This document shows positions 1-64,000 of a stretch of DNA of 64,000 bases, piece after piece; position 1 is the first letter of the stretch; each line of letters opens with the position of its first letter. Where the stretch lies: positions 1,116,001 to 1,180,000 of the forward strand of contig CP053448.1 of the NCBI GenBank assembly GCA_013285445.1. The letters run 5' to 3'. A program made the translations under genes and the position numbers. The notes beneath the pieces are model-generated. The model was given only the letters and a program-made list of their open reading frames with translations, did not search any database and was not told where the DNA came from. Source of the DNA: Pseudomonadota bacterium. Lineage in GTDB: Bacteria; Pseudomonadota; Gammaproteobacteria; Xanthomonadales; Wenzhouxiangellaceae.

Positions 1-758
1 CACAGCACGTAGTCGACGTAGCCGGTGCCCTTTTCGTTGGGCATGCCGGTGACTTCGTACTCCCGATCGTGTGGGGCGTCCAGCGTCCAGCCAGCCAGGC
101 GCAGGCTGGTGTCGATGTGCAGCCTGCGGGTGTCGGCTTCCGACAGGTCGATGTCCAGCGGCTTCGATTCGCTCTCGGCACGGATCTCGGCGATCTGCGC
201 GCGCAGCTCCTGCAGCTCGGCATCGAGCGCGTCGCGCTCGCGCTGGCGGCGGAGCGCGGTCTCGTTCTGTTCAGCGAGTTGCTGTTCCAGGGCCTCCAGC
301 TCGGCGCGTGGCACTGCTTCTTCGGGTTTGATCGGGCGCGGCACGCGCTCGTCGCTGAAGGCCGCCCCCGCGCGCGAGACGTCCGGCGTGTAGGTGCGCA
401 CCAACCAGTAGCACAGGTGGTGCAGTTCCTTGACGACCTGCAGCGCCTCGGATTGATGGATCTTGCGCTGCTGGTGCACGGCCAGGTTGCCGACCTTGAG
501 CACCAGCCGTGCCTTCTGAAACAGCGGCGGCGGCAGTAAATTCTGGAAGCTGGGCTCGTGAATCAGTGCGCCGAGCTTCTGGTCGTAGGGCATGCGCAGC
601 GCCGGATCGTGGCGATACAGCCAGTGGACCAAGGCCTCCAGGCCGAAGCGGGCGTGGAAGCATGCCGCACGCGGGTCGCCGAACACATGACCTTCCGCCC
701 GCCGGGCCGCCTCGCCAATGGCGCTGAAGCGGTCGGGTAGGAAGGCGAAATTACTCAT
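1..758 (-). CDS. hsdR: Type I restriction enzyme subunit R (HsdR), N-terminal part, cut by window edge
   Basis: Reading from ATG at 758 down to the window edge gives 252 open codons with no stop. The translation starts MSNFAFLPDRFSAIGEAARR. It has a DUF4145-like helical region (about residues 30-120), a charged coiled coil rich in Glu, Arg and Gln (about 145-195), then the beginning of the HsdR N-terminal nuclease domain (DTRRLHIDTSLRLAGWTL, from about 208). HsdR is the DNA-translocating and cleaving subunit of type I restriction systems. The PD-(D/E)xK residues and DEAD helicase motifs would lie outside the window and cannot be checked. The gene is last in a minus-strand hsdM-hsdS-abiE-hsdR order, 250 bp after the AbiEii-like gene, and may have its own regulatory region at 827-890. 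Confidence 0.85.
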   Translation of the reverse strand, partial: MSNFAFLPDRFSAIGEAARRAEGHVFGDPRAACFHARFGLEALVHWLYRHDPALRMPYDQKLGALIHEPSFQNLLPPPLFQKARLVLKVGNLAVHQQRKIHQSEALQVVKELHHLCYWLVRTYTPDVSRAGAAFSDERVPRPIKPEEAVPRAELEALEQQLAEQNETALRRQRERDALDAELQELRAQIAEIRAESESKPLDIDLSEADTRRLHIDTSLRLAGWTLDAPHDREYEVTGMPNEKGTGYVDYVL

Positions 759-826
759 AGCTTCGGCAGCTTACCGGGCGTGTACCGCGAAATAAAGGCT
801 CGTGCGGAGGCATGGAGGAAGCGGTT

Positions 827-890
827 TGTTGATCAAATCTGGCCGGATTTGAGCAACAACGGATCTTGTTGCGCAGGAGTGAGCAACAAG
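827..890. repeat. Two tandem inverted repeats with TTGTTG/CAACAA arms upstream of hsdR
   Basis: The first pair has arms at 827-839 and 846-858, matching at 12 of 13 positions around a 6-nt loop. The second pair is CTTGTTGC at 865-872 and GCAACAAG at 883-890, a perfect match. All four arms share TTGTTG or CAACAA. They lie between the AbiEii-like stop and the hsdR start, so they could be a regulator-binding site for hsdR or terminator-like hairpins after abiEii. No U-tract follows. The function is inferred from position only. Confidence 0.45.
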
Positions 891-1008
891 CTCGAGCTCA
901 ACGAGACAGGTAGAAGTCATCGACATTTCCCCCCGAAACTGTCGAAATAAGCCGATTCTATCGACGCATCGAGCTCCTCGAAACTCGGTCTTTGGGCATC
1001 TTGCAGCC

Positions 1009-1917
1009 TCATCGGGGCAGACGTCGGGCCGGCTGGATCAGCTCCCCCATCACGCGTCGTCCCACTGCCTCAAAGGTCTCGAGGCTAGGGCGATGGCGGG
1101 CAAGCAAGCCGGTGATGCAGGTATGGTGGGCTTCTTCGAGATCCTCCGAATGCTTGGGCTGGAGCATTTGTTCCAGGCCGCTTCCTATGGTTGCAAGCCA
1201 GGGACCGCAGTCATCGGGGAATCTGGTGTTCAGCGCAGTTCCCCAGGCTTCGGGCCATGACCCAATCGCGTCTTCATCCTCTTTTTCTGCCAGAAATGCC
1301 AGCGCGAGCACCCTGCCCAGATCCTTGCTGGAGCGGCGAATGCGCCGCCCGGCAATCAGGCCGGACATGGTTTCGGTTCCGAGTTTCGGGTGGTGGAGCA
1401 GGTTGGCCAGGGCCATCATTTCCGGCCTGGCGATCTTCAGGCCGGAATCAGTCGGAAGCGGATCGAGCTCTGCTAATGCCAGAAAGTGGAAGCTGCACAA
1501 GGCGAAGTGCCCGAAGTCAGTCTCCAGGCGCTGAAATTGCCGGCCCTCCTGCTGACCTTCTTCAGGGGATGAAAGTAGTTCCAGAAACCACTGATCCTCC
1601 TCGGGCGGCACAAGGCGAACGACCGGCAATTGCTCGGTTGGGTCGCTGGCGTCTCCCGGTTGCGACCACTCTGTGCCTTCCCTCATTCGCCAGCCATTCT
1701 TCAGCAGCGCTTCGGCAGTCTTCCGTCCCGAGGCCTGCGCGCGCAAGTGGGGCGAAAGCAGGCAGTCGATGTCTTTGGTTCTGACCGGTTCCTCGTCGTC
1801 CGGAGAGACGAAACGAGCCGCGGCCGCGAGGCTGCCGATGATGATGACATCGTCCCGAACCTCTTCCGGCAGAGCGGCGGCCAGTTGTCGGAGCGTCCCG
1901 TGGGGTGAGGTCAGCAT
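1009..1917 (-). CDS. AbiEii-like nucleotidyltransferase, putative toxin of a type IV toxin-antitoxin pair
   Basis: 302 aa with an ATG start. The N-terminus shows a nucleotidyltransferase signature: Gly28-Ser29 in IIIGSLAAAARF, then Asp49 and Asp51 in RTKDIDCLL, the G-S ... D-x-D arrangement of the polymerase-beta-like fold. The rest is helical, without signal peptide or membrane segments. It begins 4 nt after the stop of the AbiEi-like gene, so the two are almost certainly cotranscribed. In AbiE-type systems the nucleotidyltransferase is the toxin and AbiEi is both repressor and antitoxin, and the pair gives abortive phage resistance. The assignment rests on the motif plus the partner; another nucleotidyltransferase family is possible. 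Confidence 0.6.
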   Translation of the reverse strand: MLTSPHGTLRQLAAALPEEVRDDVIIIGSLAAAARFVSPDDEEPVRTKDIDCLLSPHLRAQASGRKTAEALLKNGWRMREGTEWSQPGDASDPTEQLPVVRLVPPEEDQWFLELLSSPEEGQQEGRQFQRLETDFGHFALCSFHFLALAELDPLPTDSGLKIARPEMMALANLLHHPKLGTETMSGLIAGRRIRRSSKDLGRVLALAFLAEKEDEDAIGSWPEAWGTALNTRFPDDCGPWLATIGSGLEQMLQPKHSEDLEEAHHTCITGLLARHRPSLETFEAVGRRVMGELIQPARRLPR

Positions 1918-1921
1918 GGAT

Positions 1922-2932
1922 TCACGCTCTCGCCGTGTGGCGGGTTCTACCCTGCTCGAAGGCCTTGATCAGCTCTTCGGTTTGGGCTTCCAGTCGGGCA
2001 TCGTGCAGGGCCAGCAGGCAAGTGACCGGATCGGCCCAGCGCGTGTCGGCTTGCGGGTCGTGCTGGAAAAGGGGTTCGGCGCGGTGGACCGGCCAGATCA
2101 CCAGAGCCGGGTTGGCAGTGCTGAACGGTGCGGGTTCCAGCGCCGGATCGATCTGCCGGGCCAGTTCCTTTGACTGATCCAGCAGTTTGCCGCTCACGCA
2201 GATATCCAGGCGCGAATACCCTACGAGGTCGAATTCGGGATCATAGTGATGTGCGGCATGAATACCTCCGATCGCGGTCTCGGGCAGAGCGAGCTTCCGA
2301 AGGCGCTTCAGCAGGCTTTCCGGCGTCCGGGCCAGTTCCGTCGCCACGGTGAACTTTCGGCAGAACTGGCCGCGCTCGTACGCGCTGACGAAGCGGCTCC
2401 ACTCCTGTCGCGGGAAATGCTTCAGCTCGACCCGTCGATCCGAGTGGCGCTGGATGCTCCGGCCCAGCTTGTCCAGAGCATCGGCCACCGTGGGGTAGGT
2501 GAGGCCGGTGGCCGCACCGATCGATTTGGTGGTCATCGGCCCCGTGCCGAGCAGGTAGGCATTGACCAGGTGCTCGAAGACCAGGTCCTGGGCAGCGGGG
2601 CGGGGGGACCGAGTGGCGGATTTCTTTGTGAAGTTCCCCGGTAGCGCCTGGTCCAGGCCGTTGACTTCTTCCTCGCTCAGCCCCGCCTCTCGTAGGGCCG
2701 CGCGCAGGGAATCGTGTTCTGGAAGCTCGAGAATCCGCAGGCGTTCGTACACTGCGGGCTTCAGGGCTTTCCCGGCGCTCGACGCTTCCTCCTCCAGGCG
2801 CTGGGCGCTGAGCCGGTTGTCCAGGAGCAATAGGAACCCGCGGTGCTCTGGATGGTCGGCCAGCCACCCGGCCAGTTCCATCAGCGCCGCACGCAAATCC
2901 CGCACGGCGTGAGGCCTGAGGACAGGCAGCAC
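1922..2932 (-). CDS. AbiEi-like antitoxin/transcriptional regulator
   Basis: 336 aa from a GTG at 2932. A central winged-helix segment lies at about residues 131-160 (GPMTTKSIGAATGLTYPTVA). The C-terminal half resembles the AbiEi substrate-like domain, ending in a WADPVTCLLALHDARLEAQT pattern. It sits directly before the nucleotidyltransferase gene, as antitoxins of type IV systems do. The start is uncertain. The GTG has no good ribosome site, whereas an in-frame ATT at 2977 lies 6 nt after a perfect GGAGGAG (2984-2990) and fits a promoter with its -10 at 3012-3017. That start would add 15 residues (351 aa). The pair is nested between hsdS and hsdR. Confidence 0.6.
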   Translation of the reverse strand: MLPVLRPHAVRDLRAALMELAGWLADHPEHRGFLLLLDNRLSAQRLEEEASSAGKALKPAVYERLRILELPEHDSLRAALREAGLSEEEVNGLDQALPGNFTKKSATRSPRPAAQDLVFEHLVNAYLLGTGPMTTKSIGAATGLTYPTVADALDKLGRSIQRHSDRRVELKHFPRQEWSRFVSAYERGQFCRKFTVATELARTPESLLKRLRKLALPETAIGGIHAAHHYDPEFDLVGYSRLDICVSGKLLDQSKELARQIDPALEPAPFSTANPALVIWPVHRAEPLFQHDPQADTRWADPVTCLLALHDARLEAQTEELIKAFEQGRTRHTARA

Positions 2933-3011
2933 GGCAAGATCCAGCCAGGTGACCAGATTGGAGTGGCTGCTGCGAATGGCTATCTCCTCCAGTGGTGGAC
3001 AGCGCCGATTT

Positions 3012-3074
3012 AGTATACCTTAAACTTGCACTTTAACATCAAACATGCACTTTAATATTAAAGTTGCACTTTGA
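3012..3074 (-). promoter_or_regulatory. Promoter and 19-bp-spaced operator repeats of the AbiE-like pair
   Basis: On the minus strand a TATACT -10 box lies at 3012-3017. Upstream of it are three copies of a 10-bp direct repeat, written on the plus strand TGCACTTTAA at 3027 and 3046 and TGCACTTTGA at 3065, with an exact 19-bp period. The region is much richer in A and T than its surroundings. AbiEi proteins are known to autorepress by binding repeats upstream of abiE, so these are candidate operator sites. The -35 box is not clear. Confidence 0.55.
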
Positions 3075-3117
3075 TTCTTGGCCGGTGTGGGCACGGCCCC
3101 GTGCGAGAGAAGTGGTT

Positions 3118-4266
3118 CTAAAGCTCCCCGGCGAACGCGCGCGCCTGCAGGGCGGCGAACAGGGTGTCGAGTTCGTCCAGGTGGGCGCGCAGGCGGGATT
3201 GTTGTTGTTCAACGGATTGGGCTATTGCTTTGAAGTGCTTCTGGGTGGCCATTGGTGGAATCGGGGCTTCATAGCCGGCAAATTGTTTCCGATTCAACTT
3301 CGGTATATTCGCACGCCTCGAGAAACTGGCTACGTAGTCGAGAAAAGCCTTGCTCCGAAGCAAGAGCCAAAGGTACTCCTTGGTAATCACACTCTCGTCA
3401 GGGCGCACAGGGTAAACGTCGGCACTGCAAAGGCATTTTTCCTTCACAAGAGCAACCTTGTTTAGGTAGGGTCGGATCTTTGAATATAGGATTTCTCCCG
3501 GCGAGCAAAGAAACTTCCCGCTCTTCAGTTGTTCCTCAAACGCCGTCTGTGCTGGGAGTAATTCGCCTGAGTCTTTCTTGATTCGATCTGGGCCATAGTG
3601 AAGTAGCCCTTGGAATTCAGCCTGTCTGGGATCGACCATGGGCGCCTCGATTGACGTGACATCACCCAGCGAACTTGTTTCCCACTTCCTGGGGTTCGCT
3701 GCCGGGTCCCCGAACATCTCCAGAAAGGTCGATTGCAGCAGGGTGTCGAGCTCGGCGAGGGTTTCACGGCGTTTGGCGCGCAAGGCATCGGCAGTATCCA
3801 GGATGGCGGCGATGCGTTTCTGCTCGGGAAGTGGAGGTATTGGCACCTTGATCTTATAAACTTCAGGTGGCCTGGCGCGAAGCAGCGACCCTCCCACGCC
3901 CGAGACAGTGCGCATGAATGCCTTATGGAATCCGTCGCAGACAAGGAAGTGGCGTAGATAATTTGGCCAAACTTCTTCACTGCGGAAAATGATCCATTCA
4001 CCAGAGGCAATCTGACGATGGCCATTAGCCGGGCCCACCACCCAGGAGCGGCGAATGTGCGGGACAATTCTCGAAATCAGGACATCGTTCGGCTGTACAG
4101 CTTTTTTCGAAGAGCCAATCTCGGACCCTTGCACGATATCTGGCTGGCCAGTATCAAAAGCGGGGATGCTGAATAGCTCGAAAGTCTCGTCAGGATGCTT
4201 TTTTGGATTGACGGAGCCGCCACGTCGTACGGCTAAATCCCCGAGCTCGACTGATTTCCAGGTCAC
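3118..4266 (-). CDS. hsdS: Type I restriction-modification specificity subunit HsdS
   Basis: 382 aa from a GTG that overlaps the hsdM stop (GTGA). Two target-recognition domains are visible. The first runs over about residues 1-145 and ends in VPIPPLPEQKRIAAILDTAD, the usual conserved junction that leads into a helical spacer (about 145-185). The second covers about 190-345 and ends YEAPIPPMATQKHF, followed by a second coiled-coil spacer to the C-terminus. HsdS recognises the bipartite DNA target and holds the M and R subunits. The length is near the short end for the family, but both halves are present. The next gene downstream is the AbiE-like regulator, not hsdR. Confidence 0.92.
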   Translation of the reverse strand: MTWKSVELGDLAVRRGGSVNPKKHPDETFELFSIPAFDTGQPDIVQGSEIGSSKKAVQPNDVLISRIVPHIRRSWVVGPANGHRQIASGEWIIFRSEEVWPNYLRHFLVCDGFHKAFMRTVSGVGGSLLRARPPEVYKIKVPIPPLPEQKRIAAILDTADALRAKRRETLAELDTLLQSTFLEMFGDPAANPRKWETSSLGDVTSIEAPMVDPRQAEFQGLLHYGPDRIKKDSGELLPAQTAFEEQLKSGKFLCSPGEILYSKIRPYLNKVALVKEKCLCSADVYPVRPDESVITKEYLWLLLRSKAFLDYVASFSRRANIPKLNRKQFAGYEAPIPPMATQKHFKAIAQSVEQQQSRLRAHLDELDTLFAALQARAFAGEL

Positions 4267-5747
4267 TTGAGGAGGCCCTCCAGCTCCTGTTTTCCCTGCA
4301 CAATTTCTTCTTCCAACTCCGCCAGTCGCTCCAGGATCACTTCCGGTGGATCGTACTCAACCGTCTCGTATTCCACTTCCTTGTAGCGGTTGATGGACAG
4401 GTCGTAGTCGTTGCCGGCGATCTCGTCCTTCGGCACCAGGAAACTCTGCTCGGTGCGCTGACGCTTGGCCTCGGCTTCCAGGTTCTGCCAGCGCTTGAGG
4501 ATGTCGGGTAGGTCGGTCCTGTCGGGCTGCGGTGTGCGCTTGTCGTCCAGGGAGAAGCCGTCGGCGCGCATGTCGTAGAACCAGACGCTATCTGTACCGC
4601 CGGAGTTTGTCTTGGTGAATAGCAGGATGGCGGTGCTGACGCCGGCGTAGGGCTTGAACACGCCCGAGGGCATGGAGATGACCGCATCAAGCTTCTGATC
4701 TTCGACCAGGAGCTTGCGGATGGTCTTGTGGGCCTTGCTGGAGCCGAACAGCACGCCATCGGGCACGATGACGGCAGCCCGGCCGCCGGTCTTGAGCAGG
4801 CGCAGGAACAGGGCGAGGAACAGCAGTTCGGTCTTTTTTGTCTTGACGATCTGCTGCAGGTCGCGCGCGGTAGATTCATAATCGAGGCTACCGGCGAAGG
4901 GCGGATTGGCCAGGATCAGCGTGTAGCGCCCGGCGTCGTCCTCGGTCGATTCGGCCAGGGAGTCCTTGTAGCGAATATCGGGGTTCTCGACGCCGTGCAG
5001 CAGCATGTTCATCGAGCCGATCCGCAACATCGTCGTATCGAAGTCGTAGCCGTGGAAGGTGCCCTCGTTGTAGCGGCGGCGGCTGGCTTTGGAGCGGTAG
5101 ATCTCGTCGCCGTGGTGGTCATGCAGGTATTCGGCGGCGCCGACGAGATAGCCGGCGCTGCCGCAGGCCGGGTCGCAGATGATGTCGGCCGGCGTCGGCG
5201 CGGTCATTTCCACCATCAGCTTGATGATGTGGCGCGGGGTACGGAACTGGCCGTTCTGGCCGGCGCTGGCGATCTTGCCCAGCATGTATTCGTACAAGTC
5301 GCCCTTGGTGTCGCGGTCGGCCATGTCGATGTCGTCGAGCTGGTCAACCACGTTGGCCAGCACCCGGGGCGTGGGCATCATGAACAGGGCGTCCTTCATG
5401 TGGTGGCTGTAGGTGCTGCCGCCCTCGCCAGCCTCGCCGACCCGCTCGCCGAGCGATTTCATGAACGGAAAGACCTCGTCACGCACGACCTCGAACAGCC
5501 GCTCCGGCGCCATTTCGCGGAAATGCGACCAGCGCAGATGCTGCTGGCCCTCCCCGAAAAGGCGCGCCCGCGAGTATTTCCCGGTGCGGCGGGCCTTGTT
5601 TTCCTCGCGCTTCTCGATCTCGTCCAGGCGCTTGATGAACAGCAGATAAGTGAGCTGCTCGACCACCGACAGGGGGTTGGAAATCCCCCCGGCCCACATC
5701 GTGTCCCAGATCTTGTCGACCTTCGATTTGATCTCGCCGGTAATCAT
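4263..5747 (-). CDS. hsdM: Type I restriction-modification DNA methyltransferase subunit HsdM
   Basis: 494 aa, ATG at 5747 preceded by GGAG. The HsdM N-terminal helical domain covers about residues 1-145. The N6-adenine methyltransferase domain carries the SAM motif DPACGSAGYL (192-201) and the catalytic NPPF (281-284). With HsdS it forms the methyltransferase that protects host DNA, and with HsdR the restriction complex. It is the first gene of the minus-strand operon. A TAAAAT sequence at 5786-5791 (reverse strand) could be the -10 box. The length and motifs look intact. Confidence 0.95.
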   Translation of the reverse strand: MITGEIKSKVDKIWDTMWAGGISNPLSVVEQLTYLLFIKRLDEIEKREENKARRTGKYSRARLFGEGQQHLRWSHFREMAPERLFEVVRDEVFPFMKSLGERVGEAGEGGSTYSHHMKDALFMMPTPRVLANVVDQLDDIDMADRDTKGDLYEYMLGKIASAGQNGQFRTPRHIIKLMVEMTAPTPADIICDPACGSAGYLVGAAEYLHDHHGDEIYRSKASRRRYNEGTFHGYDFDTTMLRIGSMNMLLHGVENPDIRYKDSLAESTEDDAGRYTLILANPPFAGSLDYESTARDLQQIVKTKKTELLFLALFLRLLKTGGRAAVIVPDGVLFGSSKAHKTIRKLLVEDQKLDAVISMPSGVFKPYAGVSTAILLFTKTNSGGTDSVWFYDMRADGFSLDDKRTPQPDRTDLPDILKRWQNLEAEAKRQRTEQSFLVPKDEIAGNDYDLSINRYKEVEYETVEYDPPEVILERLAELEEEIVQGKQELEGLLK

Positions 5748-5785
5748 TTCTGCTCCTGACCTTGTTCCCCCGAGGTTGGGCCATG

Positions 5786-5791
5786 ATTTTA
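5786..5791 (-). promoter_or_regulatory. Candidate -10 box of the hsd operon
   Basis: TAAAAT on the minus strand, about 40 nt upstream of the hsdM ATG. The -35 position carries only a weak TTTCCT-like sequence at a 16-bp spacing. Supported by position and match to consensus only. Confidence 0.3.
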
Positions 5792-6014
5792 GCGGCTATG
5801 TCCTGACAGGAAATAGGGGGCTGGGGAGCGGAGGGCGTCGGGCACAGTGGGGCAGGAGTCGAATCCCGCCCGTTGGTGTCACGAACCGGGCACGAATTGG
5901 GTACAGAATGGGCGCAAGATCGATCTGACGCGCCAGGGAGAGGGCTCCCAGTCGGCCGGGGAGGGCGTCAGGAGTTCGGCGTCTTGGGGTGTATCTGGCT
6001 GATCTGAAACGAAA

Positions 6015-6038
6015 AACGCCGGCGCGAGGGCCGGCGTT
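6015..6038 (-). terminator. Terminator hairpin copy next to the tRNA-Pro remnant
   Basis: A 9-bp stem, AACGCCGGC with GCCGGCGTT, followed on the minus strand by a short T-rich run. It copies the terminator of the intact tRNA-Pro gene at 13086-13109; the loop differs by one base. Confidence 0.6.
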
Positions 6039-6053
6039 CTTGCGGGATTCGGC

Positions 6054-6101
6054 TGGTCGGGGTGACTGGATTCGAACCAGCGACTCCTGCCTCCCGAAGA
6101 C
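6054..6101 (-). pseudogene. 3' remnant of tRNA-Pro(CGG), 48 nt
   Basis: Identical to the last 48 nt of the intact tRNA-Pro at 13125-13201: encoded CCA, 3' acceptor strand, T arm and the anticodon loop with its 3' stem. The homology stops inside the 5' side of the anticodon stem, so the D arm and 5' acceptor strand are missing. This is the usual scar left when an element integrates in the 3' part of a tRNA gene and the tRNA is rebuilt at the other end. Confidence 0.85.
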
Positions 6102-6199
6102 GAAATGCGGTAGCCCCCGGAGGCAGGAACGGGCGGAGGGCGAGGTTGCCGACCCCCCCCCGTTGGCATAGGGCCGATGGTCTCCGCAGTAGCCAACAA

Positions 6200-6228
6200 T
6201 TGGGTCGCGGTTGCTTGCATGTTAATAT
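6200..6228 (+). promoter_or_regulatory. Candidate promoter of the metal-efflux operon
   Basis: TTGGGT at 6200-6205 and TAATAT at 6223-6228, spaced 17 bp. Transcription would begin about 6235, only a few bases before the ATG at 6238, leaving no room for a ribosome-binding site, so a leaderless mRNA is possible. No metal-regulator operator was recognised. Confidence 0.4.
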
Positions 6229-6237
6229 CGAATCGCT

Positions 6238-6552
6238 ATGCAGCAAGCGATCTGCAAATTATTGGCTTTGAGCATACTTCTTGCCGGACTCGGCTGGAGT
6301 ATGGATGGTCACGCGGTCTTCGCCGAAGCTCATGAGGAGATTCCGAGCCAGGCCGAACACGACGATCATCAAGGTGATCAGCCGGGCGGTGAGCTATGTG
6401 ACCATCACTGCCACGCCGGATCGCATCTTGTTGCCGTACCCGTTCTGCACGGCCTGCTGCCCCCGCGAAACCGTGCGGCCTCGCTGACGGACGCGCTCCG
6501 GCTTCCGACTTCCAACGGTCGAGACTCCCCCTTCAGACCCCCTATTTCCTGA
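6238..6552 (+). CDS. Small exported His-rich protein (CzcI-like)
   Basis: 104 aa with a signal peptide (about residues 1-27, hydrophobic LLALSILLAGLGWSM). A metal-binding-looking middle section is rich in His, Asp and Cys (AEHDDHQGDQ, then CDHHCHAGSHLVAVPV). The C-terminal tail is Arg and Pro rich. Small His-rich periplasmic proteins of this design (CzcI type) commonly open Czc-like operons. It precedes the efflux genes by 86 bp. The ATG is very close to the predicted transcription start and lacks a ribosome-binding site; ATG at 6301 would delete the signal peptide and is less likely. Confidence 0.55.
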   Translation: MQQAICKLLALSILLAGLGWSMDGHAVFAEAHEEIPSQAEHDDHQGDQPGGELCDHHCHAGSHLVAVPVLHGLLPPRNRAASLTDALRLPTSNGRDSPFRPPIS

Positions 6553-6638
6553 GTTCCGTACCAAGCACCGTGCGATGGCGGCCCGATCCCGGTCGTCGTT
6601 GATCGCAACCGTACGCTGAACGAAAGGAAATCGTATCC

Positions 6639-7991
6639 ATGCAATCTGCGAATCGTGCCCGCATGAGCGGGCGTGCGGCAGTGGCTGCAATGACTGTAGC
6701 CATTGCCCTGATGGTGCCGCTGTGGGTGGCGGCCCAATCCGGGCAATCTTCTCCGGAAGGCACACTGACCCTCGACGAGGCCGTTGCCACGGCCATGCAG
6801 AACAATCTCGAGCTGCACGCCGCCCGGCAGGAAATCCTGACCGCGCGCGCCCGGCTCGAACACGCCAGTCGCTGGGCGCCCTCTAATCCCCGGATCTCGG
6901 TCAAGCAGCGCCGGCGCAACCCGCCCGGGCCGGGCGGGACCAGTACCGACTTCGGCGTCGAGCTCTCCCAGGAGCTGTGGATCGGCGGCCAGCGTGGCCT
7001 CAATCGAAGCGGCCGCCAGTCGGAGGTCGAGAGCGCTCGGGCGATGATCCAGTTCCTCGAACTGACGGTCGCGGCGCGAACGCGACGAGCCTTTCTCGAC
7101 CTGATCGTGGCGCGTGAGTCAGTTGAGACCGCGCAACGCGCCGTGACCGTGACCGAAGAGATCCAGCAGACCACGCTCTCGCGCAAGGAAGCCGGCGAAG
7201 CCACGCGAATCGAGGTCAACTCCGCCGCCATCGGCGTCGGCCGCGCAAGATCGGCGCTGGCGGAGGCCCGGGCCGACGCGAACGGCGCACGAGCGCGCTT
7301 ACGCGAGCTGATGGCCGACAAGGTCCCGGAAGACATTGAGCTCTCGGGTGACTTCAATCTGCGGGCGCTGGACCTGCCACCCCGGAGTGAGCTGCTCAAT
7401 CGGGTCGTGGGCCATCGTGGCGACCTGGCCGCGGCGGCCGCCGATATCGCTGCGGCGGAAAGCGATCTCGCCCTGTCGAAGCGCCAGTTGATCCCGAACC
7501 TGACGGTTTTCGGGTTCTACGAACAGGAGGAAGAAGAGGACATCACGGGCGTGGGCGTGTCCATGCCGCTGCCGGTGCTGCATCGCTACGGCGGTGAGCG
7601 CAAGGAGGCGCAAGCGGATCTGAGAAAGGCCCAGATCGAGCGCGACGCCCTGCTGCTGGAAGTCCGAATTGGTCTCGACCGGGCCATCGAGGACTACCGG
7701 GTTGCCAAATCGAGAATCGAAGCCGTTTCCGAACAGGTGCTGGCGTCGGCCGAAGACAACGTGCGGCTGACCTACGAGGCCTTCCGCGCGGGCGAAGTCG
7801 GCATCACGGCCGTCTCCTCGGCACAGGAAGCGCTGCTGCAGGCGCGCCGTGCCTATCTGGAGGCCCGCCGCGCCTTCATTCGGGCGGCCACCGATCTCGA
7901 GCGCACCAGCGGCGGCCTGCTCGTCGTTCACGGCCGCCCGGCCGAAGCGGAAACGAGCCCGGAAGACGAAATCAACGAGAAGGAATCCTGA
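6639..7991 (+). CDS. Outer-membrane channel of a metal RND efflux system (CzcC/TolC family)
   Basis: 450 aa, ATG preceded by AAAGGAAA. The signal peptide covers about residues 1-33 (AAVAAMTVAIALMVPLWVAA). The mature part shows two long alpha-helical repeats typical of TolC-like proteins (LTLDEAVATAMQNNLELHAA and the second-half AAAAADIAAAESDLALSKRQ). It would form the outer-membrane duct for the RND pump encoded two genes later. The gap to the adaptor gene is 2 nt. It could be annotated czcC, but the metal is not settled by sequence. Confidence 0.88.
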   Translation: MQSANRARMSGRAAVAAMTVAIALMVPLWVAAQSGQSSPEGTLTLDEAVATAMQNNLELHAARQEILTARARLEHASRWAPSNPRISVKQRRRNPPGPGGTSTDFGVELSQELWIGGQRGLNRSGRQSEVESARAMIQFLELTVAARTRRAFLDLIVARESVETAQRAVTVTEEIQQTTLSRKEAGEATRIEVNSAAIGVGRARSALAEARADANGARARLRELMADKVPEDIELSGDFNLRALDLPPRSELLNRVVGHRGDLAAAAADIAAAESDLALSKRQLIPNLTVFGFYEQEEEEDITGVGVSMPLPVLHRYGGERKEAQADLRKAQIERDALLLEVRIGLDRAIEDYRVAKSRIEAVSEQVLASAEDNVRLTYEAFRAGEVGITAVSSAQEALLQARRAYLEARRAFIRAATDLERTSGGLLVVHGRPAEAETSPEDEINEKES

Positions 7992-7993
7992 TC

Positions 7994-9271
7994 ATGCGAC
8001 CACTGAAGATGCTGTTGGGCCTGATGCTCGTCGCCGCTTTGAGCGGTTGCGGCGACAGCGAAACGGGCCGGGAAGACGAACACCAGTCCCACGATGCGCC
8101 GGCTGCCGAAAGCCACGAGGGGCACGATGATGAGACCGAAGCGCATGAAGACGAAGAATCGGGGCACGAAGACGAAGCGGCACACGGCGAGGACGAACGG
8201 TCCCGCAATCTCGAACTCACCGCTGCCCAGCAGCGTCGACTGTCGATCCAGGTCGAGGAAGCGACATCGGGATCCGCGAGCGACGCGGTTTCTGCGCCCG
8301 CCACCCTGACCTATGACAAGGATCGAATTGCGCGGGTCGGGCCGCGCCTGGACGCCAAGGTCGTGCGTGTCATCGCCGATCTCGGCGTTCGTGTCGAAGC
8401 CGGCGACCCGTTGGTCGAACTCGACAGCGTGGCGCTGGGCAAGGCCAAGGCGCGGCACCTGACCACGCTCGCGCGTCTCGAGACGGTTCGTGCCCAGTAC
8501 GAGCGCGAGCGCGAACTCAACGAGAAGGACATCACCAGCGACGCCGAGCTTCAGGAGGCGCGCGCGCTCCTCGCCGAGGCGCGGGCCGAGCACGACGCGG
8601 CCGACGAGGAGCTCAGGCTCTACGGCCTGTCGCCGGAGGAAATCGACTCGGTCCAGCCCGATGCCGATGTACCGCTGTCTCGCTATGTCCTGACCAGTCC
8701 CATCGACGGAGCCGTTCAGCACCGTGACGTCGTGCCCGGTCAGACCGTCGGCGCCAATGAAACGCCGGTGACGATCGTGGACACCTCGAACATGTGGCTG
8801 ATGATCGAGGCCAGCGAATCCGATGCCGGGGCGCTCCGCCCGGGTCAGCCCGTGGATCTGACGGTGCGCAGCTTGCCGGCAACGCGCTTCGAAGGCGAGC
8901 TGGACTGGGTTTCCAGCAGCCTGGATCGAGCATCCCGCACGCTCACCGCACGCGCCGCAATCGCCAACCCGGATGGCTTGCTGCGCGACGGCATGTTCGG
9001 CACCGCCCGCATCGAGGTCGGCGAAGCCGCCAACCGCACGCTGGTGCCGCTCGATGCGGTGCAGGAGCTCGAAGGCGAAGACATCGTTTTCGTGCCCGGC
9101 GACAAGTCCGGCCACTTTCGAGCCGTTTCCGTCTCCGTCGGTGCCGAGAACGACCGTGTCGTCGAGATCCTCGAAGGCCTTGCACCCGGTGACCCGGTCG
9201 TGGTTTCCGGCGCCTTCGATCTGAAGTCCGCGCTGACCGCTGCCACCCGCAGCGCCGCCCACTCGCACTAG
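7994..9271 (+). CDS. Periplasmic adaptor lipoprotein of a metal RND efflux system (CzcB-like)
   Basis: 425 aa. A lipobox ends at Cys19 (LVAALSGC), followed by a stretch rich in His, Asp and Glu (about residues 26-72) that looks like a metal-binding tail. Then come the barrel-sandwich/lipoyl, helical hairpin and beta-barrel domains of a membrane-fusion protein (ARVGPRLDAKVVRVIADLGV; YVLTSPIDGAVQHRDVVPGQ). It bridges the inner-membrane pump and the outer-membrane channel and may capture periplasmic metal. It lies 2 nt after the channel gene and 9 nt before the pump gene. Confidence 0.88.
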   Translation: MRPLKMLLGLMLVAALSGCGDSETGREDEHQSHDAPAAESHEGHDDETEAHEDEESGHEDEAAHGEDERSRNLELTAAQQRRLSIQVEEATSGSASDAVSAPATLTYDKDRIARVGPRLDAKVVRVIADLGVRVEAGDPLVELDSVALGKAKARHLTTLARLETVRAQYERERELNEKDITSDAELQEARALLAEARAEHDAADEELRLYGLSPEEIDSVQPDADVPLSRYVLTSPIDGAVQHRDVVPGQTVGANETPVTIVDTSNMWLMIEASESDAGALRPGQPVDLTVRSLPATRFEGELDWVSSSLDRASRTLTARAAIANPDGLLRDGMFGTARIEVGEAANRTLVPLDAVQELEGEDIVFVPGDKSGHFRAVSVSVGAENDRVVEILEGLAPGDPVVVSGAFDLKSALTAATRSAAHSH

Positions 9272-9280
9272 GAGCGTTTC

Positions 9281-12200
9281 ATGATCGATGCAATGATTCG
9301 AACGGCGCTGTCCAACCGCCTGCTGGTGCTGGTGTTCGCCGCGGCGGTGCTGATCGCCGGGATCTTCGCCTTTCGCAGTGTCCCGATCGATTCCTTTCCG
9401 GACGTCACGCCCACGATGGTGCAGGTCTTTACCGCCAGCCCCGGCTTGTCGCCGGAGGACGTCGAAACCCAGATCAGCTATCCGGTGTCGATTGCGATGT
9501 ACGGCCTGCCTGGCCTCGAGCGCGTCCAGAGCACGTCCATCTTTGGCCTGTCGCGCGTCAATATCTACTTCGAGGACGGCACGGATATCTACTTCGCCCG
9601 CCGGCTGGTCAACGAGCGGCTGGCCCAGGCGCGCCAGGAGATTCCCGAAGGCATGGGCAATCCGCAGCTCGGGCCGCTGACCACCGGCCTGGGGCGCGTA
9701 TTCATGTACACCGTCGAGAGCGTCGACGGGGCCGACTACACCCCCACCGAACTGCGCGAGGCGCAGGACTGGATCGTCAAGCCCCAGCTCCGCACGGTTC
9801 CGGGCGTGACGGGTGTTCTCTCGATCGGCGGTTTCGAAAAGCAGTACCAGGTCAATCTTGCCCCCAAGGCACTGGCGGCGCGCAACCTGACCGTGGGCGA
9901 CATTCGCGCCGCGTTGGCCGCCAACAATCGAAACGTCGGTGCCTCCTTCATCCAGCGCAGCGGCGAGGAGTACATCGTGCGCGGCTATGGCTGGATCGAT
10001 TCCGGCGAGAAGGGACTCGACGATCTGCGCAACATCATGGTCAGCGAAGCGCAGGGCACGCCCGTTTATCTCGGCGACATCGCCGAGATCGAATTCGGGC
10101 CGGCCATTCGTCGCGGCACCCTGATGAAAAACGGCGAAGAGGGCGTGGGCGGCTTTGTCCTCAAGCTGATCGGAACCAACACCCAGGATCTGTTGACGGC
10201 CATCGAGGCCAAGGTTGCGACCATCAACGACGCCTTGCCGGAGGGTATGCGGCTGGAACCCTACTACTCGCAGGCCGACCTGGTCGGCAAGGCCGTCGGC
10301 ACGGTCGAGAAGGCCTTGCTGGAAGCGGCCGTGCTGGTCCTCGCCCTGCTATGGCTGTTCCTGGGCAATGTGCGATCGACTCTGATCGTGATCATCAGCC
10401 TGCCCTTGTCGGCGCTGGTGGCCTTCATCGCCATGCGATACGTCGGCATGTCGGCCAACCTGATGAGCCTGGGCGGACTGGCCATCGGGATCGGCATGAT
10501 GGTGGATGGCTCCGTGGTGATGATCGAAAACATCTTCCGACACATGGAGGAGCGGCAAGACGAAGATGTGACGCTACCAAGGCTTGTGGGCGAGGCCGCC
10601 CGCGAAGTCGCCAAGCCGATCGCCTTCGCCATTGCCATCATCATCATCGTCTTTCTGCCGCTGTTCACGCTCGAGGGCGTGGAAGGCAAGATGTTCTCGC
10701 CGATGGCCTACACCATCAGCTTTGCGCTGGCCGGGTCATTGATCGTCGCGCTGGTCCTGGTTCCGGTGCTGACCACGCTGTTGTTCAAGAAGGACAGCGT
10801 GCACGGCGAGCCTCGCCTGGTCGGCTGGCTGAGAAAGGGCTATCGACCGCTCCTCGATGCGGTGGTGGCGTATCCAAAGCGCACCGTGGCCGCCGCCCTG
10901 GTGCTGTTCGCCGGCGGACTGGCCCTGTTTCCCATGCTGGGCACAGAGTTTGTTCCCACCCTGCGGGAAGGTACGTTCCTGGTGCGATCAACCCTGCCGC
11001 CCGGCGCCAATCTGGATACCGCCAACGAGTATGCCGGGCGGGTCGCCGACGTGATGCGGGAGTACCCGGAAGTCACCGGCGTCTATGCCCGCGTCGGCCG
11101 GGCCGAAGTCGGCGGCGATCCGGAGCCGGTCAACGTCGTCGCCTCACTCGTTGCGCTCAAGCCGCTCGATGAGTGGAAGAGCGGCCGCGACTACGAGGAA
11201 CTGCAGACTGCCATGGCCGAGCGCCTGTCCGATGAGGTGCCGGGGCTGGCCAACAACTTCTCGCAGCCGATCCAGCTTCGTACCGACGAGCTGCTGTCGG
11301 GGATCATGGCCGAGGTCGTCATCAGCATCTATGGCGAGGACCTCGACGAACTGGCGCGCATCGGCGAGGAAGTAACCGCCATCGCCCGCGAGGTGCCTGG
11401 TTCGGCCGACGTGCGCATGCAGCAACAGGGCGGCAAGCCCCAGATCGTTGTCCGGCCCGACCGTCAGGCGCTGGCGCGCCACGGTATCTCCCTCGACGAG
11501 ATCTTTGGTGTGGTCGAGACCGGCATCGGCGGGGCAAAGGCCGGGCAGGTCTTCGAAAGCATCCGCCGCTTCGACATCTTCGTGCGCATGGAAGAGCCGG
11601 CGCGGACCAGCGTCGACGATATTCGCAGCCTCAACTTCCGCACTTCCGCCGGGGCGCTCATCCCGCTGTCGCAGATCGCCGATATCGAGGTCTACCGCGG
11701 GCCCAAGAAGATCTCGCGCTCCAAGGCCAGTCGTCGACTGTTCGTGCAGCTCAACGTGCGCGGCCGCGACATGGGCAGCGTAGTCAGCGACATCCGCCAG
11801 CGCATCGCCGAGAAAGTGGAGATGCCGGCCGGATACTTCGTCGAGTACGGCGGTCAGTTCGAGAATCAGGAGCGTGCCATGGCCCGGCTCTACGTGGTCG
11901 TACCCATTACGCTCGGCCTGATCTTCCTGCTGCTGTTCATGGCCTTCTCCAGCGTGCGCTACGCGGCTTTGATCTTTCTCAACGTGCCTTTCGCGGTTAC
12001 CGGCGGCCTGTTTTCGCTGTGGGTTTCCGGGCAATACCTGTCGGTTCCCGGCGCGGTCGGGTTCATCGCCGTATTCGGTGTGGCCGTGCTCAACGGCGTG
12101 GTCATGGTGTCCTACATCAATGAACTGCGCGAGCGCGGTCGCTCGCTGGAAGAAGCCGTGCGCCTGGGTGCCGAGCGGCGCCTTAGGCCCGTGCTCATGA

Positions 12201-12388
12201 CCGCCTCTGTCGCCATTCTGGGCCTCATCCCGCTGCTACTGGCCAACGGCATCGGCGCCAATGTGCAACGCCCGCTGGCCACGGTGGTCGTCGGCGGCCT
12301 GGTCACCTCCACGGCGCTGACGCTACTGGTGCTGCCCGCGGTCTATCGCTGGTTCGCCGAACCGCGCAGCGAAGTCGACTTCAGCTGA
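9281..12388 (+). CDS. Heavy-metal RND efflux pump, CzcA/CusA family
   Basis: 1035 aa, the normal length for HME-RND pumps, with the expected 12 membrane segments, two large periplasmic loops, and an N-terminus FRSVPIDSFPDVTPTMVQVF typical of the family. The proton-relay helix reads GGLAIGIGMMVDGSVVMIEN, keeping Asp409 and Glu416. The first Asp of the DFG pattern of Zn/Co/Cd pumps such as CzcA is replaced by Ala-Ile. That makes the substrate uncertain; a CusA-like or other HME subgroup is possible. It exports metal from periplasm or cytoplasm using proton import. The ATG follows AGGAG. Confidence 0.93.
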   Translation: MIDAMIRTALSNRLLVLVFAAAVLIAGIFAFRSVPIDSFPDVTPTMVQVFTASPGLSPEDVETQISYPVSIAMYGLPGLERVQSTSIFGLSRVNIYFEDGTDIYFARRLVNERLAQARQEIPEGMGNPQLGPLTTGLGRVFMYTVESVDGADYTPTELREAQDWIVKPQLRTVPGVTGVLSIGGFEKQYQVNLAPKALAARNLTVGDIRAALAANNRNVGASFIQRSGEEYIVRGYGWIDSGEKGLDDLRNIMVSEAQGTPVYLGDIAEIEFGPAIRRGTLMKNGEEGVGGFVLKLIGTNTQDLLTAIEAKVATINDALPEGMRLEPYYSQADLVGKAVGTVEKALLEAAVLVLALLWLFLGNVRSTLIVIISLPLSALVAFIAMRYVGMSANLMSLGGLAIGIGMMVDGSVVMIENIFRHMEERQDEDVTLPRLVGEAAREVAKPIAFAIAIIIIVFLPLFTLEGVEGKMFSPMAYTISFALAGSLIVALVLVPVLTTLLFKKDSVHGEPRLVGWLRKGYRPLLDAVVAYPKRTVAAALVLFAGGLALFPMLGTEFVPTLREGTFLVRSTLPPGANLDTANEYAGRVADVMREYPEVTGVYARVGRAEVGGDPEPVNVVASLVALKPLDEWKSGRDYEELQTAMAERLSDEVPGLANNFSQPIQLRTDELLSGIMAEVVISIYGEDLDELARIGEEVTAIAREVPGSADVRMQQQGGKPQIVVRPDRQALARHGISLDEIFGVVETGIGGAKAGQVFESIRRFDIFVRMEEPARTSVDDIRSLNFRTSAGALIPLSQIADIEVYRGPKKISRSKASRRLFVQLNVRGRDMGSVVSDIRQRIAEKVEMPAGYFVEYGGQFENQERAMARLYVVVPITLGLIFLLLFMAFSSVRYAALIFLNVPFAVTGGLFSLWVSGQYLSVPGAVGFIAVFGVAVLNGVVMVSYINELRERGRSLEEAVRLGAERRLRPVLMTASVAILGLIPLLLANGIGANVQRPLATVVVGGLVTSTALTLLVLPAVYRWFAEPRSEVDFS

Positions 12389-12403
12389 AGGAGAGATGCA
12401 ACC

Positions 12404-12721
12404 ATGTTCGAAATCAAAGCCTACATCCGACCTGCATTGCTCGACCGAGTCATCGATGCGTTGGGTCAGGTGGGCGGGCATCACGGTATTGCCGTGGTGC
12501 CCGTCCAGGAGTATGGCCATGCGGCCGACGAGGGCGACGGGCTCGTCAGAGCCAAGATGATCAAGCTCGAAGTCAATGCCGAAGCCGATCGCGTCGACGC
12601 GATCGTCGAGCTGATCCTGTCTGATGCAAGAAGCTGGGAGGGTCATGTCGGCGATGGCATCGTCACGGTCAGTGAGTTGCGGTCGGCCCGAAAAATCGAG
12701 GACGGTAAGGAAATCGATTAG
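12404..12721 (+). CDS. P-II-like signalling protein linked to metal efflux
   Basis: 105 aa with a P-II/GlnB-like ferredoxin-like fold pattern: MFEIKAYIRPALLDRVIDAL at the start and GHVGDGIVTVSELRSARKI near the end, matching the C-terminal GDG-(I/K) strand of P-II proteins. The T-loop region (AVVPVQEYGHAADEGDGLVR) lacks the conserved Tyr51 context of nitrogen-regulatory P-II, so nitrogen sensing is unlikely. P-II-like proteins are often encoded beside Czc-type pumps, where they are thought to sense metal or nucleotide state. It is the last gene of the operon, 15 nt after the pump, with GGAGAG before the ATG. Confidence 0.75.
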   Translation: MFEIKAYIRPALLDRVIDALGQVGGHHGIAVVPVQEYGHAADEGDGLVRAKMIKLEVNAEADRVDAIVELILSDARSWEGHVGDGIVTVSELRSARKIEDGKEID

Positions 12722-12902
12722 CCATTCGCCGAGACAATCATCGGCTGCTTCACAGGTCTCGATTCCCTCACTGCCGGAAAAAGTGCTGCGCTTCAGCAGT
12801 GCGAGTTGGCGCAGGAAGATTGCCGAGATGAGGGGTAAAACGAGTGGTTTGTCCCATCCGCCTGTTCGTTCCGGACAGACCAGCCAATATTTCATGGGCG
12901 GC

Positions 12903-13172
12903 CCGACTCCGGGCACGGCCGGGCAGGTGTCGAATTCGCCCCGTTGCTGTCACGAGCCGGGCACGATTTGGGCACAGAATGGGCACAAGATCGATCCGGC
13001 GCTGCAGGAAGAGGGATCCCGGTCGGCCGGGGAGGGCGCCAGGAGTTCAGGGGCTTAGGCTGTATCTTTATGATCCGGAAAGAAAAACGCCGGCTCGAGG
13101 GCCGGCGTTCTTGCGGGATTCGGCTGGTCGGGGTGACTGGATTCGAACCAGCGACTCCTGCCTCCCGAAGAC
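12903..13172. repeat. Right copy of the ~270-bp direct repeat at tRNA-Pro
   Basis: Partner of 5832-6101 (see that entry). It contains three perfect GGGCAC motifs starting at 12959, 12970 and 12981 with an exact 11-bp period, the tRNA terminator, and the 3' 48 nt of the intact tRNA-Pro. The 403-bp stretch from the P-II-like stop to the tRNA (12722-13124) shows no convincing gene. Confidence 0.85.
13086..13109 (-). terminator. Rho-independent terminator of tRNA-Pro
   Basis: Stem AACGCCGGC (13086-13094) pairs with GCCGGCGTT (13101-13109) around a 6-nt loop. On the minus strand the stem runs into TTTTTCTTT. It lies 15 nt after the tRNA 3' end. Confidence 0.8.
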
Positions 13173-13201
13173 AGTGCTCTACCAGGCTGAGCTACACCCC
13201 G
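13125..13201 (-). tRNA. tRNA-Pro, anticodon CGG
   Basis: A 77-nt cloverleaf reading from 13201 down. The acceptor stem is CGGGGTG with CACCCCG, followed by the D arm GCTC...GAGC. The anticodon stem is CTGTC with GGCAG around the loop TTCGGGA, so the anticodon is CGG. The T arm is GCTGG-TTCGAAT-CCAGT, the discriminator base is A and CCA is encoded. A promoter lies at 13214-13242 and a terminator at 13086-13109. This gene is the integration site of the neighbouring island, and its 3' 48 nt are duplicated at 6054-6101. Confidence 0.95.
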
Positions 13202-13213
13202 ACGAAGCCGGGT

Positions 13214-13242
13214 AGTTTAATGCAAGCCGGGGACGATAACAA
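13214..13242 (-). promoter_or_regulatory. tRNA-Pro promoter
   Basis: On the minus strand TTGTTA (13237-13242) and TAAACT (13214-13219) are spaced 17 bp, with the -10 box ending 12 nt before the tRNA 5' end. Confidence 0.6.
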
Positions 13243-13523
13243 CCGATGCGCGCTCAAAAAAATGGCGGATTTCGGAGTGCTGTTGCGTGAGGGCCAGGGC
13301 CGGTTGTCGCGGCATTGACAAGACGGCGGGCATGATTCGGCGCTATCATTTGCGCGCTCAGGATCTGGTGCGCCCGGCGCGGCCCGAGTGTAGCGAAAAA
13401 CGTTAAAATCGTGTAATTTCACTGTCACCTGAGGACTCTAGAATGCCGCACTGTCGATCGGGCGTGAATCCTCCGGTTTCAGGTCTGTGAGTTTCGTTGT
13501 GTCCACCCTAGCGGAGTAATTTC
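13243..13523 (+). other. Non-coding leader region before the TonB-dependent receptor
   Basis: No gene is seen here. A T- and A-rich patch at about 13402-13420 (GTTAAAATCGTGTAATTT) could hold a -10 box for the receptor gene. The 3' end carries AGCGGAG as ribosome-binding site 7 nt before the ATG at 13524. The roughly 100-nt leader implied by this promoter shows no recognised riboswitch. Confidence 0.3.
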
Positions 13524-16500
13524 ATGAAATGTTCAGTTTTTGCGCGGCCAGCAGGCGCTGGCTGGAGCGTGTTCCTGCTGACCGTATTGCTGTTGGCGGT
13601 CGTGCAGGCCCCGTCCGTTTTCGCGCAGGCCACCTCGGCCGAAGTGCGCGGCCGTGTCGTCACCGAAGACGGTGACGGGATTGTCGGTGCGGCGGTAGAG
13701 ATCACGCATCTGCCCTCCGGGACCCGGTCCCAGGCCCAGACCGGCGATACCGGCGCTTTCTTCCAGGCCGGGCTGCGCGTCGGGGGACCTTACGAGATCG
13801 AGGTTCGTGCCGAAGGCTACCAGGCGGCCGAAGAGACCGATGTCTATCTGGAACCCGGCCCCCAGGATCCCTTCCGCTTCATGCTGGTGTCGGCTGGCAT
13901 GCAGCTCGACGCGCTGGAAGTGGTCGGTCAGTCGCTGTCGACGGCCGTCGAGCTCAACAACGGTGTCGGTTCGACCTATTCCGATCGCGATATCCGCAAT
14001 CAGCCCTCGACTGATCGTGACGTGATCTCGACGCTGCTGCGCGATCCGCTGGCCCAGTCCGATGGCGTCGGCAACCTGTCGGTCGCCGGCGTGAATCCGC
14101 GTTTCAACGGTCTGGCCATTGACGGTGCCCGCCAGCAGGACGATTTCGGCCTGGGCAGCAATACCTATGCCACGGAACGTTCACCGATCAATCTGGATGC
14201 GGTCGAGTCGGTCACGCTGGTGGCCGCCGATTATGGCGTCGAGGCGACCAACTTTACAGGCGGTCTGGTCAACATCGTGACCAAGTCCGGCGGCAACGAG
14301 TTCGACGGCTCGCTCTATTACGCCTACAAGGACGATGGCTTCGTCGGCAGCAAGTTCGACGGCGATCGTCGTTTCGACGCCGGCGACTTCGAGGAAGAGG
14401 AGTACGGCTTTACCTTCAGCGGGCCCATCATCAAGGACAAGCTGTTCTTCTTCGTGTCCTATGACGAGTACGAGGCCAGCAGTCCGGTCGATTTCGCCAA
14501 CTCCGATGCGGTCAACGGCCGTGATCCGGCGCTCTACAGCACGCTGGGCAGCATTCTTCAGGATATCTACGGTTTCGACCCGCTGGGCCGCCCGGCGGTG
14601 GCCTCGCTGCCGGAGGCCTCGGAGCGCACGCTGGTCAAGCTGGACTGGAACATCAACTACGATCACCGGGCCTCGTTCACCTACCAGAAGACCGAAGAGT
14701 CCGGAGTCAGCATTAATGCAGCCAATTTCCAGTCGGCCTGGTACGACATTCCGGTTGATCTCGACGCCTATACCCTGCAGCTGTTTTCCGACTGGAGCTA
14801 CAACTTCTCGACCCAGCTGCGCATCAACTACAAGGAATTCGTGCGCGGCCAGATCTGCCGCGGCGGCAACGACCTGGGTCATTTCGAGTTCCGCCTTGAT
14901 GAGAACGACGTCGCGGGTACTCCGCTGGAAGGACTGATTACCGATCGCAACACCATCGTGGCCGGCTGCGATCGTTTCCGCCACGCCAACGAGTACAACG
15001 ATGATCGTCTGCAGCTGTTTGCCAAGGGCGATTACTACTTCGGCGATCATGTGCTCACCTTCGGCGCCGAGCTCGAGCAGTTCAATCTGTTCAACCTGTT
15101 CGTCCCCGCTTCGAACGGCCGTTTCGTGTTCAACGACTTCGACGAAATCATCAATCGCACCCCGGGCAACGTCGATTATGTCAACGTGCCGTCCAACAAT
15201 GCGCGTGATGGTGCTGCCGAATGGGGCTACGACAAGTGGGCGCTGTTCATTCAGGACAAGTGGCAGGTGACCGATACCTTCGAGCTGAGCTACGGACTGC
15301 GCTACGAGCGTTTCTCGCAGAGCGACAAGCCGGCGCTTGACCAGGACATTCTCGAGCGCTTCGGTGTGCGCACCGATAACAACCTCGACGGCAACGACCT
15401 GCTGATGCCGCGCGTCGGCTTCCTGTGGACGCCGTTCGATCGCGGCAGCATCAGCGGGGGCTTCGGCCTGTTCGCCGGCGGCGAGCCTCAGGTGTGGATT
15501 TCCAACTCGTTCCAGTCTCCGACCGGTTTTGCGCGCGTGTTCGGGCTCGAGAATGCCGACATCTTCAGCGTGCCACAGGAAGCCCTGGACGCGGTGGCCG
15601 GCCAGAGCGGCTCGGTCATCGATTACATCGCCGATGATTTCGAAACGCCGTCGGACTGGAAGGCCTCGCTGCGCTATGACCAGCGCTTCGACCTGGACTT
15701 CGACCAGTTCAGCCTGGGTCAGGACTACCGCTTTACTGCGCAATACCTTTACACCAATACCCGCGACGGCTTCCTGTGGCGCAATATTGCCCAGACCCAG
15801 CTGGCCGAGGCGCTGCCGACCGGTACCGCGCCGGATGGCCGCGTTATCTACGCCGATCTCGATGCCCTGGGCATCAACAACCTGACCGAGCTGGGCAACT
15901 TCAGCGATGGCGAAAGCCATGTCATCACGCTGACCCTGGCCAAGGCCTTCGAAAACGGGTTCGACTACCAGATCAGCTACGCCTTGCAGGATATCGAGGC
16001 GGTGACCGAGGGCGGGTCGTCTCGGGGTATTTCCAACTGGCTCGGCATTTTCGATGAGGATCGCAACGATCCTTCGGCACGCACCTCGCCGTATCAGATC
16101 GAAGAAGCGTTCAAGATCAACTTCGGCTATGAACGCGCCTTCTTCGGCAACAATCTGACCCGGGTCGACGTGTTCGGCCAGATTTTCAGCGGCGATCAGT
16201 GGAGTACGGCATTCGACGTGACCAACTCCAATGCGCTGTTCGGCCGCGCCGGGCAGGGTGAAGGACCGTTCGACAACAACCCGCTCTACATTCCCAATCC
16301 GGGCAACGATCCGCGCGTCGTCTACGGTTCGGGCTTTGACGTCAACGGCTTCTTCCGCTATCTCGAGGAGAACGACATCCCGTTTGGCGAGATTCACGCG
16401 CCGTACTCGCAGCAGTCGAACTGGAACCAGCGCTGGGATCTGCGTTTCCAGCAGCAGATTCCGGGCATCCCGGGCGTGGACCGCTGGGTCGGCGACAACA

Positions 16501-16808
16501 AGTTCAGCCTCATCCTCGACATCCGCAACGTGCTCAACCTGATCGACAGTGACTGGGGGACCTTCGAGAACGGTCCGTTCTTCGGCCAGGCCGGAATCGT
16601 TCAGGCGGACCTGGTCTCAGCTGCCGACGTGGCCGAAAACGGCATTGACGGGGCCACTGCGCTTACCGGCGATGCGCCGCGCCAGGTCTGCCGGCAGGCC
16701 AGCGACTGTCTGTACCGCTACACGGATTTCGACGACGACCCGACCAGTTTCGTCAGCTCGTCGCAGTCGGTCTACGAAATCCGCCTGACCCTGCGCTACG
16801 ACTTCTGA
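13524..16808 (+). CDS. TonB-dependent receptor, Oar-like, with N-terminal carboxypeptidase-regulatory domain
   Basis: 1094 aa. The signal peptide covers about residues 1-35, ending SVFAQA. A CarboxypepD-regulatory-like beta-sandwich follows at about 38-120 (VRGRVVTEDGDGIVGAAVEI), then a plug domain (about 135-260; NLSVAGVNPRFNGLAIDGAR; GLVNIVTKSGGNEFDG) and a 22-strand barrel. It ends YEIRLTLRYDF, the expected C-terminal aromatic for outer-membrane assembly. This architecture is the Oar type, used for uptake of large substrates. The specific ligand cannot be read from sequence. It stands alone, with a strong terminator at 16858-16887. Confidence 0.9.
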   Translation: MKCSVFARPAGAGWSVFLLTVLLLAVVQAPSVFAQATSAEVRGRVVTEDGDGIVGAAVEITHLPSGTRSQAQTGDTGAFFQAGLRVGGPYEIEVRAEGYQAAEETDVYLEPGPQDPFRFMLVSAGMQLDALEVVGQSLSTAVELNNGVGSTYSDRDIRNQPSTDRDVISTLLRDPLAQSDGVGNLSVAGVNPRFNGLAIDGARQQDDFGLGSNTYATERSPINLDAVESVTLVAADYGVEATNFTGGLVNIVTKSGGNEFDGSLYYAYKDDGFVGSKFDGDRRFDAGDFEEEEYGFTFSGPIIKDKLFFFVSYDEYEASSPVDFANSDAVNGRDPALYSTLGSILQDIYGFDPLGRPAVASLPEASERTLVKLDWNINYDHRASFTYQKTEESGVSINAANFQSAWYDIPVDLDAYTLQLFSDWSYNFSTQLRINYKEFVRGQICRGGNDLGHFEFRLDENDVAGTPLEGLITDRNTIVAGCDRFRHANEYNDDRLQLFAKGDYYFGDHVLTFGAELEQFNLFNLFVPASNGRFVFNDFDEIINRTPGNVDYVNVPSNNARDGAAEWGYDKWALFIQDKWQVTDTFELSYGLRYERFSQSDKPALDQDILERFGVRTDNNLDGNDLLMPRVGFLWTPFDRGSISGGFGLFAGGEPQVWISNSFQSPTGFARVFGLENADIFSVPQEALDAVAGQSGSVIDYIADDFETPSDWKASLRYDQRFDLDFDQFSLGQDYRFTAQYLYTNTRDGFLWRNIAQTQLAEALPTGTAPDGRVIYADLDALGINNLTELGNFSDGESHVITLTLAKAFENGFDYQISYALQDIEAVTEGGSSRGISNWLGIFDEDRNDPSARTSPYQIEEAFKINFGYERAFFGNNLTRVDVFGQIFSGDQWSTAFDVTNSNALFGRAGQGEGPFDNNPLYIPNPGNDPRVVYGSGFDVNGFFRYLEENDIPFGEIHAPYSQQSNWNQRWDLRFQQQIPGIPGVDRWVGDNKFSLILDIRNVLNLIDSDWGTFENGPFFGQAGIVQADLVSAADVAENGIDGATALTGDAPRQVCRQASDCLYRYTDFDDDPTSFVSSSQSVYEIRLTLRYDF

Positions 16809-16857
16809 CCGCGCCCTGGTGCGGGTCAGCGACCCGCCCGGGCGGCAGACCGGCAAA

Positions 16858-16887
16858 CAGACGGCCAGCCACGGTGCTGGCCGTCTG
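16858..16887 (+). terminator. Terminator after the Oar-like receptor
   Basis: A perfect 12-bp stem, CAGACGGCCAGC (16858-16869) with GCTGGCCGTCTG (16876-16887), and a 6-nt loop. It is followed by CGTTTGT, a weak T-run. Confidence 0.7.
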
Positions 16888-16949
16888 CGTTTGTGGCCGT
16901 CATAATAGTGACTATTCCGTTTTCACGAGTATGCCGGTCGAGGAACACG

Positions 16950-18353
16950 ATGACTGACGCTTCACCTGCAGTGGCTGGCTGTGCGGGCCTGGACAAGGTA
17001 TCGACCCGCGTCTACCCGGCCGGCAGTCTCAACGTGCTCTCCCGCGAGGAGGTCGCCCGACTGTCCGATGCCTCCGAGGAGGTCGGTGAACTGCTGCGGC
17101 AGGTGGCGCTTGCGGTACTCAATTCGGGCGAGCAGGGTGACGATGCCGAGCACATGTTCGAGACTTTCAGGGACTTTCGCATCCAGGTTCACCAGGTCAA
17201 TCGGGGCATGCGTATCGATCTGGAGGACGCGCCGGGCTGTGCCTTTGTCGACGGCAAGATGATACGCGGCATACGCGAACTGCTGTCTTCGGTGGTGCGA
17301 GACATTGTCTACTTCCACACCGAGATCCATCCCAGCCCCTACTTCGATCTCGACAGCTCCGAAGGCATCACCAACACGGTCTTCGAGATTCTGCGCAATG
17401 CCCACCTGCTCGATACCGAACTCGAGCCCGGGCTGGTGGTGTGCTGGGGCGGACACTCGATCAGCTCGGAGGAATACGACTACACCAAGGAGGTCGGCTA
17501 TCAGCTCGGGCTGCGCGGCATGGATATCTGCACGGGCTGCGGACCGGGGGCGATGAAGGGACCGATGAAAGGGGCCACCATCGGGCATGCCAAGCAGCGG
17601 ACGCTGCCCGGTCGCTACGTCGGCGTATCCGAGCCCGGCATTATCGCGGCCGAATCACCCAACCCGATCGTGAACCAGCTGGTCATTCTGCCGGATATCG
17701 AAAAGCGTCTCGAGGCGTTCGTCCGGCTGGGGCACGGTATCGTGGTCTTTCCGGGCGGTGTCGGTACCGCCGAAGAGATCCTGTTTCTGCTGGGCGTGTT
17801 GCTGCATCCTTCCAACGCCGACATGCCGTTTCCGCTGGTGTTTTCCGGACCGGAGTCGGCGCGCGACTACTTTGCCGAGATCGACCAGTTCATCGGCCTG
17901 ACGCTCGGGCGCGCCGCACAGGCGCGCTATCGCATCATCATTGCCGATCCGCCCGAAGTCGCGCGCACCATGGCCGCCGGTATGGCGCGCGTGCGCGACT
18001 GGCGGGTAGAGAGCAACGACGCGTTCTATTTCAACTGGCTGCTGAACATCGATCACGGCTTCCAGCAGCCGTTCGAGGCCACCCACGAGGCCATGCGACA
18101 GCTGCCGATCTCGCCGGAGTTGCCGGTGCATGAGCTGGCGGCCAACCTGCGCCGCGTGTTCTCCGGAATCGTGACCGGCAACGTCAAGCCGCAGGGTATC
18201 CAGGCCATCCGTCGTCACGGTCCGTTCGAGATCGAAGGCGATCGCGCGATCATGCGTGCCCTGGACCAGCTGCTGGCGCGGTTCGTCAAACAGCAGCGCA
18301 TGAAGCTGCCCGGCGACAAGCCCTACGAGCCCTGCTACCGCATCGCCGGCTAA
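16950..18353 (+). CDS. ppnN: Pyrimidine/purine nucleotide 5'-monophosphate nucleosidase PpnN (YgdH family)
   Basis: 467 aa from ATG at 16950, preceded by GAGGAA; an upstream in-frame start at 16893 lacks a ribosome site. The LOG/Rossmann core carries GCGPGAMKGPMKGA (about residues 195-208) and FPGGVGTAEE (about 266-275), the nucleotide-binding and catalytic motifs. The N- and C-terminal regions typical of PpnN are present. E. coli PpnN is a little shorter. The enzyme cleaves nucleoside monophosphates to base plus ribose 5-phosphate and is stimulated by (p)ppGpp in E. coli. The stop codon forms part of a CTAA target duplication of a small palindromic element. Confidence 0.9.
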   Translation: MTDASPAVAGCAGLDKVSTRVYPAGSLNVLSREEVARLSDASEEVGELLRQVALAVLNSGEQGDDAEHMFETFRDFRIQVHQVNRGMRIDLEDAPGCAFVDGKMIRGIRELLSSVVRDIVYFHTEIHPSPYFDLDSSEGITNTVFEILRNAHLLDTELEPGLVVCWGGHSISSEEYDYTKEVGYQLGLRGMDICTGCGPGAMKGPMKGATIGHAKQRTLPGRYVGVSEPGIIAAESPNPIVNQLVILPDIEKRLEAFVRLGHGIVVFPGGVGTAEEILFLLGVLLHPSNADMPFPLVFSGPESARDYFAEIDQFIGLTLGRAAQARYRIIIADPPEVARTMAAGMARVRDWRVESNDAFYFNWLLNIDHGFQQPFEATHEAMRQLPISPELPVHELAANLRRVFSGIVTGNVKPQGIQAIRRHGPFEIEGDRAIMRALDQLLARFVKQQRMKLPGDKPYEPCYRIAG

Positions 18354-18404
18354 GGAGCCTCTAATAACTCTGCGCTCCGCGCAGAGTTATTAGAGGCTCC
18401 CTAA
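18350..18404. mobile_element. 47-bp perfect palindrome flanked by CTAA duplications (minimal MITE)
   Basis: Arms at 18354-18375 and 18379-18400 are a perfect 22-bp inverted repeat around a 3-nt loop (TCC). CTAA is present directly on both sides (18350-18353 and 18401-18404). This looks like a 4-bp target duplication of the YTAR type made by IS5-family transposases. The left CTAA includes the ppnN stop TAA. In RNA it would form a very stable hairpin that could act as a terminator or mRNA stabiliser, but no U-tract follows. Confidence 0.65.
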
Positions 18405-18524
18405 CGGCCGGAGACGCAGACCTCCCGCTCAGGTCGTTGCCTTCGCCCGCGATTCCGCAAGCCTTGTCCCTCTCTGCAGCTCCGAACTCCGGCGCATCGG
18501 CGCCGATCAGGCGCCCGTAACCAC

Positions 18525-18553
18525 TTGACACTCGTCACATTCAGGTCTAAGGT
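18525..18553 (+). promoter_or_regulatory. Promoter of the dcw cluster (Pmra)
   Basis: A consensus TTGACA lies at 18525-18530, with TAAGGT at 18548-18553 after a 17-bp spacer. The predicted start point, about 18560, falls inside the MraZ operator repeats. Confidence 0.65.
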
Positions 18554-18587
18554 GGCACGAAGTGGGAATTTGTGGGAAATTGTGGGT
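18553..18587 (+). promoter_or_regulatory. MraZ operator: four TGG-repeats with a 10-bp period
   Basis: TGGCA at 18553, TGGGA at 18563, TGGGA at 18573 and TGGGT at 18583 have an exact 10-bp period, meaning 5-bp spacers. E. coli MraZ binds TGGGN repeats separated by 5 bp upstream of its own gene and represses the cluster. The repeats overlap the -10 end and start point of the promoter, consistent with autorepression. Confidence 0.8.
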
Positions 18588-18613
18588 CCTTAGTGGAAAA
18601 CGAGTGTCGAGCC

Positions 18614-19066
18614 GTGTTTTTTGGTGAAACCGCCATCAATCTGGATGCCAAGGGACGACTGGCGATTCCGACCCGCTACCGGGAGGATCTCCAGGCCGCC
18701 TGCGGAAACCGGCTGGTGCTCACCTACTCGGCGTTCGACGACGGCTGTCTGTGGCTGTATCCGCAGCCTGAATGGGAGCGGGTCCGCGAGCAGGTCATGG
18801 GCCTGTCGACCTTCAATGCCAGTCACCGCAGCCTGCAGCGTCGCCTGGTGGGCTCGGCCACCCTGCTCGAGCTGGACGGCAGTTCCCGTTTGCTGTTGCC
18901 GGCGACGCTCCGCCAGGTGGCCGGACTGGAAAAGCGCGTGGTTTTCATGGGTATGGGCCAGCGCTTCGAAATCTGGGACGAAAGCGTCCTCAACGAGCGT
19001 CGTGCCGTCGAGCAGCGTGAGATCCAGGAGCAGGCGTCCGCCGAAATGGCGCAACTGGTCCTGTAG
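18614..19066 (+). CDS. mraZ: Transcriptional regulator MraZ
   Basis: 150 aa from GTG at 18614, beginning [20 protein letters not shown]. This aligns with the E. coli start region [20 protein letters not shown], so longer versions starting at 18572 are unlikely because they would lie inside the operator. Two SpoVT/AbrB-like DNA-binding halves are present: [14 protein letters not shown] near the start and [14 protein letters not shown] at about residues 88-101. MraZ forms a ring and autorepresses the cluster. The next gene, rsmH, starts 5 nt later. Confidence 0.93.
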
Positions 19067-19071
19067 CGGCC

Positions 19072-20016
19072 ATGTTGAGGAAACCAGGGCATGTGCCGGT
19101 GCTGCTCGGGCCGGCGGTTGACGCATTGAATATTCGTGCCGATGGCATTTATGTCGATGGCACTTACGGTCGGGGCGGGCACAGTGAAGCGATTCTGGCA
19201 CGCCTGGGCAAGGAAGGGCAGCTGGTGGTAATGGACCGAGATCCGCAAGCGATCGCCGATGCACACGCACGGTTTGACGACGACAGCCGCGTGACGGTCT
19301 GCCATGATGATTTCGCCGCGCTGGAGCCCCTCACCCGACGGCTCGGCATTTTTGGTCGCGTCAACGGCGTGCTGCTCGACGTCGGAGTCTCCTCCCCGCA
19401 GCTCGACGATCCGGCACGCGGATTCAGCTTTTCCAGTGACGGCCCGCTCGACATGCGCATGGATCCGGGCAGCGGTGAGTCGGCAGCTGATTGGCTGGCC
19501 CGAGCCGATCAGGAGGAGATCGCGCGGGTGATTCGCGACTACGGCGAGGAACGCCAGGCGCGGCGTATTGCCCGGCGCATTGTCGCCAGGCGAGCCGAGC
19601 GCCCGATCACGCGCACCGCTGAACTGGCAAGCCTGGTGGCCGGCGCGGTGAAATCGGGCAGCCGCGATATCCATCCGGCCACGCGAACCTTCCAGGCACT
19701 GCGTATTCAGGTCAACGAAGAGTTGAGCGCACTTGAGCGCGCGCTCGAAGCGGCCATCGACCTGCTGGCTGTGGCCGGTCGACTGGTGGTCATCAGCTTC
19801 CATTCGCTGGAGGACCGGCTGGTCAAGCAGGCGCTGGTTCGTGCCTCCAGCCCACCGCCGGCCAGTCGACGCTTGCCGGTGGCCTCCGCGTTCCGGCCGC
19901 GATTGCGTCTGGTGGGCCGGCTGCTTAGGCCCGACCCGGCCGAGATCGAAAGCAACCCGCGTGCCCGCAGCGCCCGCATGCGGGTGGCCGAGAAACTGCC
20001 CGGGGCTGCATCATGA
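19072..20016 (+). CDS. rsmH: 16S rRNA (cytosine(1402)-N4)-methyltransferase RsmH
   Basis: 314 aa starting [19 protein letters not shown]. It carries the glycine-rich SAM site [16 protein letters not shown] and the later [20 protein letters not shown] motif diagnostic of RsmH/MraW. It methylates N4 of C1402 in the ribosomal P site. It overlaps ftsL by 4 nt (ATGA), so translation of the two is probably coupled. Confidence 0.96.
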
Positions 20017-20279
20017 TGCGCTGGCTTGCCGCCTTGCTGTTGCTCGCGGCGGTGCTGGCCAGTGCCGTTGCAGTGATCGTGCTCAGGCACGAATCCCGTC
20101 TGCTCTTCGTTGCCCTGCAGGAGGCCGAACAGCAGCGCGATGCCGCCCGCGTCGAGTGGAGCCGGCTTCAGCTCGAGCAGGCCTGGCTGGCCGAGGCCGG
20201 TCGGGTCGAGCGGGAGGCCCGGGAGGCGCTGGATATGCGCGTGCCCGAGCAGATTCGCCTGCTGGTGGAAGCGCCATGA
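20013..20279 (+). CDS. ftsL: Cell division protein FtsL
   Basis: 88 aa. One N-terminal membrane segment (about residues 4-25, [20 protein letters not shown]) is followed by a periplasmic coiled coil ([20 protein letters not shown]). Short length, topology and position between rsmH and ftsI identify it; FtsL sequences are poorly conserved. FtsL forms the FtsQLB complex that activates FtsWI. It overlaps both neighbours by 4 nt (ATGA). Confidence 0.92.
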
Positions 20280-21976
20280 GTCGCGATCCGGCAAGCAGTG
20301 GCGGCAACATCAGGGTTTGGCTGACTGCCGGAGTCATGCTGCTTGCGGCCCTCATGCTGACCGCGCAGGCGGTCAATCTGCAGGTCATGGAGGCGGAGTT
20401 TCTGCAAAGCCAGGGAGAAGCACGTTTCCTGCGGGACGTCGCCATTCCGACCGTGCGCGGCAATATCCTGGACCGCAACGGTGAGCCGCTGGCGGTATCG
20501 ACTCCGGTCGAATCAGTCTGGGCGCACCCGGGTGAGCTGCTGCAGGCGGCTGATCGTATCCCGATGCTGGCCGGGCTGCTCGAGACCGATGCCGAAAACC
20601 TGCAGCGTCGTCTGACCCAGCGTGCCGGGCGCGAGTTCGTCTGGTTGCGTCGGCAGATCAATCCGGATCTGGCCGAACGCATCCGCCAGCTCGAGATTCC
20701 GGGTGTCTTTCTAGAGCGCGAGTACCGGCGGTTCTATCCGACCGGCGAAGTCAGTGCACAGGTGCTCGGCTTTACCAATATCGACGATGTCGGTCAGGAG
20801 GGTCTGGAGCTGGCCTACAACAACTGGCTGCAGGGCGAGGCCGGTGCGAAGCGGGTCATCAAGGATCGCTTCGGGCGGGTCGTCCAGAACGTCGAGCTGA
20901 TTCGCGAGGCCAGACCTGGGCGTGATCTTCGGTTGACGCTGGATCGGCGCCTGCAGTACCAGGCTTTTCGCGACCTCAAGGCGACCATTCTGGAGTTCGG
21001 TGCACGCTCGGGCTCGGTGGTCGTGCTTGACGTGACCAGTGGCGAGATTCTCGCCATGGTCAACTATCCCTCCTACAATCCGAACGCCCCGACCCGCGCT
21101 GCGTCGGATGGATTGCGCAACCGCGCTTTGACCGACGTGCTCGAGCCCGGTTCGGTGATCAAGCCGTTTGCGGTTGCCGCAGCCATGGAGGCCGGTATCG
21201 CGCACCCGGACATGCGCATTGACACCTCGCCCGGCGTGATGACGGTCTCGGGTCATGACGTGCGCGACGTGCGCGATTTTGGTGAATTGACCCTCGAGCA
21301 GATTCTGACCAAGTCGTCCAATGTCGGCGTGGTTCAGCTGGTGCTGTCGATGGATGCCCGCCATCTCTGGGGTGTCTACACGCGCTTCGGATTCGGTTCG
21401 GTGACCGGCACGGGGTTCCCCGGCGAGTCGGCCGGCGTGCTGCGTGACTACGATCGCTGGCGCAAGCTGGAGCAGGCCACCCTGGCCTATGGCTACGGGC
21501 TGTCGGTTACGCCGCTGCAGCTGGCGCGCGCGATGGCGGCGATCGCCAGCGGCGGCAAGCTGCATCAGGCCACGTTTATCGCCGACAGCGACAATCCGCC
21601 GCACTCCGTGCTCGATCCGGATCTGGCCGCCAAACTGATGGCGATGCTCGAGACCGTGACCGGACCGGAAGGGACCGGCCAGGCCGCCCGGGTGGACGGC
21701 TATCGCGTGGCCGGCAAGACCGGTACGTCGCGCAAGGTCGGCGTCGGCGGTTACAGTGATCGCTACGTGGCCAGCTTTGCCGGTTTCGCGCCGGCCTCGC
21801 GCCCGCGCCTGGCAGCGGTGGTGGTGGTCAACGATCCGGCCGGCGAGGCCTACTACGGGGGCCAGGTTGCCGCACCGCTGTTTGCCCGCGTCATGGCCGC
21901 CGGGCTGCGACTGTTCGATGTACCGCCGGACGATCCCGGCCTGCTGATGGCCCGGCTCGAGGATGAGCATGAATAG
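20276..21976 (+). CDS. ftsI: Division-specific peptidoglycan transpeptidase FtsI (PBP3)
   Basis: 566 aa from ATG at 20276; any upstream start would run into ftsL and rsmH. One membrane anchor is at about residues 14-35. The penicillin-binding dimerisation domain includes VRGNILDRNGEPLAVSTPVE. The catalytic SVIK is at 293-296 (Ser293 nucleophile), SSN at 347-349 and KTGT at 481-484. It cross-links septal peptidoglycan as partner of FtsW. The end overlaps murE by 14 nt. Confidence 0.97.
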   Translation: MSRDPASSGGNIRVWLTAGVMLLAALMLTAQAVNLQVMEAEFLQSQGEARFLRDVAIPTVRGNILDRNGEPLAVSTPVESVWAHPGELLQAADRIPMLAGLLETDAENLQRRLTQRAGREFVWLRRQINPDLAERIRQLEIPGVFLEREYRRFYPTGEVSAQVLGFTNIDDVGQEGLELAYNNWLQGEAGAKRVIKDRFGRVVQNVELIREARPGRDLRLTLDRRLQYQAFRDLKATILEFGARSGSVVVLDVTSGEILAMVNYPSYNPNAPTRAASDGLRNRALTDVLEPGSVIKPFAVAAAMEAGIAHPDMRIDTSPGVMTVSGHDVRDVRDFGELTLEQILTKSSNVGVVQLVLSMDARHLWGVYTRFGFGSVTGTGFPGESAGVLRDYDRWRKLEQATLAYGYGLSVTPLQLARAMAAIASGGKLHQATFIADSDNPPHSVLDPDLAAKLMAMLETVTGPEGTGQAARVDGYRVAGKTGTSRKVGVGGYSDRYVASFAGFAPASRPRLAAVVVVNDPAGEAYYGGQVAAPLFARVMAAGLRLFDVPPDDPGLLMARLEDEHE

Positions 21977-23426
21977 GCCTGCTATAACGCTGGATCGCTT
22001 GCTTGCCGGCATCGGTGTGTCAGCGCCTGAAATCCCCATCCAGGGACTGGCGCTGGATTCGAGACGCCTGGCGCCGGGTGATGCCTTTGTCGCGGTAGCC
22101 GGGCAGATGACGCACGGTCTGTCGTTTGCTGATCGTGCCGCTGCTGCCGGGGCGCTGGCAGTGCTGCACGATAGCGCCGATCCGCCGCCGGCAGCGCTGC
22201 CTGTCCCGTCCGTGGCGATACCGCAACTGGCGCAGCACCTGCCGAACCTGGCCCGACGCATGTGGTCTGACCCGGGCGCTGCGCTTGACCTGATTGCCGT
22301 GACCGGGACCAACGGCAAGACGTCGATTGCCTGGCTGCTGGCGCAGGCACTCGAAGGCGCCATGATCGGCACCCTCGGCTGTGGTCGTCCCGGCGGACTC
22401 ATGCCGGCCACCCACACCACACCGGATATCTTCAGCGTCTATCGCTTGCTCGATGACTTTCGCCGGCAGGGCATTCAGACCGTGGTCATGGAGGCCTCGT
22501 CGCATGCGTTGGCGCAGGGCCGGCTTGACGGGTTGGTGTTCAGCAGCGTCATTTTCACCACGCTGGGTCACGACCACCTGGACTACCATGCCGATCGTGC
22601 CGCGTACGGTGAAGCCAAGGCGCGACTGTTTTTCGAGCATCCAAGCCGGCGCCAGCTGATCAACCTGGACGATGCCTTTGGCCAGGAGCTGGCCAGGCGC
22701 TTGCCGGATGCAGACGGCCTGATCGGCTACAGTCTGTCCGGCCACGCCGAGGCGCGGGTTCGCGGCCGAACCGTTGCCACGGCTCCGGGCGGGCTCAAGG
22801 TGGCTCTGGAACTTCAGGACGGCAGCCTGCAGGCCGACACTGAGCTGGTCGGGCAGGTCAATGCCTGGAACGTGCTGGTGGTCGCCGCCGAACTCGAAGC
22901 GCGCGGTTTCAGCCCGGCTCAAATCGGTGAGCGCCTGACCCGCCTGCGTCCGGTGCCGGGGCGCATGCAGCCGGTGCGCGGGCCGGACGGCCGGCTGGCG
23001 ATCATCGATTATGCCCATACGCCCGACGCGCTTGAGAGCGCGCTGGCCAGCGTGCGCCAGCTTGCGGCTAACGAGCTATGGTGCGTGTTTGGCTGCGGCG
23101 GTGAGCGTGACCGCGGCAAGCGGGCGATGATGGGGCGAATTGCCGAGCGGGCCGCCGATCGGGTGATTCTGACCGACGACAATCCGCGCCACGAAGACGG
23201 TACCGCAATCGTGCGCGACATCCAGTCGGGTATGCAGCGACCGCAGCGCGCGCTCGTCATTCGCGACCGCGCGCGCGCGATCCGCCACGCCATAGCAGCC
23301 TGCCAGCCCGAAGATGTCGTGCTGATTGCCGGCAAGGGACACGAAAACGAGCAGATCGCGGGTGATGCCCGGCTGCCGTTTGACGATGTCTGTGTCGCGC
23401 GCGAGGCGCTGGAGGTGGCGGCATGA
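21963..23426 (+). CDS. murE: UDP-MurNAc-tripeptide synthetase MurE
   Basis: 487 aa. The ATP-binding loop TGTNGKTS is at about 114-121. DNPR at 406-409 is the signature of enzymes adding meso-diaminopimelate, so the cell wall is of the usual Gram-negative type. It adds mDAP to UDP-MurNAc-L-Ala-D-Glu in the cytoplasm. ATG at 21963 and ATG at 21969 are both possible starts; both overlap the end of ftsI. The stop overlaps murF (ATGA). Confidence 0.96.
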   Translation: MSMNRPAITLDRLLAGIGVSAPEIPIQGLALDSRRLAPGDAFVAVAGQMTHGLSFADRAAAAGALAVLHDSADPPPAALPVPSVAIPQLAQHLPNLARRMWSDPGAALDLIAVTGTNGKTSIAWLLAQALEGAMIGTLGCGRPGGLMPATHTTPDIFSVYRLLDDFRRQGIQTVVMEASSHALAQGRLDGLVFSSVIFTTLGHDHLDYHADRAAYGEAKARLFFEHPSRRQLINLDDAFGQELARRLPDADGLIGYSLSGHAEARVRGRTVATAPGGLKVALELQDGSLQADTELVGQVNAWNVLVVAAELEARGFSPAQIGERLTRLRPVPGRMQPVRGPDGRLAIIDYAHTPDALESALASVRQLAANELWCVFGCGGERDRGKRAMMGRIAERAADRVILTDDNPRHEDGTAIVRDIQSGMQRPQRALVIRDRARAIRHAIAACQPEDVVLIAGKGHENEQIAGDARLPFDDVCVAREALEVAA

Positions 23427-24763
23427 TGCGCACGTCGCTGAAGCGTCTGGGCGTACTGACCAACGGCGATCTGCGTGACGGCAATCCGGAGGTTGTCGGC
23501 ATGAGTCACGATGCGCGCCGAATCGAGCCGGGCAATCTGTTTTGTGCCTTGCCCGGTCATCACCGGGATGGGCACGAGTTCATCGCCCAGGCGCGCGCTT
23601 CCGGGGCGGCCGCCGCCCTGGTCGCGCGCCCGGTCAACGATGCGTTGCCGCAGCTGATCGTGGCCGACGTGCTCCAGGCCATGGGGGTGATCGCTCGCGC
23701 CTGGCGTGAGCAGATGCCGGCTACCGTGGTGGGTGTGACCGGCAGCAACGGCAAGACCACGGTCAAGGAGATGCTGGCGGCCGTTCTGGCCACGCAAGGG
23801 CCGACGCTGGCCACCCAGGGCAACTACAACAACGAGATCGGTGTGCCGCTCACGCTGGTGCGGCTGCAGCGTGAACACGACTATGCGGTTGTCGAAATGG
23901 GCTGCGGTCAGCCCGGCGACATTCACTATCTGGCCGACATGGCCCGCCCGGAGATTGGCATCGTCACCAATGCCGGACCGGCACACCTTGAACGACTCGG
24001 GAGCGTTGAAGGTGTCGCCCGCACCAAGGGTGAGTTGTTTTCGGCCCTGCCCGCTTCCGGCCTGGCAGTGATCAATGCCGATGACGACTACAGCGATTTG
24101 TGGCTCGATCTGGCCGATCACTGTCGCACGATGACTTTCGGCCTGGGGCCGGAGGCCATGGTGCGCGGGCGTTTCACCGGCGGCCAGGCCGAGATCGACA
24201 CGCCGATCGGTTCGTTTTCCTTTACCCCGGCGCTGCCCGGCCGGCACAACCTCTGCAACGCGCTGGCTGCCACTGCCGCCGCGGTGGCGCTGGAGGTGCC
24301 TCTGCCTGTCATTGGCGAGGCCCTGGCGGGAATGCGCAGCCTGCCCGGGCGATTGCAGGCGCATCACCACGCCGAGGGGTGGTGCTTGATCGATGACACC
24401 TATAACGCCAATCCCGCCTCGCTCTATGCTGCGCTGCAGGTGCTGGCCGGGCACGGCGGCGAGTGCTGGCTGGTGCTGGGCGACATGGCCGAGCTTGGAG
24501 GGGGCAGCGCCAAGCTGCACGCCGAAATCGGTCAGGCAGCGCTCGACTGGGGGGTGTCACGTCTGGTCACGGTCGGTGAGCACAGCCAGTCGGCCAGCAC
24601 GACCTTCGGTCGGGGCGGGCGGCATTTCGAGGATATTGACTCGCTGGTCGCATGGCTCCATGGCGAGCTGCACGCCGGGGTGACCTGCCTGGTCAAGGGC
24701 TCGCGCAGCATGGGCATGGAACGGGTCGTCGAGGCACTGATGCGGGAGCCGCGGACATGCTGA
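23423..24763 (+). CDS. murF: UDP-MurNAc-pentapeptide synthetase MurF
   Basis: 446 aa with the Mur ligase ATP-binding loop [14 protein letters not shown] near residues 107-120, a [15 protein letters not shown] motif and [10 protein letters not shown], all typical of MurF. It adds D-Ala-D-Ala to the UDP-MurNAc-tripeptide. GAGGTGG precedes the ATG. The last 7 nt overlap mraY. Confidence 0.96.
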
Positions 24764-25833
24764 CCTGGATGTTCGAACATTGGCTGGCCGGGGATGTGGC
24801 CCTGTTCGGCTATATCACGTTCCGCACCGTCATGGCCGCGCTCAGCGCCATGATCGTATCGCTGGTCATCGGCCCGTTTTTCATTCGCCACATGACCGAG
24901 CGCCAGATTGGCCAGCCGATTCGCAAGCTCGGGCCGGAATCACACCTGACCAAGGCCGGCACACCGACCATGGGCGGGACGCTGATCCTGATCTCGCTGA
25001 TCCTGGGCACGCTGCTGTGGGCCGACCTGACCAACCGCTATATCTGGACCGTGCTGTTTGTGACGATGGCCTTCGGTGCCATCGGTTTTGTCGATGACTG
25101 GCGCAAGCTGAAGTACCGCGACAGCCGCGGACTGCCGGCGCGCTGGAAGTACCTGCTGCAGTCGCTGGCGGCGCTGGCCGTTGGACTGTTTCTCTACCTC
25201 AGTGCCGATGTGCCGGCCAATACCCAGCTGTTTGTGCCGTTTTTCAAGGATGTGGCCATTCCACTCGGGACGGGTTTCGTGGTGCTGGCCTACTTTGTGG
25301 TGGTGGGCTCATCGAATGCCGTCAACCTGACCGACGGCCTGGATGGGCTGGCGATCATGCCGGCCGTGTTCGTTGCCGCCGGGCTCGGGATTTTTGCCTA
25401 CGCCACCGGGCATACCGTGTTTGCCGATTACCTGGCCATGCCCTACATTCCCGGGGTTGGCGAGCTGGCCATCTTCTGCGCCGCGCTGGCCGGTGCCGGG
25501 CTCGGGTTCCTGTGGTTCAATACCTATCCCGCGCAGGTGTTCATGGGCGATGTCGGTGCGCTGGCCGTCGGTGCGGCGCTGGGCGTTGTGGCCGTCGCCG
25601 TGCGCCAGGAAATCGTGTTCATGGTCATGGCGGGGATCTTCGTCATCGAGACCCTGTCGGTCATTCTCCAGGTCGCTTCATTCAAACTGACCGGTCGGCG
25701 CATTTTTCGCATGGCACCGATCCATCATCATTTCGAGCTCAAGGGCTGGCCGGAACCGAAGGTGATCGTGCGCTTCTGGATCATCGCCGTGATGCTGGTG
25801 CTGGCCAGCCTTGCAACCATGAAGATCCGGTGA
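24757..25833 (+). CDS. mraY: Phospho-MurNAc-pentapeptide translocase MraY
   Basis: 358 aa from ATG at 24757, about ten membrane segments. Family motifs: [20 protein letters not shown], and the catalytic [11 protein letters not shown]; the C-terminal [20 protein letters not shown] is diagnostic. It makes lipid I on the inner membrane. The next gene is ftsW, 5 nt later; murD, usually found here, is missing. Confidence 0.97.
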
Positions 25834-25838
25834 CCGCC

Positions 25839-27020
25839 ATGGCCCAGTCGCGCCAAGCCTATCGCCGATCGGAAGCGCCGCAGACCGCAGCGCCGGACCC
25901 CGTTATCGTGCTGGCAACGCTCGGCCTGCTGTCGATCGGTGTGGTGATGGTGACCTCCACGTCGGTGGCTGTTGCCGAAGGCTATGCGGTTTCGGTTTGG
26001 TACTTTCTGGTCCGCCATCTTGTCTACATTGCCCTGGGCGTCGGGCTTGCGGCCCTGGCGGGTCTGGTCAGCCTGCGTCTGGTCGAGCGCCTGGCCCCGG
26101 TGGCGCTGCCGCTGGCCGTGGCGGTGCTGCTGCTGCCATTCGTGCCCGGTCTCGGGTATGAGGTCAACGGATCAACACGATGGATCGATCTGGGCGTGGC
26201 GCGTTTCCAGGTCGTGGAAGCGGCCAAGCTGCTCCTGATCGTGTTCGTGGCCGGTTACCTTGCCCGCCGGCCGGAGCTCAGGCAAGGACGATTCATTGAT
26301 ACCGTCAAGCCGCTGCTGGCGGTCGCCCTGCTGGCGGCCATCCTGCTCAAGCAGCCGGACATGGGTTCGGCGGTGGTGCTTGCGGCAATCGTTGGTGGTA
26401 TGATCTGGCTCGCCGGAGCGGCCTGGAAACACCTGTTTGTGCTCGGGTTGTCGAGCCTGCCGTTGCTGACCTTTGCCGCCCTGGAGCCTTACCGGCTGCG
26501 TCGGGTGATGACCTTTGTCGATCCCTGGGCTGATCCATTCAACAGCGGTTTCCAGCTGACCCAGGCGCTGATCGCCGTCGGCCGTGGCGAAATCACCGGC
26601 GTTGGTCTTGGCGCCAGTGTTCAGAAACTCTACTACCTGCCCGAGGCGCACACCGATTTCATCTTTGCGGTGCTGGCCGAGGAGTTTGGTCTGCTTGGAA
26701 TCCTCGGCGTGGTGGCCCTGTTCGCGCTGCTGGTCGGGCGACTCCTGATGATCGGGGTGCAGGCGCGCAGTCGGCAGCGCCCCTTCGCCGCCTACCTGGT
26801 CTGGGGCGTGGCCCTTTGGATCGGGCTGCAGGCGCTGGTGAGCATCGGGGTCAACCTGGGTGTCTTGCCCACCAAGGGTCTGACGCTGCCGCTGATCTCG
26901 GCTGGCGGCAGCAGCCTGATCATGACGCTGGTCGCCATTGGACTGGTGCTGGGTGTCCAGCGCGAGCTGGTCATCGAGGCGCGCCAAACACCGCGGCGGC
27001 GCAGGAGCTGGCAGGTATGA
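25839..27020 (+). CDS. ftsW: Septal peptidoglycan glycosyltransferase FtsW
   Basis: 393 aa from ATG at 25839; a GTG at 25830 overlapping the mraY stop is an alternative start. About ten membrane segments belong to the SEDS family, with GSTRWIDLG, KQPDMGSAVVL, the Asp-bearing loop DPWADPFNSGFQLTQALIAV, and PTKGLTLPLISAGGSSL. FtsW polymerises septal glycan strands with FtsI. It overlaps murG by 4 nt. Confidence 0.96.
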   Translation: MAQSRQAYRRSEAPQTAAPDPVIVLATLGLLSIGVVMVTSTSVAVAEGYAVSVWYFLVRHLVYIALGVGLAALAGLVSLRLVERLAPVALPLAVAVLLLPFVPGLGYEVNGSTRWIDLGVARFQVVEAAKLLLIVFVAGYLARRPELRQGRFIDTVKPLLAVALLAAILLKQPDMGSAVVLAAIVGGMIWLAGAAWKHLFVLGLSSLPLLTFAALEPYRLRRVMTFVDPWADPFNSGFQLTQALIAVGRGEITGVGLGASVQKLYYLPEAHTDFIFAVLAEEFGLLGILGVVALFALLVGRLLMIGVQARSRQRPFAAYLVWGVALWIGLQALVSIGVNLGVLPTKGLTLPLISAGGSSLIMTLVAIGLVLGVQRELVIEARQTPRRRRSWQV

Positions 27021-28084
27021 ACGCGCCCGATACCCGTGTCCTGATCATGGCCGCCGGCACCGGCGGACACATTTTTCCGGGGCTGGCGGTCGCCGAGCAA
27101 CTGCGCGCGCGCCGGGTTTCGGTGTCCTGGCTCGGTACGCCCGGGGGACTCGAACAGCAACTGGTGCCGCCAGCCGGTATCGAGCTCGATGCCATCCAGA
27201 TCACCGGCCTGCGCGGACGTGGCTGGGCTGGCTGGCTGGCAGCCCCGTGGCGGGTCTTGCGTGCGATGGTCCAGGCCCGCGGCATTCTTCGCGGCCGTCG
27301 TCCGGACTGCGTCTTGAGCATGGGTGGTTACATCGCCGGTCCCGGTGCGCTGGCCGCCCGTCTGCTCGGTATTCCGCTGGTGATCCACGAACAGAATTCG
27401 ATTGCCGGCCTGACCAATCGCCTGCTGCGGCCGCTTGCGCGCCGAATCTATACCGCCTTTCCGGACACCCTGTCGGGTGGCGAGGTCGTCGGCAACCCGG
27501 TGCGCGCCGATATCGCCGCCCTGCCGCCGCCCGATGAGCGCTTTCGCGCCCGTCAGGGCCGGCTGCGCCTGCTGGTCATCGGCGGCAGTCTCGGTGCCCG
27601 CGCTTTTGCCGAAGTGGTGCCGCGCGCCCTCGCGCGTTTGCCGGCGGACCGCCGCCCGCGGGTCGTGCATCAGGCCGGGCGTCAGCTCGAGGTCACGCGC
27701 AGCGCCTACCGTGACGCCGGGGTGGACGGAGACATCGTGGCGTTCATCGACGACATGGCCAGGGCCTGGTCCCAGGCCGATCTGGCCATCTGCCGTGCCG
27801 GTGCCCTGACCATCGCCGAGCTGGCCGCCGCCGGCTTGCCGGCCGTTCTGGTGCCGTTTCCGCATGCGGTCGATGACCATCAGACCCGAAATGCCGCCTT
27901 TCTGGCCGATGCCGACGCCGCCTGGGTGGTTGACGAGTCGTGCTTCGATGATCAGTGGCTGGTTGATCGACTGGGTCAGGTCGACCGTGAACAGCTGCTT
28001 GCCATGGCACAAAAAGCGCGCGCCCTGGCGCGGACCGACTCGGCGCGCCGGGTGGCCGAAGGTTGTCTGGAGGTGGCAGCATGA
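27017..28084 (+). CDS. murG: Lipid II synthase MurG (GlcNAc transferase)
   Basis: 355 aa from ATG at 27017, with the GT-B fold motifs GTGGHIFPGLAVAEQL (N-terminal G-loop), HEQNSIAGLTNR, IGGSLGA and CRAGALTIAELAAAGLPAVL. It transfers GlcNAc from UDP-GlcNAc to lipid I on the inner face of the membrane. It overlaps ftsW and murC by 4 nt each. Confidence 0.97.
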   Translation: MNAPDTRVLIMAAGTGGHIFPGLAVAEQLRARRVSVSWLGTPGGLEQQLVPPAGIELDAIQITGLRGRGWAGWLAAPWRVLRAMVQARGILRGRRPDCVLSMGGYIAGPGALAARLLGIPLVIHEQNSIAGLTNRLLRPLARRIYTAFPDTLSGGEVVGNPVRADIAALPPPDERFRARQGRLRLLVIGGSLGARAFAEVVPRALARLPADRRPRVVHQAGRQLEVTRSAYRDAGVDGDIVAFIDDMARAWSQADLAICRAGALTIAELAAAGLPAVLVPFPHAVDDHQTRNAAFLADADAAWVVDESCFDDQWLVDRLGQVDREQLLAMAQKARALARTDSARRVAEGCLEVAA

Positions 28085-29505
28085 ATCGAACGCCCGCCAT
28101 TGACAACCTGATGCATCGCACCCGGCATATTCACATGGTCGGCATTGGCGGAGCCGGCATGAGCGGGATTGCCGAAGTTCTGCTTAATCTGGGCTTCGGG
28201 GTCAGCGGCTCCGACCTTCAGGCCTCAGGCGCCGTGCAGCGTCTGCAGGGGCTCGGTGCGGAGATTCGTATCGGGCACGATGCAAGCCACCTGGCGGCGG
28301 CCGACGTGCTGGTTGTCTCGGGCGCTGTGCCTGAAGACAACCCCGAAGTGGCCGCGGCGCGTCGCCGGCGCGTGCCGGTCGTGGCGCGCGCCGAGATGCT
28401 GGGTGAGCTGATGCGGTTCCGGCGCGGCATTGCCGTTGCCGGCACTCATGGCAAGACCACCACGACTTCGATGATTGCCAGTCTGCTTGCCGAAGCGGGA
28501 CTGGATCCAACCTTCATTGTCGGCGGCCTGGTCAATGCCTTCGGTTCCGGCGCGCGCCTCGGCGATGGTCGCTACCTGGTGGCCGAGGCCGACGAGTCCG
28601 ACGGCTCGTTTCTCAAGCTGCAGCCGGTGATCTCGGTGGTGACCAATATCGACCGCGATCACCTCGATGCCTATCAGGGGAGTTTCGATCAGCTCCAGCG
28701 CGCATTCCTGGAGTTTCTGCATCACCTGCCGTTTTTCGGCGTGGCGGTGATGTGCACGGATGATCCCCACGTGGCTGAACTGGTTCCGGAGGTGGGTCGT
28801 GCGGTTGTCACCTACGGTTTTGACGAAGGTGCTGATGTGCGTGCCACAGACCTTGAGCAGACCGGCCGCGCGATGCAGTTTCGTTTGTGGCTGCCGGACA
28901 GCGAATGCCAGCCGGTGCATCTGGCACAGCCGGGGCGTCACAACGTGCTCAATGCCATCGGCGCGGCCGCTGTCGCTGCGGAGGTCGGTGTCGACGCCAA
29001 AACCATCGCTCGCGGTCTGGAGCGCTTTGCCGGTATCGGGCGGCGCTTTGCCGAAATCGGACAGCTTGATCTGGGCGGGCGGCAGGTGCTTGCGTTCGAG
29101 GACTACGGGCATCATCCGACGGAACTCGACGCCGTGTTGCAGGCCGCGCGCAGCGGCTGGCCGGACCGCCGGCTGGTCATGGTCTTTCAGCCCCACCGCT
29201 TTACTCGCACCCGCGATCAGTTCGAGGATTTCGCGCGCGTGCTGGCCACCGTTGACGCCCTGGTGCTGGCCGATATCTACCCGGCCGGTGAATCGCCGCT
29301 GGCCGGGATTGATGCTGATGCGCTGGGGCGCGCGGTCAGCCGTCGCCGCGATCTGACGGTCAAGCGAATCGCCGCCGTTACCGAAGCGGTCGACGTGCTG
29401 CCCGGGATCTGCCGGGACAACGATCTGCTGCTCGTCATGGGTGCCGGTGACGTCGGCCATCTGGGCGCACTTTTGCGCGAGCGCTACAGCGGAGGTCTGG
29501 CATGA
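28081..29505 (+). CDS. murC: UDP-MurNAc-L-alanine ligase MurC
   Basis: 474 aa from ATG at 28081. The dinucleotide-like GIGGAGMSGIAEVL lies near the N-terminus, the ATP loop is AGTHGKTTTTSM, and EADESDGSFL and EDYGHHPTELDA are MurC-typical. It adds L-Ala to UDP-MurNAc. murB, which follows murC in some relatives, is not here; ddlB starts in the 4-nt overlap at the stop. Confidence 0.97.
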   Translation: MNRTPAIDNLMHRTRHIHMVGIGGAGMSGIAEVLLNLGFGVSGSDLQASGAVQRLQGLGAEIRIGHDASHLAAADVLVVSGAVPEDNPEVAAARRRRVPVVARAEMLGELMRFRRGIAVAGTHGKTTTTSMIASLLAEAGLDPTFIVGGLVNAFGSGARLGDGRYLVAEADESDGSFLKLQPVISVVTNIDRDHLDAYQGSFDQLQRAFLEFLHHLPFFGVAVMCTDDPHVAELVPEVGRAVVTYGFDEGADVRATDLEQTGRAMQFRLWLPDSECQPVHLAQPGRHNVLNAIGAAAVAAEVGVDAKTIARGLERFAGIGRRFAEIGQLDLGGRQVLAFEDYGHHPTELDAVLQAARSGWPDRRLVMVFQPHRFTRTRDQFEDFARVLATVDALVLADIYPAGESPLAGIDADALGRAVSRRRDLTVKRIAAVTEAVDVLPGICRDNDLLLVMGAGDVGHLGALLRERYSGGLA

Positions 29506-30428
29506 AGCCGGATGATCCGCGTCGCTTTGGACAGGTTGCGCTGGTTGTCGGCGGCGACAGTGCCGAGCGTGAGGTGTCGCTGCGCGGCGGACGAGCCGTG
29601 GCCGCCGCGCTGGAGTCGCTGGGTGTGCAGTTCAGCGTGGTTGACGGCCCGCGCCGCCTGCTCGAGCAGATCGCTGCGGGGCATTTCGACCGGGTCTTTA
29701 ACCTGCTGCACGGTCGCGGCGGCGAGGATGGTGCGCTGCAGGGCGCACTGCGCATCTACGGCGTGCCGGTTACTGGATCGGGCGTGCTCGGATCGGCCCT
29801 GACCATGGACAAACTGCAAAGCAAACGGGTCTGGCGGTCCTGCGGTCTGCCAACGCCGCCTTGGAAAGTCGCGCACTCGGCCGAGCAGGCCGAAGAAATC
29901 GTTGCCGAGATGTCGGCGCCACTGTTCGTCAAGCCGGTTCATGAAGGCTCGAGCATCGGCATGAGTCGGGTGACGTCGGCCGAACAGCTGGCCCCGGCGC
30001 TCGACCAGGCGCTGGCCTTCGACGGACAGGTCCTGGTCGAGCGGATGATCACCGGCCGCGAGTACACGGCGGGCGTGCTGGGCGATCGCATCCTGCCCCT
30101 GATCCGCCTGGAGACACCGCGCGCATTCTACGACTATCAGGCCAAGTACGAAGCCGCTGACACGCGGTATCACTGCCCGTGCGGGTTGCCGCCGTCGCGC
30201 GAGGCCGAGCTGGCTGCATTGTGCCGACAGGCCTTTGACGTGCTCGGCGCAAGTGGCTGGGGGCGCGTTGATCTGATGGTCGACGAACAGGATCGACCCT
30301 GGCTGCTGGAGGTCAATACCACGCCGGGCATGACCGATCACTCTTTGCTGCCGATGGCCGCAAGTACGGCCGGCATTGAATTCGAGGAGCTGGTATGGCG
30401 AATACTGGAAACGAGTCAGCACGACTGA
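29502..30428 (+). CDS. ddlB: D-alanine-D-alanine ligase DdlB
   Basis: 308 aa, ATG preceded by GGAGG. An ATP-grasp enzyme with GGDSAEREVSLRGG at the N-terminus, KPVHEGSSIGMS in the middle and LEVNTTPGMTDHSLLP at the C-terminus, where Asn and Glu bind Mg and ATP. It makes the D-Ala-D-Ala used by MurF. Its last 34 nt are shared with ftsQ, longer than the other overlaps in the cluster. Confidence 0.96.
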   Translation: MKPDDPRRFGQVALVVGGDSAEREVSLRGGRAVAAALESLGVQFSVVDGPRRLLEQIAAGHFDRVFNLLHGRGGEDGALQGALRIYGVPVTGSGVLGSALTMDKLQSKRVWRSCGLPTPPWKVAHSAEQAEEIVAEMSAPLFVKPVHEGSSIGMSRVTSAEQLAPALDQALAFDGQVLVERMITGREYTAGVLGDRILPLIRLETPRAFYDYQAKYEAADTRYHCPCGLPPSREAELAALCRQAFDVLGASGWGRVDLMVDEQDRPWLLEVNTTPGMTDHSLLPMAASTAGIEFEELVWRILETSQHD

Positions 30429-31144
30429 TCCGGCCAGCCTGGCTGGCCACCCTGGTTCTGGTCGGCACGATCGGCCTGCTGGCACTGTGGCTGCGTTCGG
30501 GACTGATCGGGGCCGAACAGTGGCCGATTCGCTGGCTGGATATCGACGGCGAGCTGCGCCGCGCAAGCGCCAGCCAGATACGGGCCGCCGTTGCCAGGCC
30601 GGCTCAGCGCGGCTTCTTCGGTGCGGATCTGGGCGAGGTCCGGGCCGCTGTCGAGGGCCTGCCCTGGGTGGCGCGCGCCGAAGTCAGTCGTCACTGGCCG
30701 GATGCGCTGCTTGTCCGCGTCACCGAGCATCGGCCGGTGGCGCGCTGGAACGATCGTCGTTTGCTGAGCGATCAGGGCGAGGAGTTCGATGTCGACGGCA
30801 GCGACGGGATGCAGGGTCTGGCGCGTCTTCATGGCCCACAGGCGTTGCGCAGCGAGGTGTTCGAGACCTGGCAGCAGATGCGCCGGCGGCTGGCTGGCGC
30901 CGGGCTCGATATCGTGCGGCTGGAGGTCGATGCGCGAGGCGCCTGGCAGGCCCGTCTCGATACCGGCCTGACGGTGATTTTCGGGCGCGAGAACATCCAT
31001 GAACGCTTGGCGCGTTTTCTCTCGGTCTACCCGGCACTTCAGCGTGACGAGCGGCGGCCCGAGCGCATCGATATGCGCTACACCAACGGACTGGCCGTGC
31101 GCTGGCGGCAGTCTTCGAGTGGAGTCAGCGAACAGCATGGTTAA
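30395..31144 (+). CDS. ftsQ: Cell division protein FtsQ
   Basis: 249 aa, with GAGGAG before the ATG. One membrane segment (about residues 15-33), then a POTRA-like domain (LDIDGELRRASASQIRAAVA; LPWVARAEVSRHWPDALLVR) and the FtsQ beta domain (VTEHRPVARWNDRRLLSDQG). FtsQ is part of the FtsQLB activator of septal synthesis. It overlaps ddlB (34 nt) and ftsA (8 nt). Confidence 0.94.
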   Translation: MANTGNESARLIRPAWLATLVLVGTIGLLALWLRSGLIGAEQWPIRWLDIDGELRRASASQIRAAVARPAQRGFFGADLGEVRAAVEGLPWVARAEVSRHWPDALLVRVTEHRPVARWNDRRLLSDQGEEFDVDGSDGMQGLARLHGPQALRSEVFETWQQMRRRLAGAGLDIVRLEVDARGAWQARLDTGLTVIFGRENIHERLARFLSVYPALQRDERRPERIDMRYTNGLAVRWRQSSSGVSEQHG

Positions 31145-32366
31145 GCGTCCGGACAAATCGCTGGTGGTCGGCCTGGATATCGGGACCAGCAAGATTGTCG
31201 CCATTGTCGGTGAGTTGCATGGTGACGGTCAGGTCGAGGTGGTTGGCCTGGGCTCGCATGCCTCCCGCGGCCTCAAGCGTGGCGTGGTGGTCGATATTGA
31301 ATCGACCGAGCAGTCAATCCAGCGGGCCATCGAGGAAGCCGAGTTGATGGCCGACTGCCAGATTCACTCGGTATTTGCCGGCATCGCCGGCAGCCACATC
31401 AGCTCGCTGAATTCGCATGGCGCGGTGGCGATTCGCGACAAGGAAGTGACTGACGCCGATGTCGAGCGGGTGCTTGAGTCGGCGCGCGCCGTGGCGGTGC
31501 CGGCCGATCAGCGCATTCTGCACGTGCTGCCCCAGGAGTATGTCATCGACTCGACCGACGGCATTCGTCAGCCGATCGGCATGTCGGGCGTGCGCCTGGA
31601 GGCGCGCGTGCATCTGGTCACGGCGGCGGTCAGCGCGGTGCAGAACGTCACCAAGTGCGTCGCCCGTTGCGGGCTGCAGGTCGACGATCTGATCCTGCAG
31701 CAGCTGGCCTCGAGCTACGCGGTGCTCAGCGACGACGAAAAGGACCTGGGTATTGCCCTGGTCGACATTGGTGCCGGCACCACCGATATTGCCGTGTTCA
31801 CCGAGGGGGCGATTCGCTACACCACCTGTATCCCGATCGCCGGTGACCTGGTCACCAATGATATTGCCGTCGCGCTGCGCACGCCGACGGTGCATGCCGA
31901 GGAAATCAAGATCAAGTACGCCTGTGCCCTGGAGCAGATGGCCAGCTCCGATGAGACCATCCAGGTACCCAGCGTGGGCGATCGCCCGCCGCGGCGCCTG
32001 GAGCGACAGACCCTGGCACAGGTGGTCGAGGCGCGCTACCGCGAGCTGTTCAGCCACGTCCACAAGCAGCTGCGTCAGTCGGGCTTCGAATCGATGATTC
32101 CGGCCGGGCTGGTACTCACCGGCGGCGGATCGAAGATGGAGGGGGTGACTGAGCTGGCAGAAGAAATCATGCACATGCCGGTGCGCCTGGGTGCGCCGCA
32201 GCATGTCAGTGGACTGTCAGAAGTGGTCAACAACCAGATTCATGCCACCGGTGTTGGCCTGCTGATCTATGGCAGCCGCATGGAGTCGCCACGCCGGTCC
32301 GGACTGGGCCGCGGCGGCGAAAGCCTCTGGAATCGTCTCAAGCACTGGTTTCAGGGAGAGTTTTGA
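31137..32366 (+). CDS. ftsA: Cell division protein FtsA
   Basis: 409 aa from ATG at 31137. An actin-like ATPase with VVGLDIGTSKIVAIVGE, the 1C domain, and the phosphate-2 motif ALVDIGAGTTDIAVF and LTGGGSKMEG. The C-terminal amphipathic helix (ESLWNRLKHWFQGEF) is the membrane-targeting sequence. It tethers FtsZ to the membrane and recruits later division proteins. Confidence 0.97.
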   Translation: MVKRPDKSLVVGLDIGTSKIVAIVGELHGDGQVEVVGLGSHASRGLKRGVVVDIESTEQSIQRAIEEAELMADCQIHSVFAGIAGSHISSLNSHGAVAIRDKEVTDADVERVLESARAVAVPADQRILHVLPQEYVIDSTDGIRQPIGMSGVRLEARVHLVTAAVSAVQNVTKCVARCGLQVDDLILQQLASSYAVLSDDEKDLGIALVDIGAGTTDIAVFTEGAIRYTTCIPIAGDLVTNDIAVALRTPTVHAEEIKIKYACALEQMASSDETIQVPSVGDRPPRRLERQTLAQVVEARYRELFSHVHKQLRQSGFESMIPAGLVLTGGGSKMEGVTELAEEIMHMPVRLGAPQHVSGLSEVVNNQIHATGVGLLIYGSRMESPRRSGLGRGGESLWNRLKHWFQGEF

Positions 32367-32582
32367 TGAAAGGACCCGCGATTCGAAAGACCGGATCAGG
32401 TTGCGGCAGGTCGCCGCTCCAGTGGGTTTTGCCCCGTCCGATGTACCTCGGGCAAGGCGCGGGAGCGGCACAAAGCGTCCGTCAAGAAGGCGCGTGCCGC
32501 CATCCCTTGGTAAGGTAAGAAGAGCATCCCGTCTCTGGCGGGACATTGTTGATCGTCATGGCGAGCGAAAGGAGAGACTGTT
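32367..32582 (+). other. ftsA-ftsZ intergenic region
   Basis: A 216-bp gap, the first sizeable one since mraZ. A small hairpin (CCCGTC-TCTGG-CGGGAC-like, about 32528-32545) and an AAAGGAGAG ribosome site (about 32568-32576) are visible. ftsZ in many proteobacteria has extra promoters here; none could be assigned with confidence. Confidence 0.35.
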
Positions 32583-33752
32583 ATGCCTTTTGAACTGATC
32601 GAAAACTACACGCCCGGCGCAACCATCAAGGTTGTCGGGATCGGCGGCGGTGGCGGCAATGCCGTCAGCCAGATGGTCCAGTCGGCCATCGAAGGCGTCG
32701 AATTTGTCTGTATCAATACCGATTCACAGGCGCTGCGCAATTTTGCCGGCAAGACCACGCTGCAGATTGGCGGCAGCGTGACCAAGGGCCTGGGCGCCGG
32801 AGCCAATCCGGAGGTCGGCCGTCAGGCGGCGCTGGAAGACCGCGATCGAATCAGCGAAATGCTCGACGGCTGCGACATGGTGTTCATCACCGCCGGCATG
32901 GGTGGTGGTACCGGCACCGGCGCTGCGCCCGTTGTGGCCCAGACGGCCAAGGAAATGGGCATCCTCACGGTTGCGGTGGTCACCAAACCGTTCCCGTTCG
33001 AGGGGCAGCGAAGAATGGGCGTGGCTCAGCAGGGCATTGATGAGCTTGCCCACCACGTCGATTCGCTGATCACGATTCCCAACGCCAAGTTGCTCAGCGT
33101 TCTGGGTTCCGAGATCACGCTGCTTGATGCGTTCAAGTCGGCCAACCAGGTGTTGTCGGGAGCCGTTCAGGGCATCGCCGAGCTGATCACCCGGCCCGGG
33201 CTGATTAACGTCGACTTTGCCGACGTGCGTACCGTCATGAGCGAAATGGGTATGGCGATGATGGGTTCGGGGACTTCGCGCGGAGAAGATCGCGCACTGA
33301 TGGCCGCGCAGTCGGCGATCGGGTCGCCGCTGCTCGAGGATGTCGACCTCAACGGTGCCTGTGGCATTCTGGTCAATGTCACCGCTGGCATGAACCTGAG
33401 CATGAAGGAATTCGAGGAAGTCGGCACGACCGTTGCCGACCTGGCCAGTGAAGACGCCACGGTGGTGGTCGGCACGGTCATCGATCCCGACATGACCGAT
33501 GATCTTCGGGTGACGGTGGTGGCCACCGGTCTCGGGACCCGGCAGGCGAAAAGCCAGGACAAGCCGATGAAGATCGTGCGCACGGGCACCGACAATCGGC
33601 CCGCTTTCCGGGCGACGGAGGACGAATCCGCCGCGCGAGAACGGGGCGATCGTGACGCCGGTAATGGCGGCGAAAGCCGCAAATTGTTCGGCGAACAGAA
33701 GGAGCTCGACTACCTCGACATCCCGGCGTTTCTGCGCAACCAGGCCGACTGA
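32583..33752 (+). CDS. ftsZ: Cell division GTPase FtsZ
   Basis: 389 aa. The tubulin signature GGGTGTG is at 107-113, the N-terminal [13 protein letters not shown] loop is present, and the C-terminal conserved peptide [15 protein letters not shown] binds FtsA and ZipA. It polymerises into the division ring. A strong ribosome site, AAAGGAGAG, precedes the ATG. Confidence 0.98.
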
Positions 33753-33805
33753 GCGTTTGGCGGCGGACCGGTGACGGGGCTCGATCAGCCCGTCAGCGGG
33801 GCATC

Positions 33806-33834
33806 CACAGCCCCCGACTCGCCCGGGGGCTGTG
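33806..33834 (+). terminator. GC-rich hairpin after ftsZ
   Basis: A perfect 11-bp stem, CACAGCCCCCG (33806-33816) with CGGGGGCTGTG (33824-33834), and a 7-nt loop. No T-run follows, so it may be only a partial or Rho-assisted terminator, or an mRNA end stabiliser, between ftsZ and lpxC. Confidence 0.5.
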
Positions 33835-33935
33835 CCGGCAGGAGCATGACCGGTCCGTGACGCCGACTGTTGCTTCTGAGCAACATATGTGGTCATTTTG
33901 TTGAAAAATTGCTTTTTTGCCACGCCTGGGTGTGC

Positions 33936-33941
33936 TATGCT
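33936..33941 (+). promoter_or_regulatory. Extended -10 promoter of lpxC
   Basis: TATGCT preceded by TGTGC gives an extended -10 element. A T-rich segment (33910-33920) lies at the -35 distance. It is 32 nt upstream of the GTG start of lpxC. Confidence 0.5.
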
Positions 33942-33973
33942 CCGCGGCGTTAACCAGCAAATGGCCACCACCA

Positions 33974-34888
33974 GTGATCAGACAAAGAACACTCAAGAAC
34001 GTCATTCGGGCCACCGGCGTCGGTTTGCATACGGGCGACAAGGTGCTGATGACCTTGCGGCCGGCACCAGCCAATCGCGGCATCGTGTTTCGTCGCGTCG
34101 ATCTCGATCCGGTCGTTGAGATTGCCGCCGACCCGCAACTGGTTCGGGATACCGCCCTGTCAACCACGCTGGTCAATGATGACGGGGTTCGTGTGGCGAC
34201 GATCGAACATCTGATGTCGGCGCTGGCCGGCCTGGGTATCGACAATCTCTATGTCGACCTCAGCGCATCGGAAGTGCCGATCATGGACGGCAGTGCCGGT
34301 CCGTTTGCGTTTCTGGTCCAGTCCGCCGGAATCGCAGAGCAGAATCTGCCCAAACGCTTCATCCGTATTCGCAAGGCAGTCGAGGTGCGCGACGAGGATC
34401 GCTGGGTGCGCTTCGAGCCACATGAAGGCTTTCAGGTCAGGTTCACGATCGAGTTCGACCATCCGGTCATCCGCTCGCACTCGTGCAGCGCCGATCTGGA
34501 TTTTTCGACCACCTCCTATCTCAAGGAGGTGGCGCGAGCGCGAACCTTCGGTTTCATGCGCGATATCGAGTTCCTGCGCGGGCGCAACCTGGCTCTGGGC
34601 GGCAGTCTCGACAACGCGGTCGTGCTGGACGATTTCCGGATTCTCAATGAGCACGGCCTGCGCTACGAGGACGAGTTCGTCAAGCACAAGGTGCTCGACG
34701 CGATCGGCGACCTTTACCTGCTTGGCCGCAACCCCATCGGTCGCTTCATCGGACACAAGTCCGGCCATGAGCTGAACAATCTGCTCGTGCGCGAGCTGCT
34801 GGCCGATGAAAAGGCCTGGGAAGAAGTGACCTACGAAGAGGCTGATCTGGCGCCGATCTCCTACGTGCAGCCTGCCCAGGCGATCTGA
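33974..34888 (+). CDS. lpxC: UDP-3-O-acyl-N-acetylglucosamine deacetylase LpxC
   Basis: 304 aa from GTG at 33974. With this start the zinc ligands fall at His79 (TIEHLMSAL), His238 and Asp242 (HKVLDAIGD), the same numbers as in E. coli LpxC, which strongly supports the start codon. It catalyses the committed step of lipid A synthesis. No clear ribosome-binding site is seen before the GTG. It lies between ftsZ and dciA/secA as in other gammaproteobacteria. Confidence 0.96.
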
Positions 34889-34982
34889 TCGCCCGCGCTT
34901 GGCCTGGTGGCTGCACGCGGCGCGTGCACCTGCCGCGCGTATCGCGTTGCGGTTGGTCAGCGATCCGCCATCACCGGCTTGA

Positions 34983-35303
34983 TCAGGGCAATGGCATGAC
35001 GACCACGCGCGTGCGCACCGGATCCCGTTCGAGCTCTTGCCCCACGACTGTGCGCAGCTGATCGGCCAGCACCCGTGCCCGGCTCGCCCAGGCCGGGCTG
35101 GCAGCAGCCAGCACCAGCGTGTCTTCTTCGATACAGGCGAGTCGAATATGGCCGCGCATGGATGCCGGCAGTGACTGCTGCAGGCGCTCGTCGAGTTGCC
35201 CGAAGGCGCTCGCGGCAGCCAGCAGCCGCCGCAGCGGGCGGTTGGTTCCGACAATCTGCTGAATGTCGCGTTCGGCACGGCCCTTCATCATGACTCTCGG
35301 CAT
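34983..35303 (-). CDS. DciA-like (DUF721) replicative helicase loader
   Basis: 106 aa from ATG at 35303 (later ATGs at 35291 and 35288 also possible). DUF721 features: an N-terminal helix with LRRLLAAASAFGQLDERLQQ, then HIRLACIEEDTLVLAAASPA and WASRARVLADQLRTVV. DciA is the DnaB loader of bacteria lacking DnaC. Genes of this family lie between lpxC and secA in Pseudomonas and relatives, matching this position. It is divergent from secA. Confidence 0.75.
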   Translation of the reverse strand: MPRVMMKGRAERDIQQIVGTNRPLRRLLAAASAFGQLDERLQQSLPASMRGHIRLACIEEDTLVLAAASPAWASRARVLADQLRTVVGQELERDPVRTRVVVMPLP

Positions 35304-35463
35304 GGTTCGGACTCTACTGTAGCGCATCGCGGCCGGCACCGGGCCCGACGCTGGTTGCGACGGGGCGGGGTGCAGTAAAATGGCAGGCTGTGCTTGCAGG
35401 CTCCGGTTGCCGCCCCCAACTTGACCCAAGCCCGAACCCGAATCTTCGACCAACGGATTACCC

Positions 35464-38187
35464 ATGCTCAAATCCCTGATCACCAAGGTCGTGGGCAGCC
35501 GCAATGAGCGGCTGATCAAGCGGCTCTACAAGGATGTCGAGGCGATCAACGCACTCGAATCCGAGTTCAAGAAGCTCAGCGACGAAGCGCTGAAGGCCAG
35601 GACCGCCGAATTGCGGCGGCGACATGCTGACGGTGCCAGTCTCGACGAGCTGCTGCCCGAGGCCTTTGCCGCGGTCCGCGAGGCCTCGGTGAGGATGCTC
35701 GGAATGCGCCACTTCGACGTTCAGCTGATCGGCGGCATGGTGCTGCACCAGGGCAAGATTGCCGAAATGAAGACCGGTGAGGGCAAGACCCTGATGGCGA
35801 CCCTGGCCGTTTATCTCAACGCCATCGCCGACAAGGGTGTGCATGTGGTCACCGTCAACGATTATCTGGCCCGGCGCGATGCCGACTGGATGAGGCCGAT
35901 TTATTCGGCGCTCGGTTTGACGGTCGGCGTCTCGGTGCCGGGCATGGCGCCGGACGACAAGCGTCAAGCCTATGCCGCCGATGTCACCTACGGCACCAAC
36001 AACGAGTTCGGTTTCGACTACCTCCGTGACAACATGGCCTTCTCGCTCGAACAGCGGGTGCAGCGCGGCCGCAGCTTCGCCATCGTCGACGAGGTCGACT
36101 CGATTCTGATCGATGAGGCCAGAACGCCGTTGATCATTTCGGGACCGACCGACGAGGGCCCGGACATCTACGTCAGGATGAATCGCATCGTGCCCCAGCT
36201 GGAGCCACAGCGCGAAGAGGACGGTCCGGGTGATTTCACCATCGACGAGAAGACCAAACAGGTCTACCTGACTGAAGACGGCATGGCCAAGGTCGAGCGC
36301 CTGCTTGCCGATGCCGGCATGATCGAAGCCGAAGACAGCCTGTACAACGCCCACAATCTCGGCTTGATGCATACGCTCAATGCCTCTCTGCGCGCCCATC
36401 ACCTGTACCAGAAGGACGTTGACTACATCGTGCGTGACGGGGAGATTGTCATCGTCGACGAGTTCACCGGCCGCACGCTGCCGGGGCGGCGCTGGTCGGA
36501 GGGTCTGCACCAGGCAGTCGAGGCCAAGGAGGGCGTGCCGATCCAGCGCGAGAACCAGACGCTGGCCTCGATCACCTTCCAGAATTATTTCCGGCTCTAC
36601 GACAAGCTCTCCGGCATGACCGGCACGGCCGACACCGAGGCCTACGAGTTCCAGACCATCTACGGCCTGGAAGTGGTCGTCATACCGACGCACAAGCCGA
36701 TGATCCGGGATGATCGCGCAGACCTGGTATTCCTGACCAAGGAGGAGAAGTTCGCCGCCATCGTCGAAGACATCCGCGAGCGTGTGGCCCAGGGTCAGCC
36801 GGTTCTGGTGGGGACGACCTCGATCGAGAACTCGGAGCTGATTTCACGCCAGCTGAAGAAGGCAAAAATCCGGCACGAAGTGCTCAATGCCAAGCAACAC
36901 GAGCGCGAGGCGCACATTATCGCGCAGGCCGGGCGTCCGGGGGCGGTCACCATTGCCACCAACATGGCCGGGCGCGGCACCGACATCGTGCTCGGCGGCA
37001 ACCTCGATGCCGAGCTGGCCGAGCTGGGCGAGGACGCCAGCGAGGCGCAGCGCCTCAAGGTGCGCGAGGAGTGGCAGAAGCGGCATGATGAAGTCGTGGC
37101 GGCCGGCGGGTTGCACATCATCGGCACCGAGCGACACGAATCGCGACGTATCGACAACCAGCTCAGGGGCCGTGCCGGCCGTCAGGGCGACCCGGGGTCG
37201 AGCCGCTTTTACCTGTCGCTTGAAGACAACCTGATGCGGATCTTCGCCTCCGAGCGCATGGGTTCGATGATGCAGAAGCTCGGCATGAGAGACGGCGAGG
37301 CGATCGAGCATCCGTGGGTGACCCGGGCGATCGAGAATGCTCAGCGCAAGGTCGAGGCGCACAATTTCGACCTCAGAAAGCACCTGCTGGATTTCGATGA
37401 CGTGGCCAACGATCAGCGGCGCGTGATTTACGCCCAGCGCAACGAGCTGATGGAGGCCGAGGACATCAAGGACACAATCGACGCCATTCGTGCCGAAGTT
37501 TTCGATAGCCTGATCAGCCAGTTCATCCCGCCCGAGTCGATCGACGAAATGTGGGATCCGGAGGGGCTGGAAAAGGCCCTGGAAGGCGAGTTCGGTATCA
37601 GTGTGCCGGTCCAGCGCTGGCTGGACGAGGACGAAGATCTGAACGAGGCCGCGCTGCGCAATCGGATCATGGAGCGAGTCGAGGCGCACTATCAGGCCAA
37701 GGAAGAAATGACCGGATCGTCGATCATGCGGCGGTTCGAAAAAGCCCTGATGCTGTCGATTCTCGACCAACAGTGGAAAGAGCATCTGGCGAGCATGGAC
37801 TACCTGCGGCGCGGCATCAACCTGCGCAGCTTCGCGCAGAAGAAGCCGCAGCAGGAATTCAAGCGCGAAGGGTTCGAGATGTTCACCGCCATGCTCGATA
37901 CGATGAAGCATGAGGTGATGAAGGCGCTGGCGCGGGTGCAGATTCGAAGCCAGGGTGATGTTCAGGCCGTCGACGAACAGCGCCAGCGCGAAACGCCGAT
38001 GCAGTTCCGGCACGCCGAGGCGCAGTCGGCAACCGCCGGCGGTGCCTCGGGCGGCCACGGACCGGCTCAGCCCGCAGCACCGCAGCCGGAGACCTTCGTT
38101 CGGGAGGGTCGCAAGGTGGGCCGCAACGAGCCGTGCCCCTGCGGATCAGGCAAGAAATACAAGCACTGTCACGGCAAGCTTGCCTAG
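35464..38187 (+). CDS. secA: Preprotein translocase ATPase SecA
   Basis: 907 aa, full length. The Walker A is [13 protein letters not shown] (about residues 100-112), the DEAD-like box is [20 protein letters not shown], the helicase C-terminal motif is [14 protein letters not shown] and the pre-protein cross-linking domain is present. The C-terminus ends in the zinc-binding SecB-docking motif [14 protein letters not shown]. It drives protein export through SecYEG. Confidence 0.98.
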
Positions 38188-38197
38188 CCCGCGGGAA

Positions 38198-39163
38198 ATG
38201 CCCGAAACCTGCGTGCGGGTCGCTGCCGGCATCCTGCGGGACACCAACGGCCGCGTGCTCCTGTCGCAGCGACTGCCCGGCCGGCATCTCGGGGGTACCT
38301 GGGAGTTTCCGGGCGGCAAGTGCGAGGCCGGTGAGACCCCGCGCGCCTGCCTGGTCCGCGAGCTGCACGAGGAACTGGGCATCGAGGCCCGATCGGTCCG
38401 TCCCTGGTTGACCCTGACCCATCATTATCCAGACCGCAGCGTACGCCTGATGCTCTACGAGGTGCCCCACTGGGCCGGCGCGCCGCGTGGCTGCGAAGGT
38501 CAGGCGCTGCGCTGGCGCAAGCCCGAAGACATGACCGCCCTTGCGATGCCCGAGGCCGATCGGCCGATCGTTCGGACCCTGCAGTGCGACGGCCGCTACG
38601 CCATCACGCCGCCGCTGATGGATGGCGGCGACGACCGGCGGCTACTCGCCTGGACGCGCGCACGCCTGGACGAGGGCATCGGGCTGCTGCAGCTGCGCGC
38701 GCCCGCGCTGGATACGGTCGAACTGGAGCGCCTGGCCGGCGCGTTCAACCGCCTGGTTCGGTCGCATGCCGGCGCGCGCTGGCTGCTTTACGGCAAGCCC
38801 GCTCAGGCCGAGGCCTTCGGTGCCGATGGGGTGCATCTGTCGACCGCCTGCCTGCGCCGAGTGAACTCGCGCGTCCTGCCTGACGATCGTCTTGTGACCG
38901 CCTCATGCCGTGACCCCGGTGACCTGCAACGGGCCGGTGAGGTCGGGGCGGATTTCGTTACTGTGCCAGCGGTGCCGCCGGGCAAGGCGCGTTCCTCCTC
39001 TGGCTCCTCTGGCTGGCGGAGACTGGCGTGGTTGTGCCGACATTCGATGTGTCCCGTTTACGTGCTTGATGCCGTCACGCCAGCCGCCCTGAGACGAGCA
39101 CGCCGCCTGGGCGCATTCGGGGTGGCCGGTTGCTTCGGCCTGTCGCCGTCGGAGGCGTCGTGA
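38198..39163 (+). CDS. Nudix hydrolase fused to a TenI/ThiE-like domain
   Basis: 321 aa from ATG at 38198. The N-terminal half is a MutT-type Nudix domain with the G-x5-E-x7-REL-x-EE-x-G box at about residues 37-59. The C-terminal half (about 150-315) is a thiamine-phosphate-synthase-like TIM barrel (ADGVHLSTACLRRV; VTASCRDPGDLQRA). This fusion is common next to secA in gammaproteobacteria and is thought to sanitise oxidised dGTP; the role of the barrel is unknown. It overlaps the next gene by 4 nt (GTGA). Confidence 0.88.
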   Translation: MPETCVRVAAGILRDTNGRVLLSQRLPGRHLGGTWEFPGGKCEAGETPRACLVRELHEELGIEARSVRPWLTLTHHYPDRSVRLMLYEVPHWAGAPRGCEGQALRWRKPEDMTALAMPEADRPIVRTLQCDGRYAITPPLMDGGDDRRLLAWTRARLDEGIGLLQLRAPALDTVELERLAGAFNRLVRSHAGARWLLYGKPAQAEAFGADGVHLSTACLRRVNSRVLPDDRLVTASCRDPGDLQRAGEVGADFVTVPAVPPGKARSSSGSSGWRRLAWLCRHSMCPVYVLDAVTPAALRRARRLGAFGVAGCFGLSPSEAS

Positions 39164-39870
39164 AGCGCATTGCCCTGCCGCTGAAGGCGCGCTCCCTGCC
39201 CGGTCCGGGACACGCGGAAGTCTGGCTGACCGACCTGACCGCTCTGCCGATTGATTTCAGTGAGCCGCGGCACACGCGACGCCAGGCCCTTGCCCGGCGC
39301 CGCTTGCGCCAGCAGTTCATCCTGCGCCTGCTGCTCGGCGCCTACCTGGGCTGCCCGGGCAAGGATGTCGAGCTGGTGCGCACTGCGCGCGGTAAGCCGG
39401 TGCTTGCCGGGCGGTGGGCCAACAGCCCACTGGCGTTCAGTGTGTCGAACGCTGATGAGTGGCTTGCGGTGGCGGTTGCGCGCGGTGCCGCCGTTGGCGT
39501 TGATATCGAGATTCAACGACCACTGCCGCGCGCAGTGCGTCTGGCGCGGCGATTCCTGTCGGTGCCGGAGGCCGAGTGGCTGAACACGCTCGATGAGCCG
39601 CTGCGCTCGCGGCAGTTCCTGCGTCAGTGGACCGCACGCGAAGCGCTGGTCAAGGCCCGGGGCAGCGCGCTGGCGGTTTCGCTGGGCGCGCTCGAGCTGG
39701 ACTGGCAGCCGGCTCGAATCAGACGATTGCCGCCGGACTGGCCCGGGACCGGGCGCTGGACGCTCTCGCCGCTGTTGCTGCCGGCCAGACTGATCGGCAG
39801 CCTGGCCCTCGATCAACCCGACCACCGGGCCGAGCTGCTGTGGTTGACCGTTGACCTCGGGCGTGACTGA
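39160..39870 (+). CDS. 4'-phosphopantetheinyl transferase, Sfp type
   Basis: 236 aa from GTG at 39160. It carries the superfamily motifs AVGVDIEI (about residues 110-117, Mg-binding Asp and Glu) and FLRQWTAREALVKARG (about 152-167, the WxxKEAxxK type). It would transfer phosphopantetheine from CoA to carrier proteins. The genomic neighbourhood gives no dedicated carrier protein, so the substrate is open. Translation is probably coupled to the Nudix gene. Confidence 0.88.
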   Translation: MKRIALPLKARSLPGPGHAEVWLTDLTALPIDFSEPRHTRRQALARRRLRQQFILRLLLGAYLGCPGKDVELVRTARGKPVLAGRWANSPLAFSVSNADEWLAVAVARGAAVGVDIEIQRPLPRAVRLARRFLSVPEAEWLNTLDEPLRSRQFLRQWTAREALVKARGSALAVSLGALELDWQPARIRRLPPDWPGTGRWTLSPLLLPARLIGSLALDQPDHRAELLWLTVDLGRD

Positions 39871-40072
39871 ACGCGAGTTCTCAGCAGCGGTTGGTGTCGA
39901 GCATTGCGTTGCTGCTTGTGGTGGCCCCGCCGACGCCTGACCCGCGGTCCCGGTACCGCTTCGTGCAGTCGCGTGAAATCGTCCATCCGGGTTGGTCGCC
40001 GGTTCGGCTTCCGGCGCCGGTCAGGTAGCATGTGCGGATGCTGCGCCGCTTGAGACCAGACTGGAGGACACG

Positions 40073-40117
40073 ATGACCATGCCGCGAACCTGTCGATACC
40101 CGGACACCGGAGACTGA
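40073..40117 (+). CDS. Possible 14-residue leader peptide before the creatininase gene
   Basis: ATG at 40073 follows CTGGAGGACACG, a strong ribosome site, and encodes MTMPRTCRYPDTGD before a TGA at 40115-40117, 2 nt before the next ATG. It may be a translational-coupling peptide or chance. No attenuator structure was seen. The 249-bp gap 39871-40119 holds nothing else recognisable. Confidence 0.25.
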   Translation: MTMPRTCRYPDTGD

Positions 40118-40119
40118 AC

Positions 40120-40860
40120 ATGCTGCTGCAGCAAGCAACCTGGCCAGAGGTGGCGACCTATCTTGAACGATCAACCGGGCTGGTGATTCCCATTGGTTCG
40201 ACCGAGCAGCACGGACCGACCGGCCTGATCGGCACCGACGCGATCTGTCCCGAAGTGATCGCCAGGGGCCTGGCCGCGGAAGGTATCCTGGTGGCGCCGA
40301 CGCTGAGTGTCGGGATGGCCCAGCATCACCTCGGTTTCCCCGGTTCGATCACGCTTCGGCCCGCCACCCTGCTGGCGGTCGTTCGTGATGTGGTCACTTC
40401 ACTGGCCGTTCACGGCTTCACCCACTTCTATTTTCTCAACGGCCATGGCGGAAACACCGCCACCGTTCATGCCGCCTTTTCCGAGATCTGGGCTGACGCG
40501 AGCCTGTCAGGCAGCGCTTCCGGTTTGCGCATGAGGCTGGGCAACTGGTTCGCCGGCCGCCGGGTCCAGGCCCTGGCGCGGGAGCTCTACGGCGATGCCG
40601 ACGGCAGCCACGCCACGGCCTCGGAGATTGCTCTGACCTGGTATGCGCATCCCGAGCAGGTTCGCAGCGACACGCTCGATCCGGTTCGCGCTCCACAGGG
40701 CCCCATCCGTGACGCGGATGACTACAGGAAGCGTTTTCCCGACGGCCGCATTGGCTCGGAACCGCACCGGGCCACGCCCGCGCACGGCAAACGCTTCTAC
40801 GAGGCGGGTCTAGCCGACGCCCTGGACGACTATCGGCGATTTATCGAGGATCATCACTAG
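40120..40860 (+). CDS. Creatininase-family amidohydrolase
   Basis: 246 aa. Metal-site motifs of the creatininase family are present: STEQHGPTGLIGTD (Glu29, His31, Asp40), GHGGN (108-112) and the downstream SHATASEIALTW. The family includes creatininase, mycofactocin MftE and riboflavin-pathway ArfB-type enzymes; no mycofactocin neighbours are seen, so the substrate is unknown. The stop TAG is part of a CTAG target duplication of the adjacent palindromic element. Confidence 0.85.
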   Translation: MLLQQATWPEVATYLERSTGLVIPIGSTEQHGPTGLIGTDAICPEVIARGLAAEGILVAPTLSVGMAQHHLGFPGSITLRPATLLAVVRDVVTSLAVHGFTHFYFLNGHGGNTATVHAAFSEIWADASLSGSASGLRMRLGNWFAGRRVQALARELYGDADGSHATASEIALTWYAHPEQVRSDTLDPVRAPQGPIRDADDYRKRFPDGRIGSEPHRATPAHGKRFYEAGLADALDDYRRFIEDHH

Positions 40861-41025
40861 CCCGCATTATTCATGAATCGCCGCGATGATTGCGCAGGGG
40901 ATTGTTCGCACAGCGGATTTTCCGACCGAGCGGAATACCAGGCTGTATTTCCGAGGGAGGAAAATCCGCTGTGCGGGCAAGGCGCAAGCAAGGGCGCGAG
41001 TGAATTCATGAATAATGCGGGCTAG
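40857..41025. mobile_element. 161-bp nested palindromic element with CTAG duplications (MITE-like)
   Basis: The element spans 40861-41021, flanked directly by CTAG (40857-40860 and 41022-41025). The outer terminal inverted repeats are perfect over 18 bp (40861-40878 and 41004-41021); with flanks they reach 24 bp. A second perfect 17-bp inverted repeat lies inside (40907-40923 and 40959-40975). It has no coding capacity. The left CTAG contains the creatininase stop TAG. Terminal repeats plus a 4-bp YTAR duplication suggest mobilisation by a DDE transposase; the family is not settled (IS5 and IS1380 types both give 4-bp duplications). Confidence 0.7.
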
Positions 41026-41130
41026 TGGTCCTTCAACCTGATCATTGAGGATTCAGCGTTCCTGTGGCGCTTCGCTGCCTTGCTGTCGAGATGCACAGCG
41101 CGGCTGAATGCAATCTACATTGCTGCCGGG

Positions 41131-42780
41131 TTAATAATACCGCCAGGCGCGCCAGCCGGTGATGATCCCGGCGCCGGCGACGAAGACCGCCGGCAGTGAA
41201 TAGCCCTGCCACAGCGGCGCCACCTGATAGCCGGCCAGCACGGCCGCCGCGACCAGCAGCCCCGAGGCCAGTATGGCGCCCGGCAAGCGCCGGTTGTGCC
41301 GCTGCATCTGCGCGGTCAGCTGCTCGAGGTCGTGGGAATCGATGCGAGTGCGCAGCTGACCCGTGCGAGCCATTTTCAGATAGTCATGGACCAGTCCGGG
41401 CAGTTCCGGGGAGCGTGCCAGCCAGCCTGGCAGTTCCCTTGCCAGTCGACGGGCCGTGCGCGGCAGACCGTAGCGCTCGGCGAATATGGCCTCGAGCTCG
41501 GGCTTGGCAACGGCCCAGATATCGAGCTGCGGGAACAGCTCACGTGCCATGCCCTCGATATTGAGCAGGGTTTTCTGCAGCATGATCAGCTGGGGCTGCA
41601 GGGTCAGCTTGAAGCGGCGCGCCACCGAAAACAGCGCAATCACCATTTCGGCAAAGGACACGTCCTCGAGGGGGCGGGTGAAATTGGGCTCACCGACGGT
41701 GCGCGCGGCGGCCGCCAACTCGTCGATCCGGGTGTCGGCGGGTACCCAGCCGGCTTCGACATGCAGTTCGGCAACCCGCCGGTAGTCGCGATTGAAAATC
41801 GCCAGGAAGTTCTCACCGATGTAGTAGAGATCCTCCGGCGTGAGGCTTTCGACGATGCCGAAGTCCAGGGCAATATAGGTCGGATCGGCCGGATCGCTGG
41901 TGTCGATCAGGATGTTGCCCGGGTGCATGTCGGCATGAAACAGATTGTCGCGGAACACCTGCGAGTAAAAGATGCGGATGCCGCGGCGAGCCAGTCGCTC
42001 CAGATCGACCCCGCGGCGCTTGAGTTCTGCCAGATCCTTGACCGGCACACCCTCGACGCGCTCCATGACCAGCACCTGGGAAGCGGTCAGCCGCCAGTGA
42101 ATCACCGGGATGTAGAGATCGTTTGATCCCTCGAAATTGCGTCGCAGCAGCGAGGCACTGGCGGCCTCGGCCTTCATGTCCAGTTCGCGCTCGATCACCC
42201 GCTGGAATTCGCTGACGATATCGTCGGGCCGAATGCGATCCCCCTCGGGGTGGTAGCGCCGAACCAGGCGCGCCAGCGCTCGCAGCAGCTCCAGGTCGCG
42301 ACCAATCTGACGCTGAATGCCGGGCCGCACGACCTTGACCACCACGCGCTGGCCCTGCTCAAGCACGGCACCGTGGACCTGTGCGATCGAGGCCGAGGCC
42401 AGCGGTCGGTCGTCGAACTCGCTGAACAGCCTGTCAATCGGTCGTGCCAGCTGGGATTCGATGATGGCCCGTGCCTGATGTGCCGGGAAGGCCGGAACGG
42501 CATCCTGCAGTGCGGCCAGCTCGTCGGCAATATCAGATGGCAGCAGGTCGCGTCGGGTCGAGAGGATCTGGCCGAATTTGACATAGATCGGTCCGAGCTC
42601 CTGTAGCGCAAGTCGCAACCGGGCACCGCGCGGCAGCTCGCGCACTCGCCGGCGACCCCAGGGCAGCAGGCGCACGGCACGGGCGAACTTCAACGGCGGC
42701 AAAGCCACAAGCAGTTCGTCGAGGCGGTATCGTGCCAGCGTCAGGGCAATGCTGGTCAGGCGAAGGGTGCGCCTGATCAC
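41131..42780 (-). CDS. ubiB: Ubiquinone biosynthesis atypical kinase/ATPase UbiB
   Basis: 549 aa from a GTG overlapping the ubiJ stop (GTGA). Family motifs: KFGQ at 68-71, ASASIAQVHGAVL (Ala-rich loop), HADMHPGNIL and ALDFGIVESL. Two membrane segments close the protein (about residues 503-545). UbiB supports coenzyme Q synthesis, probably by extracting lipid intermediates. It is last in the run DUF971-ubiE-ubiJ-ubiB. Confidence 0.96.
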   Translation of the reverse strand: MIRRTLRLTSIALTLARYRLDELLVALPPLKFARAVRLLPWGRRRVRELPRGARLRLALQELGPIYVKFGQILSTRRDLLPSDIADELAALQDAVPAFPAHQARAIIESQLARPIDRLFSEFDDRPLASASIAQVHGAVLEQGQRVVVKVVRPGIQRQIGRDLELLRALARLVRRYHPEGDRIRPDDIVSEFQRVIERELDMKAEAASASLLRRNFEGSNDLYIPVIHWRLTASQVLVMERVEGVPVKDLAELKRRGVDLERLARRGIRIFYSQVFRDNLFHADMHPGNILIDTSDPADPTYIALDFGIVESLTPEDLYYIGENFLAIFNRDYRRVAELHVEAGWVPADTRIDELAAAARTVGEPNFTRPLEDVSFAEMVIALFSVARRFKLTLQPQLIMLQKTLLNIEGMARELFPQLDIWAVAKPELEAIFAERYGLPRTARRLARELPGWLARSPELPGLVHDYLKMARTGQLRTRIDSHDLEQLTAQMQRHNRRLPGAILASGLLVAAAVLAGYQVAPLWQGYSLPAVFVAGAGIITGWRAWRYY

Positions 42781-43388
42781 GGGCGGTTCCGGCTGCGCCA
42801 GCGGCCTTCCAGTCGATCGACTGCCTCACGCAATTCGTCAACCGCCTCGCCAAAAGCATCGAACTCATCGCGGCTGACGAGCAGATCGGTACGTTCCTTC
42901 AGGAACTGTTCAGCACGAACTGCCGCCTTGCCGGCCGCGCGCCGGGCCCCAGCCCGCGTGTCGAGCAGCACGCGCCAGAGCTGATGACCGATGACCGGCC
43001 CAAAGCGCTCGACGAACGCCGCTTCCCAGTCGGGGTCAAGCGTTCTGAGCAGCTTCTCGAAGGCCTGGGCTGTGGTCAGGTCGCCCTCAATGCGCACGCC
43101 GCTTCCCGGCGCCCGCCAGTCGGGCACGGCCATTACCAGCAGGGCAGTTGGCGTACCGCAGACGGTGGTATCGGGCTGGGTTTCGCATTCGGCGCTGACG
43201 CTCATCGTCTGATCCTGTCCCGAGAAGAACAGATCGATGCCCAGGCCCTTGAGTTCGAGCCGAACGCAGCGACCTGCCAGCGGTCGACAGCGCTCGCCGC
43301 CGGCCGCATCCAGGGCCAGGGCGCGTTTCAGGGCCTGGTCGATGATACCGGCCAGCAGGCCGGGCAGGGGTGTCAGGTAGCGGCCCAC
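42777..43388 (-). CDS. ubiJ: Ubiquinone biosynthesis accessory factor UbiJ (SCP2 domain)
   Basis: 203 aa from GTG at 43388, one base after the ubiE stop; E. coli UbiJ is 201 aa. An N-terminal SCP2 sterol-carrier fold (about residues 10-110) is followed by a C-terminal helix-rich tail (FLKERTDLLVSRDEFDAFGE). It organises the soluble Ubi complex and binds lipid intermediates. A longer start at 43565 would overlap ubiE in another frame and is unlikely. Confidence 0.9.
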   Translation of the reverse strand: MGRYLTPLPGLLAGIIDQALKRALALDAAGGERCRPLAGRCVRLELKGLGIDLFFSGQDQTMSVSAECETQPDTTVCGTPTALLVMAVPDWRAPGSGVRIEGDLTTAQAFEKLLRTLDPDWEAAFVERFGPVIGHQLWRVLLDTRAGARRAAGKAAVRAEQFLKERTDLLVSRDEFDAFGEAVDELREAVDRLEGRWRSRNRP

Positions 43389-43389
43389 G

Positions 43390-44118
43390 TCACACCTTCG
43401 CACCATGGTGAATGGCGCAGATGCCGCCGGAGAGATTGGACCACTTGACCCGCTCGAATCCGGCTTCGCGCATGTGCCCGGCCAGGGTTTCCTGGTCCGG
43501 AAAACGACGAATTGACTCGGCCAGGTACTGATAGCTCTCCGCATCGCCGGCAACCTGGGCCCCAAGGCGCGGCAGCACCTTGAACGACCAGCTGTCGTAA
43601 AGCCTGGACAGGCCGGGCAGCCTGACCGTGGAGAACTCGAGGACGTGGACCCGGCCGCCCGGCTTGAGCACCCGGTACATCTCGGCCAGCGCGCGATCGC
43701 GAAACGTGACGTTGCGCAGACCGAAGGCGATCGTGACGTGATCGAATTGGTTGTCGGAGAACGGCAGCGTCTCGGCGTTGACCTGCAGCCACTCCAGTCC
43801 CTGTACCAGGCCGATGGCGTCCATGCGCGAACGCCCCACCGTCAGCATGTCGTAATTGATGTCGGCGACGCACACTTCGGCGCCGCGCCCGCGTGACAGG
43901 CAGGCGATATCGCCGGTGCCACCGGCCAGATCGAGCTGCCGCTGGCCGGACCGAATGCCGCAGCTGGCCACAAAGTGCCGCTTCCACAGACGATGAACGC
44001 CCAGGCTCATCAGGTCGTCGTTCATCAGGTCGTAGCGGGTCGCTACGGACGAAAAGACGCGGCCGACCAGCCGGGTCTTTTCTTCGGGACTTACTTCGCG
44101 GTAGCCGAAATCGGTCAT
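43390..44118 (-). CDS. ubiE: Ubiquinone/menaquinone C-methyltransferase UbiE
   Basis: 242 aa from ATG at 44118 (MTDFGYREVSPEEKTRLVG). It carries the SAM motif LDLAGGTGDIA, the UbiE signature YDLMNDDLMSLGVHRLWKR and TIAFGLRNVTFRD. It adds the C2 methyl of the quinone ring. A longer reading frame from 44358 crosses the heptamer arrays (repeating PETGNRK) and is rejected as the start. The upstream region is an unusual inverted pair of 7-bp arrays. Confidence 0.95.
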   Translation of the reverse strand: MTDFGYREVSPEEKTRLVGRVFSSVATRYDLMNDDLMSLGVHRLWKRHFVASCGIRSGQRQLDLAGGTGDIACLSRGRGAEVCVADINYDMLTVGRSRMDAIGLVQGLEWLQVNAETLPFSDNQFDHVTIAFGLRNVTFRDRALAEMYRVLKPGGRVHVLEFSTVRLPGLSRLYDSWSFKVLPRLGAQVAGDAESYQYLAESIRRFPDQETLAGHMREAGFERVKWSNLSGGICAIHHGAKV

Positions 44119-44146
44119 TTCTTCAGGTTTCAGGTTCAGGTAAAAA

Positions 44147-44209
<63 letters not shown>

Positions 44210-44300
44210 GGGCCTTCGATCATCTGCGGTGTGGCCGGGGCGCTCGGCTGGCAATGTGCAATGCTTTTCGGTACGAAATCGTCCGTCTTCACCATACGCT

Positions 44301-44351
<51 letters not shown>

Positions 44352-44372
44352 GGAACACCGCATCCCTTGAGT

Positions 44373-44723
44373 CTATTCCATTCCCGCTTCCTCGAGCCGC
44401 TGCCGGTAGCGGGCCAGGTTGGCGGCCATGTTCTTTCCGAGATCATAAAGGAAAGACCATGAATAGATGCCGGAATCGTGGCCATCATCGAAGATCAGCT
44501 GAATGGCATAGCGTCCCACCGGCGCAATGGCGCTGATGTTGACCTCGTCCTTGCCGGTCAGCAGCTTTGGCTCGGACAGGCCGTGGCCGCGGACTTCGGC
44601 CGACGGCGAATGGGTCCGCAGATAGGCACATGGCAGCTCGAAACGCTCGCCGTTGTCGAAGATCACGCGCAGCACCCTGCGGGATCGTTCCAGCTCGATT
44701 TCGGTCGGCTCGGGCATGCTCAT
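44373..44723 (-). CDS. DUF971 (gamma-butyrobetaine hydroxylase N-terminal-like) protein
   Basis: 116 aa from ATG at 44723, overlapping the upstream transporter stop by 4 nt. Family pattern: LRVIFDNGERFELPCAYLRT, then VGRYAIQLIFDDGHDSGIYS and YDLGKN. The domain is a small metal-binding beta-fold; stand-alone members have no firmly assigned role. It sits before ubiE as in many gammaproteobacteria. Confidence 0.88.
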   Translation of the reverse strand: MSMPEPTEIELERSRRVLRVIFDNGERFELPCAYLRTHSPSAEVRGHGLSEPKLLTGKDEVNISAIAPVGRYAIQLIFDDGHDSGIYSWSFLYDLGKNMAANLARYRQRLEEAGME

Positions 44724-46315
44724 GGTGCGGAGTAGTAGGTGGGCGATCCCGGCCCGACCGGCATGCCCAGGCCAAATACCCACAGCAAGAACAGCAGCGA
44801 CCAGCCGATGAAATAGCAGATCGAGTAGGGCAGCATGGTGGCGATCAGGGTGCCGATGCCGAAGTTGCGGTCGTAGCGTGCCGCCCAGGCCAGGATCAGC
44901 CCGAAGTAGCTCATCATCGGCGTGATGATGTTGGTGGTCGAATCACCGATGCGGTAGGCGGCCTGGATGACCTCGGGCGAGTAACCGATGAACATCAGCA
45001 TCGGCACGAAGATTGGCGCGGTCACGGCCCACTGCGCCGAGGCCGAGCCCAGCGACAGGTTGACGATGCCGCACATGATGATGAACAGCACGAACACCAG
45101 CGGCCCGGTCAGGCCGATGTTCTGCAGGAAATCGGCGCCGGTCACCGCCAGGATCAGGCCGAGATTCGACCAGCCGAAAAAGGCCACGAACTGGGCGGCG
45201 AAGAACACCAGCACGACGTAAAGCCCCAGCGTCGAGATGGCCGAGGCCATGCCGTCGATGACGTCGCGGTCGTTGCGCACCGTGCCCACCACCCGCCCGT
45301 AGGCAAAACCGGTGACCAGGAAGAAGATGAAGATCCAGGCCACCACCGAACGGAAGAAGGGCTTCGAGCTTTCCAGGAAGTCGCTGGCGTCAGCCGCCGG
45401 GTCGCGCAGCAGGCCGCCTTCGGGCAGGACCAGCAGCGCGATCAGCCCGAGCACGCCCAGCGTGGCCAGGCCGGCGACGACCAGCCCCTTCTTCTCCTTG
45501 CCGTCCAGCGGTTTCATCTGGCTGTCGTCGAGCACTTCCGGCTCGGCATTGGAGTCGTCGTAGCGTCCCAGCTTGGGTTCGACGATGAAGATGGTCACCA
45601 GCGAGCCGATGGCGGTGATCAGGAAGGTCGACACGATCATGAAATACCAGTTGGCCGTGGCGTAGACCTCGTAGCTCGGGTCGATCAGCTGCGCGGCCTC
45701 CTCGGTGATGCCGGCCAGAAGCGGATCGATAGTGCCCAGCAGCAGGTTGGCCGAGTAGCCGCCGGAGACCCCGGCGAAGGCCGCGGCCATGCCGGCCAGT
45801 GGATGCCGGCCCAGGGCCAGGAAAATGGCACCGCCCAGCGGCACCAGCACCACGTAGCCCATCTCGGATGCGGTGTTCGAGAGCACCCCGGCGAAGACCA
45901 GGGCAACGGTCACCACGTGCTTCGGGGCGCTGAGGACGATGCCGCGCACCAGCGCCGAGATCAGGCCGGATTTTTCGGCCACGCCGACGCCGAGCATGGC
46001 CACCAGCACCACGCCGAGCGGCGCGAAGTTGACGAAGTTGTCGACCAGGCCGCTGAGAATCCGGCGCAGTCCCTCTGCATTGAGAAGGCTGACTGCCTCG
46101 ATGGTGGCGCCTGCCGCCGCGCTGGGCCGCGGGTCTGCCACGCTCACGCCCAGCCAGCCGAACAGGCCGGACAGGAACACCATCAGGGTCGCCAGCAGGG
46201 CGAACAGCGTGACCGGGTGGGGCAGGAGATTGCCGAGCCACTCGACGATGTCGAGGAAGCGGGTAAACCAGTTGCGATCGGCGACGGCAGTCGCGGCGTT
46301 GTCGTTGTTGCTCAC
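44720..46315 (-). CDS. AbgT-family transporter
   Basis: 531 aa from GTG at 46315 (VSNNDNAATAVADRNW); a TTG at 46378 would add 21 residues. About a dozen membrane segments, starting LLPHPVTLFALLATLMVFLS, with AbgT features such as NFAPLGVVLVAMLGVGVAEK, ASEMGYVVLVPLGGAIFLAL and the C-terminal SYFGLILAWAARYD. Members import p-aminobenzoyl-glutamate or export sulfonamides. It lies upstream of DUF971 with an ATGA overlap, so it may head the ubi transcript. Confidence 0.85.
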   Translation of the reverse strand: MSNNDNAATAVADRNWFTRFLDIVEWLGNLLPHPVTLFALLATLMVFLSGLFGWLGVSVADPRPSAAAGATIEAVSLLNAEGLRRILSGLVDNFVNFAPLGVVLVAMLGVGVAEKSGLISALVRGIVLSAPKHVVTVALVFAGVLSNTASEMGYVVLVPLGGAIFLALGRHPLAGMAAAFAGVSGGYSANLLLGTIDPLLAGITEEAAQLIDPSYEVYATANWYFMIVSTFLITAIGSLVTIFIVEPKLGRYDDSNAEPEVLDDSQMKPLDGKEKKGLVVAGLATLGVLGLIALLVLPEGGLLRDPAADASDFLESSKPFFRSVVAWIFIFFLVTGFAYGRVVGTVRNDRDVIDGMASAISTLGLYVVLVFFAAQFVAFFGWSNLGLILAVTGADFLQNIGLTGPLVFVLFIIMCGIVNLSLGSASAQWAVTAPIFVPMLMFIGYSPEVIQAAYRIGDSTTNIITPMMSYFGLILAWAARYDRNFGIGTLIATMLPYSICYFIGWSLLFLLWVFGLGMPVGPGSPTYYSAP

Positions 46316-46524
46316 GGATGAAATTCCAGCGTTTGAGCCCGAAAGCCGCGGCGGCGGCGAGCCGGCATGATAGCGCAAGGTCGCGGCGGGTGCAGTCGAC
46401 GGGCCGGGTGGGCGGTTGCCTTGGGGGGGCAGGGGGCGGCTGGGCCGGGGCGGATCCGCCTCAGTTCGACGCGTGGCGAGGCCTTCGGCGGATCATCGCA
46501 CTGCAGACGGCCCGCGGGGCGACG

Positions 46525-47847
46525 TCAAAGGCCGAGCGCGAACAGCCCCAGGCAGAGAATCAGTCCGGCCAGCGGGATGAGCACGGTCAGCGCGCCCATG
46601 GCCGGGTAGGCGGCGCGGTGCGACTCGTTGCAGATGGCGCGGATGGTGGTGACCACATAGCCGTTGTGCGGTAGCGAGTCGAGCGCGCCGGAAGAGATCG
46701 AGACGATTCGGTGGAGCTGTTCAGGGTCGACGCCGGCATCGACATAGTGCGGGCCAAGGATCGGCAGCGCGATGGCCTGACCGCCGGAGGCCGAGCCGGT
46801 CATGGCGGCGATGGCCGAAACGGCAATCGCGGCGCTGACCAGGCCACTGCCGGGCAGGCCGGTGACCCAGACAACGGCGGCATCGAAGGCCGGCGAAACC
46901 TTTGCGACCGTTCCGAAACCGACCACCGCGGCCGTGTTGCCGATGGCGACCAGCGCGCCGACACCGCCTTCAGTCGGCGCGGCGCCAGGCTCGCGCAGGT
47001 GGCGCAGGTTGATCGCGGCCGCGCCGAAGCAGCCCGCCAGCAGGGCGACGATCAGGGCGGAAATGCCGAGGCGGTCATGCAGGGTGAACGAAAAGCCCAG
47101 CACCAGCGCGAGCGGGACCAGCGACAGGATCGGATGGGGCAGATGGGTGCGGCCGCTGGCCGGATCGACCTCGCGTTCCTCGAAACGCTCACCGCGCTCG
47201 ACGGCGCGCCTGAGCATCCACTGCAGCCAGACATAGCCGGTGGTGGCCATGAAGATCGCGACCACGAGGCTGGCCTGCCAGGCGGCCAGCGGGCCGGTAC
47301 CGAGGTGCTCGATCGGGATCCAGTTCTGGATCTCGGGCGATCCGGCCGAGGTCATGGTGAAGGTCACCGAGCCGAAGGCCAGGGTGGCGGGAATGAAGCG
47401 CCGCGGCAGATCGGCATCTCGGAACAGGGCCAGCGCCATTGGGTAGACCGAGAACGCGACCACGAACAGGCTCACCCCGCCATAGGTCAGCACGGCGCAG
47501 GCCAGCACCACGGCTAGCGCGGCCTGCCTGGTGCCCAGCCGGCGCACGATCCAGTGGGCGACCGATTCGGCACCACCGGAGGACTCCATCAGCTTGCCGA
47601 ACAGCGAGCCGAGCAGAAAGACGAAGAACCAGGATGCTATGAAACCGGTAAAGCCGTCCATGTACTGGGTGATCAGATCGGCCTGTCCGGCATTGGCCAG
47701 CGGCGGCAGCAGGGCAATGTTCGAGGTCAGTGCCACCAGCAGCGCGCACAGCGGCGTGGCCACGAACAGGCTCATTCCGCGCATAACGAGCACGATGAGC
47801 AGCGCGAGGCTGCCAAGCAGGCCGATCAGACTGAGCATCGGGAGCAT
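46525..47847 (-). CDS. GntP-family permease
   Basis: 440 aa from ATG at 47847 (ATG at 47838 also possible). About 12-14 membrane segments; family-like stretches include MDGFTGFIASWFFVFLLGSL, GGVSLFVVAFSVYPMALALF, TMTSAGSPEIQNWIPIEHLG and ASGGQAIALPILGP. GntP-type carriers import gluconate and related hydroxy acids; the substrate here is not known. It is divergent from the TonB-dependent receptor at 48014. Confidence 0.8.
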   Translation of the reverse strand: MLPMLSLIGLLGSLALLIVLVMRGMSLFVATPLCALLVALTSNIALLPPLANAGQADLITQYMDGFTGFIASWFFVFLLGSLFGKLMESSGGAESVAHWIVRRLGTRQAALAVVLACAVLTYGGVSLFVVAFSVYPMALALFRDADLPRRFIPATLAFGSVTFTMTSAGSPEIQNWIPIEHLGTGPLAAWQASLVVAIFMATTGYVWLQWMLRRAVERGERFEEREVDPASGRTHLPHPILSLVPLALVLGFSFTLHDRLGISALIVALLAGCFGAAAINLRHLREPGAAPTEGGVGALVAIGNTAAVVGFGTVAKVSPAFDAAVVWVTGLPGSGLVSAAIAVSAIAAMTGSASGGQAIALPILGPHYVDAGVDPEQLHRIVSISSGALDSLPHNGYVVTTIRAICNESHRAAYPAMGALTVLIPLAGLILCLGLFALGL

Positions 47848-48013
47848 CCCGGCTTGGGTATGCCGGGCATGTTGGCAAGCACCGGCACTTGCGGGGAATT
47901 GGACCAAGGTACAGGTTACAGCCCGGGCCTGGTGGACTAGTCTGCGACCTGGGTCAATCGCCGCGGTTTCGGCACGCGGCGTCCGTTCTTGCCAGCAAGC
48001 GAAGGGAGTCAAG

Positions 48014-50401
48014 ATGAAAAACAATCGATCCATACTCGGCCTGGCGGTAGCGCTCGGGCTGGTCGTGTCGTTCGCGGTCCCGGCGCAGGACGTGGAGACG
48101 GCGGGTGACGAGTCGAACGAGACCGACACCGAAACGCAGGCGGATCTTGGCTCGATCGAGGTGACCGCCCGGCGCCGCACGGAAAACCTGCGCGACGTGC
48201 CCATCTCGGTGACCGCCATCTCCGGTGAGGGATTGTCGGATAGCGGCGCCCAGGACATCACCTACCTCAATCAGGTCGTGCCCAATACCACCCTCGAAGT
48301 TTCGCGCGGCACCAGCAACACCCTGACTGCCTTCATCCGCGGCATCGGCCAGCAGGATCCGGTTGCCGGCTTCGAAGCTGGGGTCGGTATCTATGTCGAT
48401 GACGTCTATCTGAACCGCCCGCAGGCGGCAGTGCTCGACATATTTGACGTCGAGCGCATCGAAGTGCTCCGCGGCCCGCAGGGCACGCTATACGGGCGCA
48501 ACACCATCGGCGGGGCGGTCAAGTACGTGACCCGGCGACTGGGTCGCCAGCCCGCCGTCAGTGCGCGTGCCAGCCTGGGTAATTTTTCCCAGCGCGACCT
48601 GGTGGTCAGCGGTGAGACGCCAGTTGGCTCGAACGCCGCCATCGGCGCCAGCCTGGCCACCCTCAATCGCGACGGTTTCGGCACGAATCTGAATCTCGGC
48701 GAGGACAATTACAACAAGGAGGTTCTGGCCGGACGCGTCAGTACGGAATGGTCACCGACGCACAGCTGGTTCGTTCGCCTTGCGGTCGACTACTACAAGG
48801 ATGATTCCAACCCGGTGGGAGGACATCGTCTGATCCCGGGCCTGTTCTCGGGTGCCCCGGTGCTTGATGACGTGTTCGATTCGCGTAGCGGCATCCAGGG
48901 CGCCAATGAAACCGAGCAGCTGGGCGTCAGCCTGCTGGCCGAGTACGATATCAATCCCGATTGGCAGTTCAAGTCGATCACGGCCTGGCGCGATGACGAG
49001 AATACCCAGCAGATCGACTTCGAGGCGCTGCCGGCGGTCGATGTCGATGTGCCGGTCATCTATGACAACGAACAGTTCAGCCAGGAATTCCAGCTCAATT
49101 ACGTCAGTGAACGCATCAGCGGAGTCACCGGCTTCTACTATCTTGACGCCAATGCCTTCAACGCCTTTGATGTGCGCCTGTTCCAGACGGGGGATCTCAT
49201 CGGCCTGCCCGGCCTCAACGCATTCACGCTGGGTGATGTCGATACCGAGACCTGGTCGCTGTTTGCCGACGCCAGTTTCGACCTGGCAGCGTTTCTTGAT
49301 CTGGAAACCGGCATGGAGTTGTCCATCGGTGCCCGCTACACCAGCGACAAGCGCTCCTCGCAGATCCTGCGGCAAACCATGCTTGGAGAATCTTCGTTTT
49401 TTGGCGGTGATCCGACGGTCATCGGTACCACCTCGGATTTCGAGGGATCCGAGACGTTTACTGACTTCTCTCCGCGCGTGAGCCTGGCCTGGCAGCCGAC
49501 CGCCGACCACAATGCCTATGTATCCTTCAGCCAGGGGTTCAAGGGCGGCAGTTTTGATCCGCGGGGTGCGACGACGGCGGCACCGGATCTTGATGGTGAC
49601 GGCACAGTCAGCGATGCTGAGATCTTCGAGTTCATGAAGTTTGATCCCGAGCAGGTCGATACCTGGGAGGTCGGGGTCAAGTCGCAGTTCGCAAACGGCC
49701 GCGTCAGCACCAGCTTCGCCCTGTTCTACAGCGACTACACCGATATCCAGGTGCCCGGCTCGATCGGCGTTGATACCGATGGTGACGGCGTGTCCGATAC
49801 ATTTACCGGTGTGACGACCAATGCCGGGGAAGCCACGGTCAAGGGGCTGGAGTTCGAAATGAGCGCGTTGCTGGCGCGTCATCTCTGGAGTCGAGGCGAC
49901 GCACTCACGACCAGCCTCAACGTCGGCTACATCGACGCCGCCTACAAGGAGTTCATTACTGCGGTTAGTGATCCGGCAACCGGCGCGCAGTCACTTGAAA
50001 ACGTCGCCGATGAGCGCGTGTTCCAGAACACGCCCGATACGACCGCGCACTGGAACATTCGCTATGACCGGCCCCTGAGCCTGTTCGGGGCTGATGGTGA
50101 ACTGTCGCTGATCGGGGCGTGGTCGTTCCGTGCCGAGACTCACCAGTTCGAGATTCCCTCGCCGTTTCTGGATCAGCCGGCCTACAGGCTCTATGATCTG
50201 CACCTGTTGTGGAAACGTTACGATGGCCGCTACGAAATCGGGCTGCACGGCCGCAATCTCGGCGACGAGGAGTACAAGACGGCCGGGTACGTCTTCGCGA
50301 CGCCGGATGGCAGCGCCTCTACGCTCGGACTGGAAGGCGTATTGAATGCGTTCTATGGTCCGCCGCGCACGATCACACTGACCGGCACGATCAACTTCTG
50401 A
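48014..50401 (+). CDS. TonB-dependent receptor (siderophore/cobalamin-receptor-like)
   Basis: 795 aa, ATG preceded by GAAGGGAG. The signal peptide covers about residues 1-26 (LGLAVALGLVVSFAVPAQ). A TonB-box-like stretch LGSIEVTARRR is followed by a plug domain with VPISVTAISGEGLSDSGAQD and RGPQGTLYGRNTIGGAVKYV. The barrel ends in RTITLTGTINF. It has no carboxypeptidase-regulatory domain, unlike the receptor at 13524. The ligand is not known. A consensus terminator follows. Confidence 0.92.
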   Translation: MKNNRSILGLAVALGLVVSFAVPAQDVETAGDESNETDTETQADLGSIEVTARRRTENLRDVPISVTAISGEGLSDSGAQDITYLNQVVPNTTLEVSRGTSNTLTAFIRGIGQQDPVAGFEAGVGIYVDDVYLNRPQAAVLDIFDVERIEVLRGPQGTLYGRNTIGGAVKYVTRRLGRQPAVSARASLGNFSQRDLVVSGETPVGSNAAIGASLATLNRDGFGTNLNLGEDNYNKEVLAGRVSTEWSPTHSWFVRLAVDYYKDDSNPVGGHRLIPGLFSGAPVLDDVFDSRSGIQGANETEQLGVSLLAEYDINPDWQFKSITAWRDDENTQQIDFEALPAVDVDVPVIYDNEQFSQEFQLNYVSERISGVTGFYYLDANAFNAFDVRLFQTGDLIGLPGLNAFTLGDVDTETWSLFADASFDLAAFLDLETGMELSIGARYTSDKRSSQILRQTMLGESSFFGGDPTVIGTTSDFEGSETFTDFSPRVSLAWQPTADHNAYVSFSQGFKGGSFDPRGATTAAPDLDGDGTVSDAEIFEFMKFDPEQVDTWEVGVKSQFANGRVSTSFALFYSDYTDIQVPGSIGVDTDGDGVSDTFTGVTTNAGEATVKGLEFEMSALLARHLWSRGDALTTSLNVGYIDAAYKEFITAVSDPATGAQSLENVADERVFQNTPDTTAHWNIRYDRPLSLFGADGELSLIGAWSFRAETHQFEIPSPFLDQPAYRLYDLHLLWKRYDGRYEIGLHGRNLGDEEYKTAGYVFATPDGSASTLGLEGVLNAFYGPPRTITLTGTINF

Positions 50402-50424
50402 GCCGGGCATGGCTCTCCACCTCG

Positions 50425-50461
50425 GGGTCGGACCGCAGTATCGGGTCCGACCCTTTTTTTT
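50425..50461 (+). terminator. Strong Rho-independent terminator
   Basis: Stem GGGTCGGACC (50425-50434) with GGTCCGACCC (50444-50453), perfect over 10 bp, then eight T residues. It closes the TonB-dependent receptor gene. Confidence 0.92.
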
Positions 50462-50512
50462 TGGGGCTAAACTGTCGGGCATGATGACCGGTGCAAGCAC
50501 CTCTCAACGGCC

Positions 50513-53500
50513 TTGTCGACGCTGATTCTGATCGGTGCCGGCCTGACCTGGCTTGGCCTGCTGTTTGCCGTGGCCCTGGTCGGCGAACGCTCAGGCGAGC
50601 GCTGGCGCGGTCTGTGGCCGGTGGTCTACTCGCTTTCGCTGGCCGTCTACTGCACGGCCTGGACGTTTTACGGCACGACCACCCAGGCCGCGCGGTTCGG
50701 CTGGCCGATACCCCCGACCTTCGTCGGCACGATCGTGCTGTTTGTGTTCTTCTTTCCGTTCCTGCGCCGCCTGGTCACGCTGAGCAAGGCCACTAACGCC
50801 ACCAGCATCGCCGATTTCATCGCCACTCGTTTCGGTAAGTCATCCATGCTTGCTGCGGCCGTCACCGGTGTGGCCGTCCTGGGCATCGTGCCCTATATTT
50901 CCCTCCAGCTGCAGGCCGTGGCGATGAGCTTCGAGGCGGTTCACGGCGGTCGCCCCGGCGGAGAGTCGGCGGCCTGGCAGGATCTTGCCCTGTATGCCGC
51001 CGCCACCATGGCCGTGTTTGCCATGCTGTTCGGAACGCGTCGGGCCGCGGCAACCGAACACAACCGCGGGCTGGTATTGGCGATGGGTTTCGAGTCGTTG
51101 CTCAAGCTGACCGCGATGCTGGCTCTGGGCGGCTACGTGATCTTCGTGCTGTTTTCCGGGCTTGAGGATCTGGCCGTTCAGGCTCCGGCACCGGCCTTCT
51201 CCGGTCAGGATTCGTTCGTGACCCTGATGCTGCTCGGCGCACTGGCGATGTTCACCTTGCCGCACCAGTTCCATATCGGCGTCGTCGAGTGCCGTCAGGA
51301 GCGTCACTTGCACACTGCCCGCTGGCTCTTTCCGCTGTTTCTCATTCTGATCAGTCTGCCGATCCTGCCGCTGGCCCGTGCCGGCAATGCCCTGCTCGGC
51401 GGCCGGGTCGCGCCCGATCTCTACGTGCTGATGCTGCCGTTGAGCGAGAGCCATCATGCGCTGGCGCTGATCGCCTTTCTCGGTGGCCTGAGTGCGGCGA
51501 CCTCAATGGTCATTCTGGCCAGCCTGACGCTGTCAATCATGATCGGCAACCACTGGCTGACACCGGCATTGCTCAATCGGCACTGGGGCCGGGTCAGCGA
51601 GCTCGGCATACCGGTGCGCCAGCAGCGGCGAATCGGCATCGTTGCGGTGCTGTTGCTGGCCTATGTGTACAGCCGCCTCATCGGTGCAGCCGATGCCCTG
51701 GCCGATATCGGTGCGCTGTCGTTTTCCGGTCTAGCCCAGCTGGGACCCGCGGTGCTGCTGGCGGTCTATCGCCCGGGACTGTCGGCACTGGCCGTCCTGG
51801 CCGGCATTGTCAGTGGCGTGGTGGTGTGGGCCTATGTGCTGTTTCTGCCGCTGCTGCTGTCCGGTTTCGCAGTAGACGTCGACTGGGTGAGCAGCGGTCC
51901 GCTGGGGCTGAGCTGGCTGGCGCCGGATCAGCTGTTTGGACTCGACCAGGTTGCGCCGCTGACCCGGGCGGTCGCGGCCAGCCTGCTGGTCAATCTCGCG
52001 GTGACACTGGTCGGTTCGCGCCTGCATGCTGGTCCGGGCGGAGAACCCCGCCTCCGCGATCCGGTGGGCGCGGACACGCTCTACCGTCTGGCCGAGCGCT
52101 TTCTGCCCGAGGACCAGATCGAACCCCTGTTCGCCGCACCGTCAGACGCAGAGGACCTGGCCGACCGGCTCGAGCATGAACTGGCGGCAGTGGTGGGTTC
52201 GGCATCGGCCCGGCTGCTGCTCGACGCCGCGCGTCGACGGACCCCGGCACCGCTTGATACCGTCGCCGATCTGGTCGGGCAAGCGGCAGAGCAGGCCCGG
52301 TTCAGCCGGGAGGTGCTCTCCGGCGCGCTGGAAAACATGAGTCAGGGCGTCTGCGTTGTCGATGAGGATATGCGTCTGGTTGCGTGGAACAGCGCCTACC
52401 TCGAGCTGTTCGACTATCCGGATGCGCTTATCCGGGTCGGGCGGCCGGTGGCCGACCTGCTGCGCCACAATGCCCATCGGGGGCTGATGGGGGAGGGAGG
52501 CGATACCGAGCGCAAGATCCAGCGCCGTCTGACGCACAAGCGTGCCGGAACGCCTCACCATGTCGAACGCTCCTGGCCGGACGGCCGGATCATCGAAATC
52601 CGCGGCAATCCCATGCCTGGCGGCGGTTTTGTGGCCACCTTCAGTGATGTGACCGCTTTCCGGTATGCCGAACATGAACTCAAACGCATCAATGAGACGC
52701 TCGAACAGCGCGTCGTTGCGCGCACAGCCGAACTCGAGCAGGCCAAGACCCAGGCCGAGCGTGCCAGCGAGGCCAAGACGCGCTTTTTGGCGGCCGTCAG
52801 TCACGATCTCGTGCAACCCCTCAACGCCGCGCAGTTGCTCACCCATGCGCTGTTGGGGCGCATCGAAGAGCCACGGGCCGGACAATCACTTGAGCAAATT
52901 TCGGGTGCGCTCAAGGCGACCGAGAACCTGCTGGAGGGGCTGCTCGATATCTCACGCCTGGACGCTGGGGGTATTCAGGTCCGGCGCACCCGGTTTCCGC
53001 TGGGCGAGCTGTTTGATCAATTGCACGGCGAGTTTTCCGTTCTGGCCGAGCAGCGAGGACTGGTGCTCGACAAGCGGCCGACGGGCGCATGGGTCGAGTC
53101 CGACCCCCAGCTGCTGCGGCGCATTTTGCAGAATTTTCTTTCCAATGCCGTGCGCTACACCGGATCGGGCCGCATTCTCCTCGGCTGCCGTCGCCGCGGC
53201 GCATGCCTGCAGATTGGCGTGTGGGACACCGGGCCGGGCATCGGCGAAGCGGACCAGACCGTCATCTTCGAGGAATTCCGCCGACTCGACAAGACCGAAC
53301 GGGCGCCCGGACTTGGCCTTGGACTGGCGATCGCCGAGCGCATGGCGCGGCTTCTCGGCCACCGCATCGTGTTGCAAAGCCGGCTCGGTCGTGGCACGTT
53401 GTTCGGCGTTGTCGTACCGCGCAGCGATGAACGAGCGGTGAGCGAGCAGCCGGCCCGTCGCTCCGGCGCTTCGCCTGGCCTGCCGCTGCTGATCGTCGAC

Positions 53501-53875
53501 AACGATCCGGGCATGCTCGGTTCGCTGGAAACGCTGCTTGGCGGATGGGGCTTTGCCGTTCATGGGGCCGCAGACGGTGACAGCGCAATGGCGGCCTGCG
53601 ACCGGTATTCGCCGGCGCTTTTGATCATCGATTTTCACCTTGATGCCGGCATGACCGGTCTGGCGGTGCTTGAGCGACTCAGACGGGCTGGCCACGGTAC
53701 GGCGGCGCTGCTGATCAGCGCTGATCACGGCGCGCAGCTGCGCGATGCCGCCCGCGCCGCTGGTTGTGAGCTGCTGCACAAGCCGATTCGTCCCCTCGCG
53801 CTGCGCTCGATGCTCAATCGCCTGCTGGGATCGACGCCAGCCGAGTCAACTGCAAAACTGGATGCGCGGCGCTGA
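50513..53875 (+). CDS. Hybrid sensor kinase: Na+/solute-symporter domain, PAS, histidine kinase and receiver
   Basis: 1120 aa from a TTG at 50513; no in-frame ATG or GTG lies upstream. Residues about 1-500 form a sodium:solute symporter-like membrane domain (TAWTFYGTTTQAARFGWPIP; VAVLGIVPYISLQLQAVAMS). A PAS domain lies at about 597-720 and a coiled linker follows. The HisKA H-box is SHDLVQPLNAAQ (His764), with HATPase motifs DTGPGIG and GLGLGLAIAERMA. The C-terminal receiver has DNDPG and the phospho-acceptor Asp1040 (LIIDFHLD). It resembles CbrA-type kinases that couple transport-like sensing to signalling. No partner regulator is adjacent. Confidence 0.88.
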   Translation: MSTLILIGAGLTWLGLLFAVALVGERSGERWRGLWPVVYSLSLAVYCTAWTFYGTTTQAARFGWPIPPTFVGTIVLFVFFFPFLRRLVTLSKATNATSIADFIATRFGKSSMLAAAVTGVAVLGIVPYISLQLQAVAMSFEAVHGGRPGGESAAWQDLALYAAATMAVFAMLFGTRRAAATEHNRGLVLAMGFESLLKLTAMLALGGYVIFVLFSGLEDLAVQAPAPAFSGQDSFVTLMLLGALAMFTLPHQFHIGVVECRQERHLHTARWLFPLFLILISLPILPLARAGNALLGGRVAPDLYVLMLPLSESHHALALIAFLGGLSAATSMVILASLTLSIMIGNHWLTPALLNRHWGRVSELGIPVRQQRRIGIVAVLLLAYVYSRLIGAADALADIGALSFSGLAQLGPAVLLAVYRPGLSALAVLAGIVSGVVVWAYVLFLPLLLSGFAVDVDWVSSGPLGLSWLAPDQLFGLDQVAPLTRAVAASLLVNLAVTLVGSRLHAGPGGEPRLRDPVGADTLYRLAERFLPEDQIEPLFAAPSDAEDLADRLEHELAAVVGSASARLLLDAARRRTPAPLDTVADLVGQAAEQARFSREVLSGALENMSQGVCVVDEDMRLVAWNSAYLELFDYPDALIRVGRPVADLLRHNAHRGLMGEGGDTERKIQRRLTHKRAGTPHHVERSWPDGRIIEIRGNPMPGGGFVATFSDVTAFRYAEHELKRINETLEQRVVARTAELEQAKTQAERASEAKTRFLAAVSHDLVQPLNAAQLLTHALLGRIEEPRAGQSLEQISGALKATENLLEGLLDISRLDAGGIQVRRTRFPLGELFDQLHGEFSVLAEQRGLVLDKRPTGAWVESDPQLLRRILQNFLSNAVRYTGSGRILLGCRRRGACLQIGVWDTGPGIGEADQTVIFEEFRRLDKTERAPGLGLGLAIAERMARLLGHRIVLQSRLGRGTLFGVVVPRSDERAVSEQPARRSGASPGLPLLIVDNDPGMLGSLETLLGGWGFAVHGAADGDSAMAACDRYSPALLIIDFHLDAGMTGLAVLERLRRAGHGTAALLISADHGAQLRDAARAAGCELLHKPIRPLALRSMLNRLLGSTPAESTAKLDARR

Positions 53876-55132
53876 GCGCAGGATATCGGCGTGGCGCTGA
53901 TGAGCCTGACCAAGCCCAACGCGATCAAGAAAACCCGAGTAGGCCAGGTAACTGACCAGAAATCGGCGGTCGGCGGCCCAGGCTGGAAGATAACGTGGGG
54001 CTCGCAGCAGCCCCAGCTCGGCCAGTGAACACAGAACCGGTATGTCGGCGAGTGCCAGCTTGCCGCAGAAAAGCAGCTGCAATACGTCGGCGCGACCGGC
54101 GGCAACCAGCGAACGCAGGAAGTCATGGACCCGCAACAGTCCGTCAAGGTAGACCACATCCTTGGTATACGGTGCACCGCCGGTCAGTACACCGCCGCGA
54201 AACACCCGGCGCGTTTGTTCGAAAGCCATCGTGTCAACCACGCCCTGGTCGCGGAAGTAACGATAGACTTCGCAAAAATCAGCGCCATCGATGGCCAATT
54301 GGATGGCCAGCACTCGGTCGGCGAGACGACCAAGCCGGTCGATGTCCATGCAGCCGGTCATGAACTCCGAAAACACCGCCAGGCCTTCCTGCGTGCGGGT
54401 CGTGCCCGGGTGACTCGCCGCGAGGATGGGCAGAGCGGTCTGGGCCCGTCCGTTCAGTGCCGTGGTGACGTGTATGCCGGCTTCATGATGAACAAGCTGG
54501 TCCACGTCTCGGTCGGTGAAATGGGCATCAGCACGGATGCGAATACGGTCGGGGCCGGCGGTGGCATTGGCCGATAGGGTTTGAGTCACTTCGACCAAAG
54601 GGGCCTGGTCGCCGAAAAAACGTGAGACTGCTGCACGCATTCTCGCCGCCACCTCTTCAGCGCTGGCCGTGGCACGAGGGGGGGCGCCCAGGTCGAGATG
54701 GGTCAGTCCGTCGATGATGCGCCGCAGGCGTCGGGCCAGCTGGAGTGGACTGGCGTCTGAATCAGGCAGTGCCTTGGTTGGCGCGCCGTAAAGGGTGATC
54801 GAGGCGGTGAAGAAACCCGGTCGACCCAGTTGGGTCAACATGTCGGCAGCGGTAGCCAGGTGGTTGGAAACCCGCTCTAGCCACTCCCGAGCCGGACCGC
54901 AGCGGGCAATCAGCGGCCGCGCCTCGGCCAGCGCCTGCCGCACCGGCTTGACATCCACGGCCGGGTAGTCGACCTCTGGCAGCTTGGCACCGTCGCTGGC
55001 GAGGAAGCGCTCGCGTACCGACAGCGGCCACGCCAGCAGACCCAGGATGCGAAGCGGTCTTTCCGCTTCGCGCAAGGCACCGGCGGCGTGGGTGATGCAG
55101 GCGATTGTCTGGCGAGCGTGCGGCGCTTTCAT
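53846..55132 (-). CDS. DUF1704 / QEGLA-motif metallopeptidase-like protein
   Basis: 428 aa from ATG at 55132. It contains HHEAGIH and the family tag TRTQEGLAVFSEF, the pattern of the 'flavohemoglobin expression-modulating QEGLA motif' proteins, predicted metallopeptidase-like. No signal peptide is seen with this start. Its last 30 nt overlap the end of the convergent sensor-kinase gene. It is divergent from oleA, with only 104 bp between start codons. Confidence 0.8.
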   Translation of the reverse strand: MKAPHARQTIACITHAAGALREAERPLRILGLLAWPLSVRERFLASDGAKLPEVDYPAVDVKPVRQALAEARPLIARCGPAREWLERVSNHLATAADMLTQLGRPGFFTASITLYGAPTKALPDSDASPLQLARRLRRIIDGLTHLDLGAPPRATASAEEVAARMRAAVSRFFGDQAPLVEVTQTLSANATAGPDRIRIRADAHFTDRDVDQLVHHEAGIHVTTALNGRAQTALPILAASHPGTTRTQEGLAVFSEFMTGCMDIDRLGRLADRVLAIQLAIDGADFCEVYRYFRDQGVVDTMAFEQTRRVFRGGVLTGGAPYTKDVVYLDGLLRVHDFLRSLVAAGRADVLQLLFCGKLALADIPVLCSLAELGLLRAPRYLPAWAADRRFLVSYLAYSGFLDRVGLGQAHQRHADILRSAPRIQFCS

Positions 55133-55159
55133 GCTGTGGCTGCATCGATCGGGTATACA

Positions 55160-55184
55160 ATACGCGGTATGATACGCGGTTATG
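55160..55184. promoter_or_regulatory. Direct repeat in the divergent oleA/DUF1704 promoter region
   Basis: ATACGCGGTATG (55160-55171) is followed at once by ATACGCGGTTATG (55172-55184). TATGAT at 55168-55173 could be the oleA -10 box. A regulator binding here could control both genes. Based on position and repetition only. Confidence 0.35.
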
Positions 55185-55236
55185 TATCTACAACCGCCCC
55201 TCTTTTTTCCGGTCGCCGTGCGACAAGGTAGAGTCA

Positions 55237-56253
55237 ATGCTGTTTGATAACGTGGTCATCAAGTCGGTCGCTTCGGTCGATGCTCCACATCCGGTTACCA
55301 GTGCCGAGACCTGTGAACGTCTCGCGCCGACCTTTCGTAAGCTCCGGCTACGGGGGAATCCGCTGATCGATCTGGCCGGCATCGAGGAGCGTCGTTTCTG
55401 GGACGACGGCATGCTGCCATCCCAGGCAGCCACGCTGGCCGCGCACGAGGCGCTGCGTCGGGCCGATATCGACCCGGCGAGAGTCGGTATTCTGATCAAC
55501 ACTTCGGTGTCGCGGGACTTCCTTGAACCGTCGACCGCCTGCATGGTCCACGGCAATCTCAGGCTGTCCAATACCTGCGAGAGCTTCGACGTCGGCAACG
55601 CCTGCCTGGCGTTCATCAACGGCATGAACATCGCTGCCCGGATGCTCGACCGCGGCGAGATTGACTATGCGCTGATTGTCAACGCTGAAAACAGCCGCGA
55701 AATCAATGAGACCACGATTAACCGACTGCTCGGGCCGAAAGTGACGCGCAAGCAGTTCAAGCGGGAGTTCGCCAGCCTGACCCTGGGTTGCGGCGCGGCT
55801 GCCATGATCATGTCGCGCGGCGATCTCGAGCCCGATGGTCATCAGTACAAGGGCGGGGTGTCGCGTGCGGCCACCGAGTTCAATAATCTGTGCCGCGGCT
55901 GGAACCACCAGATGTGGACCGATACCAGGAGTCTGTTGCGCGAAGGCATGAAGCTTGCCGGAGCGACCTACGCGACCGCTCGCCAGGTACTGGGCTGGGT
56001 AGCCAACGAACTCGACCATGTCGTGATCCACCAGGTCTCCCAGGTGCACACCGAAGCCTTCATTCGCGCCTTCGGAGTCGATCCCGAGAAGGTCTACCGC
56101 ATCTTTCCGAAACTCGGCAATATCGGTCCGGCGTCCATTCCCACCGTGCTCAGCAAGATCGTCGATGAGGGCCGGGTTCGTCGCGGCGACAAGGTTGCAT
56201 TGATGGGCATCGGCTCAGGCCTGAACTGCTGCATGACCGAAGTCGTCTGGTAA
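55237..56253 (+). CDS. oleA: OleA, long-chain acyl-CoA Claisen condensing enzyme (olefin synthesis)
   Basis: 338 aa from ATG at 55237, thiolase fold. Catalytic residues are Cys123 (VGNACLAF), His265 (VVIHQVSQ) and Asn295 (LGNIGPAS), with Glu97. Their spacing equals that recalled for Xanthomonas campestris OleA (Cys143, His285, Asn315, Glu117), each shifted by 20. OleA joins two fatty acyl-CoAs head to head into a beta-keto acid. It is followed by oleB and oleC in the same direction. Confidence 0.92.
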   Translation: MLFDNVVIKSVASVDAPHPVTSAETCERLAPTFRKLRLRGNPLIDLAGIEERRFWDDGMLPSQAATLAAHEALRRADIDPARVGILINTSVSRDFLEPSTACMVHGNLRLSNTCESFDVGNACLAFINGMNIAARMLDRGEIDYALIVNAENSREINETTINRLLGPKVTRKQFKREFASLTLGCGAAAMIMSRGDLEPDGHQYKGGVSRAATEFNNLCRGWNHQMWTDTRSLLREGMKLAGATYATARQVLGWVANELDHVVIHQVSQVHTEAFIRAFGVDPEKVYRIFPKLGNIGPASIPTVLSKIVDEGRVRRGDKVALMGIGSGLNCCMTEVVW

Positions 56254-56350
56254 GCGCCTGTTTTGATGCGTTCTTTTCTTGGCCGGCGAGCTGCATTTCA
56301 ATGATGCGGCGCATCGGAGCGGCCCTGCACAACCCGATGGTCGGACCGGC

Positions 56351-57244
56351 ATGACTGATTTTCCGGAGAATCTTTTCCCCTTCGAGCGCCACTTCCATAT
56401 CCAGTCGGGCGGCCATCGCATGCATTATCTGGATCAGGGTCCGTCCGGGGGTCAGCCAGTCGTCATGGTGCACGGCAATCCTACCTGGTCTTTCTACTAT
56501 CGCAATGTCGTCCTTGCGCTGCAGGAGGACTTCCGCTGCCTGGTGCCCGACCATGTCGGTATGGGACTGTCCGACCGGCCGAGTGAGGTCTCCTACTCCT
56601 ACACGATGCAAAGCCGGGTTGAAGACCTGGGGCACTGGCTTGATGCAGTCGAGCCCGAACGTCCGGTCGATCTGGTCGTGCACGACTGGGGCGGCGCCAT
56701 TGCGCTGGCCTGGGCTGTGTCCTATCCCGCGCGCGTGCGGCGGATCGTGCTGCTCAATACCTGGGCCTTTACCATTCCGCCCGACGAAAGCCTGCCGCTG
56801 GCGCTCAGGTTCGCCCGCACCGCGCCTGGCGCTTTTCTGATCCAGCGGTTCAACGCCTTTTCCGGGCTGGCGGTGCGGCTGGCAACCGAACGGCGGCTGG
56901 ATCCGTCGGTCGCGCGGGGTCTGACCGCCCCGTATCGCGGCAGCGCGCAGCAACGACTGGCGACCCTGCGCTTCGTGCAGGACATACCGCTTAGCGAGCA
57001 CGATCACTCCTGGCCGGTGCTGGCGGCAACCGAAGCACGGCTCGATCGCCTTTTGGACAAGCCGGTGCATTTGATCTGGGGCGGCAAGGATTTCGTGTTC
57101 AACGACCGCGTGCTTGACCTGTGGCGTGACACCTTGCCACAGGCCGGGCTCGACTATATCGAAGATGCCGGCCACTACGTGCTGGAAGATGCCCCGGAAC
57201 GGGTCGTCAACGGCATCGTTGCGTTCCTGCGTGAAGTCGGTTGA
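56351..57244 (+). CDS. oleB: OleB, alpha/beta-hydrolase beta-lactone decarboxylase
   Basis: 297 aa from ATG at 56351. Haloalkane-dehalogenase-like fold: oxyanion VMVHGNPTWSFYYRN, nucleophile Asp112 in VVHDWGGAIALAW, and a late GHYVLEDAPERV with the catalytic His. OleB decarboxylates the beta-lactone to a cis-olefin. A TTG at 56279 would add 24 residues without ribosome-site support. Placement between oleA and oleC fixes the name; in isolation it would read as a haloalkane dehalogenase. Confidence 0.88.
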   Translation: MTDFPENLFPFERHFHIQSGGHRMHYLDQGPSGGQPVVMVHGNPTWSFYYRNVVLALQEDFRCLVPDHVGMGLSDRPSEVSYSYTMQSRVEDLGHWLDAVEPERPVDLVVHDWGGAIALAWAVSYPARVRRIVLLNTWAFTIPPDESLPLALRFARTAPGAFLIQRFNAFSGLAVRLATERRLDPSVARGLTAPYRGSAQQRLATLRFVQDIPLSEHDHSWPVLAATEARLDRLLDKPVHLIWGGKDFVFNDRVLDLWRDTLPQAGLDYIEDAGHYVLEDAPERVVNGIVAFLREVG

Positions 57245-57378
57245 TGGCTTGAAGGTTTCAACGTTCGGGTTTCATGAGAGAGAGAAAGTTTGAAATGAGC
57301 CGGTTACGGCCAGACTTGCCGGTACCGTGCCGCGGTGAGATCCTGTTCTGGTTCTGGAGCCCGGAAAGCTGAGATTCC

Positions 57379-59022
57379 ATGCCTTCCGATCTGATCAACA
57401 TCGCCCATGCCCTGACACGACAAGCCGAGTCCCGGCCGGAGGCCGTCGCGCTGATTGTGCCGCAGCGCCGCTCCGGAACGGGATGGACCGACCGGCGCTG
57501 GACCTACCGTGAGCTCAACGCGCTGACCGACCGACTGGCGGCCGGCCTGCAGGCGCAAGGGATCGAGCCGGGCACCCGGGTGGCATTCATGGTGCCGCCG
57601 TCGCTGGAGTTCTTTGCCCTGTTCTTTGCCCTGTTCAAGGCCGGTGCCGTGCCGGTGCTGATTGATCCGGGCATTGGTCTGAAGCCGCTCAAGACGTGTC
57701 TGGACGAGGCCGAGCCGGAAGCCTTCATTGGCGTCACGCGCGCCCAGATCGCGCGTCACCTTCTGGGCTGGGCGCGTGACAGCATTCGGACCGTGATCAG
57801 CGTTGGACCGCGCCCGCTCTGGCAGGGCCTGCGTTATGGCGATCTGCTTGGCGTTGATGGTGGTCGTTTCGAGGCGCCGATAACCGAAGGAGACGACGAA
57901 GCCGCCATCCTGTTCACGTCGGGATCGACCGGAATTCCGAAAGGCGTGGTTTACCGGCACCGCATGTTCGTGGCGCAGGTCGGGCTGATGCGCGAGGCCT
58001 TCGGCATGCAGCCTGGCGAGGTCGACTTGCCAACCTTCCCGCCCTTCGCGCTGTTCGATCCGGCCCTGGGCATGACCACCGTTGTGCCGCGCATGGACTT
58101 CACCCGTCCGGCAAATGCCGATCCGGCCATGCTGGTCAGCCTGATTGAACACTACGGTGTAACCAACCTGTTTGGATCGCCGGCGCTGATGAACACGCTT
58201 GGCCGGTACCTGGATCGGCAGGCGATTCGGCTGCCGGGCATTCGGCGTGCGCTGTCGGCCGGCGCGCCGGTTTCGCCGGTGGTGATAGAGCGCATGCACC
58301 GCGCGCTGGATGCGATGGCCGATATCCATACGCCTTACGGTGCAACCGAGGCGCTGCCGGTCGCGACGGTGGCGGGCCGCGAGCTGGTCGGTCCGCTGTC
58401 GGAAGGCAATCGCTCGGGTCGTGGTATTTGCGTTGGCCGGCCGCTTAAGGCCAACCGGGTGCGTATCATTCCGGTCAGCGACGAGCCGATCGGTCTGGTC
58501 GAGCATGCCGGGCAGGTCGCGGATGGCGAAATCGGCGAGATTTGCGTCAGTGGTCCGACGGTGACCGACAGCTACTGGTGCCGCCTGGCGCAGACTCGCG
58601 CGGCCAAGATGGTCGACGACGAAGGTTGCACCTGGCACCGCATGGGCGATCTGGGCTGGATTGACGGTGACGGCCGTTTGTGGTTTTGCGGGCGCAAGTC
58701 CGAGCGTGTACAGACCGCTGACGGGACGCTGTATACCGAATGCGTCGAAGGTCCGGTCAACGCCGTTGAGGGCGTGTATCGCTCGGCACTGGTGGGCATT
58801 GGGCAGCCGGGTGAACAACAGCCGGTCATCATCGTCGAACCGGAGCGCGGTGTCGATCGTCGGCGGCTGGCACGCGATGTCCGCATCGTTCTGGATCGCC
58901 GCCCGGACACTGCGGCCGTCAAGCATATTTTTTTTCGCAGGCGTTTTCCGGTCGATATACGCCACAACGCCAAGATCCGCCGCAACCAGCTCGCCGAGTG
59001 GGCGACGCGGCAGCGAGGATGA
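57379..59022 (+). CDS. oleC: OleC, beta-lactone synthetase (AMP-ligase fold)
   Basis: 547 aa, ANL superfamily. The P-loop is TSGSTGIPKG at about residues 180-189, with PYGATEALPVATV and the hinge region WHRMGDLGWIDGDGRLWFCG. OleC converts the beta-hydroxy acid to a beta-lactone using ATP and is often misannotated as fatty-acid CoA ligase. It is 134 bp after oleB. The expected oleD reductase is not next; prpD follows. Confidence 0.88.
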   Translation: MPSDLINIAHALTRQAESRPEAVALIVPQRRSGTGWTDRRWTYRELNALTDRLAAGLQAQGIEPGTRVAFMVPPSLEFFALFFALFKAGAVPVLIDPGIGLKPLKTCLDEAEPEAFIGVTRAQIARHLLGWARDSIRTVISVGPRPLWQGLRYGDLLGVDGGRFEAPITEGDDEAAILFTSGSTGIPKGVVYRHRMFVAQVGLMREAFGMQPGEVDLPTFPPFALFDPALGMTTVVPRMDFTRPANADPAMLVSLIEHYGVTNLFGSPALMNTLGRYLDRQAIRLPGIRRALSAGAPVSPVVIERMHRALDAMADIHTPYGATEALPVATVAGRELVGPLSEGNRSGRGICVGRPLKANRVRIIPVSDEPIGLVEHAGQVADGEIGEICVSGPTVTDSYWCRLAQTRAAKMVDDEGCTWHRMGDLGWIDGDGRLWFCGRKSERVQTADGTLYTECVEGPVNAVEGVYRSALVGIGQPGEQQPVIIVEPERGVDRRRLARDVRIVLDRRPDTAAVKHIFFRRRFPVDIRHNAKIRRNQLAEWATRQRG

Positions 59023-59036
59023 AGGCGCTGGATTCA

Positions 59037-59055
59037 GCCACGCACTGAGCGTGGC
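59037..59055 (+). terminator. Small hairpin between oleC and prpD
   Basis: GCCACGC (59037-59043) pairs with GCGTGGC (59049-59055) around ACTGA. No T-run follows. A TTAGAAT box at about 59063-59069 nearby suggests prpD has its own promoter. Confidence 0.4.
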
Positions 59056-59106
59056 GGCGTCGGTTAGAATACGCCGCCTGGCCCAACCGCATCAGGAGTC
59101 CACCCC

Positions 59107-60564
59107 ATGAGTGGCGAGATCGACCACCGTTCGGCGAGCCGCCCGGACCCGGATCAGCTCATTCAGGATATCGCCGACTACGTCTGCGACTACGAGATCA
59201 AATCGACCGAAGCCTGGGAGACTGCCCATTATTGCCTGAAGGATTCGCTGGCCTGTGCGATGCTGGCGCTGAAGTTTCCCGAGTGCGTCAAGCTGCTCGG
59301 CCCGGTTGTGCCGGGCATGGAGCTCGATACGGGCGCTCGGGTGCCCGGCACGCCTTACCGGCTCGATCCCGTACAGGCTGCCTTCAACATCGGCGTGCTG
59401 GTGCGCTATCTCGACTTCAATGACACCTGGCTGGCGGCCGAGTGGGGGCATCCGTCCGATAACCTGGGCGCCATCCTGGCGGTGTCCGACTACTTGTCGC
59501 GTCAGAGAATTGCCGAAGGGGGTGAGTCGCTGAAGGTTGAAGCCATCTTCGAGGCCATGATCAAGGCCCATGAAATCCAGGGCGTGCTGGCGCTGAAGAA
59601 CAGCTTCAACCGGGTCGGTCTTGATCATGTATTGCTGGTGCGCGTTGCCTCAACGGCCGTGGTCACGAAGATGCTGGGCGGTGACCGTGACGACGTGGTC
59701 AATGCCGTCAGTCAGGCCTGGATCGACGGCGGTGCGCTCAGAACCTACCGTCACGCCCCAAACACCGGCCCGCGCAAGAGCTGGGCTGCGGGAGACGCCT
59801 GCCGGCGCGCCGTGCAGCTGGCGCTGATTACGCTGTCCGGCGAGATCGGTTATCCCTCTGCGCTGACCGCGAAAGGCTGGGGTTTTCAGGACGTGCTGTT
59901 CAAGGGCCGGGACCTGGTGCTCGAACGAGAATTGGGCAGCTACGTGATGGAGCAGGTGTTGTTCAAGATCTCCTTCCCGGCCGAGTTCCACGCCCAGACG
60001 GCCGTCGAGTGCGCCTACAAGCTGCACGCAGCGGTCAAGGCACGGATTGACGAGATCGAGCGCATCGAGATCGAGACGCAGGAAGCGGGTGTGCGGATCA
60101 TTGACAAGACCGGTCCCCTGAGCAATTATGCCGATCGCGATCACTGCATTCAGTACATGGTTGCCGTGCCGCTGATCTTCGGCGAGCTGACCGCCGATTC
60201 CTACACCGACGAAGTCGCCGCCGATCCGCGTATCGATGCGCTTCGGGAGAAAATGACGGTCAGGGAGAATCCACGCTTTACCGAAGCGTACTTCGATCCC
60301 GACAAGCGCGCCATCGGTAACTCGGTGCAGGTGTTCTTCACCGACGGTTCGAGCACTGAGAAGGTATCAATCGATTATCCGGTCGGCCACCGTCGCCGTC
60401 GCGACGAGGGCATTCCGCTGCTCGAGGACAAGTTCAGGCGTGCCGTAAGGGGCCAGCTCTCGGCCCGAAGCGCGCACACCATCCTTGAGGCGACCGGCCG
60501 GTTCGAAGATCTCAGGTGCATGCCGGTGTCCGCGTTTGCCTCGCTCTGGTCGCTCGGCGGCTGA
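59107..60564 (+). CDS. prpD: MmgE/PrpD-family 2-methylcitrate dehydratase
   Basis: 485 aa, ATG preceded by AGGAG; E. coli PrpD is 483 aa. Family motifs: RYLDFNDTWLAAEWGHPSDN near residues 99-118 and the C-terminal KISFPAEFHAQTAVECAYKL and HCIQYMVAVPLIFGELTADS. PrpD dehydrates 2-methylcitrate in propionate breakdown. prpB, prpC and acnD are absent here, so it is an orphan copy or serves another hydroxy-acid dehydration. Confidence 0.88.
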   Translation: MSGEIDHRSASRPDPDQLIQDIADYVCDYEIKSTEAWETAHYCLKDSLACAMLALKFPECVKLLGPVVPGMELDTGARVPGTPYRLDPVQAAFNIGVLVRYLDFNDTWLAAEWGHPSDNLGAILAVSDYLSRQRIAEGGESLKVEAIFEAMIKAHEIQGVLALKNSFNRVGLDHVLLVRVASTAVVTKMLGGDRDDVVNAVSQAWIDGGALRTYRHAPNTGPRKSWAAGDACRRAVQLALITLSGEIGYPSALTAKGWGFQDVLFKGRDLVLERELGSYVMEQVLFKISFPAEFHAQTAVECAYKLHAAVKARIDEIERIEIETQEAGVRIIDKTGPLSNYADRDHCIQYMVAVPLIFGELTADSYTDEVAADPRIDALREKMTVRENPRFTEAYFDPDKRAIGNSVQVFFTDGSSTEKVSIDYPVGHRRRRDEGIPLLEDKFRRAVRGQLSARSAHTILEATGRFEDLRCMPVSAFASLWSLGG

Positions 60565-60576
60565 GCGGCGCTTGCC

Positions 60577-61449
60577 GTGCACCCACTACCCGCGAGGACG
60601 CGCTCACCGGTCTGGCTGCTGCTCGTGCCGCTGGTCCTGATCGGGCTGTCGCTGGCGCTGACTGCTGCGGTTGATCTGTACAATGTGTTCGGTCTGCGTG
60701 AAGTGGTCGCCGACCGCTCGCTGTTTCCGTTCTTGTGGTTTTCCCTGTTCCACTGGCTGCAAGTTCTGCAGTGGCCGGTTGGCGGTGTCGTCATTTTGCT
60801 GTGCGGCATCAATGCCGGTCTGGCCTGGCAGGCCGGACGCCAGCGCGCCAGATTGATGCATCTCGTCCTCGGGGCGGGCATGGTGCTGATGCTGGTCGAG
60901 GATGCCGGCGACGTGCGCCATCTCATTCGCATCTATGTCAATCGCGCGCTGCTTGCCGATCTCGGAGATTTCTCGCCGCTGATTATCATGATCGAACTGG
61001 CCTATTTCGCCGCGATCGCAGCTGTGATGCTCTACGCATTGGGGCGATTCTGGCGAGTCTGGTGGCCGCATGTGGCGGCAAGAATCGGTTTCCTGACCGG
61101 TATAGGCTGCTACGCCCTGGCGACCGGCTCCTCGTGGCTGGGGCATGCGCTGCGCGGACGATTCGAAGAGTACCCGGACCTCTACACCCTCGTCGGAACC
61201 TATGTTCTGAAGGCGGTCTATTGGCTGGCGCCGGGTTACCGGGAGATCCTGGAGAAAGATCCTGACCTCATCTACGGCACGCCGGTCCAGTTTGTGGTGA
61301 TGGACCATGTCTACGAGGAATCGGTCGAACTGATCGGAGCCTTCGGGCTTCTGGTCGGCGTTGTCGCCATGCTGCTGGTGCTGTTGGCTCCGGCCCGGCC
61401 GGCCGGCGCTGCCGCTGACACCGACCACGGGCGGACAGAACATCCCTGA
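60577..61449 (+). CDS. Uncharacterised integral membrane protein
   Basis: 290 aa from GTG at 60577. About six hydrophobic segments, for example LLLVPLVLIGLSLALTAAVD, LQVLQWPVGGVVILLCGI, LMHLVLGAGMVLMLVEDAGD, MIELAYFAAIAAVMLYALG and ELIGAFGLLVGVVAMLLVLL. Conserved-looking acidic and aromatic loops (VEDAGDVRHLIRIYVN) sit between segments. I do not recognise the family. It lies 12 nt after prpD, so it is probably in the same transcript. It converges on fbp. Confidence 0.7.
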   Translation: MHPLPARTRSPVWLLLVPLVLIGLSLALTAAVDLYNVFGLREVVADRSLFPFLWFSLFHWLQVLQWPVGGVVILLCGINAGLAWQAGRQRARLMHLVLGAGMVLMLVEDAGDVRHLIRIYVNRALLADLGDFSPLIIMIELAYFAAIAAVMLYALGRFWRVWWPHVAARIGFLTGIGCYALATGSSWLGHALRGRFEEYPDLYTLVGTYVLKAVYWLAPGYREILEKDPDLIYGTPVQFVVMDHVYEESVELIGAFGLLVGVVAMLLVLLAPARPAGAAADTDHGRTEHP

Positions 61450-61491
61450 TGGGGCTGGTCACGGATGCGGCCGGCCGGGCCGAGCCGCCGG

Positions 61492-62496
61492 TCAGCCGTG
61501 ATAGTCGATCAGGCGAGTGACCTCGTTGCGCGAGCCAAGGATTACCCCCACGCGCTGGTGCAGCGCTTGCGGCTTGATTTCGAGTAGGCGCTGCTGGCCG
61601 TCGGTGGCCGCACCACCGGCCTGTTCGACGATCATGGCCATCGGGTTGGCCTCGTACATCAGCCGCAGTTTGCCGGCCTTGCCCTCGGCGCGTATTCGGC
61701 GATCGCAGGGATAGAGGAACACGCCGCCACGGGTGAGGATTCGATGGACCTCGGCAACCATCGAGGCAACCCAGCGCATGTTGAAGTTCTTGCCGCGTGG
61801 GCCGTCTTCTCCAGCCAGGCATTCGTCGATATAGCGCCTGATCGGTGTATCCCAGTGGCGCTGGTAGGACGCATTGATCGCGAACTCCCTGGTCTCTGAG
61901 GGGATGGCCACGTGCTCGCGCGTCAGCAGGAACTCGCCGAAGTCGCGGTCGAGGGTGAACATGCTGACGCCCTGGCCGGTGGTCAGCACCATCATGGTCG
62001 AGGGACCGTAAAGGCAGTAACCGGCAGCGACTTGTTCAGTGCCGGGGCGGAGAAAATCGGTCTCGGTCGGTTCCCGCGCATCCTCGGGCGCGCGCAGAAT
62101 GGAGAAGATGGTGCCCACAGAAACATTGACATCGATATTGGACGAGCCGTCCAGCGGGTCGCACAGCAGCAGGTAGCGCCCGCGGCGTTCGCCGTGCATG
62201 CGGTGGATGCTCTCCATCTCTTCGGAGGCCAGGGCGGCGATATGCCCGTTGTGCTCAAGCGCCTCGATCATGATCTCGTTGGAAATCACATCAAGCTTTT
62301 TCTGCTGCTCACCCTGGACGTTCTCGCTCTCGGCGCTGCCGAGCACATTGACCAGCGCGCCCTTGTTGACCAGGTCGGAAATCTTCTTGCAGGCCACGCA
62401 GATATCGTTGAGTAGGCCGGTGAAGGTGCCGCTGGCGCCCTCGATGTCGCGCTGGTTGCGCAGGATGTAGCGAGTCAGGGTGGTACCGATGCGCAT
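61492..62496 (-). CDS. fbp: Fructose-1,6-bisphosphatase class I
   Basis: 334 aa, the family length. Metal and substrate motifs: [29 protein letters not shown], and the C-terminal [20 protein letters not shown] with the active-site region. It hydrolyses fructose 1,6-bisphosphate in gluconeogenesis. Monocistronic on the minus strand. Confidence 0.97.
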
Positions 62497-62590
62497 GGTC
62501 TTGCCGTGCTGCCTTGTCGTACGGGTAAACGGCGGTAATCTACCACATGGCGCATGGCCGGCGGTCGGCTCCAGAGCTACGGATGGCTGC

Positions 62591-63133
62591 TCAGGTGTTG
62601 TCCTTGGCGCGACGCAGCGCGCGGTCGATCAGGCGGTCACGCATGCGGGTATTGAACGGCTCATCGCCGAACCAGATGAGAAAATAGTCAGAAGCCCGGC
62701 CACGGTCGGGGCATTCCCTGATCAGCGCGCCGTTGCCGTAGAGCGCCAATCGCCGGCCGGGCTCGTAGACTACATCGAAGCGTTCACCAGCCTGCGCATC
62801 CACGTAGGCATCGGCCAGACAGGCCAGTTCCTCGGGCAGGGCCGAGCGAGCGGGTAAATCGAGATTCTCGATCAGCAACTGGTTCGCGCTCTCGATCAGG
62901 TCATCACCGGAAATGTCACGATTGAGCTCGAGCGAAAACATCTTGGGTACAGGTGCCAGCAACCGGCGGGCGTCGGCGCAGTCGGCCAGGTGCAGGCTGG
63001 CTGTGCCGACATTGAACAGGCCAATCACCTTGAGTTCGACCTCGGCGCAACGCTCGAGGGTCTCGTCCGCGCAGACGGTCATGCTGGCGAGCAAGGACAG
63101 TAGGCATAGGCGTTTCACAATGGCGCTGATCAT
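62591..63133 (-). CDS. Chalcone isomerase-like exported protein
   Basis: 180 aa with an N-terminal signal peptide ([18 protein letters not shown]). A CHI-like pattern follows: [20 protein letters not shown] and [20 protein letters not shown], typical of bacterial periplasmic chalcone-isomerase-fold proteins. These probably bind fatty acids and are not flavonoid enzymes. It lies 12 nt after the lipoprotein gene at 63146 and is cotranscribed with it. Confidence 0.7.
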
Positions 63134-63145
63134 GGGAGATGCCGC

Positions 63146-63724
63146 CTACATGGACGATCGCGCGCGGCGCACGAAAAAGCCGACGATCGGCAGGTGCGCG
63201 TACAGCGCGTGACCGCTGTCCCAGTAGTCCTGGTGCAGCACAATCCGGCCGTGCTCGTCGAAACGCAGGTGACTCATGCCGATCGAGTCCGAGGTGATAT
63301 CGCGCCCGGCGACCCGTGTCGTGAACTGCATGGTCCAGCGGACGAATACATCGGTCTTTTCAGTGATCACCTGGTGAACGGTAATCCGGCTGCTTGAAAG
63401 CCCGGCAGCAGTTCGACGCATGTAGTCGACCAGCTCGGCCCGGCGGGTAAAGGTGTGCAAGGTGTCGTTGAAGTAAAAGCGCTCGGCGTAGAGGTCACCA
63501 ACACGGTCGATGAAGCGCTCGGCGGTGAAGTCGGCGTAGGTGCGACGGAATGCCTCCAACCCCGAATCGATAGCGGCTGTTTGACCGGCATGCGTGTCAA
63601 GCGCGGCCTCGTAGGCCGCCACGGTGTTGTCACTGGACCGTTTGCCGGTGCCGGTGCACGCAGCCGTCAGCAGCGCGGCCAAAAACGCCAGCAGGATCAT
63701 CTGGAGCAGTGTGGATTTGTTCAT
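63146..63724 (-). CDS. SnoaL/NTF2-like lipoprotein
   Basis: 192 aa. The lipobox ends at Cys23 (AALLTAAC). The C-terminal part is an NTF2-like cone (SSRITVHQVITEKTDVFVRW; HLRFDEHGRIVLHQDYWDSG). Such proteins are often found with chalcone-isomerase-like and fatty-acid modification genes, matching the two neighbours here. The substrate is unknown. Confidence 0.75.
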   Translation of the reverse strand: MNKSTLLQMILLAFLAALLTAACTGTGKRSSDNTVAAYEAALDTHAGQTAAIDSGLEAFRRTYADFTAERFIDRVGDLYAERFYFNDTLHTFTRRAELVDYMRRTAAGLSSSRITVHQVITEKTDVFVRWTMQFTTRVAGRDITSDSIGMSHLRFDEHGRIVLHQDYWDSGHALYAHLPIVGFFVRRARSSM

Positions 63725-63843
63725 GGCCGGAAGTGTGGACCAGGAACCGTGGAGGCACGGTGAACACGCCTTTCACGCCAGATTGATGGACGCAGGACTC
63801 TAATTTGGCCACTCCCAACCGATCGACAGGAATCTCAAATAAA

Positions 63844-64000
63844 GTGAATCCCTTACTGGCCTGGCTGGATTCCGAGCGATATCGCGCCTGTGGCGAAGAC
63901 GACAGCGCGATCGACTGGCTCCGTATCTTGCCGTTCGTCGCGCTGCACCTGGCCTGTTTGTCGGTGTTGTGGGTTGGTGTTTCAGGCACGGCGATCGTTG
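63844..64000 (+). CDS. Fatty-acid desaturase, N-terminal fragment, cut by window edge
   Basis: GTG at 63844 opens 52 codons to the window end, preceded by AGGAATC. The translation starts VNPLLAWLDSERYRACG and continues IDWLRILPFVALHLACLSVL, the lead-in to the first membrane segment of acyl-CoA desaturases. The His-box motifs would be outside the window. The gene is divergent from the SnoaL-like lipoprotein. Confidence 0.6.
   Translation, partial: MNPLLAWLDSERYRACGEDDSAIDWLRILPFVALHLACLSVLWVGVSGTAIV

Follow-up and report, generated by a model that had tools for sequence, protein, structure and literature searches.

Small CTAG-flanked elements of four families frequently occupy the stop codons of genes, probably through target specificity and selection

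The window, which is the whole 64,000-nucleotide stretch of DNA that was analysed, carries two small insertions, elements A and B, each at the 3' end of a gene. The genes, the elements and their direct repeats are located as follows.

16971..18353, + strand: gene for a PpnN-like nucleotide 5'-monophosphate nucleosidase; the open reading frame is listed from 16893, and the stop codon TAA lies inside the left CTAA.
18350..18353, no strand: left direct repeat CTAA of element A, containing the stop codon of the ppnN-like gene.
18354..18400, no strand: element A in its short palindromic form of 47 bases, a perfect palindrome; the family also has a 273-base form.
18401..18404, no strand: right direct repeat CTAA of element A.
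40120..40860, + strand: creatininase-like gene; the stop codon TAG lies inside the left CTAG.
40857..40860, no strand: left direct repeat CTAG of element B, containing the stop codon of the creatininase-like gene.
40861..41021, + strand: element B, a 161-base miniature element of the IS1380 type with the 18-base terminal inverted repeat CCCGCATTATTCATGAAT.
41022..41025, no strand: right direct repeat CTAG of element B, which doubles as the left CTAG of a family D remnant.
41026..41079, + strand: end fragment of family D with the terminal repeat TGGTCCTTCAACCTGAT; the right limit was set by eye.

Judged by their coordinates, both insertions are as an earlier note on this DNA had claimed: the direct repeats CTAA and CTAG contain the stop codons TAA and TAG, respectively. 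In the PpnN-like protein, the PpnN_C domain reaches residue 458 of 460. The D end stands directly 3' of the right CTAG of element B, and about 54 bases resemble family D by eye. Because this end abuts the CTAG, the stop codon of the creatininase-like gene was probably struck twice, B having entered a CTAG that an earlier D insertion had left there.

The home genome (G000) is a single contig of 3,494,817 bases. Searches run there gave five families, all of them small and non-coding.

Family A: ends GGAGCCTCTGAACAACTCTG; a 273-base form and palindromic forms of 42-50 bases; direct repeats CTAA, TTAG, TTAT and CAAG.
Family B: 161 bases; mostly flanked by CTAG.
Family C: TGGGCCATGCGGCTAAT; about 262, 158 and 32 bases.
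Family D: 263 bases.
Family E: TGTACCCCGTCACTCAT; about 264 bases.

Elements A and B, both of which had been described as YTAR-type, belong to different families, and YTAR suits A better than B. Compared with the IS5-type target YTAR, the A repeats fit in the case of CTAA and TTAG but not of TTAT and CAAG, and several A blocks are recognisable at just one end. Among 20 two-ended B copies, 16 had CTAG on both sides, 3 had CTAG on one side and 1 had CTAA on both sides. The search patterns for C, D and E included the CTAG, with at most three mismatches, so that copies of these families without CTAG may have been missed. Neighbouring elements frequently adjoin with a common CTAG, as B, C and D do at 739490-740192. 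The stretch 2216371-2218458 was considered as an autonomous B copy and rejected, as a group II intron interrupts a B element there.

Gene ends were tallied in the stretches around every copy found, ten arbitrary stretches and the window, where a custom script called 876 genes in 1.127 Mb; the background is therefore a third of the genome, mainly around elements. There were 71 blocks in total, 55 with families B-E and 16 that were A or A-led. In 29 of the 55 B-E blocks a called gene ended with the duplicated TAG of an outer repeat, and the other 26 lay away from stops. CTAG was scarce, with only 227 free sites in the 1.127 Mb, and these comprised 25 stop codons, 63 coding sites and 139 others (odds ratio [OR] 9.0 for the excess of stops at B-E blocks, p = 1.3e-10). 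All 29 stop blocks held when the tally was restricted to strong gene calls. Gene ends no more than 60 bases from an outer repeat were distributed as follows: 34 exactly on the TAG, 5 at +16, inside the element, and 13 upstream. A single tail-to-tail CTAG served as the stop of two convergent genes at five occupied sites and at one free site. By block content, stops were found in 9/15 blocks of B, 8/12 of C, 1/5 of D, 3/11 of E and 8/12 compound blocks; D and E together were less biased than B and C (4/16 vs 17/27, p = 0.027), a contrast that was picked post hoc. Counted by hand, B showed no clear bias in its direction with respect to the gene.

Family A behaved differently. Only 1 of the 16 A or A-led blocks, namely that of the window itself, was on a stop codon, against 67 of 1021 free YTAR sites, and A was therefore rejected as part of the stop bias. 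It looks like a separate YTAR-type family, and its presence at a stop in the window seems coincidental. The earlier note had found two of two suggestive of a YTAR-type target enriched at stop codons, and had proposed a tabulation of all copies in the genome. That tabulation bore out the enrichment for the CTAG families B-E but not for family A, so the two of two was partly luck. Block 2770813 is A-led and ends in a B fragment; its reassignment would change the counts to 29/56 and 1/15. At 2413319, the TAG of the right-hand gene adjoins the palindrome, and this case was left out of the count since the flanks differ.

An insertion inside a gene splits the gene call, which makes a plain tally blind to coding hits. 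The elements were therefore removed by script: the element and one repeat were deleted, and genes were called again at 46 two-ended blocks, 9 one-ended blocks being excluded. The emptied blocks comprised 25 stop, 17 intergenic and 4 coding sites, compared with 25, 139 and 63 of the 227 free sites. The excess of stops persisted (OR 9.6, p = 6e-10), and coding sites were depleted (4/46 vs 63/227, OR 0.25, p = 0.005). Of the four coding sites, three were 7-10 bases before the gene end and one was 194 bases before it. Each of the five double stops was recovered at its own single emptied site. The site at 1040786 changed from stop to intergenic in this control only because the script retained a mutated left repeat. 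A count of 0/55 insertions in called genes was dropped, since split gene calls hide such insertions. The proposal that the insertions are almost neutral does not hold for all of them, as four emptied sites lie within a called gene.

Is the excess created by the choice of target or by the loss of other insertions? A plain comparison with non-coding free sites (29:26 vs 25:139, OR 6.2, p = 1.2e-7) was judged inflated, because 18 of these free sites fall within the rRNA region and 87 are remote from any strong gene call. A tight comparison, in which intergenic sites were required to have strong gene calls within 500 bases on both sides, leaves out those sites as well as 8 blocks, and gave 29 blocks at stops and 18 between genes, where the free sites numbered 25 and 35, respectively (OR 2.3, p = 0.05). 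Occupied stops were more often convergent than free ones (convergent to co-directional, 18:11 vs 6:18, OR 4.9, p = 0.012). When gene pairs of one orientation were compared, with small cells in each case, the excess was gone: stop to intergenic sites were 18:6 occupied vs 6:2 free for convergent pairs (OR 1.0) and 11:8 vs 18:15 for co-directional pairs (OR 1.15). Specificity for CTAG together with the loss of harmful insertions thus suffices, and no active targeting is needed.

The occupied sites give the impression of having been filtered, not sought out. Because gene interiors lack insertions, occupied stops show the convergent excess and the stop excess disappears in orientation-matched pairs, we infer that selection, not target preference, creates the bias. 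It is unlikely that the transposases, or the state of the DNA at transcribed gene ends, favour stop-codon CTAG beyond what selection leaves. Such targeting would fit the OR of 2.3 that persists against the tight intergenic sites, and also an estimated occupancy of 27% for CTAG stops versus about 5-6% for co-directional or divergent and 10% for convergent intergenic sites, but the 27% contrast is inflated by the same rRNA-region and remote free sites, here classed as intergenic, and the same-orientation ratios argue against it. A modest true preference for stops may nevertheless exist, as the free convergent intergenic sites number only two.

Both window elements are predicted to fold strongly, element A with its repeats at -42.3 kcal/mol (z -10.4) and element B at -98.8 kcal/mol (z -11.6). 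Neither A nor B has a terminator-type T tract or a terminator-like site, the sole hit being at 41142-41156, outside both. The suggestion that the genes gain a new 3' hairpin is accordingly supported as far as the predicted folds go, but not in the form of an intrinsic terminator. These hairpins might be of use to the host, for example by forming the 3' ends of mRNAs or by acting as barriers that separate convergent genes, and be kept at stops for that reason; the strong folds and the excess at convergent stops would agree with this. We consider it quite improbable, because the T tract of an intrinsic terminator is absent at both elements, harm done by insertions between co-directional genes would produce the convergent excess just as well, and the orthologous genes manage without an element.

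The occupied stop codons are ancestral in the cases tested. Ten proteins ending at occupied stops were compared with NCBIfam models, and six end at, or within two positions of, the model end: PurH, HslU and Prs reach the last model position, and MurD, NtrC and rubredoxin come within two positions of it, rubredoxin with a score below the cut-off. GAPDH extends 8 residues past its model, and three of the ten proteins have no close full-length NCBIfam match. Among same-genus orthologues with a readable end, the 24 of the creatininase-like gene end no more than 7 residues from the corresponding position, and the 21 of the ppnN-like gene no more than 2 residues from it. Neither A nor B was found in the bases read past the orthologue stops, where one contig (L218) ends 2 bases after the CTAG. 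A natural empty site is provided by an IS110-type transposase gene, one copy of which has a family E element at its CTAG stop while the second copy is empty; once the element and one CTAG are removed, 184 of 185 bases are identical. The claim that insertion leaves the protein unchanged therefore holds in the tested cases by all three kinds of evidence, and the protein stays intact there because the target and the amber codon are the same letters.

It is very improbable that the elements instead carry the stop, the CTAG being their own and the genes being truncated at a new TAG near their ends: CTAG does stand at nearly every end found, the five gene ends at +16 lie inside an element, and the terminal repeats of B, C and D give a stop in another frame, but this explanation is refuted for the tested cases by the empty copy with its single CTAG and the same stop, by the B copy with CTAA on both sides, whose target was duplicated rather than carried, and by element-free orthologues that end at nearly the same residue, and the six full-length conserved proteins also speak against it.

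The B end pattern was present in 10 of 101 genomes searched, G000 included. In four other genomes we tallied those B elements that have one or both CTAG copies intact; these are draft assemblies in which many contigs end near the element, and part of the places were fetched. Stops accounted for 10/24 B elements vs 13/119 free sites in G076 (p = 0.0008; p = 0.052 with non-coding free sites only), 7/20 vs 7/162 in G051 (p = 0.0001; p = 0.001) and 6/21 vs 4/40 in G034 (p = 0.08; p = 0.15). No bias was seen in G088, with 3/22 vs 13/69 (p = 0.36 with non-coding free sites only). The four genomes pooled gave 26/87 against 37/262 non-coding free sites (OR 2.6, p = 0.002). Beyond G000, two genomes (G076 and G051) thus show the stop bias clearly, G034 shows it weakly and G088 lacks it.

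A simple mechanism would account for the preserved gene ends. A staggered cut at the target followed by fill-in is an established step for elements of this kind. CTAG is its own reverse complement and would read TAG on either strand, in the phase xxC-TAG. If it is cut with a stagger and filled in, a full CTAG would be left on each flank and the end of the gene would be preserved; for a convergent pair ending on one common CTAG, each gene would have its own stop after insertion. Of this, the sequence itself shows the duplication, five convergent pairs and one natural empty site. In the neighbourhood of strong gene calls, 25 of 60 free non-coding CTAG sites are stop codons. As CTAG sites are few, this means that harmless targets are few and that stops form a major class of them. 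We therefore consider it likely, with a probability of roughly 80%, that families B-E sit on stop codons because the transposases that mobilise them need CTAG and because selection on the host purges most insertions that damage genes. A further-reaching reading makes CTAG a safe harbour: by settling on gene ends, the elements would have split tail-to-tail stops and spread hairpin 3' ends, and the transposases would favour CTAG for this reason. We regard it as rather doubtful.

Miniature elements are usually termed intergenic, whereas about half of the sites of four families here are the stop codon itself. The likely combination of CTAG specificity and purging would provide a countable rule for the persistence of CTAG-specific elements in genomes that avoid CTAG, and from it one would expect other elements with targets of this kind to be biased in a similar way. 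A common tail-to-tail stop can, moreover, split into two gene ends in one step. Among the literature matches listed, titles and abstract openings contained no account of the reuse of stop codons via target duplication, which is no proof of novelty.

Candidates for the enzyme that moves B come from the IS1380 family. PF13701 (IS1380) matches occurred in 2 of 8 genomes, G000 and G066, and in G066 B-like ends adjoin 3 of the 5 matches. A transposase-fragment scan of named genomes, with a query from a PF13701-matching locus, found 19 loci. Of 13 examined, four (L195, L196, L197 and L200) are units of 1.69-1.70 kb with B-like ends, which differ from those of B by 1-4 in 17 positions, CTAG on both sides and open reading frames of 457-555 amino acids. 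The likeness of B to the IS1380 family therefore lies in the B-like ends and CTAG direct repeats around these transposase units of other genomes. The difference is that B has 161 bases and codes for nothing, and that the IS1380-type genes of G000, three long ones and one fragment, have no B-type ends in the 1.5 kb flanks of the long genes. The matching ends and target suggest that an IS1380-type transposase moves B, and the partner that moved it is either absent from the G000 assembly or was overlooked there.

The IS481 element of Bordetella also targets CTAG, and its ends begin with TG. The ends of C, D and E likewise begin with TG and are flanked by CTAG, a resemblance that we take only as a possible lead to a link with IS481.

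The nearest described element seen for A is MITEPsy1 of Pseudomonas syringae, which, in the portion of the report available, has 100 bases, 18-base terminal repeats and a 4-base duplication of CTAG or YTAA (PMC3189936). One of its terminal repeats has CCTCTGAA in common with A. It differs in its 100 bases from the 42-50-base palindromes and the 273-base form of A, and the same portion of the report mentions no bias to stop codons (PMC3189936). RUP and Correia elements have TA at their ends or target, according to the accessible part of the source, and resemble the families described here in being non-coding, with terminal inverted repeats, target duplications and hairpin RNA (PMC2229807). Unlike RUP and Correia elements as presented in that part, the target here is the palindrome CTAG, and half of the sites are stop codons (PMC2229807).

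The terminal repeats of three families of miniature elements that are mostly flanked by CTAG direct repeats, families B, C, and D, each carry, in a second reading frame, a stop codon that lies 16 b past the CTAG, and five gene ends use this stop. At a locus in another genome (L200), where an IS1380-type unit with B-like ends is bordered by CTAG on both sides (L200:2903-4601), the flanking long open frames of 329 and 251 codons both terminate at the unit's CTAG. This arrangement suggests that the IS1380-type unit itself may have been placed on a common tail-to-tail stop.

CTAG sites free of an element were scarce in the 1.127 Mb of sequence assessed from the window's own genome (G000), numbering 227 compared with 3744 expected by base composition and 930 expected by trinucleotides. 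In one case, a compound block of C and D elements broke a short gene with a match to PF10116 (G000:C1:1606402-1606938), at a position 194 b upstream of the gene's end.

Elements of different families also abut with a common CTAG at G000:C1:739490-740192, 149180-149722, and 2862828-2863597, as would be expected if every insertion creates a fresh CTAG target. Some elements are in turn interrupted by other mobile DNA. A group II intron, which encodes a reverse transcriptase and maturase gene, splits a B element within its terminal repeat (G000:C1:2216371-2218458). Two elements of the YTAR-type family A (G000:C1:2831415 and 3390157) harbor an IS110-type element at the identical terminal-repeat position, and in one of these two IS110-type elements the stop codon of the transposase is occupied by family E.
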